NCBI GenBank assembly: GCA_021234155.1
Contig: JAJEKV010000054.1
Location: 1,054,001-1,118,000 of the forward strand
From: Isoetes taiwanensis
Lineage: Eukaryota; Streptophyta; Lycopodiopsida; Isoetales; Isoetaceae
Direction: 5' to 3'
Length of the DNA: 64,000 bases
Shown: positions 1 to 64,000 of the stretch, piece after piece
How positions within the stretch are numbered: the first letter of the stretch is position 1
Layout of the letters: each line of letters starts with the position of its first letter
Position numbers and translations under genes: made by a program
The notes under the pieces: generated by a model
What the model was told of the DNA's origin: nothing
Seen by the model: the letters and a program-made list of their open reading frames with translations, nothing else
Database searches by the model: none

Positions 1-387
1 GGGCATATTATAATAGTTAGATTTTAATGGCTTGGATTACGTGGTGGAAGTGGATGGTCAAGATGTGAAGAGGGAAAATTGATGGTTGTGATGAGAGGTC
101 GAAAACAATGGTGGGGATTAATAGGTGTAAAGCATAAATAATTTGAGGAGATACTCTCTCCTTCTCTCTTCCCTTCACGGTTCTTCATTGGAGCATGGTG
201 GCAGTGCTTAGGGAGGGGTGTGGCAGCCCCCTCCATATTTGAACTGAAGGTCCCTTGCAAGGGAATGATTTGTATCTGATTTCTGTTAATTGAAGATGAA
301 ATTTTAGTGCAAGTTTTTGATTTCTTGGCTATGGTGTTCAATTAAATTTATATGGGTGTTGGCCTGGCTGGGGAACCAGGTTCAACA
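1..387. repeat. Left LTR, 5' truncated by window edge
   Basis: Direct repeat of 1649-2036, at about 98% identity by eye. It ends ...GGTTCAACA at 387. Confidence 0.8.
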
Positions 388-1595
388 TTATGGCACTCCT
401 GGTGGGACCTGGTCTTTTGATCAGGTTCTTTCTTCCCCATTAGAAGCTTGGTTGCCGATTTATTGAAGCCCAGATGCAGCAAGTATGGTTGAAACGCTTG
501 TGCAGATAACACAGATAATTTTCAAAGCCTGTGGATGGAGCTCTATCTGAAGAAATTTTTTCAGAGGCATTTCGTCCCAATAGCAACTGCAAAAACAAAT
601 TAGTTTTACCTGTTTGTTTAGCGGGGACAAATAGTGAAGATGTCTTGCACATATGTGAGCAGTGCTTATTTGTCATGCAAAATTCTTTGTCAGACATTGT
701 CTTGCTTGATTCTGCCTTCTTTTCGCTGCCTTTTTCTGTCATTTGGCTACAGAGCATCTGCATTGCCAAATCCCACCTTACTGCTCTATGTCTAACCTTT
801 GAATATCTAAGATCTGTCCAAAGCCTTTGCTGACTGTGGCAAATCCATGCGTTTTTCTTTGCATCCTCTTTCGCGGTTCTCTTGAGCAAAATATTGCTTG
901 TGAGCTTTGCCCAGCGATTGGTACAAGCAAATCTCCTAGTGCATCTGCAAGATCCATCAAATCTTATCTGCTCTGCTCTTTTTTCTGTAAATGCCAGACC
1001 CTGCGCCACTTCCATAAAGTCTGCCGATTCTGCTTGTCCCCTTGCCGAAATCTGAGAAAAGCTTGCCACCAAGCTGTCGATCCTTACCAAGCTGTCGATC
1101 CTTAAAACCTAACCATGCCATAGCCGAAAATTGCCTTTTGCTTCAACGCCTTGCAAATCCCTGCCAAAATTCATCTGTTCCTGCATCACCGCCTTCTATA
1201 CTCGGGTTTGCAGCAGGGCCATCGTAACCTAACCCTAAAAAATCAATTCTTCCTTCGACCATTGCCTGACCTTTTCGACCATTGCCCAGACTTCATTGGG
1301 GCACCCCATGGTTTTGCTGTATTATACACAAGTGATATTATTTTATTGACTTTGTTAAAAATTATTACCAAGGAGGGATACTTGCACGTGGACCAGAGCC
1401 ATAGTAGCCAGTGCGGACGATGTAAGCGACCTTCTTGGAATTCTCTTATTGTTATTCACACGTGGTCCAGAGCCAAAGTAGCCAGTGCGGGCGTGTGGGT
1501 GTGCCCAGCTCAATTATATGTACTTCATAATGTATCTTAAGTGCTATACTATGTGTTAGGCCGAGGGGACCGGCCCACTTCTTTTTGGGGCATAA
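388..1595. other. Internal region of the short LTR element
   Basis: No recognisable protein. Two partly overlapping open frames on opposite strands (440-1090 minus, 531-833 plus) resemble nothing I know and look like chance. A repeat of about 33 bp occurs at 1385-1417 and 1459-1491 (both contain AGTAGCCAGTGCGG). A short tandem, AAGCTGTCGATCCTTA, lies near 1072-1104. Confidence 0.5.
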
Positions 1596-2036
1596 TGTTG
1601 AACCACAAATGGTTCAACATGTTTTTGTAGACCATTTGAGCATATTTGGGGCATATTATAATAGTTAGATTTTAATGGCTTGGATTAAGTGGTGGAAGTG
1701 GATGGTCAAGATGTGAAGAGGGAAAATTGATGGTTGTGATGAAGAGGTCGAAAACAATGGTGGGGATTAATAGGTGTAAAGCATAAATAATTTGAGGAGA
1801 TACTCTCTCCTCCTCTCTTCCCTTCACGGTTCTTCATTGGAGCATGGTGGCAGTGCTCAGGGAGGGGTGTGGCAGCCCCCTCCATATTTGAACTGAAGGT
1901 CCCTTGCAAGGGAATGATTTGTATCTGATTTCTGTTAATTGAAGATGAAATTTTAGTGCAAGTTTTTGATTTCTTGGCTATGGTGTTCAATTAACCTTAT
2001 ATGGGTGTTGGCCTGGCTGGGGAACCAGGTTCAACA
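1596..2036. repeat. Right LTR (441 bp) with terminal hairpin
   Basis: Complete LTR. Its first 24 bases form a perfect 10-bp inverted repeat, TGTTGAACCA and TGGTTCAACA, around the 4-base loop CAAA. The terminal TG/CA and the match to 1-387 set the boundaries. Confidence 0.8.
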
Positions 2037-3680
2037 GTTGCATCTGTTTTCTTGTCCTCTTGAGTCTTTCTTTTATCCTCATGGATTTTCTTAGGCTATC
2101 ATAGTATAGTATAGAGCCTATCCAAAGGGTCTACACGGAAAATCTCACGAATGAAAGGGGTTTGCACTTTTTAGGGATAGTTGGATTTTGGAAGCCCACT
2201 TCAAATACGGTGGACGCGATACATAGGTATGGAGGCCCATATCACAAGCTCTAGCTAGGAAATGTAAGGCAAAAAAATTAGCAAAGGAGTTCCAGCAAAA
2301 CGCTTCTGTTTCGAAAGTGGATGCACGAGGCAGAGGAACTTTTTGTTTATGTGAATGAATATTATGCATAACTACGGCGTATGCAAGTTAGAGATTATTT
2401 GAAAGGCCTTGCTTGAGGAAGAATCTGGGTAGGTCAAACATGGAGCAATCAAGGCATTTGTAAGGTGGGTCATGTTGCAAGACTAGACCAGGGTGTATTT
2501 TAAAGCAACTAATTCCTTCACACGCTCCCAACTGTTTTGGTGGTGTTCAAGACTAGCTGACCTCTTTATAATATGACTGCTTCCTGAAGTAAAAACCTCG
2601 ATCAACTCAAGTTTCTACACATTGCAACGACAAACAATTAGTACTGTAGAGACAATAAAATATATAGATATAGAAGAGCATTTTAAAATCCAGATTTTTG
2701 ATGTTTTGGAGGTGGAAGAAATACATTTCAAATGGAGAATAATGAACAATTTGTCCAATCTAGGAAAAATTAGGCTGCTATATCCATAGAGTTGAGATCA
2801 ATATCCATATGACCGCATAGCTGACTAAAAATGACATGCCAATAAAGACGGTTCATTAGTTAGTACAATTTGCTACTCATTACAATGTTCCATGTTTTAC
2901 AGTTCCTTTTTATATTTGTCCATAGGATGCTTCAACAAGGAAAAAGCCAGCATACCTTTACTGAATGGCCAGTTATCAACACACTCTTTCTTGCCTTCAA
3001 TCGTCCCAAAGCTTATCAATGCAGTGAATCATGCTACCTTATATTATTTTGCAAAATGGATGATATTACTAATGGGTGTATTTTCAATTGACATGTTCAA
3101 AAAAACATGTCGCGACACTCGTGCTGGAGAAGTGATGTTCGCCCTTCTTCAGCCCTTTACAAAAAACTTCCCCCTTCTCACACTTCACTCGCCATAACTA
3201 TTCCGGGGAGCGGGAGAATTGGTTGGCCTTCAAGATCAATCAAGGACCTTGATTCACGCCAACTTAGCGATTCTAGAAGTGTAGGTTGATTTCCAAAATG
3301 GAAATTGGAAGAATTAACAAATTTGTGATGCGCAATTGTATTTCTTGCTTGGAGCAAGAAAGTTGTGGTTTCCGATGGAAAAAAGCCTAGCTTCATTGAC
3401 AAAGAATTTAATCAAATTTGATGTCGGTAGATTCTATTCCAGTCTGTATGAATTTGTTCAGCAATCAGAATATTTTTTTCAATTGCTATTCAACATTCTT
3501 AAAGAATTTTACCGAGAACAAAATACTACAAACCCAGTTTCCAGCTTCCTTACCTGCAAGTATAATTCCTCAAATGTAAGGAGGGAATTCGAACCCAATT
3601 CAACACCAGAAAATTTTGAACAAATTTGTGCTATTGTGGTTCTGAAAGATGAAACTTAACTTTGAATTTATTTGATGCAG
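2037..3680. other. Intergenic, no gene recognised
   Basis: AT-rich sequence with short open frames on both strands and no domain I recognise. A plausible 3' splice site (TTTGTCCATAG) near 2917-2927 precedes a short open stretch, but no product can be named. Confidence 0.5.
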
Positions 3681-4340
3681 ATGGTAGTTATTCCATTTCA
3701 TTTTCAAGACATGTTGCTAATGAATTTACACCATCAAATGCATTTCTTGAGGAAGGTGCTGAAAATTGCATGACTTCAAATGCTTCTTGTCGAAATGCAG
3801 CTAAAGATTTCATGCCTTCAAATGTTTTTGATGAAGATGTTGTTGAGCATACCATGGATTTCCATTGTTCGAAAGAAGAAGGTTCGTTTCCTCAAATATT
3901 TTTTTACTTTTACTCTTGTCTTCTATCTAGGTTGACTACATTTAAGAATCTTTGCACTTTTAGACTTGAAGCATCAGAGCTTGAAAGGCAAAATGCTTTA
4001 AACAATCCAAATAACATCTTCTCCAAGAATTTTGACCTTGTTCTTCCGTCTTACTTGTGCATGTTCTGTAAATTGTAAAATTCGTGCATATGATAATACT
4101 ATGCTGCCTTCTTTTTCTACACACTTGATAATTAAGAGTAAATTGGATGATGACTAATTCCTGCTTGAATGAAGGTTATGAGAACATGTCCTGCCAACGT
4201 TCTACCGGTTATGTTCAAAAAACATGATGCTAAGATAAGAAGGATTCAAAGGCAGAAAAAAAAAAAGAAGCAACAACAGATGATCCAGCCTTGCAAACAG
4301 AGGTTTACTTACCTCAAGGAAAAAAAGAAGCTGTCTACAT
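3681..4340 (+). CDS. Putative exons of an unidentified gene
   Basis: A likely exon runs 3681-3881, from an acceptor (TTTATTTGATGCAG) to a possible donor (GAAG/GTTCGT). It encodes an acidic segment with an internal repeat: NEFTPSNAFLEEGAENCM is followed about 28 residues later by KDFMPSNVFDEDVVEHTM. A second open segment near 3963-4070 begins after TTTTAG (LEASELERQNALNNPNNIF). A basic Lys/Gln-rich stretch near 4169-4315 (MFKKHDAKIRRIQRQKKKKK) may be a further exon. I do not recognise the family. The splice junctions are by eye and the phases were not proved, so this could be a captured or decayed gene piece. Confidence 0.3.
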
Positions 4341-5510
4341 CAGATGAGTGACTATACGAAAAAAACCAAGATTAGCTATAGCTGGCTTGATAGTTGTTCC
4401 TCCAGCTAAGGATCTAGTCCTAAACCTCTTTATTGGCATTTGAAGATATCAAGATAGTTCATACTGCACGTAATGGACTCCAAATATTCTGGAAGAGGAG
4501 CCAAGGAGGTCCTATGTGTGCAAGAGGTTATTGGATTGGGGGACATGGGAAATGGTTGTTGTATGCTCTCGGTCCAATGTAATTTATACCATGAGAAAAA
4601 ATGTATCTACACTATAGCTGCATTATTAGGTACAGATACGAGTATCCCTTATGGGACAACAGGTCCAAACTAGGCAATCGTCTATTTTGTGTATCTGTGT
4701 TACTGCTATTCATGTAACATGTTTTGTCTTGGGCCAGCATGTTAACAGAGTCTAATTTTGCTTGGATAGGTCGTGCATCTCTTTGCAGATGGTCGAGCAA
4801 TAGGTAGAGGCATCTTGAAGGAAATGAGGCAATGCCACTTTAAGGATCCCATGGAGCTCTCAGCATTGGAGTTGAGGAAGTGTTTGAGGAGCACCATCCC
4901 CTTCCTTGGCCTACTTCAGAGGCAATGCTTTTAGGAGAAGCCAAAGGATCATTCATTTTGTGGAGGTAAGATGATGTATGTGATTCTAATGCACAAATAC
5001 AGGGACAAGAGGCAGCGGCTAGAGGAGGACAGGGCATCAAAACCACTGACAAGATACACGCTCCTTGAGATGGACTGTGAAGTTTGGCACTTCGGTGACA
5101 CCATCCTTGCAAGAAAGGATTTCTGGAAGATGCAATATGTGATCAGTAGAAGTGTTTGATACTGAGGGTCCCCGGGCCCGAACGTAAAATTTCGATGTCA
5201 TGATTGCCTACAAGTTTCTAAGGCAGGCATGCATAATGATTTTGTCAAAGTAGATGGAGTGAAGGTGTCTGTGATATTAGCAACAACACCAAAGGAGCAA
5301 CCAAACACTGTATCCAGCCAGGGGAATTCGGGGCTTGAGAAGCATCCACAATACTAGAAGCACAAATATACCTTGCATCATCAACCAAAGAAGGTTCTAA
5401 GGCCTCTGAAAGATCGACCGGCTCACAACTAGTGAAGCCATCTTGTACAGAAAGACCGTGTGTGCAAATGAAAATGTTGCGAGAAATTTACTAGGGATTA
5501 AGCTATAAGC
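4341..5510. other. No supported gene
   Basis: Scattered short frames without known motifs. The 3' part may be decayed upstream sequence of the DUF7869-type gene that becomes recognisable at about 5511. Confidence 0.4.
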
Positions 5511-6289
5511 ATGCGAAAGGAATTGATGTCAATGAAATCAAATGACAGGGTTACATTTGTGTATGACATGTTGTGCAACAACATGGAGGGCAAAAGAGTT
5601 CATGGGCTAGCCTTGTAGGACATGACTGTTTGTGACAGAGCTTGGTACCTTGGTCTTGGGATTTCGAAGTTGGAATATCTTAAATGGAAGGCGCATATTC
5701 TATAAGGTGCTAGCAAAGCCGAGCATGTCAACCCAGGCACAATAAAGGCTTGTGCATCGACCTTAGCCCCGGAGGTTGTTTCCTCTATGTTTGTCAAGAA
5801 GAATTGTGAATCCCTACCTCATTGTAGCAGGAGAATGAAGATGACATCCAAGAAAACGTGAGGAAGTTGCCGGCAATGTTTACGAAGGCCTCCATTCTTG
5901 AGGAGGTCAAGGCAGAAGTGATGGGACTGACAGACAAGGTGGTCTCTCTTACAGGATTTCATAAAACATGGAGGCGTAGCTTCAAGGATGTGAGTATAGC
6001 AAAGAAGATTGCATTCTCCAAGTGTGACACATGCGAGATAATATGTAGCATTATAACAGGGGGTTTTTTTTGTGATTTTATACGGCTTTTGGCATGGTTT
6101 TCATATGATTTCATGGGCGTATTGCGCGAGGCATACTAATCAGTATATCTAGAGTGCACTCCCCATTTTTATTGTCTAAATTTCATATCCCCAATGGTTT
6201 ACCCCCTTTTATTTTATTTTTTTTTTTTTACTTTAGGGTTATTTTAGGGTTCGAGGGCCCAGAGATAGAAGCCGAGCATGGTTTTAGCT

Positions 6290-6933
6290 GGGTGATCCGG
6301 TGGAGCTGGTTCTGGTAGCATGATTTTAGGCTAGGTGATCCCGTTAAGCTTTTTGATTGGCATTCTTATGTGTATTTACTGGAGTGTTTGGAAATTATAG
6401 TGGCGACTGGTACTTCGAGCTCCGTCCACCCATGACAAGGCTGTTACATGCATTTCTGGTTGCATGTTATCATCCGTGGAAGCTGTATTCGCATCTTCAT
6501 CTTCTGATGGCACAGTTCGTGTGTGGGACATGTCAATTCCAATGCAGGCTGGAGGTAATTTTTCTGAAGTGCAGGTGTGCTCTTTGGGCTTGCCCAACTA
6601 AAGGGAATTTTGGGTGATCCGGTGGAGCTGGTTCCGGCAGCATGATTTTAGGCTGGGTGATCCTGTTAAGCTTTTTGATTGGCATTCTTATGTGTATTTA
6701 CTGGGGTGTTTGGAAATTATAGTGGCGACTGGTACTTCGAGCTCCGTCCACCCATGACAAGGCTGTTACATGCATTTCTGGTTGCATATTATCATCCGTG
6801 GAAGCCAGTATTAGCATTTTCATCTTCTCGATGGCACGCGTTAGGTGTGGGACATGTCAATTCCAATGCAGTGGAGGTAATTTTTCCTCGCGGTGTGCTC
6901 TTTGGGCTTGCCCAACTAAAGAGAATTTTCCTT
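6290..6933 (+). repeat. 322-bp tandem duplication including one ELP2 exon
   Basis: Copy 1 is 6290-6611 and copy 2 is 6612-6933, with a constant 322-bp offset between exon starts 6401 and 6723. Each unit also contains short repeats of an AGCATGRTTTTAG...GGTGATCC motif. Confidence 0.8.
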
Positions 6934-7380
6934 GCCTAATAAGGCGACTTGCTCATCATACACTTCACCATATCACCAGCCTTTTAACATTTATTGCACC
7001 TTCTTCATAGGCAAATGCCAGGCATCGATTGGACAAACTATTTCCGTTGGATCAAAAGTCATGGTTGCTGATTCCATGGTGCTTCTTCCCAACAAACTGG
7101 ATATTTTGTTGGCTATGGGGGGTTTGGATAACCAAATTCATCTATACATCAAGACTAGTTCTGAGCATCAATTCGTATCAGCGTGAAAATTAAAAGGTCA
7201 TCAAGGATGGGTTCAGGCTGTTGATTTTTCAGAACCTGTAGTAGAGAATGGAATGCAAGCAATATTTTTTGCAAGTTGTTCTCAACATAAACATATTCTT
7301 CTTTGGAGGATCACCCCGAAGCAAGCTGTATTGAGTAATGACAAAGGGTCTAGTTTGAAGGGATACATTACTGGGCCAAT
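6401..7380 (+). pseudogene. ELP2: Captured fragment of Elongator complex protein 2 (WD40)
   Basis: ELP2 is the WD40 scaffold subunit of Elongator, which modifies wobble uridines of tRNAs. An exon at 6401-6554 lies between TTATAG and GAG/GTAATT and reads WRLVLRAPSTHDKAVTCISG, then ASSSSDGTVRVWDM. A second copy of the exon at 6723-6876 carries a frameshift. A downstream exon starting at 7011 after TTCTTCATAG reads LLAMGGLDNQIHLY, KLKGHQGWVQAVDFS and FASCSQHKHILLWRI, the ELP2 blade order. A stop sits just before KLKGH. Only the central WD40 part is present, so this is a non-functional fragment with retained introns, that is, captured at DNA level. The whole lies inside the mobile element at 6041-8223. 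Confidence 0.75.
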
Positions 7381-7797
7381 GTAACAGACCTAAGCTTGAA
7401 CTCAGGGATTGTCCTATTACTGAGGCTGGAATTGCAGCCACAGTTAGATCGTTACAATCGTTGAGATACATATCGGCCAAAGGCTATGAAGCAAGAAATA
7501 CAACTGATTTTCTTGCAATGGGGCCTTATTGGAACATAGAATACCCCCCGAGTTCTTGTAAAAGTTGTGCATATTCTGAAGTTGAAGTGCTCAAGTATTT
7601 ATGTTCATTTCAGAGCTTATACCCATCCATTTAAGTTGCCTTGCAATTCTATAACACCCTATGCATACTTGTGGAGATGTTTGATTATTCCCCACAACAT
7701 ATGTATCCAAGATGGCATTTTTTAAATATACGACAACACATGTGCCATGGCAAAGCACATGGTTTAAGTGCTCTTCTCGACTATATTGTTTTAGGCA

Positions 7798-7908
7798 AGG
7801 CCTTGAAGGGGCCAAATTTTTTTTAATCTAACACAAACCATTACATCTAATGTTTCCAAGTGTGATATAATGTTTGTTTTTTGCCCCGAAGGGGCAAATT
7901 TTTTTTAA
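7798..7908 (+). other. Two GC hairpin plus T-tract modules
   Basis: GCCCC-GAA-GGGGC at 7883-7895 is followed by AAATTTTTTTT. A weaker form (GGCCTTGAAGGGGCC then AAATTTTTTTT) lies at about 7805-7830. The matching module in the other copy at 52295-52320 is GGGCCC-GAA-GGGCCC plus AAA and T10. The stem bases differ but pairing is kept. Confidence 0.5.
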
Positions 7909-7958
7909 AGTTATACATTACACACCTTAAAATTAAATTCCCCCTTAAACCCCCTTTT

Positions 7959-8223
7959 GTTTGGGTGCATATTCACACGGGGGGTGATGTAGGGCAGCGA
8001 GAGCCCCTATAATTATGTTTTGTACGTACAAAATCAACACCATATAGTATGTTACCTGAAATCTTATAGTATTTTTTAAATCTTGTTATACAGTATCATA
8101 ATTTCTATACATCCATACCCCACAAACGAGGAATTTTGTGTACGGTGTAGATTAAGGAATAAGGGGTGAATATGCCTATCCAACAGCTCTCGATGCCCGG
8201 AGTCACCCCCCGTGTGAATATGC
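7959..8223. repeat. Inverted-repeat (foldback) segment at the element's right end
   Basis: Left arm GCATATTCACACGGGGGG and right arm CCCCCCGTGTGAATATGC enclose about 220 bp. The copy at 52416-52692 is homologous with longer arms. The right arm here is cut flush where the DUF7869-type gene resumes. Confidence 0.75.
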
Positions 8224-9575
8224 CATGGAGATTGTACTCCCACAGGTATCCTCGAGACTATGTTTTTATTATTCATAACAAAATGGACCGGGCAAAAACA
8301 ATGGTTCCAAAGCTGCAATGACCTATGAAGTCCCTTTGGAGATTAGACAAGTCAAAGACTTCATTCATTGGCAGGTGCACTCAATCACGACCACAAAAGG
8401 GGATCCTATGGCAATTTTGCTTTGGATATGTGCGACGACTCAAACTTCCACGTAGGTTCCTTGAATAGTATTTTGAAAAGATTAGAATTGCCTCATGAGT
8501 TTGCAGGAGGCCATCTTGCATTGCCTGGTGCATCAGTCCCAAAATGGGCAAAGGCCATGCATGACACCACGACGCTTGCATCCAAGTTGTGACTATCCAA
8601 TAAGAGCATTCCCGTCGACCTGCCTCTATCTGAGAGGCCTTCAATAAAGCCGCTCACTCGAACACTGAGGTTGCAACTAGACAACGCATCTAGATAAAAC
8701 AAGAATAGGTATGTATTCTCATATCTTTCATACCTTGTAGATGTCGGTGTATTTAAAGAGATTGAGTTAGGTTTTATGATGTCTGGCCATACACACGAGG
8801 ATATCGATGCTTTATTTGGTAACTTTTCATTTTTCCTGAGGAAAGCTGAAGTGCTAATCATGCCTGAGTTGCTATATGAATTCCACACGTGCAACCTTAA
8901 TGTGTATATGCCATATCTTGTTGACAAGTTTCCAAATTGGAAGGGTTTCGTAAGGGCGACGAAGAAGATAATGAGTGGTTTTGGAAATACGAAGATGTTA
9001 TATAGCACTCAAGACCTCGGTGAAAGACCTTGGTCAGCTCCAAAACAATGTCCATAAGCATATCCTACATTGGATTGCATGCTCGATAAATGATCGGGGC
9101 AATCTAGAGACGGCCCAATATTCGGCACAATTTACGTCGACAATTGAGTATTGGATGGGGCTCTTGCAGAGAATGGATAACATCACTATCACTGAAGGTG
9201 CTTACGAGGACTTCTAGCTGCGCACTAGGCAAGAACGAGCCGACATACCTGATGTGATAGCAGCGATGGAGCCAATTGCAAGGCATCACTCCTGCCTATG
9301 TTGGTTTGTGGATGGATAAACTCACACTGGAATTCAATCCATTCACGGATTTGAAGAAGGGCATATTTATAATAGCGTGACCTGATGATGTCTTGTGTTC
9401 GATGTGGATAAGGTATGCTACCGAAGAGCCCTAAATGAATGATAAGAAAGACAACCTTGAGACTATCCCAGTGACCTGGTGAGAGCCTGTACCTGTGAGG
9501 AACCAGATATACCAAGCCAATTACGTCAATTGTTGGAAGAAGAGATGGAGGACGATGGCTTCTAGTGACTGCATT

Positions 9576-10739
9576 GAGATAATGTCTTCCAGTCTCACCA
9601 GACATATGGGCAGAAGCGTGAACAGTAGTTGAGGCAACTACAGTTGAAATAGAAACTGGAACAAGTAACTGAGAAGAGGAGAGTGATGGAGCTACTGTCT
9701 CAATTGAGATGGCCCCACTCGTACCATTAGAAGACATGTTGGGCAATACTAAAGGATTGGGGTGCACCGAAGAAAATAAATTCTCATGAGCCGAAAAAGC
9801 ACCCTCGCAAGCCATTTTGTGTGCATCATTTACATTTATTCTGGGAGAATCTGCAACATATTCTTTCCCAATTCCACCATATACTATGTAAGAACTACCA
9901 GACAAATGTTTTGGCGGGCTGTGACTGGATCTTGTCATCTCCACCAAAAGGGGGAGGGGAAGTTACAGAGCTGAGTAGTCCTTCCCAATAGGCCAATCTC
10001 TAAAAAGATCAAGCATCACTAGATGGAGCACTCAAAGAGCTTTCCAACAAGCTCAAACATGCCCAAAACTGCCATCAGATGCAGAAGTTATGGCTAAAAG
10101 AAAACTGCAGCGAAACCCTAGCACCGCCAAAAGAGGGCTAGGACTGTCAAGTGGATTCTTTCTACCAAAACAGAAGAAACACCATACACCAACGGAAAGG
10201 ACATTCGACAAGCTTTCCCGAGTTATGAGCAAGAAGGCCATCAATTTTCAATTGTAGGTGGCTTTCTATATGACTTGAGACTTTTAAGTTATAACTTTAT
10301 AATAGCCATTATTAAGACATGCTCATTTCTGTAAAATGGAGCTGTACATTTTGTATCTATGTAACCCTTCAGCATGTTAATATATGATCTACAAAATTTA
10401 TCAGATTATCTTTTGTACTTATCTTTGAACCAATGTTTTGGTCTACTTGTAAATAATATTGTGCTTTAGAATGCAATTGGGATGGCAAATAAGATTGTAT
10501 TTTAGAATGCAATTAGGATGTAAATAAGACTATGCAATGTAAATGAGATGTACAACATTTAGCGAAGTAAAAAAGAATTGCATTGAATTGGTTATATTTT
10601 TACAATGATAATGGTTAAACTTCCACAAGTTTGCATTCTCCATTCTTTCTTCTTCTTTTCTTTGCACCCTTTGCACTTTTTTCTGTTTGTGATTTGGAGA
10701 ACTGCATCTTGTGCAAAAATTGCAATATTTTGTGGTAAG
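9576..10739. other. No recognised gene
   Basis: A long minus-strand open frame (9225-9947) runs partly antisense to the C-terminal block of the DUF7869-type pseudogene. Its unique Ser/Val-rich part (about 9590-9947) has no motif I recognise. A plus-strand stretch near 10090-10250 (MAKRKLQRNPSTAKRGLGLS) looks coding in composition but is unidentified. Confidence 0.35.
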
Positions 10740-12890
10740 CTATCCATGATGATGATCATGCACATCTTCATCAAGCTCATATTGATTGTTTCCCACTTGA
10801 TGCGTAGAAAAATTCACTGAAGCAACTGAAAGATTGTAAACACTACATTCAAGATCATGTTCCAGCAACTCATATCTGCAGCCTCCAATGAACTTATAAT
10901 ACTTTTCGCTTACCACAACTTCATTCCTACCAAACTTCTGCCCTCAAGGATCCTTATATGCTTTTTGAACAACATATTTCACCTGCATCATTTCAGTATA
11001 TAAAAATCTACCTTTTCTTTGTTGTTAGGCTCAGCATTAACTGCAAAGTTATCTCCAATTACAATAACATCTGACTTCCATTCAAGATCTCCCTCATACA
11101 TAGGACCATCAGCTACTTCATCTTTATATTCAGTACCTGGTTTTAGTTCAGAAAAAATCCATGTGCCTATTGTCTCCTTGTTTGGATACTTGCTGTACTT
11201 ACCAAGCCAACAATTGTGGTAGAAACAAGAATATTTCATGTGTGCTACTTGAGTATGACATGTACTTTGAATAGGCATGATGACATGGAAATGACTTGAT
11301 CCAACCAGAGTTGCACAATCATACCTCTCACTCTTGTCAACTTCATCAATTCCAAATTCCCAAAAAAATCTGTAATTTCACAAACATAGAACAATTTTAA
11401 TTCAAACAAACTATGAACTGCTAACAATGCTTTTGAGATAATAGCTATATCTGTCCTTCCCTTCAATTGTAGAATGCTTTTTGAAACGTCTTGTACAAAA
11501 AACAACTACATCATGTGCATTTCTCAATGGTGTTAAATCCCTTTATAACGTTTCATGAGTTAGTGCCCTCTTAATGACAGCTCCAGCACCATCATCTTCA
11601 CCTATCTCAAGAAATCGCATACATCATACATACAAATACAATAAAAAAAACGAAACATTTAGAATACCTTTGTCATGGTATGAAGCAAAGTAATTCCAAT
11701 TTATTGGAATGCTAGAGTTTTGGTAGTATCTACCAAGGAAATAAAATGGCCTTGCACCTTTAAACTAATGAGAGCATCCATCAGACCACATAATATGTTG
11801 CTTATACTTGATATCTCTGTCTATTAAAAAAATTCCATGTTTGAGCAAGCAGTGTTGCACGAATAAGGTATTATGATCCCTATCATGTAAGATGTAGAAA
11901 TGATCAGATCAGTGTACCGCCTTCTTTTAGCACCACAGCCCCTCCAGTTGCCAGGTGGGTGGCACCTACAGGTTCCACAACGCACTTTGTGTCGTACATG
12001 GCGATGGCTTTGGGATAGATTGCTCCACCCTAAAGTCTCTGTACTATGGTGGCAGGTTATCCACAGGTGCCTGCGCGTTAATGCCTTCCGACACCGCTAT
12101 GATCCTCGCATATCTCCAGTATGCCCGCTCTACCTTTCAGCTGTTGAGACTATTGAGCACTGTCTCTTTGATTGCCCAGAGGTTCAACCAGCACGGTCCT
12201 GGCTACAAGGCTTGTTTAACAGTACTTTGGACTGCCGATGCATCCTCTTGGCGTCCTATCCTAGTGCATGGCCCTCAGCTAAACAGAGGGCTTGGTTCTG
12301 GTTGGCTCCTTTGGTCGATATGGGAGCGTCGCAGACACCACATCTTCCAAGGCATTTATTCATCTGCACATGGTGTTATTATGATGGCCCAGAAAAAGAT
12401 ACTGACAGCCTATGAGTGCTCCTCTCTTGATTCAGAAATGATGGAATGCATCTGGATTCAGTATCTTCGAATTGATTCTTATCGTTAGTCTTCCTTTCTG
12501 GAGTAAGTACATTGTGCTCCAGGCTCGTGCTCCTGTGGCATCTTCTTTGTGCTTACACAGTTAGATGAGACATGTAAACTTTGTACTTTTCATCTGATTA
12601 ATATATTTCTTGGCTTTCGTCCGTAAAAAAAAAAAAAAAAAAGGATGTAGAAATGAGTCTCTTTAATAATTCTTCTTTCACTCTAATTCTTATTGGATTT
12701 TAAAAGTATAATTCTCAGTCAAATCGATCACTAATACAATAAATTGTTTGGACTGCCACCTTCCCGTATAGTTGTGGGATGAACTCCTCACGACTGTCTT
12801 TGCATTCTCAAAAATCTCAGCAATATTTGTTGATTTGTAAACCAATTTGGTTACTGGTTTCTTAGAAATCTTATAACTTCCCTTAGAACA
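10740..12890 (-). pseudogene. Decayed transposase-like gene ('WSDGC..FKG' family)
   Basis: Read on the minus strand, from 12890 down. SYKISKKPVTKLVYKSTNIAE opens it and WQSKQFIVLVIDLTENYTFK follows. After the inserted LINE come HDRDHNTLFVQHCLLKHG, WSDGCSH.FKGARPFYFLGR, WNYFASYHDKG, DDGAGAVIKRALTHETL and FGIDEVDKSERYDCATLVGS. The exon at 11278-10988 ends with SDVIVIGDNFAVNAEPNNKE. This motif order (HD, WSDGC..FKS, GHGKG, DGAGA..KR) belongs to a plant transposon protein family I recognise but cannot name in a database. Stops and frameshifts occur throughout. D in SDGC and D in DGAGA are candidate catalytic residues, by inference. The 3' end reads DEDVHDHHHG then stop at 10740. Confidence 0.6.
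11891..12656 (+). mobile_element. 5'-truncated LINE inserted in the minus-strand transposase gene
   Basis: The body is 11904-12643 and ends in a 19-base poly(A) (12624-12642). It is flanked by perfect 13-bp target duplications GATGTAGAAATGA at 11891-11903 and 12644-12656. Coding remnants are the LINE ORF2 C-terminal zinc-binding region: a W..L..PKVSVLWWQVIHRCLRVNAF stretch, VCPLY..AVETIEHCLFDCPE, then WLLWSIWERRRHHIFQG in another frame. This is a textbook target-primed insertion of only the 3' end. Confidence 0.85.
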
Positions 12891-12892
12891 GG

Positions 12893-15290
12893 GGCAGACA
12901 GGTGCTTTGGGAGACCTCCCCACGCCAGAGATCAGAGGCCGCAACCTTTCCGCGTAACAGATGGTTTGATGCTGGATCAGGATACGCGAGCTCAGGTCAC
13001 CAGCCATTACCGCGCCTTCCTCAAGGAAACAAAGGCAAGGTACCTGGCAAGGCACCAATGAGAAATGTTCGGCCTACTAGACGCCCACCCGATGACTTTC
13101 TGGCGCAGGGTACTCTGCAGGCCAACACAGCCTACGGGGAACATCACGACGGTGCAATGGGAGCGCACTGCAATGCCTTTATGATCCCCCGAATACGGAC
13201 AGATGTGCCCCCTCAAGAATATCCGGCTCCAATGGCGGTGATCCACGAGAAGAAGATGTCGAAGAGGGGCTGCGGCGCTGGCTAATGGGAAGGCGGACTT
13301 AGATGGCACAAGGCGGAGTTGCTCAAGTGGGCGGGGACAGCCCATGGTGCCCGATCCTTGCTGCACTATTCAACAGCTGCAAGAAGAGGTTTTCCCGATC
13401 ATGGACCACAAAGCGGGGTTGTTCCGATCTACAAAGCGCGGGGACCCACAATTTGTCCGACCAATTACCGAACCATCATGATGGTCAGCTTTCGGTGTTT
13501 GCCAAGCTATGCGTGGGCATTCTCGAACAAAGAGGTAACCCGGATGGGCGAGGTCATGGAAGTCGGGGCACTTACCGGCAAAGCTTCGACCCGGACATTC
13601 GACCATTGATCACATCTTCACACTCGGGGCCACAGTGGGGGCGGCCAGGAACCGTCGGGAGGACCTATCATCTTCTTTTATGGACTTTGCAAAAGCTTTC
13701 GACCACGATGCAGGGGAAAGTTGTGGGCGAGATTGTACCATCCGGGGCTCCCTATGGATCTGCTTGAACGCAGCGGTGTCTGCATCTGGAGCCGCACAGC
13801 CGCATGCAACCTGAAGGACCAGATCATTTGCCGCCAGCATTGGAGTTAGGCAAGGTTGTCCTCTCTCACCCACACTCTTTGGACTTTACATTGACCAGGT
13901 TGGAAGCCCCGACTTGCTTTGCCAATGGGGAGGGTATACTGACTCTTGCATCGGGTCATCCGGCGACTCATCTATGTGGATGATGTGGACCTCTTGGCCC
14001 ATACACCGAGGGCATGCAGACACACCTAGATGCCCAGGCACATTCGCGCCCAGCGATGGACATACGTGTCAACCTCGGCCAAGACTAAGGTAATCCTCAT
14101 ATCCTCCTCCGTCATCCAAAGCACCTCCCAAGCACTTATCGTAAGGCGGATGGTAGAGGTCACACCCGGCTACAAGTACACGGGGGTGGAATTTTCGCCC
14201 TCAATGTATTGGGATGCATCCATTCGCCGGGTGACCGCAGTTGAAAGGCGTTATGCGCAATGCAAAATAATAGTCACAGGCGTAGTTTGTATGATCGGGG
14301 CCACCAAATACATTTGTTCCGCACCGGGTGGAGCCGGGCCAGGAGGTGTGGGGCCCAATGGTGTCTTTGGCGACTTGGAACGACTTAGAGCAGGTCCAGA
14401 TCAGTTCCATATCAGATCTTGTTGCAGGAGACATGATTCATGCCCCTGCAGCATGCGGCCCTCGATAGACACATTGTTTATTTCCAGAAGGTGGCCAGCA
14501 TGGGCGACACTCGGCTCCCGCACTTGGCTTACGCTGTGGCGATGAGCCCGCAACGACTCAGGGCTTGTTGGAAGGACAAGAGAGCCCAGTGGCTGGCGCG
14601 CTGGAACGTAGACGCACATAGGTGCGTCCAAAGCGCATGCACCCGGTCGGGATAGGCTGAGGGGTACTTGGACTCTTGTTTCCTGGGGAAGCTCTGGGAC
14701 CACCATGCTCTGGAACAGGTAAAGATGGCACACTACAAACAGCACATAAACCCCACCCTGGTTCGAGGCCCACAGCTCTACCTGCGTTCTCAGTTGCCCA
14801 TGAAGAAGCGCAGGATCATCGCGTCCATTCGAACAGGGGCCCACCATCTTCGGCTTGAGACGGGTCGGTGGGTTGGAGAGCTGCCCCAGACGGCTTTATC
14901 GGTGTTGCCGGCTGGGGTTGTTGAGGATGAAAGCCATGCCTTCCGTACGTCCAATAGTATAGTCGATTCGGCTCGCTACGCTCTCTTGGTGCGACCTGTT
15001 GCGCCTGCCACGACGAAGCTACTCAAGACGCCGTCGCCGGGCGATCCCTTGGCTCCTACCTCCAGGAGGTTTTGGATCTGCGGACTCACCTCTGCCCCCG
15101 GCGCCTACCTGAGGTGCTGGGAATTCATATGTATATGTATATTTGTACAGCTGCCAGCAGGCTTGTTGCTGCGACGATTTTTCCCTCGTGGGGGGGTGGT
15201 TTAATCCGGGTAGCAACGGGCTTGCTGCACCCGTGTAATTTGGGTCCCATAGGCCGATTGGCCTCCGCGGACGATAAAAGAATCTTCCTT
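12893..15290 (+). pseudogene. Decayed LINE of a second clade (RT plus C-terminal domain)
   Basis: Higher GC than its surroundings. Reverse transcriptase motifs in broken frames are STIDHIFTLGATV..ARNRRED and SSSFMDFAKAFDH at 13590-13710 (motif A), SIGVRQGCPLSPTLFGLY at about 13840-13890 (motif B), and RRLIYVDDVDLLAHTP at about 13965-14010 (motif C, YVDD). Thumb-like sequence follows (YKYTGVEFSPSMYWDASI), then LQHAALDRHIVYFQKVASMG. The C-terminal region carries HYKQHINPTL, LPMKKRRIIASIRTGAHHL, RLETGRWVGE and VEDESHAF. The 3' tail near 15200-15300 ends GGACGATAAAAGAATC, followed by (CTTC)n rather than poly(A). The 5' end is not resolved. It may itself sit inside the minus-strand transposase gene. 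Confidence 0.7.
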
Positions 15291-15462
15291 CCTTCCTTCC
15301 TTATCATCAGGTCCCTCCACATACTCATAGCCTACAATAATAAACATTTTCTTATTTTTTTATTTTTTTTATTTATTTATGTCTAATGCTCTCTAAGGGA
15401 AAGAGAGGCCATGAAGCAATATCAAGTCAATTACAAATTCAGCAATAGTGATCGATGTGTAT
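15291..15462. other. T-rich spacer between LINE pieces
   Basis: Contains a T-rich run (about 15345-15380). No gene seen. Confidence 0.4.
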
Positions 15463-15760
15463 CTACTGTTTGCAGATATAAAGTCCTAATTCTATAGGAG
15501 TCATATCTAACAATGAATAGTAATCTGTATCATGTATACCAAATTTCTCCGTGATGTGTGTATACCCTGGGCATTGTATGAACATGTGGTGCTCGTCTTC
15601 CACATTGCCAGAGTCACAGATTTTGCATAGCCTTGCTTTCCTACGTGTTTTAGACCATCTGCCAACCTCTATTTCCAATCGGTGTGAGCTAGTTCGGTAT
15701 CTGGCTATAATCTGTTTACGGAACTTAGGGGTATTGTTTTTCAAAATCAAACTGTGTTTT
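15463..15760 (-). pseudogene. LINE ORF2 C-terminal fragment, minus strand
   Basis: An open frame encodes RTSSHRLEIEVGRW, then LCKICDSGNVEDEHHMFIQC. The CxxC...EDEHH...C arrangement and RTxxHxLxIExGRW match the C-terminal domain of the LINE at 12893-15290, so this is a related element in the opposite orientation. It has no RT domain in the neighbourhood. Confidence 0.7.
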
Positions 15761-15929
15761 CAAGATCAGACTTTTAGACTTCTAGTAAAGCGTTTAGATA
15801 GAACTTATGGATTGTTGACTAATAGCATCTGGAGCATCTATTTCATGCATTGAATCTATTCATTCTTTTATTCCAGAAGCTTTTCTATTACGTCTTTACA
15901 GAAACTGGAATATGTCTTTGCTAGGGTTT

Positions 15930-16055
15930 TTTCCCCGAAAACCCTTGATAGCAGGGGGTTTTTAATCCGGACAGTAACAAGTCTGTTGTGCTCCTTTATT
16001 GTGTCCCACGGCTGATTGACATTCATGGACGATAAATTCAATTCAATTCAGTAAA
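15930..16055 (+). repeat. 3' tail of a second-clade LINE
   Basis: Homologous to 15170-15290: TTTAATCCGG.NAGNAAC, TGTGTCCCACGGC.GATTG and GGACGATAAA are shared in order. It ends in an ATTCA microsatellite instead of poly(A), which suggests this LINE family ends in a short variable tandem repeat. Confidence 0.65.
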
Positions 16056-17258
16056 TTATATCTTGTAGAAGCTGGAATATGTAATCTCTATATTAAAATG
16101 CAATAAAAGCTACCTTGACTAGCTTAGGTGATTCATGTATGCAGGAGAAATTAGAGTTTTACAACAATATAAATGCTAATTTATAGATTTGTTAAACTTA
16201 TAGGATGTTGTGATGTTAAGTCTCCAGTTTTGTATAATCTGAAATTAATAGAATGATGGAAATTAATAGGCATTCAATTTTTTTCCATATATAAAATGCA
16301 CTGATAGAATTAAATTTCAAGCTGCACAATGACAATAATTTCTCACAATTCGTCAAAACTATTATATTTGACTAATTTTTATTGAACTTTGGACATGTAA
16401 AAAACCAACTAGTGAACTATATACAATCGTGGTTAGCCATACAAAAATGCAAAGGCCTTGATATTTGTGTAACTTTAGCCAACCAAAATCTTAGTGACGA
16501 AGATATAGCTCCCTTAAAATTTACAATCATTTTATTATGGGACAAAAAGATGTGTTCCAGTTTCGCGATGAATGGCAAACTGAAACATACCATATTTAGA
16601 ACCTATACACTGCCCTTTTTTACATCTTAATGTCATGGTTTTTGCCAAATTGAAGTCATTTATCAGAACATGAGAGTATTTGCTCAAGTTCAACTCTTTG
16701 GAAGAATATTGTGGTGCTTTGGAAGAATCTTAATTGCATGTTATCATGTAAAAAAAACAGTTGTTCATTGTAGGTACAACTGTTCGTTGCCATAAAAAAC
16801 TATTATCAATGAAGTATTTATTGTCATAGACTTTACAAATAACGTGGTTATATTAGGGTGTTATGTATATGGAAGTTTTTATGTAGCTAGTGCAATTCTT
16901 TTGAGTAATGTACAAAAAATAATTATTATTGTTTTTAATGGCATGGTAAACATTAATTTTATGCAATTCTTGCTCTCACTTCATTTATGATAGCAATATC
17001 TCATACCACCAACAAAAAGCTATGCTTCAACACCATCGGCATGCAGGTCAAGATGATGGTGGCCCATTCGTGAAAAAAGTTGTGCTTCAACACCACTAAC
17101 ACGCACATCACGGGATGCTAGGTCAAGACAATGGTGACCTATTTTGAAATAACCTCCTCAACCACCCAAAAACAAGCAAACACAACCTCGGGCCATTGGA
17201 GGTCAACCCTTCATGTACAACACCTTGTTTCTTTTAATTAGATTGTGAGAACACGTCG
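16056..17258. other. AT-rich intergenic stretch
   Basis: No domain-bearing frame. A short imperfect repeat (TGCTTCAACACCA followed by CGCAnnTCA) recurs near 17020 and 17085. Confidence 0.4.
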
Positions 17259-17588
17259 TTGCGACCTTATACAAAGCAAGGTTGTGCAAAAGATATGGCA
17301 GATATAGGTTGTACAAATGTACACTCACCTAGTGCATTTTTGTGCATGAACGGAATGGCAATAGGAGGATTATTTGATGCGGAAGAACATAAAGTATCGT
17401 GGGGAGCAGGTGGTGATAAAGTTTTTGGGGTAGATAGTAAAAACTTGGACGGCAATTTGAAGGCAGATTGTAAGGGGAGCTTTCATAAAAATAGAAATAG
17501 AAAAAATAGGAACGTTACTGTCTTGTGTGCAGGGAGCAGATGCTTGTTGGCTCATCCCTCAAAGAAAAATAAAGATGAAAGCATGTGA
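17259..17588 (+). CDS. Small hypothetical ORF (109 aa)
   Basis: An open frame beginning MRPYTKQGCAKDMADIG, with a glycine-rich middle (IGGLFDAEEHKVSWGAGGDK) and a basic C-terminal part. No family recognised. Composition is compatible with a decayed exon, but chance is equally possible. Confidence 0.2.
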   Translation: MRPYTKQGCAKDMADIGCTNVHSPSAFLCMNGMAIGGLFDAEEHKVSWGAGGDKVFGVDSKNLDGNLKADCKGSFHKNRNRKNRNVTVLCAGSRCLLAHPSKKNKDESM

Positions 17589-17716
17589 AATTTTCCGATT
17601 GCATAAAAGAATTGAATGGGAATACCACAATAGTGAGAAGACAATGCTCTCCAGAAAGAAAATAGAATTGTTTGCAAGATAGAACCATGCCTTTCAGATG
17701 AATATATTCTGGCAAA

Positions 17717-18190
17717 GGGATTTCATTGAGTGCAACTGCACTCAGCTCTTTGGTCGGAAAGTTTGCAAGAAAGAGATGAACTGAAAAAATTGTCTTAGGC
17801 GGTGAAACATGAAAGGGTGCCAAAGGGATGACTAAGGAGTTTGGCACTATTGAGTGAGTGCCTAAATGGTCCACAGGGCACTATTTAGTTGGTTTCTTAG
17901 ATGAAGTAGAGGAGTTTAATATTGTGGCAAAATGGTGTCATTGAGTGCAACTGCGCTGAGCTCTTCCGTTGAAAGTTTGCAAGAAAGAGATGAACTGAAA
18001 AATTCGTCTAGGCCGTGAAACATGAGAAGGTGCCAAAAGAATGACTAAGGATTTTGGCACTTTGCAGTGAATGCGTAAATGGGTTGGTTTCACGACATTT
18101 GTCTAGTAGAATAGAATAGGATAAAATAAATGGGTTGGTTTCACGACATTTGTGTAGTAGAATAGAATAGAATAGAATGAAATAGAATAG
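17717..18190 (+). repeat. Direct repeats and AGAAT microsatellite
   Basis: About 130 bp at 17717-17849 recurs at 17936-18061 (both contain AAGAAAGAGATGAACTGAAAA and TTTGGCACT) with roughly 85-90% identity. A unit of about 54 bp (AAATGGGTTGGTTTCACGAC) is tandem at 18075-18160. It is followed by an (AGAAT)n tract into which the MULE repeat block is inserted. Confidence 0.75.
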
Positions 18191-18197
18191 AGTAGAA

Positions 18198-19930
18198 ATA
18201 AGCAACAAAAATTCGAAGAAAACGATCCGTTGGAGAAGGGCATTCCGTTAAATACTAAAAACTGAAGGGCATTGTGTAAAAGTTAAAATTCTACGAGAAG
18301 ATGTACGTTGACCAAGGGCATTTGGTAAAATAATAAAAACTCAGGGGCATTTGGTGAAATTCAGCAAAACATAAGGGCATTTTGTAGTTTTTCCCTTAAA
18401 CAAATTAATGAAATGCCCTTGCACAACATAACGTTAATTGTTTACAAATGTGAATGCTATAAAATTCAGTAATACCCTTAAGTTTTAGCATAACAAAGCA
18501 AATGCATAATGAGTCTTCAAAACATACACAAATCTCACATAATGAGTCTTCAAGTACAGTAATCACCATGGACACATTGCCAATTAGATAGGTGCTCTGC
18601 ATGTCCGTGAATTATGGTCCCTTCCCTTGCATCTACCACAACGATGAATTTCCTTCACTTCTTCTTCACCCCTACGAATCCTCTTCGTCCTTGGGCGCCC
18701 TGGAGGTCGCCTTGTTGCTGGAGGCAACATCGTACCTAGAACAGTAGGAACAATAATAGGGTGCATGATCTCCCTATAGGTTATAGAGTAGGAAGTGAGT
18801 AGAAAAGCTTGGTGTGCATAGCTCTGGACACGCTCATTCCTATATAGTATTGCACATGCTGCATGGGCACAAGGAATACCCTCTTGTTGCCATTCACTGC
18901 AAGAACACGTTCTCATCCTCAAATCAACAATCCTAGATTTTGATGACAATATCTCATACTCGATTCGATGTTTTGCCCATACTGGTATGAGCGTCCACGG
19001 TCACATGCTTTCTTCACATCACGCTCAGCACGAGGAGTTAATGCCAAATGTGCATACTGGCCTGCCTCCATTATGAATGAACCTGCTTCACGCCGGCGGT
19101 CTAGGAACCATGTCATTAGCTTATGTCGGATTAACTCGAACATAGCTAGTATAGGCAACTCCCTAGGTTCACGCAACCAAGAATTCAGAGATTCTGCAAT
19201 ATTAGAGGTTAAATGACCATACCTCTGTCCCTTGAATTTTGAGTTTGCCCAATGAACAGGATCAGCTGCAGCAAGAATCCAAATGGTAGCTTGAGCATTA
19301 GCGGCCCGCATTTCACTGATAACCTCATCATATCCCTCTACAGTATTGGCACGTGCTGCATTCCATAGCAAATTAACAAGTGATGTACTCTTGAAGACCC
19401 TCCTAAAATTGTCAGCCAGATGACGCAAACAATAAGCATGAGGAACTCCAGGCCCAAAAATAAGCTCAACGCCCTCCACCAAACCTTTCTGCCTGTCTGA
19501 AATGAAGGTAACTTGTTGCATATGATGCATACAATTCTTTAAGTTTTGAAGGAACCATACCCAATTATCATCATTTTCAGCATTGACTACGGCAAAAGCA
19601 ATTGGAAATAATCCATCATTTCCATCTATTGCTGTGGCTGTTAGAAGTATACCAAGATACCGTCCCTTCAAATGTGTGCCATCCAAACCTACTACTGGTC
19701 TGCAAAAAGCGAAGCCCTTCAAACTAGCATTATAAGCAACAAAAATTCGAAGAAAACGATCCGTTGGAGAAGGGCATTCCGTTAAATACTAAAAACTGAA
19801 GGGCATTGTGTAAAAGTTAAAATTCTACGAGAAGATGTACGTTGACCAAGGGCATTTGGTAAAATAATAAAAACTCAGGGGCATTTGGTGAAATTCAGCA
19901 AAACATAAGGGCATTTTGTAGTTTTTCCCT
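18198..19930 (-). mobile_element. Truncated Mutator-like element between same-orientation 199-bp repeats
   Basis: The 199-bp segments 18198-18396 and 19732-19930 are almost identical and in the same orientation, with a constant offset of 1534. Reading the right copy on the minus strand from its outer end gives AGGGAAAAACTACAAAATGC, typical of a MULE terminus, followed by several AAATGCCC units. The repeat also contains the first recognisable codons of the transposase. The block sits in an AGAAT microsatellite that resumes at 19931. A proper inverted partner terminus is not evident; a weak candidate follows 18396. Confidence 0.65.
18584..19770 (-). pseudogene. MuDR-family transposase, N-terminally deleted
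   Basis: The reading starts inside the right terminal repeat (TDRFLRIFVAYNASLKGF, at about 19770) and continues FCRPVVGLDGTHLKGR (first catalytic D), TFISDRQKGL (second D) and YGHLTSNIAESLNSWL (catalytic E). A frameshift near 18955 shifts it to YEILSSKSRIVDLRMR. Then comes a SWIM zinc finger (CSCSEWQQEGIPCAHA), a proline/arginine linker (ATRRPPGRPRTKRIRR) and a terminal zinc knuckle (CGRCKGRDHNSRTC). The usual N-terminal DNA-binding region is missing: coding joins directly to terminal-repeat sequence, evidence of an internal deletion. With N-terminal loss and a frameshift it is not expected to be active. Confidence 0.85.
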
Positions 19931-20100
19931 AGAATAAAATAGATAGAGTAGAAAAGTGCCAATGTGGCAACTCAAGGAGTGCCAGGTCGTGCTGCTTTCC
20001 ATTCGAAGCTCGGCTATGGAGATAAACATTTTTTTGCAGCCGTCATTCTCGTGTTTGCTGCCATGTGTTGTGGCTATATTATGATTCTGCCCGAGGTTAG

Positions 20101-22179
20101 ATGGCTACTGGATGGACATTCCATTTGCAACAGCATGCGCAATTCGGTAGTGCAGACTCAAACATTAAATTCTATGGCGGAGACAACAAAAGAAATGGCG
20201 ATTATAATTTCTCCGCAAAATTGCGGAAAAGCGATCACGAGGCTACCTATGCTTCTCTTCTGAGGCAACTTAGTGACCCAACAGCTCTTGCAGCAGGTAG
20301 AATTGTTCATGTAAAAATTCTTAAAATCAAGTTAAATGACAGCAGATATCTGGGAAATCTTTTAGTGGATATGTATGGTAAATGCGATGCCCTAGAGGAT
20401 GCAAGGGAAGTTTTTGATAAAATGCGTAAGCCAAATGTATATTCTTGGACTATTATGGTTGCAGCATATGCTCATAATGGTTACTTAGAGGATGCCGGTC
20501 TACTTTTTAACAAAATGCCACGCCGCAATTTGGTTGTTTGGAATGCCATGATGTGTGCATATTCTCAGTATGGCTATGACTTTGAAGCACTTCAACTTTT
20601 CCAGCAGATGCAGCTGACAGGCATGAGACCAGACAAGGTCACATTCATCACTATTCTTTCTGTATGTGCTAGAAAAGGCGACCTTACCAAAGGAAAAGAA
20701 GTGCATGAAAGCATCAAAAAGCACAGCCTTCATTCGGAGGTTATAGTGGGAAATGCACTTTTAAACATGTATATCAAGTGTGGTGAAGTGGAAGATGCTT
20801 GGGCTGCTTTTAACCACATGTCCCTACGTGATGTAGCTTCTTGGAATGCTATGATTTCAGGAGGAGGTGTCTTACTGGAACACACTCTGCAGTTCTTGGA
20901 GAAAATGCAGTTAGATGGTCAGACCCCAAATGAAATTACATTTATCAGTATTCTTAGCTTACATAATCACCCAAAAGCTTTAGTTAAGGGAATGTATCTG
21001 CATGCCATTATTAGAGGTAGTAAATTCAGAATAGATGTTGCTGTAAACAATGCACTTATCACTATGTATGGCAAATGTGGTGGCATGAAAGCAGCGGCTG
21101 ATGTATTTGATAAAATGCCCGATCGCAATTTAATTAGCTGGAATGCCATAATTGTTGTATATGCACAATACAGACATAATCAAGAAACTTTAATGCTTTT
21201 CCAGGAAATGCAGTTTCAAGGTCTGGTGCCAGATAGGTTCACCATAGCAAGCCTCTTTTCTGTGTTTGCTAACCAAGCAGATGTGCAACCCCAAATGTTT
21301 GAGAACCCCTGTGGACAAGGAAGCATGGAAACAAGTAATGGGGACAAAGTCTATAACAGACTTGGCCTGCTTGATGGCATTCGTAGGCTGTTCGAAGATA
21401 CACAAGAGAAAGATGTGGTGTTGTGGAATGCAATGACTGTAATGTATGCTCAGCATGGATACTTTAAGGAGGCCCTTCAATTACTTAAGCAGATGGAGCT
21501 AGAAAATGTGATACCAGATGCAACTGTCTGTGTTACTATACTTTCTACTTATGCGAGCCAGGCTCTCTTAGCTCAAGGCAAAAGGATACATTGCTGCCTC
21601 TTGCAGAATGATTCCAGATCTAGCATAATTGTTAGTACTGCACTTGTAAATCTGTATGGAAAATTTGGTAACTTGTGGGGTGCGCAAAAAGTATTTGATG
21701 AGATGGCAAAACGAAATGTTGTTTCTTGGACTGCCCTTATCTCAGCATATGGCCAACATGGTGTCGGTAACCAAGCACTTAAGCTCTTCAATGAAATGCA
21801 GGAAGAAGGTGTGATGCCAGATAAGGTGAGTATACTAACCTTAATGTCTGCATGTAGCCATGCTGGACTGATTCACGAGGGTATTTATTTGTTTATATCA
21901 ATGGATGACATCCATGGCCTTCTACCGAGCCAAGAGCATTACCATTGTCTTATTGACCTGCTTGGAAGGGCAGGATGGCTAGATGAAGCTGAGAATCTAA
22001 TTGCTAGCACACAACTCAAGCCCATGAATACAACATGGATGACCTTGCTCAGTGCCTGCAACACTTTTGTTGATGTTGAGAAAGGAAATCGTGCAGCAGA
22101 AAGTCTGTTTGATTTGGATCCAAATAATGCCATACCATATATATTGCTGGCAAATCTCTATGCCACTGCTAAAGGATAG
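20101..22179 (+). CDS. PLS-class pentatricopeptide repeat protein, 692 aa
   Basis: PLS-type PPR proteins are plant organelle RNA-binding factors, mostly for editing or processing. The single uninterrupted frame starts at ATG 20101. Tandem P/L/S motifs run from about residue 55 to the C-terminus, for example LVDMYGKCDALEDAREVFDK, NVYSWTIMVAAYAHNGYLED, FNKMPRRNLVVWNAMMCAYS and FDEMAKRNVVSWTALISAYG. The last part reads LIDLLGRAGWLDEAENLI and DLDPNNAIPYILLANLYATA, the start of an E-type motif. It stops after AKG, so E2/E+ and DYW or H-type tails are absent, and downstream frames do not restore them. Such genes are typically intronless. No targeting signal can be judged by eye. It lies just downstream of a MULE end. 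It is the best candidate for an intact host gene here, possibly C-terminally truncated. Confidence 0.85.
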   Translation: MATGWTFHLQQHAQFGSADSNIKFYGGDNKRNGDYNFSAKLRKSDHEATYASLLRQLSDPTALAAGRIVHVKILKIKLNDSRYLGNLLVDMYGKCDALEDAREVFDKMRKPNVYSWTIMVAAYAHNGYLEDAGLLFNKMPRRNLVVWNAMMCAYSQYGYDFEALQLFQQMQLTGMRPDKVTFITILSVCARKGDLTKGKEVHESIKKHSLHSEVIVGNALLNMYIKCGEVEDAWAAFNHMSLRDVASWNAMISGGGVLLEHTLQFLEKMQLDGQTPNEITFISILSLHNHPKALVKGMYLHAIIRGSKFRIDVAVNNALITMYGKCGGMKAAADVFDKMPDRNLISWNAIIVVYAQYRHNQETLMLFQEMQFQGLVPDRFTIASLFSVFANQADVQPQMFENPCGQGSMETSNGDKVYNRLGLLDGIRRLFEDTQEKDVVLWNAMTVMYAQHGYFKEALQLLKQMELENVIPDATVCVTILSTYASQALLAQGKRIHCCLLQNDSRSSIIVSTALVNLYGKFGNLWGAQKVFDEMAKRNVVSWTALISAYGQHGVGNQALKLFNEMQEEGVMPDKVSILTLMSACSHAGLIHEGIYLFISMDDIHGLLPSQEHYHCLIDLLGRAGWLDEAENLIASTQLKPMNTTWMTLLSACNTFVDVEKGNRAAESLFDLDPNNAIPYILLANLYATAKG

Positions 22180-22892
22180 GCAACTACAAAAGCTTGATCC
22201 ATATCCTCTAAGAATGAACAAGTAAAGACATGTCAAGACATTGCTGACCATGTTGAGACATTTTCACGACCTTGTGATGGGAAAGGCTGGCAAAAGAAAG
22301 GGGTCCTTAGAAAAAAGGGCATTCCGAAAGGTATTGCTTTGCAGCTTAATTCTGCACCATGAGCCATCCTTCTGCTGATTATTCAATGTTTGATCTGGAA
22401 TCCTATGCATAAAGATATGAAGTGGTGAACAACATAGGGGAGATATTACTAACATGTTTAGCAGGAGCAAGGGATTCACTATGAGATATGGGAGGGCATA
22501 CACGCTTGTAAACGACTGTAGGTTTTTTATCCTTGCATTTTAGAAACCCATATTCTTGGTATCAGGGTTCAGGGATAACACCAACGTGTAAAGAAAGTTC
22601 TTTTGACTCGTGGTTTATGAGTCAAATCCAGAGCTCTAAGCAAGGACGACAGCATAAATCGAACCCAGAGTTCCATATCCTATCCTCTTGCAGGAAATAG
22701 AGTTCCTTGACAGCCAAAAGATGGAGAATTTGGGGGCCTCGCTTGCCAACCTTGCCAAAAATTGAATACTTGCCACGGGTTTAATAGAGCTGCGTCAAGA
22801 TTGGTTCCATAGCAAGACCATTCCATGCACATGCAATAATGTGGAGCTTAATCATTTGCAGCAATATCTGGACGCATGTTTCATATGCAAGC
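22180..22892. other. Downstream of PPR gene, no gene seen
   Basis: I could not recover the remainder of a PPR C-terminal tail in any frame. Confidence 0.45.
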
Positions 22893-23045
22893 TTTGGGAT
22901 GCCAGATTTGGAAAGGCTTAAGACAGCACATTATAAGGAGCAAATAAATCCTACTTTAAATCAGCTCACTTTGCCCATGAAGAAACGTTGGGCTATTGCA
23001 TATGAGTGCACCATTGAAAGAAGGAGGTGGGCTCATCTTCCATGA
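22893..23045 (+). pseudogene. Fragment of second-clade LINE C-terminal region
   Basis: Encodes LERLKTAHYKEQINPTLNQL and LPMKKRWAIAYECTIERRRW. These match the order MAHYKQHINPTL...LPMKKRRIIAS in the LINE at 12893-15290. Confidence 0.65.
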
Positions 23046-24129
23046 AAGTGCAGGAGATGTGTGTATGAATGTTGGTAACTAGGAGTCAAGAAATTGCACG
23101 ACTGGAATATCTACATCCCCAAAGCACCCAGGAGGCTTGTATAAACCGAGGAGGCAGCTTGTCCAGATGTCAGCCACATCACCGGAAGTAGAAGACCTCT
23201 GGAAAATTGCCTTTACCTCAGTGTATGGCAAACTATTTTAAATGAATAGGAAAGTTTCCTTCTAGGTGTAGGATGAACAGGCAGCTGCAAATTTGGATGG
23301 GATTTATCCTAGTAATAAAATTTTGGTTTGGAAAATTTCTTTCAAATCTCAAAAAAGAAAAACTGAAACAAATTTATAGCTTACAAAGAAAAAAGTTCAT
23401 TTCCAACAACATTCTATTAAATTCCAACGAAATTAACATAAACAAGTCATGTTCCTGCATGTTTAGCCTGTGTACTCTCTGCCTGATGTACGTGCTGCGT
23501 GTTTTCATGCTCTCCTTTATCAATCCTCCAATTCAAGGTACATCGTCTCCCAACGTGATTTTTTGTGGCCATGCAACGCTTCTTTGCTACTGGAACCTTT
23601 GGCATATTAAAGGGGAAAACAAGAGGATGAAAACAAAAGAAATAATGCAAGTAGAAAATAGATTCAATGTCCACTTTTTACCGCCTCAATGCCTCGATTT
23701 GGCAATAGACCGGAACCAACTCTTCTACACCTGCATGTTTTGAAGAATAGAAGAATGGATATGGAATCCATCCACGGTGATCAATTTAGGCAATCCAGAT
23801 GAAAAGAAAAACTATATAAACAACAATATCTGAGATAGATAGATACAAAAAACAGAAGAAAAAAGAATGTGACTACTATATCATTTGATTGAGTAAAGCA
23901 TACCTCATCAAAAAGCAGTTGTAAGATGCAAGGATCAGAGTAGTGGATTGCAAGAAGTGCAGGAAATGCTTGTTATCACATTTAAGGGTGTGAACTGGAC
24001 TTGAACCCACTACCTCTAGAGTGGTAGCTGTGCATCCTAACTGAAAAGGCCACGATGATTTGGATGAAACCAAATCACACGCTCCAGAACTGATGGTTAA
24101 TCGTCATATAAATGTGACACTTGTCTACA
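23046..24129. other. No gene; contains a tRNA-like sequence
   Basis: An open frame of 156 codons at 23273-23743 has no recognisable motif. Apart from the tRNA-like stretch at 23984-24063 nothing stands out. Confidence 0.4.
23984..24063 (-). repeat. tRNA-like / SINE-head sequence
   Basis: On the minus strand there is an A-box-like CAGTTAGGATG, a 5-bp stem CTACC...GGTAG with an 8-base loop, and a perfect B-box-like GGGTTCAAGTCC. The acceptor and T-stem do not pair properly, so this is not a functional tRNA gene. A tRNA-derived SINE head is the likely reading. Confidence 0.4.
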
Positions 24130-24719
24130 ATGGAACCAGAGAAATTTCTATGCGTCATTCATGACAAGATGGATCAACAAAAAACCTATTTGCCCCAGTT
24201 TAGGGCTATACCAAAGTCTGTTGCAAGGTCTTTCCCATTGCAAATATCACTAGCTGGATTCATAACTCATGGCCAGGGAGCAGTGCATCACGGTCATTTT
24301 ACATTAGAATTATGGAGTGATGGTCCAAACTTCCATGTTGGTAGCATTGCAAAAGCATTGCGCGATTTGGAACATGATTTTAATGGAGATGTTCATTCTT
24401 GTAAGCCATTGCAATATCTCTTCAAGGCATTGCCTGACATTGGTCCCATGAAACTAAAGGATTTGACCATAGGAAGGATGAATGGGACAGCACCTTCAAT
24501 TCATGTAAATCCAATACCAGGGCGCCGACTACCCAAGAAGCTACTCTTGCAACTTGACAATTGTGCTGGCCAGAATAAAAAAGGATACTTGTTTGCATAC
24601 TTGTCGTATCTTACATGGGTTGGAGTGTTTGAAATGGTCTATGTTGGTTACTTGATGCCTGGCCACACACGCGAAGACATTGATGCAATGTTTGGGCATT
24701 ATAGGATCAAATTGCAGGA
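24130..24719 (+). pseudogene. DUF7869-type transposon gene, copy 2, 5' part
   Basis: An open frame from ATG 24130 reads PEKFLCVIHDKMDQQKTYLP, LWSDGPNFHVGSIAKALRDL, LPKKLLLQLDNCAGQNKKGY and VGYLMPGHTREDIDAMFGHY, then RIKLQE. There it meets an A-run and the inserted LINE. The frame resumes 37.2 kb away at 61917 (LQ.KSDVTTYPRLLELF). The motifs D (SDGPNFH), DN (QLDNCAGQNK) and GHTxEDID are those of the DUF7869 family of plant and animal mobile-element proteins. The part upstream of PEKF is not seen here, although copy 1 retains it. It would be intact in this part but for the insertion. Confidence 0.75.
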
Positions 24720-24901
24720 AAAAAAAAAAAAAAAAATTGTGGAGCGCCTATTTTCTTGAAAATGGCGGTTTTTTTCAGTTTCAACCCAATTCTTGGAAAA
24801 TTTGCTTGAGATCGGCCTATCCTGCTTCGAATTGATCGAATTCTTGCGCCAATTGCCTGCTACCCCTGTAGAGGGTTAGCATTGGGATGAATTAACTTCT
24901 C

Positions 24902-26087
24902 ATGGACAATCGAATTTCCACAATTCTGTGGCAGGAATCAAAGATTATCTGTGGTTTTCTTAAGGGAAGAGATTCGAACCTTTGGAACAGTTTCATCCAT
25001 AAACAGATCTTTCCGGAGAACTTATTTCAAATTGAATACTCCTTCTCACCGAGTTGCATCAAATTTGAAATCCAAATAATTGAATCTTGGTTGGATGCCG
25101 TAGTGGAATCTCACCCTTAGATTTCTTTGGCAAAGAAATTAATCTTCAGCTTAGATGGGTTGGACTACCTACTTTTTTTCCCTAATTGTAACTCTAGATA
25201 TTTCTCCTCGAAAGTTTGTCAGTACATTGTGGGAGATAATATCAAAAATGCTGCATCATCTGCAAAAGGCTTTGGGGACATTTCTGCCAAGATGCATAAT
25301 GATATCTGGAATGATGTCAGAAATACAGATTTTGGAAACCAAGATCAGATACAAACTTTGGATTTAGCTGGTCAGAATTTTGTTCATCAGAATCAGTCAA
25401 CTTGGGTTAAATCCAATGGCAGTAAAAGAAGGATTGAAAAAAAGAGGCAACAGAGACAGAAAATTGCTCAACAAGACTCAGGATCTTCTCAAGTTCTCAC
25501 TGGCTCTACTCAAATATCTGGTGGAATTAAAATCTTAAATAAAGGAGATTTTTTTCTGCATCAAATCACTATGGCAGCTGGCAATCAGCATAAAACCATT
25601 GTCAATTCACTGAAGAATAATGAAGGGAATCATAACAGATTCATGGCCAAGGGGAAATCTCTTATGCATTTTGATTTGCACAAGACCTTGAATAACATCT
25701 TGCAGATTCTAAGGTCAATGCTGCCTCTAATAATAAGGCAACATCTAAAGTTGTTAAGGGATTTCCTAAAAATTTTCAGCATGGGATTAAGATTAATCCT
25801 TCTCAGATTAATCCCCAAAGGAAAAAGAGTGAGGAGTCCTTAATTATGGAAAATAAGAACACTATGGAAAATTCTGTGGAAGATTCAACCTTCAAAAAAA
25901 CAGATGCTCAGGAAAATATTACTGGCTATCAAAATAGCAGCAATTTTGCAACCTCTAATGTCAACTTCACAGATAAGGTAATTTGCAGCAATAGATTCAA
26001 AAGTTTGTCTGACACAAATTATGCGACTAATGCGGATACTGAAGAGCCAAGATCTGATCACATTTCTCGACCTCCCCTTGCAATTCC
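24902..26087 (+). pseudogene. LINE ORF1, N-terminal part
   Basis: ORF1 encodes the RNA-binding chaperone of LINE particles. The frame runs from ATG 24902 (MDNRISTILWQESKIICGFL) with one TAG stop at 25118-25120, continues AKKLIFSLDGLDYLLFF, then a Gln/Lys-rich part (GSKRRIEKKRQQRQKIAQQD). It frameshifts near 25690 into NFQHGIKINPSQINPQRKKS and ends RSDHISRPPLAIP at the target duplication 26080-26087. It resumes at 46378 as STSSAPISCPSTSNATMLPP. No zinc knuckle seen. Assignment rests on position before ORF2 and plant-LINE-like composition. Confidence 0.6.
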
Positions 26088-27342
26088 CAAGGGGGGTTCA
26101 CCCAATGGTCACGTATGTACCAACTGAGTGAACGTTTAGGGGTTTTTTAAGTGGTCAGTCGACCGTATACGGTCGGGAGGTTATACGCCTCCACTATTCA
26201 ATTTCCAGCTTTGGACGTAAGGGAGCAAAGGCGGGAACTAGAGAACCCGTAGGTGGTCGATTTGGGTATTTCGAGTGGTGGATTTGAGAACCCGTAGGTG
26301 GTCGATTTGGGTATTTCGAGTGGTGGATTTGAGAAGGAGCTAACCGTTTGCACATTTGTGGTTGATGTAGTCGGCTTCATGTTCTTCTTTGGCAACAAGG
26401 GAGCTCAAGAACAACTCAAGAACTTGATCACCAAATTGCATTATCTCACCACCACTCAGTTTCTTACTCGATTTTGAAGTCATTTGCAGCAAATTCCTTG
26501 CAAGGTGAAAGTGTAAGTCATTGCTTTCTTCAAACAAAACAACTAATTCAGGGTTTCTGACAGTTTCTGGCTTGATCTTCTTAATGCAGCAGCCAAGAAG
26601 ACTTCATTGTTCTTATTTGATCAAAGATATGTATTATTTGGAAGTTCTTAAGATGAAAAATCGTTTCAGGTCTCTTTAGGACTGATTTATTATTGAAGGT
26701 CAGTTTGCTGCCACCTTTATGCATAAAGAATGCATTGTTTGAGAATAAGGGGTTTGTCACTTATTTGAATACTTGCCATCTTAATTTTGTATGCTTTCTT
26801 AATGATGTTTATGCCCCAAAATCAGGGTTCAGGGTTCCTAAAGTCGCATTCATACCATAACTCATCATTGCATTGCATATACCTGATTATAGATCATAAA
26901 CAAATCTCCCTTTCAAGCATTGTCACTAATACTCTTTCTCATTTTTTAATGCAGCAGTCGAGAAGCTAGCCAAGACGACTTTATTGCCTAGTATTTGATC
27001 ACATGTATGATTATTGGAACCTTCTTAAGCTCAGAATTCAGATTTTTATCATTTTAGGGCTGATTTATGTTTGAATTGTCAATGTGGTTGTGCTTTAGCT
27101 TTCTGGGCTGTCATAACATGTTATTTCAGACTCAAAGGAGCCTTTAAGTAGCCTCCTTCTTGCTTATATCAGGGCTGTAACAGACCCTAATTGGGCTGCC
27201 CTTTTGCTGCCCCATTTCAGCCCCATTTGTGCAATGCAATGTTTGGAATGTTGGGAATGTTCTTTTGCATGCTAGTTAGCTAGTATTTGTTAGATTTCTT
27301 TTCATAGTGTGTAGCTCACGTGCTTGCTTCACATGCAGATAA
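26088..27342. other. 5' region of the DNA element
   Basis: Holds a perfect 45-bp tandem pair at 26241-26285 and 26286-26330. It also holds a diverged pair of about 130 bp at 26578-26700 and 26943-27080 (both start TTAATGCAGCAG and contain TTTGATCA and GGACTGATT / GGGCTGATT). It is upstream of the ATG at 27343 and may include leader introns. Confidence 0.5.
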
Positions 27343-28165
27343 ATGGCGACACACATGAATGTTGTTATTTGCCTTAGCGAGGGAGATGAAAACAAGCAAG
27401 AAGTTGGATTTGTAAAGGTACATGTGAATGCACATTATTCGGATTTACGGCGAGAGATTCAAGAAGATGAGCTAGAAGCTTTGGAGGGCCAGGAATTTGT
27501 GTTTTTAGGGGAAAGAAAGCTTGCCTTGTCCAAGAAGCAAGGGGCAAGATTTATAGTGAATGAGGATGAGGTGTGTGTGAAGATCGTAGGTGCCTCAGCT
27601 GATAATCAGCCCATTCAGCCCACTAAACGAAGGAAATTGGTGCTTGTAGAAGAAGAGGAGGATGTAGAAGTGATCACTATGGAAGGGGTGAGTACCAATA
27701 TAAAGCAAGAAGATGACATTGAACCCATTGAACCACTTCAGAGTCAAGAGTCTATGAGCAGATTACAATCCAAAATAGCTACAAGATCTCTAACTAATAA
27801 GTGGTTGTATGCATATCGAAGGGCAAAAATGAAGATGAAGCTTGAAGGCAAGAAAGATCGTTTTGAGCTAATGTCTTATGACTTTAATGGCGCTGTTGTA
27901 TTTTGTATTTGGTATGTGGAGTGCCATGCACGATATGGAAAGGGAGGAGAGGATATGATGTACAATTACACGGCTCGTCATGTACAATCCAAAGAACATA
28001 AAATCAATCTTCAAAGAAACCTTGATGCCACCCAAGAGAATGTCTCGGAAGTGAATAGTAAGGAAGATATTATAGCTGAAAACAAGGCTGCTGTGGAGGC
28101 TTGTATGGCCACTAAAGTGAGGCCTTTTGTGGAGGAGACACATGTAGACTTTGACTTGTACAATG

Positions 28166-28668
28166 TGTTGGAAATGACAAAATTATGTGTCATGTGATAT
28201 TCTAATCTATGAGAAGCAGTGGCAGTAGATTAGAGTTGTTAAATGGTGTCATGTTATTCAAAGTTAAGCAGTTGAATGGGGGAGACCTATGAGAAGCAGT
28301 GGCAGTAGGTCAAAGTCAAAGTCAAAGTCAAAGGTGGCGGGCACACCCTACCCGGGTGTTGCTGGGCTCGCTAGAAACACACAGACACCCCCTGCCCGCC
28401 ACTTAGGGTTTTGGGTTGACTGGTCAACGGGTCAAAGTCAACGACAGCTGGAAGATAAGGACAGCAGGGCATCCTATTATTAGGCAAGTTGAAAAACTTT
28501 CTATATGAAGGGCATGCACGATTTGACAAGTGGATATATCCAGGTCATAGAAAATATGTGGCTGAGTGCAGATACAGGTGCGTGTATGCAAATATAGGTG
28601 CGGGAGGGGTTTGAAGGAGACAGAGTCTTGGCATACTTGGGTTCGAATCCCAAGCTCTGATTCTAACA
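28166..28668 (+). repeat. Left copia LTR
   Basis: Begins TGTTGGAAATGAC. A TCAAAG array (GTCAAAGTCAAAGTCAAAG, near 28312) is shared with the right LTR. Ends ATTCTAACA next to the primer binding site. Confidence 0.92.
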
Positions 28669-31600
28669 TTGGTATCAGAGCTAACTAAATCCTGCCCTGT
28701 GATAATGACAACCAGATTCGGGGCAAATCTATTGAACTCTATTGAAGTTTTTAAAGGAGATAGATGTGCTAGAAAAACAATTAAGGAAGATGAAATTGTT
28801 TGAGAAAGATAACTTGACTGACTTTTTGGAGAGATTTGATTCTATTATTGCAGATCTTGAGGGAGCTGGAAATATCTTGAATGAACAGTATCAAATACTA
28901 GCTTTGGCAAGAGCAGTATCTCATAATAGTCACTTGGCAACTTTACTCAGAAATGTAGCCACTTCCAAGGAGCATGCTATCAGAATGATACGCACAGAAT
29001 TTGAACAGTCTACTATTACTCAGGAGGAAGCTGATCAGTCCTCAGAGATCTTGTATGCAGGTAAGACTAAAAGAGGTGGTTTTTCAAGAGGAAAAGTAGG
29101 ACCTTGTTATGCATGTAATCAAAGAGTGAGTGTCCAAACAATAGTGAGAAGGAATTTAGATGTTTCAATTGTGAAGGCAAAGGTCATTTTGCTTCTGATT
29201 GCCCAAGCCCTAAAAAGGGAAGAGGTCGAGGGAGATTTTCTGGAACTTATAGAGGTGGCAGGGGCAAGGGAAAATTCAAAGGAGGCTCAAGTATTAATGT
29301 GGTAGAAAAACAAGATAGTAGTGAAGGTGAACTTGAGGATGACACCTTGGAGGTAAGGAAGAATTTAACTTGCAATGTTTCAGAGTTTCCAAGGAAAAGC
29401 AATAACCAATTTGTTGTTATAGATTCAGGAGCAGAAAAAAGTGTGATGTGTGATTTGCATATGCTTAAGGAGTGGGAAAAGAAAGAAGGACATGTGCAAC
29501 TTGGTGATGGGGGTTTGAAGAAAATAGAAGATACCGAGTTTTAGAGTTGTTTGACTTAAATGGCAAAATTGTAAAATTGAGAGATGTTTTGTGTGTGCCC
29601 AGCCTTGTTAGAAATCTCATATCCCAGATGCCACCGGGTGGATTTGGGATATAAAGTGTCTTTGTTGAACAGATCCATTGTAAAGTGTTTCTTAATGGTG
29701 AATTAAAGTTTATTGGCAAAAGAGTTGGTAATCTTTTTGGATTGAATATGGAGCATCTTCATGAAATTAATCTTGTGGAATATTCAGATGTGAAAGTATG
29801 GCATATCGATTATGTCATGTAAATGCCGCAATAATTAAAAGGCTTTGGGAAAAAGGGATTAATATCCGCCAAGGTACAAAATGAAAAGTTTTTATGTGGA
29901 GGTCGCCAACTTGGAAAGCAATCAAGATTGCCATTTAAAAGGTCACACAAAAAGAGCAAAGGGCATTTTGGATTTGGTACATACAGATTTATGTGGTCCT
30001 ATAAATGTTACTAGTTTGAGTGGGCATAAATATTTCATGAGCTTTTATTGATGATTTCAGCAGAAAAAAACCAAGTGTTATATTTTGAAAACAAAAGACC
30101 AAGCTAGTGATGCTTTGAAGTTATTTATCAAAAACCGAGCTAGAAACCGGAAGAAAGATAAAGTGCATAAGGTCGACGAGGGGAGGTGAATATATCTCCG
30201 ATGAATTTAAAGCTTTTGTGTAAACAGGGGAATCAAGAGGCAATTGACATGCAGATACTCACCACAACAAAATGGAGTTGCAGAAAGGAAAAATAGAACC
30301 TTGCTTGATGTTTGGAGATCCATGTTGAAGTATTCTCGGTTTACCAAATTATTTATGGGATGAAGTCGTGAAGACAAATTGCCTACATTCAAAACTTGTT
30401 ACCTTCATCAAGTATTAAAGGTGCAATTCCGTAAATGCTTTGGTCCGGTAAGTCACCTTCTTATGATAGATTAAAAGCATATGGGTGTTTATGCTTTGTA
30501 CATGTTCCCCAAGAACCGAGGAAAAAGTTGGATGATAGAGCATACATATCTTATCTAGTAGGGTATGATTCTAACTCAAAAGCATTCGTGATTATATGAC
30601 CCTCTAGAAGAAAAATTATAGTAAGTAGAGATGTGGTCTTCAATGAAAACGAATTTTATAGGAAAATTCCTAAGATAAATACCGAAGATCCATGTGAAAG
30701 TGAAAGGAAAGATAGTATTGAGGAAACAAATCAGTCAATAAGTGAAGAAGAAAAACTCAAGGATTGGAGCAGTAGATTTGAGTGACTCGATAGTGAGTCG
30801 AAATGATTCCAAGTAATGTTGTTGAGCCGTAGTGGAATCAGGTGTTGAGCAAGAGATTGAACACCAAGAGGCGTATGGATAAAATTGATAGACCAAAAAG
30901 AAAACCCGCATCGAACGTAAGCTCAAATATTGGCGAAGAAGCCAAACATGATTTAGAGTCTCATGGTAGAACCGAACTTGGAAAAAGTAAAAGACTTAGA
31001 TCTCGTGTAGGAGAAATTAATATCATTTGACATTTTGATACTTGAAAATGACAAGATTCCACAAAATTATATGGAGGCAGCTTCAAGATATGAATGGAAA
31101 GAACTGAAATGTGCTATGGAAGAAGAAATGAGAGCATTCAAAAGAACAAAACACTTATACAAAGTGGATATTCCTTCCGATAAGAATATAGTTGGAAGTA
31201 AGTGGATCTATAGAATAAAACCAGGAGTAGACAAAAATACAAAGAAATTTAAAGCCGGACTTGTTGCACAAGGCTTTTACACGTAAAAAAGGAGAAGATT
31301 TTGATGAAACATTCTCACCATTGGTAAAGATAAATAGTTTGAGAATGTTATTAGCTATTGCTAATGCTTGTGACCTTGAAATCCATCATATGGATGTAAG
31401 TACAAACATTCTTGAATGCTAAGTTAGAGGAGGAAATTTATTTAAGCCCCTGCACTGGATTTGAAGAGGAAAAAGGAAAAATTTGGAAGTTGAATAGAGC
31501 AGTTTATGGTCTTAAACAATCTCCTAGGGAATGGTATAAATGTATGGATGGATATCTTGTAGAACAAGGTTTTGAGAAGCTCAATTATGATGGTAATATC

Positions 31601-32625
31601 TATAGGTTCAAAATGGGAGATGCCTGTGCATTATTGCTTTATATGTTGATGACAATATTATGATATCAAAGGGAACTCAAGTACTAAATCATTGCAAAGA
31701 TATCTTAAGGAAACGATTCCAAATGAGTGATCTTGGAGAGTTAAAGAGGTTTCGGGCATAGATGTTTACAGGGGGCGTAAATCACAAGATATTAGCTTTG
31801 AGTCAACAAGGGCATATTCAAAACATGTTGAAGAAATTTCATATGGAAGATTGCAATATGGCATATACTCCTATGGTTCCCGGTCACGAGATCTCTCTGC
31901 AGATATGAGTCCAAAAACGTAGTTTGAAAAGCAAACAAATGGAGAAAATACCTTACGAAGTTTGATTGGTTGTTTGTCCTATGTAGACAATTGTACTAGG
32001 CGGACACATTGCATTTGCAGTTAATATTCTCGGTGAGGGTACAATGATGGGCTGGTAAAGGACAATCGGATTGCAGCAAAAAGGATCCTCAAATACTTAA
32101 AAGGTACAATGCATTTTGGTATAGTATTTAATGAAACCAGCTTACAATTGCAGGCTTATTGTGATGCTGATTGGGGAGGAGATTTAGACAAACGAAAATC
32201 AACTTCAGGGTATGTTGTTTTATTAGGTGGAGCCCCAGTTGCTTGGAAGTGCAAGAAGCAAAGCAGCATTGCTTTATCTAGTGCTGAAGCTGAGTACAAC
32301 TCAGCAGCCCTGTTGACTAAGGAACTTATTTGGGAAAGAAGGCTTATGGCAGAATTTGGATTTGCTCAAAGAGGACCAACAATCATTTATTGTGATAATA
32401 CTAGTTGTATTGCCATGACAAAAAATCCAGTTTTGCACGAAAGGTCAAAACACATTGAAATGGAAGTTCATTTTATCAGAGATATGGTCAAAAGAAATCA
32501 AGTGCATTTGACCTATGTTAGTACAGCTGATCAAAGAGCAGATATTCTTACAAAGGCTCTACCTTTATCCGTGATTCCGGGAAATTGTTACAATGTGATG
32601 ACAGGAATATCACATGAAGGGGGAA
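28669..32625 (+). pseudogene. Copia gag-pol polyprotein, many frameshifts
   Basis: Gag: FLKEIDVLEKQLRKMKLFEK onward from 28745 (UBN2-type), with a CCHC knuckle CFNCEGKGHFASDC near 29158-29201 in a shifted frame. Protease: VVIDSGAEKSVMCD (active-site DSG at about 29422). Integrase: VHTDLCGPINVTSLSGHKYF near 29970-30030 and SPQQNGVAERKNRTLLD near 30254-30307. RT: WKELKCAMEEEMRAFKR from 31080, GSKWIYRIKPGVDKNTKKFK, LNRAVYGLKQSPREWY, with YVDD at 31642-31653 just past a frameshift. RNase H: YCDADWGGDLDKRKSTSGYV, SSAEAEYNSA and IYCDNTSCIAM at 32109-32650 in one frame. The many single-base breaks at 29.5-32 kb preclude a functional polyprotein. Confidence 0.9.
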
Positions 32626-33162
32626 TGTTGGAAATGACAAAATTATGTGTCATGTGATATTCTAATCTATGAGAAGCGAAGGGCGATGATTAGAGTTGTT
32701 AAATGGTGTCATGTTATTCAAAGTTAAGCGCTTGAATGGGGAGACCTATGAGAAGCAAAGGGCGTGGGGTCAAAGTCAAAGTCAAAGTCAAAGGTGGCGG
32801 GCACACCCTACCCGGGTGTTGCTGGGCTCGCTAGAAACACACAGAAACCCCCTGCCCGCCACTTAGGGTTTTGGGTTGACTGGTCAACGGGTCAAAGTCA
32901 ACGACAGCTGGAAGATAAGGACAGCAGGGCATCCTATTATTAGGCAAGTTGAAAAACTTTCTATATGAAGGGCATGCACGATTTGACAAGTGGATATATC
33001 CAGGTTGATGAGAAAATATATATATATATGACTGATTGTCATAGAAAATATGTGGCTGAGTGCAGATACAGGTGCGTGTATGCAAATATAGGTGCGGGAG
33101 GGGTTTGAAGGAGACAGAGTCTTGGCATACTTGGGTTCGAATCCCAAGCTCTGATTCTAACA
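32626..33162 (+). repeat. Right copia LTR
   Basis: Matches the left LTR except for scattered substitutions and an extra segment of about 34 bp with a (TA)n tract near 33006-33040. Confidence 0.92.
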
Positions 33163-33418
33163 CAATGAAACATTGGGAGGTTTTGTGAGAAAGGAGGATA
33201 TTTGCATTGTTTGTAAACTTTACAACAAACCCCTTCATCTCTTTCCAGATCGAGGGGATGTGGTTGAAAATATGAAGGAGCACATCAAAAGTACTCGTCA
33301 TGCTCAGAAATGGGCAGCAAATGAAAGAAAAGAAAATGAATGCCAAGCACCAAGGCAAATTGGAAGACCAAGGAAAGAGATCGTGGTGGACGCATCACAA
33401 AAAAACATGCTTGCATTC

Positions 33419-34279
33419 CTAGGATGGGTCCTATGATAGGCATATACTGGCGAAGTGGTGTTCTCATTGAGCTTTGTAAAACATTGAGTACAAATGAATC
33501 CCTCACTAGGGATAGATAAATTTGGAAATATGAACTTTAAATGCTCCGAAACTAGACAATCATCGAGAGCATGATAATACTGAAGAATACAACATAAAAT
33601 ATGGTTTTATCTGCCACTTGGTCGATGCAAAAGTGAGAAGACCTGGTGACTGGTTCTCATCGGGAGGAAGAACCACGCCTTCTTAGGTTTTTGAGCAAAT
33701 AGTTGAAGCACGACCCCATACACTCTGGCAACCACAAGACCTTAAAAAATCCTGCAGAGGCAAGGCTGAAAGAAAAATAACCCGTCAATGAGTTAGATGC
33801 CATAGGCAAGAAGACTCGGAGGCTCCAGGGCCACGCCGAGAAAGAAACAACAGCCGACCAATCGGGAACCGTCCGCGAAAAATGACCCTCGCGGGAAAAA
33901 CAACCGATTAGTGCTGCCTCGGAGGCTACGTTGCCACGCCGAGAGAAAATGAAAAAGAGTTATGCCCCAGAAGCTATAGTGCCATGCCGAGAAAGAGTAA
34001 ACTAATAAATATGCCTCAGAGGCTACAAAGCCACGTTGAGGAAATAAAGAATGCAAAATTAAAGGACGTAGAAAAGAAAGGAAATAATGGACATGATCAA
34101 ATGCAAATAACCATAAGGGCGGGAGGGTGAGGGAAGCTGATAGGATAGAGAAGAAGGAGAAAATAGCTCAAGGGAACGCCGATGATATGACAATGAAGAG
34201 AGGCTGAATAAATAGGAGTGACAAAGGAACGTCCCCATCCAAGGAATGTCGGTTCTATTGCTGTCGCAATAGAACCGTG
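33419..34279. mobile_element. Unclassified element E1 (861 bp)
   Basis: Begins with the 33-bp left end shared with E2 (CTAGGATGGGTCCTATGATA...) and ends with the 143-bp right end shared with E2 (34137-34279). GCATTC lies on both sides (33413-33418, 34280-34285). The interior is non-coding and carries four imperfect copies of a palindromic motif of about 32 bp, at about 33814, 33921, 33964 and 34014 (CTCGGAGGCT...GCCACGCCGAG). Confidence 0.65.
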
Positions 34280-37200
34280 GCATTCCTAGGATGGGTCCTA
34301 TGATAGGCATATACTGGCCGAAAGAAGAGGAACAAACTCAAAAACTACTCAGCATGGAGACTGAAAAGAAGAGAAGCTAAAGAGAAATATTGTATAAGGA
34401 AAGGGAGAGACGAGTCTACAAGGGTCACTGGAAAAGAATGCGCAGATAAGGCTGATGGGACAGCGGAACAAAATGGATCTAAAAATGGCAACAACAAAGG
34501 CACAAGAAGAGACAAAACATCGAAAGAGCCGATGGGAGGAATGACGAGTGAAGAAGAACACACAAAAAGGAAGAACATAATACGGTAGAAAGGAGCCAGA
34601 TAAGTGGGAGCCAGAATGGATAGTGGCAAAGAGAGTGGAAAAGAAAAAGTGGAGAAGGTGAATGGGGACAAAACTCAGCAGGAAAAGCGGACGGAGAAAA
34701 GGAATCAATGATCCACATCGTTAACGAATAAACAATGAAAAAACACACACGAAACAAATGAATGCATGGAACAAAAGGAAGGATAGAAACACGAACCAAC
34801 AAGGAACTAAAAGAGCAAAAAGAAGGTCAACAAGATCGCCAAACAGAGAGTGAACAAAAAAAGAGCTAGAGACCAGGAAAACAGGACTAATATGGTGCCA
34901 AACAGGACGGACCAATAGGTGGAAAATTAATAGTATCCAAAACTACACATATAAGGAGATGTGAACCCGAAGGAAGTAACCTAACTCACAGAGACAACAA
35001 GAGACAACAACCGAAGAGACCGAAAAATGGGACCACAAAAAAGATAAGAAAGTGAACAAGTGTTGCACAAAGGCGAGTATCGACGCAAAAAAGAGGGGCC
35101 CAACAGGAGGAATGCAACTGCAAATAGGATGACTAAAGCGAAAGATAGAGAACTAGGAACAACAAGACCAACCACCGGATAGGTAACTTTATAAATGAAT
35201 GGCTCAATAGGACGAACGAGGCAGAAGGAGCAAGTAGGGAGTGGAGAAGAGGGCTCATTGAGCGCCAAAGATCAACGGAGGCAACTAGGGTAAGAAGGAA
35301 GGACGAGGACACCAAGAAATTGGAGCAAAAAAGACAAGAGAAGATAGAGCCAAAGGAGCAAAATAGAATGGCACGTATACTGGAATCCGAACAAGAGGAT
35401 GCATAAAAGTGAAGGATGCAATGGAACAATGCAAAGAAAGATAGAAATGGAAGATAAAAATGAAGGAAACAATGGAACAATGCAGGAAGAGATGGGGACA
35501 TGAACTAATAGGATAACATCAGACAAAGCCATGAGCATGACGACATCAACAAAAATAAAGATCGCAAATGACTAATGAACTACAACAAATGACTAATGAA
35601 GCAGAAAATACTACACAACACGGATACTATAAGCAAAACTAACCTAACTAGCAAGAAAACAAAGAGCAAAACGACCAAGAAACCAAAGAAAGGACGATGC
35701 AACTGAAGGAGTAATAATGTCAACAAAAACCAAAGAAAGAAAGATGCAACTAAAGGAGTAATAACGTCGAGAAAGTTGAACGAAATAAGAAGCCAAAGGA
35801 ACTCAGAGAATGAAACAACGCACACATAAGAAATAGAGAAATGACATCAAATAAAGCTATTGGGATTATAAAGAGCGTATAGCAACTGGAACGCAGCAAA
35901 GCTACAATGGAGGGGGCGGATGGAATTGGTGAAAGAGGAAGCAATGGAATCAAGTCAAAAAACCAGAAAGAGGGATTAATGGGGTAGGAGGACCCGGACG
36001 CAAGAGCAACAAAGGTCAAGGTGATAAATAAAAAAAGGCCAACGCGAATCAGGCAGGAAGTCTGAAAGCCCAAAAGAACACAAAAAGTCGTGGAAAAGAG
36101 GAAGCACAAATCACCTGATTGAAAGATTACGGTAAAATAACTAAGGGGTCAACAAGGCAAGATTTGGACAAACAAGAAACCAAATGAACATGAGAAAAAG
36201 CCAAAGGAAGAAACAAATCTATGAGGATCAATGCATAGATAAAAAGATGCACTTAAAAGGTAGAAGCCATTGAAAGAAATGGGTCTACAAGGATCAATGC
36301 GCATAGATAAGGGGCTGATGGGAAACATGAAGCAAGTGGAAGAACAGGGTAAGAGAAACAATTAAGGAGGTCCAAAATACCAGAACAAGGGAGTACATCA
36401 AGTGTTGAATGAAGTAACAAAAAACAAAGGGAAACAGAATAATGGAACAAACACGACATACAAGACAAGGAAAAGTGTCGGAGTCCCGAAATAATAAAAA
36501 CATCACGGGAAAAGAACTATGCTAGAGTACCAGACCAAGGAAATGCATCAAGTGAAGAAATGGAACAATGCAGCGAAAAATGAACAAGGAACTACTAGGA
36601 TAAGAATAAATAAATCTACGAATACGACAAAACAACCACAACAATAAAGACCTAACCAAATTAGTGCACTAAAGAATATCACCGCATAAAAAATAGAGCG
36701 ATCAAAAATTGAACACCACGTCCAAAGATAACAACTGAGGTAGCAATGGCACTAAATGTATGGACGGTGATGTCATATAGCCCTAGAGTCAATCAGAATA
36801 ATGGAAACAGGGAATAATAGAAACGACGAGAAAAATACAAATGAAATCAGCACACTCAAATCTCGAAATCAAGCAATACCATGGAAAAGAGAAACTCCAA
36901 AGCTAGTTTCGGAAGAGAGTGGGCAAAGGTAATCTAGAAAGAGAAATGAAAAAGCAACCACCAAAGGAAGCCATCACCTTCTGAAAAAATCAAATGTATT
37001 TATCACAGCCTTCTCCATCCGAATCTCAAAAAACGAACAAAATAGATCCATTTGCAAATTTAAAACACTAGCAATCATACCATGACTCCCTAATAGAAAG
37101 ATAAAGACAAACAGACATGCAACCAAAAGTAAAACTATGAAAAAAATAATATAGAGCTGGCAAGTAGAAAATCACAGATGTACAAGCTCTCGAACCAATA

Positions 37201-38048
37201 TCCCCAAGCTATAAATCATGAGCCAAAAAGATAAATGCACAACACCAAGAATGGATAACGAAGCAACAAAAGAACGTTGAAGGAAGAATATGAACAAAGA
37301 CATAATACAAGTGCCAATGGGGCAAAAGGGACTAATGAATAACTCAACAAGTGGGGCATGTAAGATATAATGGTGTCCAAGGCCCATCATATATCAACAA
37401 AAGCAGTAGAGAAAGTCGAACAACAAGAGTAAATTTAGGCCAATGAAACAAATGGTGCGGGAACTAACAAACTGAAAAACAAGTCCATATGGCAATCAAG
37501 AATAATGGAACCAATGACAACCCTAGACAAAGCAACATAGGGAGAGCAAATGGAATAGGCTAGGCAAATGGAACAAATAGAATATTAGCCAATGGGACAA
37601 AGAGTTCCAATGAGACAAGGATAAGCAAAATGAACTGGGACAAATAGACTCAAAGTGATAAATTGCAAAATCGAAAGCACTAAAAACTCGACCAATGTAG
37701 AGACGAAAACATCCACAAGAAGCAAACATAACCATTAGAAGAGATCAAAGCTGGCAATATATAACAAGCTTCGTATGGCAAGGCTAAGAATCTACCACAA
37801 TGCAACGAAACAAAGAGCAATAAAAGTTATGGATTGCAACTTGTAATATATCGCACTTCTGATGGCAAGAATAAGACTTTACCACAACCCAATGAAAAAC
37901 CAGTAATTAAAATGGAGAAGATACCACGACCGAAACCAGATAATATAGCAAAAAACACAAGCAGCCTAGATGGAGTATCATGATGCCGTGGGGTGAATCG
38001 AAGTACAAAAAAGATCCATAGAAAATCGGCAGGTGAACCTTCGGAAGA

Positions 38049-38640
38049 CAAAATATCACATACCAAGGCAGTTGAATGAAATGTGAATACAACAATATAT
38101 CTTGCCAAAAACTAACGAAAGACATTGATGGACAAAAAAACATTCTATGGATAATCAATAAGGTGATGTCTTGCCGTTAGTATAAGGATTAAAAATGCCT
38201 CAAAATAGGACTAAACTCATCTGGATCTCCACAACGACAAAGAAAAGCCCAAGTAGACCATACATGGCACTCGAAGGACCAACATTCGAAAAATGAATTA
38301 AACCAATGCCTAGTCAAAATTGACGCGCCGAATGAATGAAATGAGAAAACAAACCCTACCTAGGTTGCGCTCGAAAAAATCCACGAAGAATTGGCATGCA
38401 GACACTAGGAAGATGAAATATCATATACCAAAGGCAAGAAACGATAATATGTCTCGCAAAAGACATTTTATAAAAATGAACAAGAAAACATATTCTGGAC
38501 GAGAAACAATAAGGATAAGAGATGTCAACCCATTACTATAAGGATTAAAGCCTAGACCTTTACAAAAGAAACATTTTAAAATAGGACATAGTCATATGGA
38601 TCTCTCCAACCACAAAGAAGGCCTGACTAGACCATACATG
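38049..38640 (+). repeat. Diverged tandem repeat, period about 360 bp
   Basis: 38049-38280 and 38418-38640 share, in order, ATATCA.ATACCAA, AAAGACATT, TATAAGGATTAAA, AAAATAGGAC and GACCATACATG. Within element E2. Confidence 0.55.
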
Positions 38641-38810
38641 AAATGTAATACTGTGATCCATGTCTATCCAACAACATCTACTAAATTTACCTCCAAACAA
38701 TTTAAAAAAGGAAGATAAATTTTGGTGTAACGGCATATATGTAGTAACTCTGCAATCCACAACGAAAGATAAAAACTCCCCCAAAACAATCACAATGAAA
38801 AATAAAAATG

Positions 38811-39070
38811 TCCCTGAACCATTGAATCCGAAACCACATTTCATTCGAAGTTTGAATCTATGAAAAACTGACTCTAAATCATTAAATCGGAAAAATCGTT
38901 TCATCCAAAGTTTGAACCCATGACCATTCAAATTGACTCTAAATCATTAAATCGAAAAAAATCGTTTCATCTGAAGTTTGAACCCATGACCATTCAAATT
39001 GACCATTCAAATTGACTCTAAATCATTAAATCGGAAAAATCGTTTCATCTGAAGTTTGAACCCATGACCA
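38811..39070 (+). repeat. Tandem repeats of about 65 bp
   Basis: Three close units and one diverged first unit, each with AATCATTAAATCG, ATCGTTTCATC and AAGTTTGAACCCATGACC. Between units 2 and 3 the 13-base piece GACCATTCAAATT is itself doubled. Confidence 0.8.
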
Positions 39071-42000
39071 TAAAATGACAATAATCGAGCAAACCAATAC
39101 ACCATGCCAAATTTTATTGATAAATTGCTAACTGTTATAAAAATAATCTGCTAACGAAGGTGAACCCACTTACAGAACTGATTTACACAGGGAAAGTTTT
39201 CGGTGAAGCTTGAGAGTTGCGGCAGCGATCTGAGTCCTTACAAGGTTGTCACGATCTGAGTTTCTACTGCAAGATCCAGGTTCGACTTCAAATCCCCGCT
39301 ATCAAAGATCCGGAGGTTAGACTCGGCTCAAAAACTAGCCTTAAGAAACGAATCGAAGCTGGGTCTCTATACAAGCACAGACAATCATGAAAACGGCCCA
39401 GCCAAAAGGCCCTCATACTAAATATCAAGGCAAAAAACTCGAAATCAATATAAACAAGAATCAGATGAGGGTTTGCAACCATCGATATGCCGAACCACAG
39501 ATCGCATCTGCAAAAAAAAATAGAATAATAAAGGCATATCATCCGGCATGCCCTGTGCAGCAGAAAGATGCGTTCCAACCATCGATTCATGCCCTATGCT
39601 CTGGCAAGATCAGAAAGACAATAGATTAAAAGCTATCCACAAATATGTTGCATGGCCTACAAGGATTCTACAAACCAAAGAAGTGGATTCACGCGAAACC
39701 CTCATCGCTAAGAACCCATTCAAAATAGAAACCAAGAAAACCCAAATCTAGATTGCACAAAAAATCTGGCCGAAAAACTATTCACTTAAGGTTTTATGAG
39801 AACTAGCAGCAGCTGATAGCAATGGCCGAATCCAAGCCGGAAGAAGAGCCGTACTGCAGAGCTTCCTGAAAAAGCTAAAAGAAACTTGGAGAGAAATGGA
39901 AAAGATGCGACATCCAACTTAGCAAGCACAGAAATCCAACATCCCAGGCAGAGAAATAAAAAAGGAACATTATCATCAAACCGCTTGCAGTATCGCCAAA
40001 CAGCAAAGGCGAGATCTCTAGGCGAGATCTCTTAGCAGCTTCTCTAAGAAAGATTAAACATAGTAGGAATAGTCTTTAAACTGATAGGATAGAGAAGAAG
40101 GAGAAAATAGCTCAAGGGAACGCCGATGATATGACAATGAAGAGAGGCTGAATAAATAGGAGTGACAAAGGAACGTCCCCATCCAAGGAATGTCGGTTCT
40201 ATTGCTGTCGCAATAGAACCGTGGCATTCTTTCGTAGAGGTAAGGCTGCACTTGCTTTGTTTTTAGTTATTTATACCATTTATATTTAGTTGAGGCTCTA
40301 ATTTATTCACTAATCTCTGTTTTACAGTAGACCTGCTTTGCCCACAATAATTTTGGTTTATTGGATTTTGTTTGTTCCTCTCTTTCGCTTATATTGACCA
40401 ATCTAAAGACACTAATTTGGACTGTTGCACATTTTATAGAGCCGGGAACACAAAGCGAGGCCGAATGTAGTACTTCAAGTAAGTGCAAAGGCCCCGATTT
40501 ATGTTCATTTACATTCCAACGTGTTGTTTTCTACATTATTCTTGCATTATCTCTTCTATATTTCTAGTCTTAGCCTCTTGAAAACAGGAAATCTCTATTT
40601 GGCTTTATTATGTTGGGGATTTTGGCAATTAGAGTATAGATATGGCCAGTGATGACTTTAAGGTGTGAAACTTCGTAAAGTTGCTATATTTTGCCATTTT
40701 CTAAAATATGGATTCGATGGTTTACTAGGATGCGTACGCTAAAGAACTTCATAAAATCGCCAAAATTTGATAATATTGCATCCCAATTATAGTAAATTCG
40801 CCAAATTAATGGACATTTTACAGTAAAAACCTCAATTTTATGGTAAAACATCCAATTCTACTAAATTCGTTTCTATAAAAATGTTGGAAAATTAGGAAAC
40901 AATCGCCACCATTTCTATAGTTTAGAAGCAGCTAGAGGATGATAAAGTCATCACTGGATATGGCTCCAACACAAGGGACTTAAGGGCTTTTTTGGATGAA
41001 TCAAAGGCTGGAGGAAATTGGTACTGTGAACCGATGTTAAATGCAAGTTTTGAGCATGATGGGAGGCGCATTTGCATTGCTGGCACCTTTAGGCACGTCT
41101 CTTGTCGTAGAATATGTGAGAGTGGCCAGCAGTTCTCGAATCTCCAATGCTCATTTTGTGCTTCAATACCAAAAGAAAGTGATTTTCGTATGAGAGTTTA
41201 TAGACAAGAACAAAGAAAAGTTAGTAGAGGTCTAAGACGTACAAATCAGCACATAAGAGTGGATTACCTAACTAATACGGAGCTGAAAGATATCGCTAAA
41301 GATTCAAGGGCCGAAAATAGACAGTTAAGAAAAGATTTGATGTTTTGTAAAAGAAAAAATGTGGCTTTATCAGTGAAGGTGAGAACAATTAGGGATTCCT
41401 TGTGTGAATCCATGAATCGTACGGATGTGAAAAAGTTTTGTAGAGACATTGTTGAGGCCCATACACGAGGAAAATTTGAAGGTAAGACAGCTCTATGGAA
41501 CTTCCTTACAGATGTTGCCTAAAACATAATTAGGCCAGGTTATAAGAGAAGATAAAGACCACAAAAGACCTATTTGAGACAATCAAAATTTGGGGCGGAC
41601 AAAGAATGCATAACTTTTTATCCATTAACTTTTCAGGCCCTAGTTTGTCTACCACGCTGCGATCGACGAGGAAGAATTTTGTTTTCAAATGTGGCATAAG
41701 GGAAGAAATGTTTGCCTTTCTAGGAGGTGTGTATTCCAGCCATATGACACGAATTGGCTTGCCACTTGGATCAGTACCATCCATTGTGGCAGAGGATGAG
41801 ACTGTTATAAAGAGAGCAGTATAATGGATTGCAAGAGATGACACCTTGATTGGATTTTGTGGTTTGAAAGAAGGGCATACTTGTGAAATGAATTTTGTAG
41901 TTCATGTTGGTAGTGGAGAGGTTGGATACACAACCATAATGGATGCATTTGAGTTAAACACCATTGCACACTTTGCACGAGTTCTAATTGTGAATCCTTT

Positions 42001-44161
42001 GCATCCGCGCCTGCCTAGACTTGTCTTGTCTATCCAACTTACATGCAATAAGTTCAACCATGACGAGGTAAGAATCCAATGGCAAAAGGTTCAAGCCTTT
42101 TGGGATTCACACGTGAGGCATGTATTGGGACCATTAATCGGTCATAGCTCTGATGGAGATGCACGTCGTAGGGCATGTATGCTTGAAGACTACACGTCCT
42201 TGAAGCAAGTGAATGGAAGATATGCCATACCTTGGGAGGGTTGGGTGTTTACTGCAGCCATAAGAGATGATGGAAGCATTTGTGGACTTCATGATCAAGA
42301 TTTCATCCATAATGGCAAGAAACTAATCAATCCGATGGACAATGCTTCAAGAAGATTGTATCTAGGAAATGAGTATGTGACATTGAATGATGTATGGCAT
42401 GTCTTCAACATGTTTCAAGGGGAACATGGACTCCAATTGGGAGATGTCGAAAGGAAAGATAGGCAAAATTGGAGGGCTGCTCAAAGGATAGCTTCACGAA
42501 AGGTTCAGGGATGTTTGCAAAGATTAAGAGATCCAAGTACTTCTAAACCTATGAGAACTTTAGGGACTGAAATATACTTGCATGTTGTTTCCCACTACAT
42601 TGACATATTTTTATCACCACATTTGGATCTTCAGGCACGTGTGAAAGCGGCTTCAACGGTCTCTTTTTTCTTTAGGTATGTTTGAACTGCAATTGAACTT
42701 ATGCTTAATAGTCTTTCCTTCTCATATTCTAATTGTAGGTTATGGAGACTATGGATAATCAATCATGAGACACATTCTTTGACCAAGAACTTCATATCCC
42801 GCGAGACCTTTCTTGATATTCAGCTCTCATGCCACTTTGTAGTTTTGCTAGTAAGGTACTTCAATGAAACATGCACAGGTATGGCTGTCCCATTGCATTG
42901 TACAGGGTCAGATTGTTGTGAGAATTTTTTCTCCAAAGTGGGCGGCATGGTTAGGAATGAAAGATCCTATACAGGGGCTGATCTTCTAGAAACATGTAAT
43001 GCTTTGAATAGGGTGGCCGAATTCCAAGCTCTAGGTGACTTGTTATTCCCTGCTGCACATATAAAACAAGAGAACATTTGGCAAGTGCTGGAAAGAAAGG
43101 TAGATAATGCAGGAAATGAAATCAGGGCTGATCTATGTGATCTAAGTGAAGTAAGTACCAATGACAAGATTGTGGATGCCTTAAAGGACAGTTTCAAGTA
43201 TGCTCAAGCATTATGTGCTCAAGTAGGTATTACATGTGATAAAGAAGGCGCAGAAACATGGTGGGAAACACCATGGAAACATGAAGATTATTTTCATCGT
43301 GACTACTTCAAGCAGTTAGACACTACACAAATTGAAGATGAATCTGATGTTGTTGAGATTGAAGAAGATAATACAAGTATAAGAGACAATAGTGCAAGTG
43401 AATCCCATGACATTGTGGCTGAGATGGAGCTTAGGCACACGTTTGAAGCCATGCTTGATAAGACTGAAAACTCACATTCCCAAGTAGATAGAACCGTGAA
43501 GGTAGACGGTAAACTAGTATGCAAGGCCACTTTAGTGAGCCAGCTTAATGGCAATCCTTGGTTGTCAAAAGATAGATTGACAAAAGTTAAACATCATGCT
43601 TTTCTTGATGCAAATTCGAAGGTAGTAAATGCAGCAACTTCACTTGGAATAGGTTCTGATTGTGCAGTTTATTTTGAGAATGATGAGGAGTTAAGCAAAA
43701 GAATGCGTGGTGGTGGAAGAGAGCAGCAGAAGAGCTTGGTTTGGTACTTGGGACGTGTGCTTTCTATTCGAAAAAAGATTGGAAGAGCTTGGAAGGAAAG
43801 TAGAGAAAGCATTGACCTCATTGATGGGCCCTCATACTTGGTGGAGTTGAATTTGGCATGGTACAATGAACACAAGACGGGAAGGAGGACATGGTTTACC
43901 TATGACAACTTCGATAATCAAGTAATATCGCTTGATTCCGTCATCTCATTGGCTTGTTTGACATATAAGCCTGAAAATGGTAGATACTTTCTTGATGAGA
44001 ATGATAGAAGACAATTTAATGGCTTTCTAAATGATCAAATGAAAGGTATCTAGCATCTAATTAATATGTTTGTATATTTCATTGTGTTTGGATATTGTAG
44101 TCTAATAATTTGTGTTTCTCTTTCTTGCATTTCAGGGAACAAAGGGAAGCAGAAGGTGTGA

Positions 44162-45029
44162 TTGCCTCAAGGATTGCCTAAGCATCTGTTAGCTGATCAT
44201 AAAGCATGAACGTGAGCATTTGATCATAAACAGTAGCATTTTGTTGTCACCTTAAGGATTCTGTCCAAGACTACAGATTATTTTCATGCTTAAGGCATTT
44301 TGTTAGGATTAATAGCATTTTCAGCTCGGATCTAAATCTCTAAGCATCAGGCTTGGCTTTTTTAACACAGGGGTTTATGTTACTGGCTTCTAAATCTTTT
44401 TATCTTTTGTTTATCTGTACATTATAAGCTGGAATACACGTTTCTAAGTGGGGCCAATGACTTGTCTTTAAACTGTCTGCAATGGAAAGAGCAGAGAAAA
44501 AGATACTACTCTTTTAGTTAAGCTGGAATACACGTTTCTAAGTGGGGCCAATGAGTTGTCTTTAAACTGTCTGCAATGGAAAGAGCAGAGAAAAAGATAC
44601 TACTCTTATAGTTAATATCTTACACATGCATGTCTTCTAAATTTATTTCTCTTTTGTTTATCTCTTTCTCACACATGCATGTCTGTTTACTTATAAATTT
44701 GTCACATGCATGTTTTGGTATGCATGTTTTGAATTGTTCTTTTAGGTTGTTGCAACTGGAATTGTAATAACAGGATTGTAAAAACAGTATTGTAAAAACT
44801 GCTCAACTCGTTCTAAAAACCATTTTATATTCAAATATTTAAACCTGCTTTACAAAAACAGCAAGTGCAGACTTGCCAACCGGTTACAAAACACAGCACA
44901 TCAAAAAAAGCTTACAAGTTCTTTACAAAAACTATGTTTACATAACAGCAATAAGCATTGCATGTTTAAAACTCCAGCAGGGAACAAAAAACTTGAAGAT
45001 TTACAGCAGGGACCAGTATGTTTGAAGAT
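44162..45029. other. 3' region of the 20-kb element's gene
   Basis: Non-coding, apart from the tandem duplication at 44426-44613. T-rich 3' untranslated character. Confidence 0.45.
44426..44613 (+). repeat. 94-bp tandem duplication
   Basis: Units 44426-44519 and 44520-44613 differ at two positions (GACTTG/GAGTTG; CTTTTAG/CTTATAG). Confidence 0.9.
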
Positions 45030-45341
45030 TTACAGCAGGGAAAAAAAACGTGAAGATCTGATATAGCCGAGAACAAAAAACAAGCAGATTTTGGGCATCT
45101 TGAAATCAAAATGAAGGAGAATCCCATCTGCTTCAATATTAAACTGCAAAAGACGCTCTTCCAGTGGATCTACCCGGTCAATCCACTGCTGCACCTTTTC
45201 AGAAATACGGGCTCCCTGTTCCACCAAGCATTGCACCTCCAAGCACGAGAACTTGGCCACCGAAATCATCTGCATGCCCGGATGGTTAGAGGAGGTCGAT
45301 TCCACCATACGCTTCTTGGCAGTACATTTAGTTCTAGCCAT
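45030..45341 (-). CDS. Small gene with histone H3-like N-terminus (103 aa)
   Basis: The minus-strand frame, read from the internal ATG at 45341, begins MARTKCTAKKRMVESTSS. Histone H3 begins ARTKQTARK, so seven of the first nine residues after Met match. The rest (SCLEVQCLVEQGARISEKVQ, RVDPLEERLLQFNIEADGIL) has coiled-coil-like character and no histone fold. The frame is open further upstream to 45482, but that stretch reads like leader sequence. It lies near the right end of the 20-kb element, opposite to the transposase-like gene, and may be its accessory gene. Function unknown. A chance similarity of a short N-terminus is possible. Confidence 0.4.
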   Translation of the reverse strand: MARTKCTAKKRMVESTSSNHPGMQMISVAKFSCLEVQCLVEQGARISEKVQQWIDRVDPLEERLLQFNIEADGILLHFDFKMPKICLFFVLGYIRSSRFFSLL

Positions 45342-45499
45342 TTTTCCTTTGAACGAAAGCAAATCGGAAGAGAAGAGCAAATTGGAAGAGAAGAGGAATG
45401 AAGAGAAGAGCTGGCGCCAAACCTGTGCCAAAGTGAGAGAGAATGAAGGAGCTGTGAAGGAGAATGTCCAATCCTCGTCCAATCGACATCATTAAAGCC

Positions 45500-46100
45500 T
45501 CCATTAAAGGCTATTATTTGCATGGCTCGATTTTCGAGCCATGCAATAGGAAAATCGAACCATATTTCCTATAGGAAAACCTACAATACCATATAATACC
45601 AATAGGAAAACCTATAATACCATATGGATTTCCTAAAACCTATAATATTCCTAATACCTAATACCATATTTCAATGCAATAGTCTTACGTGCAATAAGTT
45701 CATAGTCTTAAGTTCATAAGTTTATACGTTCTAAGTCTGAATCTTGGTCTCAATACAGTATTTCATAGTTCAATACCAAATTCAATGCAATAGTTCAATA
45801 CCATATTTCAATAAATCTTATAGTTCTCAATACCATAATTCAACAACTCTCAATACCATAGTTCAATAGTTCAATATCTTATTTCAATACATAGTTCAAT
45901 AGTTCTCATATTTCCCTATTTCAACAACATAGTTCTCGTACATCATTCTAATAGCATTCTAATAGCATTTCATTCTAATAGCATTCTAAGCTAGTTCTCA
46001 AGTCCAATGGTGTAATGGGAAAAATATTTCGATTATTCACCTCCTCTGTTGCATAGACCCCGTGATCAACCTGCCATGTTTACCCTGGAACGTGACCAAC
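45500..46100. repeat. Degenerate CAATA/TAGTTCAATA minisatellite region
   Basis: A low-complexity stretch in which AATACCATA, AGTTCAATA and CATTCTAATAG recur many times with variable spacing. An inverted pair, TTGCATGGCTCGA and TCGAGCCATGCAA, lies at about 45518-45547. Confidence 0.6.
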
Positions 46101-46123
46101 TCAACGTGACCAAGGTCCATGGT

Positions 46124-46174
46124 GGTCCGTGCAAGCATATGGTCCATGCAAGCATATGGTCCATGCACGCATAT
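46124..46174 (+). repeat. 17-bp tandem repeat, three units
   Basis: GGTCCRTGCAMGCATAT three times in a row (46124-46140, 46141-46157, 46158-46174). Confidence 0.9.
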
Positions 46175-46377
46175 GGTACAAAGTCGGAAAGGGATTATAT
46201 AATTTGGCACAATCAATCGTAAATCTACGGATAGGGTCTATATTGTATGTTAGTTCGAAAAACCATATGGTATGGGTTTTTCTACTCCAAAAAGCCGTAT
46301 ACAGGGGTTTTTCTATGACCCCTCGAACGCAGATGCCATCTGTCCATATATAGAGGTGCACCCCCCGGGGCAATTCC

Positions 46378-47724
46378 TTCTACTAGCTCAGCCCCCATAT
46401 CTTGTCCTTCTACCTCAAATGCTACCATGTTGCCACCACCCCTTCCCCTTATTGATTTATCTCCACCTGCATCCCCCGAAATTTCACATTTAAATAATCC
46501 CATTTCTGAAAAAATAGTTCTGAGTTACAAGTGGAAAATGAGTGTGCTCAGTTTGGTTATGAAGGCAAGGAAAGTTTAATTGCTGAGTCAGATTTAGATG
46601 TGGATTTAGATGTGGAAAGAAATCCTGACAGTACAGCAGAGGAAAACAAGACAATATGTGTGTTTGGGGTCTGGGTTCGGGAACTCCTGGAAGACAGCCC
46701 TCTTTGAGGACCCGTGGATCTAACAGGAGAGTCCGGGGGACTATGTCACGCGGGATTTGCTGAAAGAGAAGAAAAAGAAGAGAACAGAGCAAATGAGAGA
46801 AAGATGATAAGCTTCCTTGATATCAATGATGAAAATACATGAGCTCTCGCAATAGAGAGAAAACTGAAAGGAGACAAGACTCAAAACTCATCTAAAAACT
46901 TATGAGCTAACTCTACTCATATATATAGTACAATGGCCTTGGGCCCAATATAGACACTCTGACTGATCTCGGTGCCTACTCCTGGAAGGAGGCCTGATTT
47001 GCAGGAATGTTGGCGGTGCCTCTTGAAGTGCCTAGAATCACGCTGACGCTGACGCGGGCGGTGACGGGCCGTCACTTGTCTGAACGACGCCTCTTGTTGA
47101 CAGCCAAAGGCTTTGACTGCGTGGTCTGCTGCTTGGTCTTCTGCGGAGCCTTGGATGTCTGACCCGTGGTTGACTGAGGATCTTTGAGCTTGATCTGGTC
47201 TGTCGTATGCATGAATAGTCCTGTACCAGGAGGCACAGGACTAACAATGTGACTCAACTCCAAAAGGGCCTACTCAAAGTCAGCTGGATCAGAACTTAAT
47301 TCCATTTGCAGCACGTGCTTCAAATACCTTAGTTGATATGGTGGCAGGAGACATATATTCCAGGCAAGATCTAAACCTACCTCCTTGTTTGATTGAAATT
47401 AATAGTAATTCTATGATGAAGTCTTATAAAATTAATCTTACTTGCTGTCAGTCAAAATTTTGGACCTGCCCCCATTCTAAAGACTATGATTCTATTGAAA
47501 AAGAAAATATTAAAGAGAATGATACCTCTGTTCTTATAAACCATTGGAATAATGATCATTTCCTATCTTTCTCTCATCCTAAGACATCTAAGCAAAAAAA
47601 TGCCAAACCTTGTAAGAAAGGAATTAAGATGAGGAAGTCTGTCTCAGTTTTGGACACCCCTGCCTTTAATACTAGACATCAATCTAAAAGATCTACTAGA
47701 AGCCAATCTAGAAAATTTATCTAG
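46378..47724 (+). pseudogene. LINE ORF1, C-terminal part
   Basis: Resumes the ORF1 frame after the 20-kb DNA element: STSSAPISCPSTSNATMLPP, then a proline-rich stretch (PLPLIDLSPPASPEISHLNN). The middle, about 46650-47290, is disrupted. It includes a minus-strand open frame (LKDPQSTTGQTSKAPQKTKQ...VNKRRRSD) that may be a separate retroelement piece. The last open part, 47338-47724, reads LVDMVAGDIYSRQDLNLPPC and ends with a basic tail (RHQSKRSTRSQSRKFI) directly upstream of ORF2. Confidence 0.55.
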
Positions 47725-47771
47725 TGCTTCCCCTTATTATCTTCTTCTTTTATTGCCTTCCTTTTCATATC

Positions 47772-48405
47772 ATGAAGATAATGACTTGGAATCTCAGGGG
47801 CATTAAAGGGCCTGCAAAGAGGAGAAGGACAATTTCTCAGATCAGGGATTATCAAGCCGATATTATTTTATTGCAAGAGCTTAGACTCCCAAATTTTGAA
47901 TGCTCTAATCTTGCAAACTGGATTGGTCCTGGTTTTTCTTCCTTATGGATTGATGATACTTTGACCTCGGGTTTTTTCTTCCTTATGGATTGATGCTACT
48001 TATCATTATTTGGAGAAATATTTACCATAGCATGGTTTACAACAGTCCTTGCAAAAGTTGGCAGGCTGTCATCTTTAATTATGATGGATCTCAATTTGGT
48101 ATTATAAACATTTATGCCTCTACAATATCTAAAGAAAGAGAAAAGCTTTGGCTTGACATCAGATCTTGGCTCCTCAGTCATAATTCTATATCTTGGATTT
48201 TAGCTGGAGACTTCAACAACACTCCATCCTGGGACCTTAAGCTGTCTATGACAGAGAAATTGAATTGGGAAAATCTTCTAGACACCTTTTTATTTACCCA
48301 TATTCCCTCTTCTACTGCAAAATATACTTGGTCCAACAAGCAAAAGGGCAATTCCAGAGTCTTTTGTGCTCTGGATAGATTTTACATTAACAACTCCAGC
48401 CATGA
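47772..48405 (+). pseudogene. LINE ORF2, endonuclease domain
   Basis: Starts MKIMTWNLRGIKGPAKRRRT (the N of WNLRG is a conserved APE-type endonuclease residue), then ADIILLQELRL (catalytic E). A local duplication of about 40 bp at 47939-47996 (CTTCCTTATGGATTGATG twice) creates a stop. The domain continues FGIINIYASTI, WILAGDFNNTPSW (catalytic D and N) and RVFCALDRFYIN. It breaks at the 13-bp duplication ACTCCAGCCATGA (48393-48405) and resumes at 57985. Confidence 0.8.
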
Positions 48406-49162
48406 GGACTTTAGAGCTTGCCTCAGGAATCCTGGGCTATGATCTAATTAATCTCAGTGAGGAAGACTTCTTTATGCCAGAAAACGGAGAATCTTTGTCC
48501 TCCTTTGGAGGATCTGGAAGGGCAGGAACTCCTTCATCTTTAATTATAAAATTATTCCACCGGAAGGAATAATTAAATAGCTTCAATATGATGTTAGGTG
48601 GATTCAAGAGATTAATGGTTAATTCTATGATTGCTGGTGCGCAAACTCAAATGGAGGAAGATGGATCTAAACACGAACAATGAATGGATAAAGATATTCG
48701 GGGCAGCCAAAGTGATGGAGCATATGGAACAGTGCGGATGCGGATGCTGTTGCGATCAGAATTACAATATCAGAAGAGAATTAATTTGCCAGGCAAAAGA
48801 TAGCAGGGACCGGTTCAACATGGCTAAAGCAAAATCATGTATGTGCATCTACTGCACTTTTCATGAGACGACAAAAGGAAAGGCAAGAAAGATCAAGAAT
48901 TTCAATCTGAAAACTTACCACTGAATGCTCTCTCTTTCGAAAATTATGACAAGGACACAGACTCTATTTAAACTTAGCAAGGTTTTTATCAGTTTTTTTA
49001 TGACACCATGAACAAGTAAAGGTTGATCCCTGATATGCACTCAGGTTTTTTGGATCACCTATCTATTTTAGGGTTCCTCCTCCCTTGAAAAAGGAGTTCC
49101 TGTAAAAGTTTTCACTTATATATATATATAGAAGCCTTCAATAAAAAAAAAAAAAAAAAAAA
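48406..49162 (+). mobile_element. 5'-truncated LINE with poly(A), body
   Basis: Inserted in the larger LINE's ORF2 with 13-bp duplications ACTCCAGCCATGA at 48393-48405 and 57972-57984. Its only recognisable coding is the LINE C-terminal region in a shifted frame: IFVLLWRIWKGRNSFIFNYK, then IIPPEGIIK. The tail A20 is at 49143-49162. A second A-run at 57947-57970 precedes the right duplication, so the tail appears to have been opened by the segment 49163-57946. Confidence 0.75.
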
Positions 49163-50429
49163 GTCCGTTTAGATACTAAACTAGACTTTATGCCCTATTA
49201 ATCATTTGATACATAGGACATCCAATTTGCAGCCCCAAATACAGTTAGGTGTCATCTGTATTCAGGCCTTGAACTGAGCCTTTTAGACCATCATGAATAA
49301 ATATTGTTTATAAAGACGCTTGAGTACTTCAGCTATTGATATTATGAACATGTGCCAGCAGAACAAGAAATATAGTTTTAACTATGTGTAAGTTAAGCAT
49401 GTCAAATAATAAAAACAAGTACAATTGAATTGTAGTGCAAATAGCTCTGCATTTTATCGCTGTCAAAATATGGAAAACCCTGTTCCTCTGTTCAAAAAGA
49501 CAAGAAATATACTAATATTTGACCAAATATATCCGTATTTCAACATAGTAAACATGGTAATTATGCCTCTTACTATTTATTGATTCAACTTGAACTCAGG
49601 TCTAGCTATTAGCCACTAGTATGAATATGTAGCATAATAACAGGGGGTTTTTTTTGTATTTTTGTACGATTTTTCCAATGGTTTTTATATGATTTGATGG
49701 GCGTATTGCACAAGGCCTACTAATTAGTATATCTAGAGTGCGCATTGTATTTGCATAGGCTTGAATGAATTTTAATGCCTCTTTTCAATAGTGTAGACCC
49801 ATATATCATATATTTCTCCGTTAAGTTCTATTTTTCGTATTACATTTTATTTTGCTCGACATGCAAAGCTCGAGCAGCTCATTTTAGGGTTCTTGTTAAC
49901 TCCAAAATTAGGTCTCTAGGTTATGGTTTTTGCTGTAAGGGATCTCGATCTCGAAAATCAAAGCAAAATCTGCCGAGTTTGTGGTGATTCAGTGCAGCTT
50001 TATTATAATCCCACAACTCAAATCTTCGGCTTGATTGATTAACCCGTTGGAACATAGATTTGGCGTTAGAAAAAAGAGGTATAAAAGCTAATCCGACAGA
50101 ATGGAGAAGGTCTCTAGGTTTTGTTTGTGCCGTTTGGTTATTGGAGCTCTGGACAAAACACAGGCATTCAATTCAGCTGGAGATTTCGTCCTTGTTATAC
50201 GGTGAACTAGCTTCCACAAAGGTATTCAATTTTTGCATTTCTTATGCCAGGCCATTCCGCCATATTCCAGATGGATTTGGACGAGTCCAAACAGTTGCAG
50301 TTGGATTTGGGCTGAGGGTGCTGGCAGTAAGAGCCGTGATCACAAAGCGTGTCGGTTTTGCATCTGTTTTTGTAAGCTGCCATGTTCGAATGCTGAAACC
50401 CTAAAGAGTCAATCATACGCACTTAGCAG

Positions 50430-50826
50430 AAGTGAAAGGGGGTCAGAACTGGGTACATGCCAACGGATCTAGAATGTGGCTTCCAGGTGGTGGTACTCAC
50501 TTCAAACGTGGCGCATCTGACTATATCCAGAGGTATTCCTCTGCAAATGTGTTTGATAAGACTTGAGTTTAGAACATGCTATGGAAATTGTAGGGAATTC
50601 ATGCAGTGACTGATCCTGTTGGCCAGCTTCATGATACAGGCTCGGAAGAATGACAACTGATGGAAATGGGGACTTTTTAACAGCCAAAAAAACCAAATAC
50701 AGTTCGCTCTAGAGCGTGGCATTCCTGCAATGGTTGCAGTTTTGGGAACAAAGCGGTTGCCTTATCCCAGCCAATCATTTGATATTGTGCATTGTTCACG
50801 TTGTCGAGTTGATTGGCATGAAGATG
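50430..50826 (+). pseudogene. Captured exons of a PMT-type methyltransferase
   Basis: The PMT family (Methyltransf_29; QUASIMODO-like Golgi proteins linked to pectin methylation) is plant-specific. Exon 50430-50532 (acceptor ACTTAGCAG, donor AG/GTATTC) encodes [20 protein letters not shown], then [13 protein letters not shown], the FPGGGTxFxxGAxxYI motif of the SAM-binding core. Exon 50684-50826 (acceptor TTTTTAACAG, donor ATG/GTAAGG) encodes [20 protein letters not shown], then [20 protein letters not shown] and DWHEDG. Introns are kept, so capture was at DNA level. N- and C-terminal domains are missing, so no active enzyme is expected. The frames look undamaged, suggesting recent capture. 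Confidence 0.8.
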
Positions 50827-52280
50827 GTAAGGTTCAAGATGTGATTTATGGTCTTGTTTGGAACTGTTTTTGGTCTCCTCTTAGCATTTGCACGTGCATA
50901 CATCTGTGAAATGGAAAGAGAGAATTACTTCCTTGTTTCTCTGTTATGGACGTCTTATAAAAGGGACATCTTATGGACATCTCCCCTGCTGTGCCTGGCA
51001 TCTATCAGAGGTCCATGTAGTTTGCTGTCCCAGTAGTGTAAATCTTGAATTTTGTCATATTGAGATCCTGAGGCAGCTCCAAGTTCCATTTGTTTCATGC
51101 AGCCTAACTGAAAGATGCATGGCTGAATCATTCTGCAAATGATATGACAGCTCCTTGGTAATAGTCAAACCATCAGATTGAAGTTGGCATGATGGGATTG
51201 CAAAAGGAAGTTCATTTTTTTTAAGACTTAACATTTTGTGCTTTTCAAGGGATGCACCGATGGCATTCAAAAGTGGGTTTTCCATTATATGTACGAAGGA
51301 GAGATGAAACCATCCAGGGGTTCTACTAGAGGATTGATTCTTCCAGAATTGGAGGACTGCATTTTCTTTTCGTTTGAGTTCCATTCCTGCTTAAAGCACC
51401 TCAGCATACCCCACGTTGAGGGCGAACGAACTTTACTTGGTAACTTCAGTTGCCCAAGAGCTATGCTTAGTGGCTTTGTAGAGAGATTTATAGCCTACGA
51501 CAATTAAAGAAAGCACAGGTCTTCATAGAGATTCTCACCATGAGAGGCTGGTGGGTAAGGACAGGTTGTTTTGGAGTATTATAATTTTCTCCTTACTTTC
51601 CTGATTGGAGAGTACCACTTATAAATCCTCCATGTAAGTCAGTAGGAGAATGCTGAGAGGAGGTTACGCATTCCCAAATACAGTTGCAGGTGTCTTGAAT
51701 GAAGTTGTATTAGGTTTTTATAGAATAAAACATCGCCAGTAGCATCATGGTGCTGCAAAATGGCATTATAATGTAGGGGCAGTAAAAGAGTTCTGCACTT
51801 GACTTTGTAACACTTCTTTTGATTTATTTTCTTTGCTTGTTTGCTCTTGTTTTCTCTTTCTTTAGCACTTTAGCCTCGTGCAGTGTTGAGAATAATGACC
51901 AAAGTCAGCATGGCCAATGTGTGGCTTTTCTTGTCATCTAACAGGCTTGGAAAAGAAAATCAAAATAAGAAACTTTGATACATAGCCTAGAATTCGGGAT
52001 CTTTTTTGAGATTTGGCAAAGTTGGCTCGTATTTGTTAACCTAGAATCCAGATTTTTTTTCGAGATTCAGCAAAGTTGGTTCTTATTTGTTGAAGCTTAT
52101 TCTTCCGTTCTCACTTATTTCATTTACTTCATGTAGTAGAATATTTGCTATGCTCGTATTTTCTACCACCTTATTGTAATTTTGGTAAGCTCCCATGATC
52201 GAATGCAGATCGAATGCAGAAACCATAAAGTAGCCCTAATATCCGGCTACATGTTTTGCATGTTTTATGTTTTTATGTAT
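50827..52280. other. Remainder of captured or element sequence
   Basis: No further PMT exon could be found. An open frame at 51238-51507 has no known motif. Confidence 0.4.
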
Positions 52281-52415
52281 GTTTGCTTTTTTTAGGGCCC
52301 GAAGGGCCCAAATTTTTTTTTTAGTACAACAACCAACATATAACTATCATTAACATGAATTAACACAACCATTGGGTCTAACACATTTAAATTAAAATCC
52401 CCCTTAAACCCCCTT

Positions 52416-52692
52416 TGGTTTGGGTGCATATTCACACGGGGGGTGACGTAGGGCAGCGAGAGCCCTTATAATTATGTTTTGCACGTATAAATTCCACACC
52501 ATATTGTATTTTAGTTGAAATCTTATAGTATTTTGCAAATCTTGTTATACAGTATAGCAAATTTTGTACTTGCATACCCCACAAACGAGGAATTTTACGT
52601 ACGGTGTAGATTAAGGAATAAGGGGTGAATATGCCTATCCAATAGCTCTCGTTGCCCGGAGTCACCCCCCGTGTGAATATGCACCCAAACCA
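52416..52692. repeat. Foldback segment with arms of about 52 bp
   Basis: TGGTTTGGGTGCATATTCAC at 52416 is mirrored by GTGAATATGCACCCAAACCA ending at 52692. With about four mismatches the arms extend to about 52 bp (..GGGCANCGAGAGC). Homologous to 7959-8223. Confidence 0.85.
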
Positions 52693-54305
52693 CACAGATA
52701 AAATCACACAGATATGAGCTACAAAAACCAGTGAAAATTTGTTCATAAACTTATAATGATGCATCATGCTTTTGATAAAGTCACGTGAATATGAGCTAAA
52801 AAACCAGTAGAAAGTTTGTTCAGATAACACCAGTTTAACTTCATCATGCTTCCGCATCCTTTTGTGCTCAACAAAAACACATGGAGGAAAAGAACCGGTT
52901 ACCTGTATTAGAACCATAAGCAAATTAGCCTTGAAAAAGGGTAAATGCCTAAGCTAAAGCAGGTAAGCAATAGTCCTTTTCGGCTTAACGCCCTTCACCA
53001 TCTAAGAAACGAATGGTAATTTCAATCTTAAGAGTACACATGCCAACCATCAATTTTCAGTAATATATTAGCTTCTGCTACAACATGTCAGCATATTAGC
53101 AAGACTGGCTAGCATGTCCTGTCCATCACTAATGTATAATCATAACCAATTTTACCAGTAGTTAAATAGATTCACACGCTTCCCCAATACATCTCTGCAT
53201 GCTACATGTTTAACAACATATTCTACTTTGAAGGTTAAAGCACATTTCAGGAAAAATAAGGCATAGCAAAAGCATATCTATGTTACACGAATGCAAGGCA
53301 CATCTGGCTAACAATATGGTCTAAGAAAATCCGATCTGTCATTTATGGCACCTGGCTTATTTTTATCTACTGTTCTGCCATGATCTGAGGCTAGCTCCTA
53401 CACCTCAAAAGGAAAACAGTTATAATCCTAAATTATTTTGCGAATATGTTTCCACATCTATTCAGTAGATCTAAATATCTCAATTCGTTGCAGTATTGGT
53501 GATATCAGCATCATGCTCCATATCAACTTGTTTTCTCTTTGCATATCTGTCATCAGTTGCTGGGATGGAGAAATCTTCAACAAATTCTTCCTGATTTTCC
53601 AGTGTAAGCTGCATGTATTGCGCAGGCTGCTTATCTTGTGCAGGCTGACTAGCTTGCAGAACTGTGCCCATGGCTGCCTTGCCGCTACTACCAGCATCAA
53701 TACGAACGGGTTTATGAATCGCCGGTAAGGGATACTCTCATATTAATCAGTGAAAACTCTAGCAACAATTCCATCCAACCATAAGGGCAGCAAGAGCTCA
53801 TGGATCTCCGTCGATATGTAACCGACTGGCCGCCTTTAGGGTTTGCTTCCATAATTTTGCCCTAGGTTTCTTCACGTTTGCACTATGCCATGTCATTCCA
53901 TTATTTTTGATAAATATTCACCTATTGACAATGTGCCTTTATTCTAAGGTGGTTAATAGCAAGCAAAGCGTATTAATCAGATCACGATAATATGTACCCA
54001 AAATAGATTATCCAACTATGTTGTCTGCTAACATATAATTTATACCAGCATAGGAATATAGATGGTCTTATTGTGTACTCTTAAGTGCACAGATACCAAG
54101 GTGGTCTTTTCTCCAGGGCTTGCCCATAAACAAGTATTATATTGCATTGTCTAAATGCCAAGTCACCTTAACTTATAAATGACTTTTCTTACTAAACTAC
54201 TTATGGTCCAATTTGATATGTGCTGAGCAACATGAAATTTTGTCATATTTGTACCTTGCTCAGTATCTCATGTCATCCAATAGGCAACATAACAATATAA
54301 AAAAA

Positions 54306-55862
54306 GCCTTCCTCCTACCGTAGCTTTAGGGGGGCACCTGTTTAATCATCACCTAAATTACTAGGTAAATCATTGTGTTACAGCAAGGAGAGTAGGGCCC
54401 TGCTGTCACACAGGGGCCCTACCCTCACTATATATCTCTACTCTTAAGTATAAATATCGTAAAAGCATAATTTAAAACTTACTTGAATTTGTGTAGTAGT
54501 CTTATAAAATCGTCATCGTCCAGTTCGTATGGTAGATCAGAAAAGTATCATATATCAGATATTGTAGACTCAACTGTCATATGACAGAGTAATAAAGTAT
54601 TTGCTCACAGGGTGAAAGCATGCTAGGGTGTACCATCTAAAGTTCTTTTTAGGGAGTGCAAAACTACCCAAAAAAGTACCCAGCACTGGGTACTGGGAAC
54701 TTGCATAAATGTCTCAATAAACAACAAGTTTGAGAGTTGATTCATTAATTTTAGTCTTTAATAGTATTGTTATCCTCTAATACTATAGATTGACATGTTA
54801 TTGACCTTCAATTCAAAAGTTTTAAATCGATTTTAATGGGAAGAAAAAACAGAAAGTACCAGTTTTAAAAGTACCCAGTGAAGGTACTTTTGAGGGTTCC
54901 AAAAGTGGTACACCGTAGCATGCTTTCACCCCACACCATGTGTGAGAGGACATAAAGTGGTAGTAGTGTGTTTTTGTTATTGTCAACCACCCACCAAGGA
55001 AACACCAACACCATTCAAACCTTGGTAGGTTGTGTGTACCGTAGTACAATGATAAGTTCATCTTTTAGTCATAAATCACATTTTTTCCACATGAATTCAT
55101 AAGTCCTACACTTCAAACGTTTGTTGAGTTACATACCATTTATTTGCCAGCTCTTTGATCCATGAATTTGTGATGTCAAAATGTTCGTCATTTTTCTGTA
55201 TCTCTTTGGGGCAGTTCTCCTTCCTCCTCACTTGCTTTGTAACATTACCATTCTTTTAATATATTGCTGACACAGTTCTTCAAAAAAAAATACCAGATCA
55301 GATAAGTGTGCACCTAGACTCATACCACCAAATGTGCGAGGAGATAAAGTGGTAGCGTTTTTTGGTTATTCTCAACCACCCACCAAGGAAAAACCAACAC
55401 CATTAAAATCTTGGTAGGGCTATTGTATTATTTGTTACAAGCACATAATACACATATACGTTGTGAGTAGAAAAGTACTGAAATTCTTTATGAACAGTAA
55501 TATCCTGAAGTTCGTATATAAATAACCAGTCTAGTATCATACCATTAGTTATCTGCATAGATCAGGGTGATTGATGCGTTGTGCTGTCCTCAAATGCAAC
55601 GACCTTGTTGCCCTCTTTAGTTATTTGTTGTCCCTTTAGTGATAACATAAAACCTTGTTGTATTGCTAGAATCGTAATGCATCGCAGCAAGCTCTTTGAT
55701 CTACATGCTGGTACTGTCCACTTTGTCATCAGTAATAATCTGTACAAGTTTCTGCAACACATTAAGATGTTTAGTCAAGAGATATGTTTAAAATGAAAAC
55801 ACCTAAGCTCAAGACAAGGTTCTGGTTAAACCAAGAAACTGGAGTAACATTAAAAAACCTTC
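54306..55862. other. Spacer between direct repeat units A and B
   Basis: Contains a 322-bp inverted-repeat element (54610-54931) and a repeat of about 100 bp, at about 54938-55035 and 55330-55425 (both with CAACCACCCACCAAGGAAA). Minus-strand coding-like pieces lie near 55750-55690 (KLVQIITDDKVDSTSM) and 55170-55140 (NSWIKELANKW). The latter resembles IKELAAM in the former. No family recognised. Confidence 0.5.
54610..54931. mobile_element. MITE with 26-bp terminal inverted repeats
   Basis: Left arm GGGTGAAAGCATGCTAGGGT(GTACCA) and right arm (TGGTAC)ACCGTAGCATGCTTTCACCC, with one mismatch. A possible 4-bp duplication CACA flanks it (54606-54609, 54932-54935). Non-coding. Confidence 0.8.
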
Positions 55863-57953
55863 AAGTCCGTTTAGATACTAAACTAGACTTTATGCCCTAT
55901 TAATCATTTGATACATAGGACATCCAATTTGCAGCCCCAAATACAGTTAGGTGTCATCTGTATTCAGGCCTTGAACTGAGGCTTTTAGACCATCATGAAT
56001 AAATATTGTTTATAAAGACGCTTGAGTACTTCAGCTATTGATATTATGAACATGTGCCAGCAGAACAAGAAATATAGTTTTAACTATGTGTAAGTTAAGC
56101 ATGTCAAATAATAAAAAACAAGTACACTGAATTGTAGTGCAAATAGCTCTGCATTTTATCGCTGTCAAAATATGGAAAACCCTGTTCCTCTGTTCAAAAA
56201 GACAAGAAATATACTAATATTTGACCAAATATATCCGTATTTCAACATAATAAACATGGTAATTATGCCTCTTACTATTTATTGATTCAACTTGAACTCA
56301 GGTCTAGCTATTAGCCACTAGTATGACAAAGCACATAAAATCACACAGATATGAGCTACAAAAACCAGTGAAAATTTGTTCATAAACTTATAATGATGCA
56401 TCATGCTTTTGATAAAGTCACGTGAATATGAGCTAAAAAACCAGTAGAAAGTTTGTTCAGATAACACCAGTTTAACTTCATCATGCTTCCGCATCCTTTT
56501 GTGCTCAACAAAAACACATGGAGGAAAAGAACCGGTTACCTGCATTAGAACCATAAGCAAATTAGCCTTGAAAAAGGGTAAATGCCTAAGCTAAAGCAGG
56601 TAAGCAATAGTCCTTTTCGGCTTAACGCCCTTCACCATCTAAGAAACGGATGGTAATTTCAATCTTAAGAGTACACATGCCAACCATCAATTTTCAAGTA
56701 ATATATTAGCTTCGCTACAACATGTCGACATATTAGCAAGACCGGCTAGCATGTCCCTGTCCATCACTAATGTATAATCATAACCAATTTTACCAGTAGT
56801 TAAATAGATTCACACGCTTCCCCAATACATCTCTGCATGCTACATGTTTAACAACATATTCTACTTTGAAGGTTAAAGCACATTTCAGGAAAAATAAGGC
56901 ATAGCAAAAGCATATCTATGTTACACGAATGCAAGGCACATCTGGCTAACAATATGGTCTAAGAAAATCCGGTCTGTCATTTATGGCACCTGGCTTATTT
57001 TTATCTACTGTTCTGCCATGATCTGAGGCTAGCTCCTACACCTCAAAAGGAAAACAGTTATAATCCTAAATTATTTTGCGAATATGTTTCCACATCTATT
57101 CAGTAGATCTAAATATCTCAAACCTGATTATTCGTTGCAGTATTGGTGATATCAGCATCATGCTCCATATCAACTTGTTTTCTCTTTGCATATCTGTCAT
57201 CAGTTGCTGGGATGGAGAAATCTTCAACAAATTCTTCCTGATTTTCCAGTGTAAGCTGCATGTATTGCGCAGGCTGCTTATCTTGTGCAGGCTGACTAGC
57301 TTGCAGAACTGTGCCCATGGCTGCCTTGCCGCTACTACCAGCATCAATACGAAACGGGTTTATGAATCGCCGGTAAGGGATACTCTCATATTAATCAGTG
57401 AAAACTCTAGCAACAATTCCATCCAACCATAAGGGCAGCAAGAGCTCGTGGATCTCCGTCGATATGTAACCAACTGGCCGCCTTTAGGGTTTGCTTCCAT
57501 AATTTTGCCCTAGGTTTCTTCACGTTTGCACTATGCCATGTCATTCTATTATTTTTGATAAATATTCACCTATTGACAATGTGTCTTTATTCTAAGGTGG
57601 TTAATAGCAAGCAAACGTATTGCACTGTATCTGGATAATATGTACCCAAAATAGATTATCCAACTATGTTGTCTGCTAACATATAATTTATACCAGCATA
57701 GGAATATAGATGGTCTTATTGTGTACTCTTAAGTGCACAGATACCAAGGTGGTCTTTTCTCCAGGGCTTGCCCATAAACAAGTATTATATTGCATTGTCT
57801 AAATGCCAAGTCACCTTAACTTATAAATGACTTTTCTTACTAAACTACTTACGATCCAATTTGATATGTGCTGAGCAACATGAAATTTTGTCATATTTGT
57901 ACCTTGCTCAGTATCTCATGTCATCCAATAGGCAACATAACAATATAAAAAAA
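55863..57953. repeat. Direct repeat unit B (2.09 kb)
   Basis: Uninterrupted counterpart of unit A. The minus-strand candidate first exon at 57318-57118 reads MGTVLQASQPAQDKQPAQYM, then LENQEEFVEDFSIPATDDRY, ending at NQ/GTTTGA, a possible donor. Unit B runs into the A-run at 57947-57970. Confidence 0.8.
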
Positions 57954-57984
57954 AAAAAAAAAAAAAAAAACACTCCAGCCATGA

Positions 57985-60900
57985 TTTTTGGGATAATTGT
58001 ATTGTCTCTAGTGATGAGAGAACTTCTGTCTGATCACCAACCTCAATTTCTTGAAACTAAGCATCTTCTCTTCATTAAGAGGTCTGGAAATATTCCTTTC
58101 AAGTTTAATTGCTCTCTGCTTAGCAATGGAAAATTCTGTAGAGACTTTATAATCTTTTATGCCAGCCTCCCAATTGTTAGGGCAGTTATTCTATGAAAGA
58201 TTTTTATGCCAAAATCAAATCTTCCAAATCTTGGATTAAACAATGGTCCAGAAATGACTGGGAGTTAAAACAAGCTGAAAAGAAAAATGATCTCTTGCAA
58301 ATGCAGACTGTTAGGCTTAAGCTTCAAATTGATCCTCTAAATTCTGATCTTCATTTGCAAGAAAGTAATCTGGAGCAGTCTATAAAAAACATTGAAGAAT
58401 TTGAGGCCAAAGATGCAGCAATCAAATCTAAAGTGAAATTCGTTTCCAACATGGACAACAACAATTCCAAATTCTTTTTTAAAATTGCCAAAAATGGGCT
58501 TCTCAAGAGTCAGCTATCCTCCATTAAAAATGATCAAGGTAATAATTTGGATTCCTCTAAAGATATTGCTGACTTCTTTTATTCCAAATATTCAAATATC
58601 TTTGGTTCTCAGTCTGATGTTTCATGGTCTGATGCCAAATCTACTCTATCCAGTCTTGCCAAAGGGAAAAGCCCGGGTCCTGATGGTCTACCTCCAGAAT
58701 TCTTCCTTCATTTCTGGGAGGATTTTAAGTCTGATCTTACCTCAATGATTCATGGCTTTTGGCATAATAATCATCTCCATCCTGCTTTTTCTTCTAGGCT
58801 TATTTTCCTTATTCCTAAAGTAGACAATCCAACTGTGTTTAATGAATGGAGGCCAATTTCTTTGACCAATTCTACCTACAAAATTTGTGCCAAAATCTTA
58901 GCTAATCGGATCAAAGAGTTTTTGCAAAAGAATATCAGTTTGCATCAGTCTGCATTCCTTCCCAACAGGTTCATCTTAGACAATTACATTGCTGCTATGG
59001 AGGGCTTGCACTGGGCCAGAACCTCAAATCAAATTTGTGTTCTTCTAAAGCTTGATTTTTCTAAAGCTTTTGACACTGTGAGATGGGATTTTTTGACTCT
59101 ATCCTTAAGGAAAATTGGAATTCCCCCAAAAATCATTGACCTTATCATGGGCTTCAACTCTCGAGCTCAATCTGCCATTTTAATCAATGGATCCCCTGGG
59201 AAATTCTTTAATTTGCATAAAGGTGTGAGGCAAGGATGTCCTCTGGCTCCTTACCTGTTTATCACAGTGGCTAGGCAATTATCTAAAATCATTATGTATC
59301 ATCAAAACAGAGGGAATTTAAAGGATCTTAATATGCCAGATAACGATAGCCAGCTGACTTTGCTACAATATACAGATGATTCTTCTAGCTTCCTCCATAA
59401 CGATGTAAAGAATATTGAATTCTTCATCAAGATCTTGAATGGTTTTAGTGCTGCCTCAGGAATCTATCTTAATATGGCCAAGTGTGTTATTATTGGTGCT
59501 AATGATCAATTTGATATTTTAGGCATTAAGTGTATTCCAGTGAATCAAACTTCTTCTCTTCTAGGAATGCCTCTGGCCTTGGATATCTCTATTAAGAACC
59601 TCTGGTCTCCAATTGTTTCAAGGATCAGAAAGAAGCTAAATAATTATGGCAGTTGTCTTTCAATTGCAGGCAGAACAATTATTGCATCTTCTGTGCTTGC
59701 AAGCTCACATATATTCTTTTCTTCTGCTTTGCTTGCCCCTAAATGCATCTATCAGTAGATTGCGAAAATAATCATCTATTAGTAGATTGAGAAAATAATT
59801 AGAAACTTTATCTGGGGTAAACATCATATAGTTAGCTGGAAATATGTCACTCAAAGTAAAAGGCAGGTGGTCTTGGATGCAAAAACCTCCTCTTACAGGG
59901 TTATGCATTGGCAGGCAAATATGTTTGTAAGTCTTTGTTTAATCAAAATAATCCTGCTACTAAGTTTATTCATTATTGGCTAAATAAGAGCACAATTGAT
60001 GGTCACCCATTGAGCATTCTTTGCCCTCTTCTGCTTTCAATTTGCTCAAACCAGCTGTCAATTCTTCTCCTCTTATGAGGAATCTCATAAACTCTTGGAA
60101 TAAAGTTTCTAAAACTTACTCTCACAGTGGCATTAATCAAGCTCATCATGACACGAGCATCTTCTGGAATCCAGCTTTAGCCAAAAGGGACTTGGCTCCT
60201 TTGGCAATCAATCATCCCAAAACCTACAAAAAATGGATATCTTCGGGATATTTGGATCAATGGTAGATGGATTACTTGGTCTAGATTTAAAGCTATTGTC
60301 AATGGCACTTCCTCTGATAAGATTTTATTCAAACATATTCTCAATAAGGTGTCTAATCATAGCCTGGATGGTGCTGTCACAACTCAGATCGATTGGAATT
60401 ACAAGGATAAGAATACTTATAAAGTTGCCTATGTCTATAAATTTTTGGCAAATACCAATCAAACATCTAAAGCCTGCCTTTACTGGAATCTTCCTGCTGA
60501 CATTGGAACTTCTCTTTTTAGAAATGTTTGGAATTCTTACTGTGCTCCTAAGATTACTTATTTTATTTGGTTGCTTGCAAACAAAAGCATTCCAAACATG
60601 GAGATCTTATGTAGACATCACTCGCTTGCTAATGTTCCCAATAATCCTATCATAAGCTCATCCTACCCTCTTCATTGTAACAGCATTGAAGATATTGAAC
60701 ACATTTTTTCATGCCTTTAAGCTTTCAAGCTTTTGGAATTGGTTAGAGCAGGTCTTTCAAGTCAGGAAGCAAAGGAGTATTGTTAATTTCCTTATGTCTG
60801 ATAATAAATTTAAAAATTCAATATCCTTTATTGCTTTATGGAATATTTGGAAGCATAGAAATAGATGTTTGCATGGGGGACACAATCCTTCTTTCTTATG

Positions 60901-61500
60901 GATTAAATTGCAGGTTGTATATGACATTGGGCTAACAGCTACTGCTTATAAATGTAAAAGTGGTGATTCTCACATTGATAACAATTGGTTTACTATTGGG
61001 AATTATTCTGGCTTTTATGGTTTTTTCAAGCTTTTTTGTCATCAAACATTGACTAACACTGAAACCCTTGATGCTAGATTATCTGATGAACTGCAAACTC
61101 AAGCTCAATCTCGACCTTTGATGATGCTGAAGTGGCAAAGTATCATTCAAGGAACTTGTCAGTCCATAGAATTTGGGATTACAATTTCTGGTCAGGTTCA
61201 GTAAGAGGAAGGTTAATTCAAGGTATTCAACAAGTTCAGCAGAAAGAGATCATATGGGGCAGAGAATTTTCAAAGGAAACATATATCATGTTCATTCTGT
61301 TTTGGTTTTTAGAAAATAACAGTGCCAATATGACAGATCAGCAGTTTGAATTTTATAGAGAATGTTATTATTATCATAGGGGCAGGGCAGATTGCTATGG
61401 TACCATGACCCACCTCATGTCCACTTGTAACTCAGATAGGTTGATTGAATTGGTTAATTGGGGAAGCAATGGCAGACCAATCCTGCAGCCACAATTTTGA
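57985..61500 (+). pseudogene. LINE ORF2, reverse transcriptase and C-terminal domain
   Basis: Continues the endonuclease (SSHDFWDNCIVSS, then SDHQPQFLETKHLLF). After a frameshift near 58190 a 521-codon open frame (58193-59758) holds the whole RT: KGKSPGPDGLPPEFF, RPISLTNSTYKICAKILANR, LLKLDFSKAFDTVRWDF (motif A, about residue 286), HKGVRQGCPLAPYLF (motif B) and LLQYTDDSSSF (motif C, YTDD where F/YADD is usual), then LLGMPLALD. A 27-bp tandem duplication at about 59748-59800 introduces stops. It continues IIRNFIWGKHHIVSWKYVTQ. The C-terminal zinc-binding region is at 60349-60720 (WNSYCAPKITYFIWLLANKS, IEDIEHIFSCL), followed by FIALWNIWKHRNRCLHGG. A further overlapping frame runs to 61500. Confidence 0.85.
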
Positions 61501-61916
61501 GACTATTTCCACTTCCTTGGCACTTATGATTTCTGATTCCTGTTTGCCTCACCTTTGTTGCCTCATTTTTGTTCAGGTCTTTGGCTCTATAGTAACTGCA
61601 GAAGTCTTTGGATCTACATTTTCAAGACTTATGTTCTATCTATCTGATGGAGCAATCATGCATTGGATGGATTCTCTGCAGTATTACTCAAATGATATTT
61701 TGGAAGACATTTTTCAATCTTCAAGCTTTATGAATGTTTTGTGCATGGAAATATATTCATGCTTAATGTTTAAACTCTAAACAATATGCTGCTATTGAAT
61801 TGAGGTTCTTTAACTCAATTCTTTTTTATGATGATCATATATGATCTCAACTCTATGTTTACTTATTTTCCATAATTAATGACTAAAAAGCTTCACTCTT
61901 TAAAAAAAAAAAAAAC
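61501..61916 (+). other. LINE 3' region and poly(A)
   Basis: A short open frame (61445-61780) without known motifs, then AT-rich 3' untranslated sequence ending in A14 at about 61901-61914. It is directly followed by AATTGCAG, the target duplication. Confidence 0.6.
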
Positions 61917-62961
61917 AATTGCAGAAAAGTGACGTCACCACCTATCCGAGGCTTTTGGAGCTATTTAAGTAGTGTTCTTCACCTCCTCCTATTGGTTCAT
62001 TGATACAAGAAGTCCCCGAGTGGAAAGAGTTCATAGAGGGTTATGCTCGTGAAGACCTTATTGGGCATAGTGCTCCATTGTAATTTAGGTTTGGGTGAAG
62101 AATGGAAAGCCAATAATGCAATACAAGATGAGGGTTAGAGATCCTGTGTGGAAACCGGAAGATAAGGATATATTGATTTGGAAAGAGGATGTGGCAGGTG
62201 AACCAATGGTGCCGACGGGAGAGCCTAAAGCTATGAAACTATTAGGAGAAGTGAAGGACTGTGAACGGACTATGGAAGGGATAATGGATTATATAAAGTA
62301 CTGGGAGAAATCCTTAGCAGATAAACACATAGCACCAGAGAGAAGAGCGTGCAATGAAGCACTTGTAAATTATTGGAATGAAGTTCATATACTTTTAGGG
62401 AGTTTGGACACAAGTAGTAGCGTCCTTTGAGAGGGTTGGCTACCTCAAAGTCGATGGAGGCTCGACCATGGTCAATTCCAACCTGATCAGCAGCCGATCC
62501 ACTTGATGACAGAGGAATCTGAAGAGAAGGTAGAAGAGGATGAAGAGCACTATGTTAGACCTAGAAAAGAGCGTCCCAAATATTATGGACTTGCTCCATA
62601 TGACCCGAAGATGGATTTGAAGGATGGCCAATATTTGATCGTCAGGCCATCAGATGAAGATACTTATCCTATTTGGTTAGGGTATACCATCTCGAGTGTT
62701 TGTAGGGAAGCTAATAACCCTAACATAAATAAAGTGCATGTGGAGTGGTGGCGTCCAGTAAGTGGAAAAGGAGTCATTACTGAAAAAGAGCGCTATAAAG
62801 ATTGTTTTAATAAGCAATGGAAGTATGATGCAAGTGATCCGACCCAATGGGTGGAAATAAAATCCGTGTTGATGTCATGGAACCCCAGAAAGGGCAAGGT
62901 GAAGATTCCAATCTCTGTGAAGGATAAAGTTCTGAAGTCACTAGAGAAGATAGCCGAATAA
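61917..62961 (+). pseudogene. DUF7869-type transposon gene, copy 2, 3' part
   Basis: Continuation of 24130-24719 beyond the inserted LINE: KSDVTTYPRLLELF, then IQEVPEWKEFIEGYARED, then in a new frame KNGKPIMQYKMRVRDPVWKP (62095-62430). A further frame, 62503-62961, encodes PIWLGYTISSVCREANNP and KVHVEWWRPVSGKG, a C-terminal block also found decayed at 9310-9570. At least two stops or frameshifts separate the blocks. The W-x-G...V.WW arrangement resembles a small beta-barrel (BAH/chromo-like) module by pattern only. The duplicated AATTGCAG sits at both sides of the LINE. Confidence 0.7.
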
Positions 62962-64000
62962 GCAAAATAAAGTACGAGAGTCCATGAGTATCTTATGGTG
63001 TGAATCTTACTTTCATTGTAATCCTACTTTCAGTGCATTTTCATTGTATTCGTGCTTTCATTGTAATCTTACTTTCAGTATATGAGTATCTTACTCTACT
63101 TGTGAAATACTGGCTTGTGATTATCTACTTGAGTTACGTCTACTTGAATGTGGAATACTGGCTTGTGATAAGTGTTAACTTGTAATTTGAGACCTGTTAG
63201 AATTAAGGCTGATAATAAAAAGTATTTACATGCAATTCCACATTGTTGAAATTGGGGTTATCACTATTTGTAAATTTCAAAATGATGGAATAATTTCAAA
63301 ATAATGGAATCGTGGTTAAATCATTAAATTCAATTTTGTTGTTTTGGCCTTTTGTTACACATGCATTAAGAGGTAGCAGTAGCCTAGCCTAGCCATTAAA
63401 AAAGAAAAAACATACTAACCAACCATATAAAAAAAAGGGTATAACTTTTTTCTGTACCAGAAAAAATATACCCATATAAACATGAATCAGATCCTTATAT
63501 GCCTCTTTTTTTATTGACGGTATTTCCTACTATATTTTCGGTGAATCGAAAAATCATTTTTCGAACCGGGAATTCTATGAAGTGCCAGGACTTTGCCACA
63601 TATAGCTTCACCTTCTTCAAAAGGTGAAATATTGCATGGTCAAAGATGAGCTTGGTCACAAATTTGTTGTTGTTGATTTGAGTCTCCATGATGTGTTACG
63701 GGGCTACTCTTGGAGTAAAAGTGGTAATCTTCCTAATCAGGCATTGCGTCTGATATATTAGAATGAACAAGAACAAAGACTTTGTAATACATGGTTGCTC
63801 TTGCTGTGTCTAGTTTTTTCTAGTGTCAGAGAGAGTGGGTTGATCTTCTAATATAAAGAATTGCCTATATGACAGTAAGAAATGGGCAAGATTATATCGA
63901 GAAGTCTTCCCACATTAATGCATTTTACTGGTTAATGCATTTTACTGTTCATGAGGGTTCATCAAGATTAAGGTTAAAGGGAAGCTTGCTAAGAAGGGAT
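62962..64000. other. Terminal stretch, no gene recognised
   Basis: AT-rich. Short local repeats near 63000-63180 (TTTCATTGTAATC, TATGAGTATCTTA, TGGAATACTGGCTTGTGAT twice each). No domain-bearing frame. Confidence 0.45.

Follow-up and report, generated by a model that had tools for sequence, protein, structure and literature searches.

The two related insertions in the analysed window, a stretch of 64,000 nt of Isoetes taiwanensis DNA, are probably non-autonomous members of a single transposon family which moves by replicative single-strand transposition and whose 3' end snaps back. The elements possess an exact left end and a ragged right end and, with thousands of first-look candidate ends in the genome, form an abundant, high-copy family.

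Two copies with common ends and different cargo

Copy 1 occupies positions 6040-8223 and copy 2 positions 49624-52692 of the window. Their left ends (6040-6157 and 49624-49741, both on the + strand as are all window features described below) align over 118 bp with 87.3% identity (E 2e-37), their right ends (7922-8223 and 52381-52682) over 302 bp with 90.7% identity (E 1e-119). The common ends, which the original prediction had put at about 130 bp and about 350 bp, are thus real, and the interiors, as it had also claimed, are unrelated, there being no match between them at E 1e-3. The left terminus of copy 1 reads AATATGTAGCAT... and its conserved core ends with TCTAGAGTGC. Both window copies indeed carry AATATG at both ends, and the foldback is one-sided, being present at the right end only with arms of 38 nt in copy 1 and 48 nt in copy 2. 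In copy 1, a GCCCCGAAGGGGC hairpin with a T tract behind it (7883-7895), located near the usual stop of the copied arm in other copies, precedes the 38-nt inner stem arm (7967-8004), a 181-nt loop in + orientation (8005-8185) and the outer stem arm (8186-8223) with an extension of 0 bp. In copy 2, a GGGCCCGAAGGGCCC hairpin and T tract (52295-52309), found in other copies as well, are followed by an inner arm consisting of the 38-nt stem and 10 nt pairing with a short extension (52416-52463), by a 181-nt loop (52464-52644) and by the outer arm with its 10-bp extension (52645-52692). As most sampled genome copies extend about 100 bp past AATATGC, both window copies, with their short right ends, look truncated at the right.

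The cargo of copy 1 includes a 322-bp internal tandem duplication (6289-6929, 92%) within ELP2 sequence, a WD40-repeat coding block (6425-6529; WD40 3.1e-9) which we read as the ELP2 block preceding an intron, a further ELP2 coding block (7034-7351) whose best PDB match is Elongator complex protein 2 (3e-15), and a COI1 coding fragment (7383-7556) for which 3ogk (E 3.4e-9) is the only PDB match up to E 0.1. Non-coding spacers between the ELP2 coding blocks are retained. Copy 2 harbours two PMT (Methyltransf_29) coding blocks, one covering profile positions 62-107 (50405-50542) and one covering positions 150-198 (50682-50828) and ending at a splice-donor-like GTAAGG. The ELP2 and PMT methyltransferase fragments had been recognised correctly in the original prediction, which, however, had missed COI1. 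Across the copies of the family the cargo shows likenesses to COI1 (jasmonate receptor), ELP2 (Elongator), a methyltransferase and a transporter. Since exons and splice sites are carried along, the copies may disturb gene annotation in this genome.

The family in the genome

First-look candidates in the 1.66 Gb genome amount to 2999 left ends and 2738 right ends, 40 of each of which were scored. The ends do pair, as a left end in correct orientation was found for nine out of ten queried right ends with at least 8 kb covered on the body side. The unpaired one (L008/L037), where L037 is covered over 9 kb of its body side without a left end, is counted against the snap-back model; eight of the 20 regions examined lack a paired left end, and L037 is the only one of these eight whose body side was covered. 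Elements measure 1.9-3.1 kb in 15 of the 16 sampled cases. Interiors differ among cargo groups and the same cargo plus ends recurs at other loci, so that the cargo travels together with the ends, which supports the reading as Pack-type gene capture. End to end, C158 matches copy 1 (95%) and C1095:1202771-1205834 matches copy 2 (94%), which in addition is 96.0% identical to L031 across 2860 aligned positions.

In copy 1 itself, two cargo lineages are fused, the joint lying at about 7391/7392. ELP2 without COI1 is present in 11 places, ending at copy 1 query positions 1339-1352, and COI1-only right halves begin at positions 1352-1353 in nine places, with a tenth, in C1090, split into two pieces. 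Head-to-tail junctions were observed twice (L046 and L052), and none of the sequences examined contains a full-length palindromic dimer, which speaks against the snap-back model. An autonomous copy or a Rep gene was not found among the sampled elements, which is likewise counted against the snap-back model. When open reading frames of 95 aa or more located no further than 1.5 kb from 29 right ends were scanned, one HUH-like pattern match turned up, on the minus strand of L021; we read it as chance. L040, considered as an autonomous element, was rejected as its extra length consists of LINE-like reading frames, as judged by eye.

Architecture of the right end

The right end was measured in 29 copies taken from the 30 best of the 2738 candidates, a choice by which young copies are over-represented; L024 and L025, probably due to one-base indels in an arm, were left out of the arm measurements. 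It forms a hairpin with an imperfect 38-nt stem, a 181-nt loop and arms which are mostly 89-107 bp longer than the stem. The extension beyond the stem amounts to 0-16 bp in six copies, 41 bp in one, 89-107 bp in 19 and 211-229 bp in three, so that AATATG of the right outer arm is situated about 100 bp inside the end in most measured copies. Three further elements (L033b, L039 and L049b) terminate within the loop. The loop is in + orientation in 16 and in - orientation in eight of the 29 copies, five being without assignment. Both orientations occur within four of the five multi-copy groups having at least 300 bp of body in common, and the loops of copy 2 and L031 are 100% identical, yet only as reverse complements. 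One group of seven shows a single loop orientation, which is counted against the snap-back model.

The arms of the extension are nearly identical, with 14 mismatches in 2560 positions in the 23 copies with an extension of at least 40 bp, versus 107 in 874 positions of the 38-nt stem. Distinct copy-specific variants in 27 copies (a tally without L017, in which an indel has shifted the arms) are found in the extension 17 times in both arms and seven times in one arm, and among the outermost 22 nt of the stem five times in one arm and never in both (Fisher p 0.007). These variants locate the boundary between stem and extension only to an interval from -19 to +3 nt relative to GCATATTC. The seven unshared extension variants reflect either later mutation or a behaviour counter to the snap-back model.

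The right end could alternatively belong to a DNA transposon whose inverted arms, fixed and complete at the outset, were equalised after insertion by gene conversion or recombination, the loop being inverted concomitantly and short ends arising from deletions. Recombination between inverted repeats inverts the intervening DNA, and near-identical arms as well as a loop present in both orientations comply with this explanation. Yet, the stem, though contiguous with the arms, retains four to six mismatches in every one of the 29 measured copies, and none of its five distinct variants is common to both arms. Furthermore, the extensions differ raggedly in length, with a cluster just short of the hairpin and T tract, and related copies sharing left end and cargo have right ends of unequal length. 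We consider this explanation, the best of the alternatives, unlikely. In its intramolecular form, gene conversion could also equalise the arms and invert the loop, with the contrast between stem and extension as the sole counter-evidence.

Left end and insertion sites

AATAT(G/C)TAGCAT forms the start of 15 out of 16 elements, the first base of L033 being T; the flanks are unrelated and the left flank base differs among the 16 elements. Repeat unit B (55863-57953) shows the site of copy 2 in its empty state; to this unit 49161-49624 and 52695-54305 are 98.9% and 97.9% identical, respectively, with the junction at about 56326/56327. No target duplication is present at this filled/empty pair. 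The right junction lies between CACTAGTATGA and ATAAAATC, where the empty unit reads CAAAGCAC and the filled unit contains the element plus CACAG. The empty site predicted for copy 2 is hence confirmed, but the right junction is not as clean as had been supposed. For copy 1, the right flank at 8698-9054 does code for the proposed DUF7869 (3.1e-21), whereas the reconstruction of an empty site could not be demonstrated; its flanks 5717-6040 and 8226-8697 are without a Pfam match at E values up to 0.01. AATATG was rejected as a target duplication, since at either end it belongs to the element, and the empty site lacks it.

A second alternative, a Helitron2- or Helentron-like variant with unusual ends, RepHel-driven rolling-circle transposition and ordinary Helitron gene capture, appears somewhat less likely still. 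It would account for captured genes with intron-like spacers, for the filled/empty pair lacking a target duplication, for the head-to-tail junctions and for the right-end hairpin along with the small hairpin observed near the left end. The sampled ends, however, show neither a 5' TC nor a 3' CTRR with a hairpin 10-12 nt upstream, and the best inverted match between the outer 60 bp of left and right end does not exceed chance (p 0.38 for copy 1, 0.06 for copy 2). Moreover, ragged copied arms and flip-flop are absent from the descriptions of Helitron2 and Helentrons as far as their accessible text goes. A terminal inverted repeat (TIR) pairing left GCATAATAACAGGGGG with right GCATATTCACACGGGGG looked good by eye and was dropped when testing placed it at chance level. 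That the ends match no nameable class, as originally stated, is borne out in so far as they fit neither a canonical Helitron (no TC/CTRR) nor a Pack-MULE (inverted repeats not exceeding chance, filled/empty pair without duplication).

An exact end opposite a ragged one would also be expected of a retroposon read backwards, its precise 3' end corresponding to the left end, its variable 5' end to the right end and its arms to fold-back by reverse transcriptase. Two elements with long flank duplications (about 26 bp and 33-40 bp), which the snap-back model does not predict and which are counted against it, would agree with such an origin. It is nevertheless improbable given the retained non-coding stretches between the ELP2 blocks, the lack of any visible poly(A) at the exact (left) end, the empty copy 2 site without duplication and the 11 of 16 elements without a flank match above chance in a test covering long matches only. 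Short duplications of 2-8 bp outside copy 2 may be masked by the ragged right ends. The flanks of copy 1 are CATG(C)GAGAT-like, and a 9-bp duplication considered there was rejected because the flank match is at chance level. A Pack-MULE or another TIR element with eroded inverted repeats, which the Pack-type cargo and these copy 1 flanks might recall, can virtually be dismissed, as an exact left end without TIR already strains it, the ends share no inverted match above chance, flank matches are at chance level (copy 1 p 0.37; copy 2 none, p 0.64) and the filled/empty pair lacks a duplication.

Proposed transposition mechanism

For replicative single-strand transposition with a 3' end that snaps back, we propose the following course. 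An HUH-type Rep would nick exactly 5' of the left-end AATATG, and the single strand thereby displaced would be cut near the second AATATGC, within the outer stem arm. The free 3' end could then fold onto the 38-nt inner arm and prime synthesis along the element's own strand. In keeping with the observed arm pattern, the new, near-perfect arm would usually reach a length of about 100 nt, stopping short of the T tract and the GGGCCC hairpin. The left end would join the target precisely and the right end would presumably be tied in by repair; of this joining step the exact left end, the ragged right end and the mostly missing flank duplications are directly visible. Longer snap-back copies may give rise to palindromic dimers, and a restart from the other strand would invert the loop. 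Cargo might be gained or shuffled when synthesis switches template, either from one element to another or into a gene, as suggested by the fusion at 7391/7392. As the engine, which constitutes the weakest step, a Replitron-like HUH enzyme is the most likely candidate, the family being at most a putative member of the Replitrons. Taken together, the elements can tentatively be regarded as a half rolling-hairpin transposon, in which the left end, precisely cut by Rep, is joined to the target and the 3' end snaps back, primes its own synthesis and is tied in by repair. With each cycle one arm would be rewritten and the loop could be inverted; end-switching of the same kind might fuse gene fragments and spread them through this lycophyte genome, perhaps to thousands of places.

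Comparison with known systems

Parvovirus hairpin telomeres undergo rolling-hairpin replication with 3' snap-back priming and flip/flop inversion of the loop. The Isoetes family shares the loop inversion and, as proposed here, the snap-back priming, but only a single end behaves as a hairpin, the left terminus is linear and exact, and no viral gene was found; a viral-contig pattern scan yielded nothing. To our knowledge, a tail which folds back, copies itself and flips has not been described for a plant transposon. A literature search on rolling hairpins in transposons yielded no paper, and among the papers listed on snap-back priming, fern gene capture and HUH endonucleases in lycophytes or Isoetes none concerns such an element.

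Replitrons were reportedly described by Craig (2023, PNAS). They are characterised, in part after the accessible text of PMC10741241, by direct repeats of 5-11 bp close to or at their ends, no TIRs, a Y1 HUH Rep and a target duplication of 2-8 bp, and are reported from green algae and from land plants without seeds, lycophytes among them. On this partial description, the Isoetes family resembles them in the direct repeat AATATG, one copy of which forms the left terminus and the other lies close to or at the right end, in lacking left-right TIRs (both inverted arms reside at the right end), in the length of the sampled elements and in its lycophyte host. It differs in that no Rep gene is seen in the sampled elements and no 2-8 bp duplication exists at the copy 2 site, and in that neither captured genes nor a right end which copies itself and flip-flops feature in the accessible Replitron descriptions; nor does the available text naming Replitrons mention gene capture by them.

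Canonical Helitrons, which insert between A and T without duplication, are similar in gene-fragment capture, a hairpin near the 3' end and the missing target duplication, as far as the portions of PMC10741241, PMC5148889 and PMC4067079 at hand show, whereas the Isoetes elements lack TC/CTRR and possess a ragged, palindromic right end with the loop both ways. Helitron2 and Helentrons share hairpins near both ends and non-canonical termini (parts of PMC5148889 and PMC4067079); in the Isoetes family, however, the outer 60 bp of the ends bear no mutual inverted repeats above chance, the left flanks are not TT or T-rich, and one end is ragged. Pack-MULEs likewise carry host gene fragments (parts of PMC10741241 and PMC13317346) but differ by their TIRs, which are not found above chance here, and by a 7-12 bp duplication absent from the filled/empty pair. 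In its accessible part, a 2026 review of plant gene capture (PMC13317346) names Helitrons, Pack-MULEs and other MULEs as the DNA transposons involved. The ends of the Isoetes family differ from these, and the steps of cargo fusion are visible in it. Its right end seems to record the self-primed 3' end of each copy, a record by which 3'-end completion and DNA pickup by replicative single-strand transposons would become testable from sequence alone.

A large family of gene-capturing elements

The gene-capturing family put forward in the original prediction is real and large. Searching 1,658,258,908 bases of genome in 1110 pieces yielded thousands of first-look candidates, 2738 for the right and 2999 for the left end, of which 40 each were scored, all matching at at least 96% (right) and at least 97% (left). 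From the 30 right-end loci and 20 larger regions examined, ten right ends with at least 8 kb covered on the body side were queried for a left end; as predicted, the ends occur as pairs, in nine of the ten (the exception is L008/L037). The 16 paired elements, neighbours and window included, measure 1.9-3.1 kb, except for L040 (6.8 kb), which contains LINE-like reading frames. The left terminus is exact: fifteen begin with AATAT(G/C)TAGCAT, a T replacing the first A in the remaining one (L033), and their flanks are unrelated. The conserved core of the left end stops at TCTAGAGTGC, past a small hairpin.

Insertion sites of the two window copies

Copy 1 (6040-8223) and copy 2 (49624-52692) have, as claimed, common ends and unrelated interiors: 118 bp at the left (87.3% identity) and 302 bp at the right (90.7%; longer if a weaker upstream part is counted), with no mutual match of the interiors at E 1e-3. 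That both copies sit cleanly in reconstructible sites held only in part. Copy 2 occupies one of two duplicated units, the other being empty; the sequences on its two sides are 98.9% and 97.9% identical between the units. Alignment of the filled and the empty unit reveals that the host ends with ...AGTATG(A) at the left junction and that there is no target duplication; at the right junction, 8 bp present in the empty unit have been replaced. Most likely, the duplication came first and copy 2 then inserted into one unit. Copy 1 appears to interrupt a DUF7869-like gene for which, among the flank pieces tried, the sole family match is 8698-9054 (3.1e-21).

The duplication itself (49161-54305 and 55863-57953; direct orientation, about 2.1 kb, 98-99% identical) lies near LINE-type reading frames, among them a reverse-transcriptase-like ORF (58181-59758, judged by eye). 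A second DUF7869 frame is present at 24118-24756 (1e-25); the window thus has two occurrences of this gene or transposon family. Within 18198-19941, a minus-strand MULE transposase frame (9e-20) adjoins two 210-bp direct repeats of 98% identity (18198-18407 and 19732-19941). Judged by eye, 28166-33162 is probably an LTR element, with two direct repeats of about 0.5 kb (90.5% identical) surrounding gag- and RNase H-like frames. Further open frames are a PPR-protein-like one of 692 codons (20101-22179, judged by eye) and two neighbouring ones of 286 and 455 codons (41825-44053) without Pfam match up to E 0.01.

Captured genes and their probable fusion

The predicted ELP2 and methyltransferase cargo is borne out, intron-like non-coding spacers being retained. 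In copy 1, a WD40 block (3.1e-9) is followed by the ELP2 block (best solved relative: Elongator subunit 2, 3e-15) and by a COI1 fragment (3.4e-9, with no solved relative other than COI1 up to E 0.1); this cargo contains a 322-bp internal duplication. Copy 2 carries two Methyltransf_29 blocks (1.6e-11 and 1.2e-23). Five of ten reading frames chosen from other elements match Pfam families (PPR, Methyltransf_29, RCC1, Na_sulph_symp and, below its cut-off, DEAD), and the other five have no match up to E 0.05.

With the whole of copy 1 as query, 40 of 5952 candidates were scored. Among these, contig C158 matches end to end (95%), and ELP2 and COI1 are both present in C941, C228, C14 and C1. The COI1 side alone occurs at nine places, starting at query position 1352-1353, and at a tenth (C1090) where the match is in two pieces; the ELP2 side without COI1 occurs at eleven, ending at 1339-1352, and for seven of these the listing also includes a left end close by on that contig. 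Because both kinds of partial match break at query positions 1339-1353, copy 1 is, judging from these alignments, most likely the descendant of a fusion located around 7391/7392. Used by itself, the ELP2 piece finds 18 matches of at least 92%, window included. Among 40 of 7483 candidates scored for copy 2, one relative is full-length (C1095:1202771-1205834, 94%); others lie on C36 (96%) and C1109 (93%, to 2821), and those at C913, C910 and C1095:1191204 reach 81-88%.

A ragged and apparently re-copied right end

The surprise lies in the right end, which amounts to a hairpin that apparently primes again, is copied anew and flips. Complete right ends comprise a 38-nt stem enclosing a 181-nt loop (179 matched in many copies), with outer arms beyond. 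Past GCATATTC/GAATATGC the arms extend by 0-16 bp in six of 29 copies (a tally leaving out L024 and L025), 41 bp in one, 89-107 bp in 19 and 211-229 bp in three, the usual stop being immediately before a T tract and the GGGCCCGAAGGGCCC hairpin; three more elements terminate within the loop. Both window copies are short: copy 1 has an extension of 0 bp and copy 2 one of 10 bp, its 48-nt arm being the 38-nt stem plus these ten bases.

In the 23 copies with an extension of at least 40 bp, the extension arms within a copy differ at 14 of 2560 positions, as against 107 of 874 in the stem. Between copies the extension differs by a median of 3 per 85 bp (the mean being inflated by the shifted L017), compared to a mean of 0.4 within copies. 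Without L017, 17 distinct copy-specific extension variants occur in both arms and seven in one, whereas the outer 22 nt of the stem hold none in both arms and five in one (p 0.007). This contrast in mismatches and shared variants suggests that within each copy the extension was rewritten while the stem was spared, the trace expected of a 3' end primed on the stem: having snapped back on its own strand, it would prime on the 38 nt and re-copy the extension arm.

Inversion of the loop

With the body as reference, 16 of the 29 copies have the loop in plus orientation and eight in minus orientation, five being unassigned. Right-end-adjacent bodies with at least 300 bp of similarity form groups of 7, 7, 6, 3 and 2 (five ambiguous loci were entered with both sides), and both orientations occur in four of these five groups, one group of seven being plus only. 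The group of two consists of copy 1 and L017, to which ELP2 is common and COI1 is not. In the cleanest pair, copy 2 and locus L031 are 96.0% identical across 2860 aligned positions; their loops are 100% identical as reverse complements and 33% directly. Among the 40 of 5952 scored candidates for copy 1, the loop region of its relatives on C228 and C14 matches in reverse only, that on C158 and C1 directly. The main rival explanation for the inversion is conversion between the arms; a palindromic intermediate read from the other strand would yield the inverted loop with no further assumptions.

Flanks and head-to-tail junctions

Two of 16 elements (L032b and L048) have clear repeats in their flanks, about 26 and 33-40 bp long. 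Compared with 240 swapped pairs, three show weaker repeats (L033, p 0.017; L038 and L039, p 0.004 each) and eleven none. In L052 (C962:1262050-1262900) and L046 (around 9404) the right arm abuts the left end of the next family member in the same orientation, and no host DNA separates the two. A rolling circle would leave this pattern; so would the insertion of one element at another's end. At C228:97376-100550 (coordinates of the copy-1 query match only), a copy-1-type element is directly followed by another partial body and another inverted loop in a tandem-like arrangement.

Comparison with Replitrons

The search for an enzyme was negative: among ORFs of 95 aa or more lying up to 1.5 kb from 29 right ends there was a single HUH-like pattern match (L021), which we take for chance. 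We do not file the family as a Replitron, since the copy 2 site lacks the 2-8 bp duplication and the gene cargo is outside what the portion of the Replitron description consulted (PMC10741241) covers. Nevertheless, we favour a Replitron-like chemistry for two reasons. A short direct repeat is present at the left terminus and again near the right end and TIRs are absent, which, like the element size and the probable host group, agrees with that portion of the description; and rewriting seems to begin near the second AATATG.
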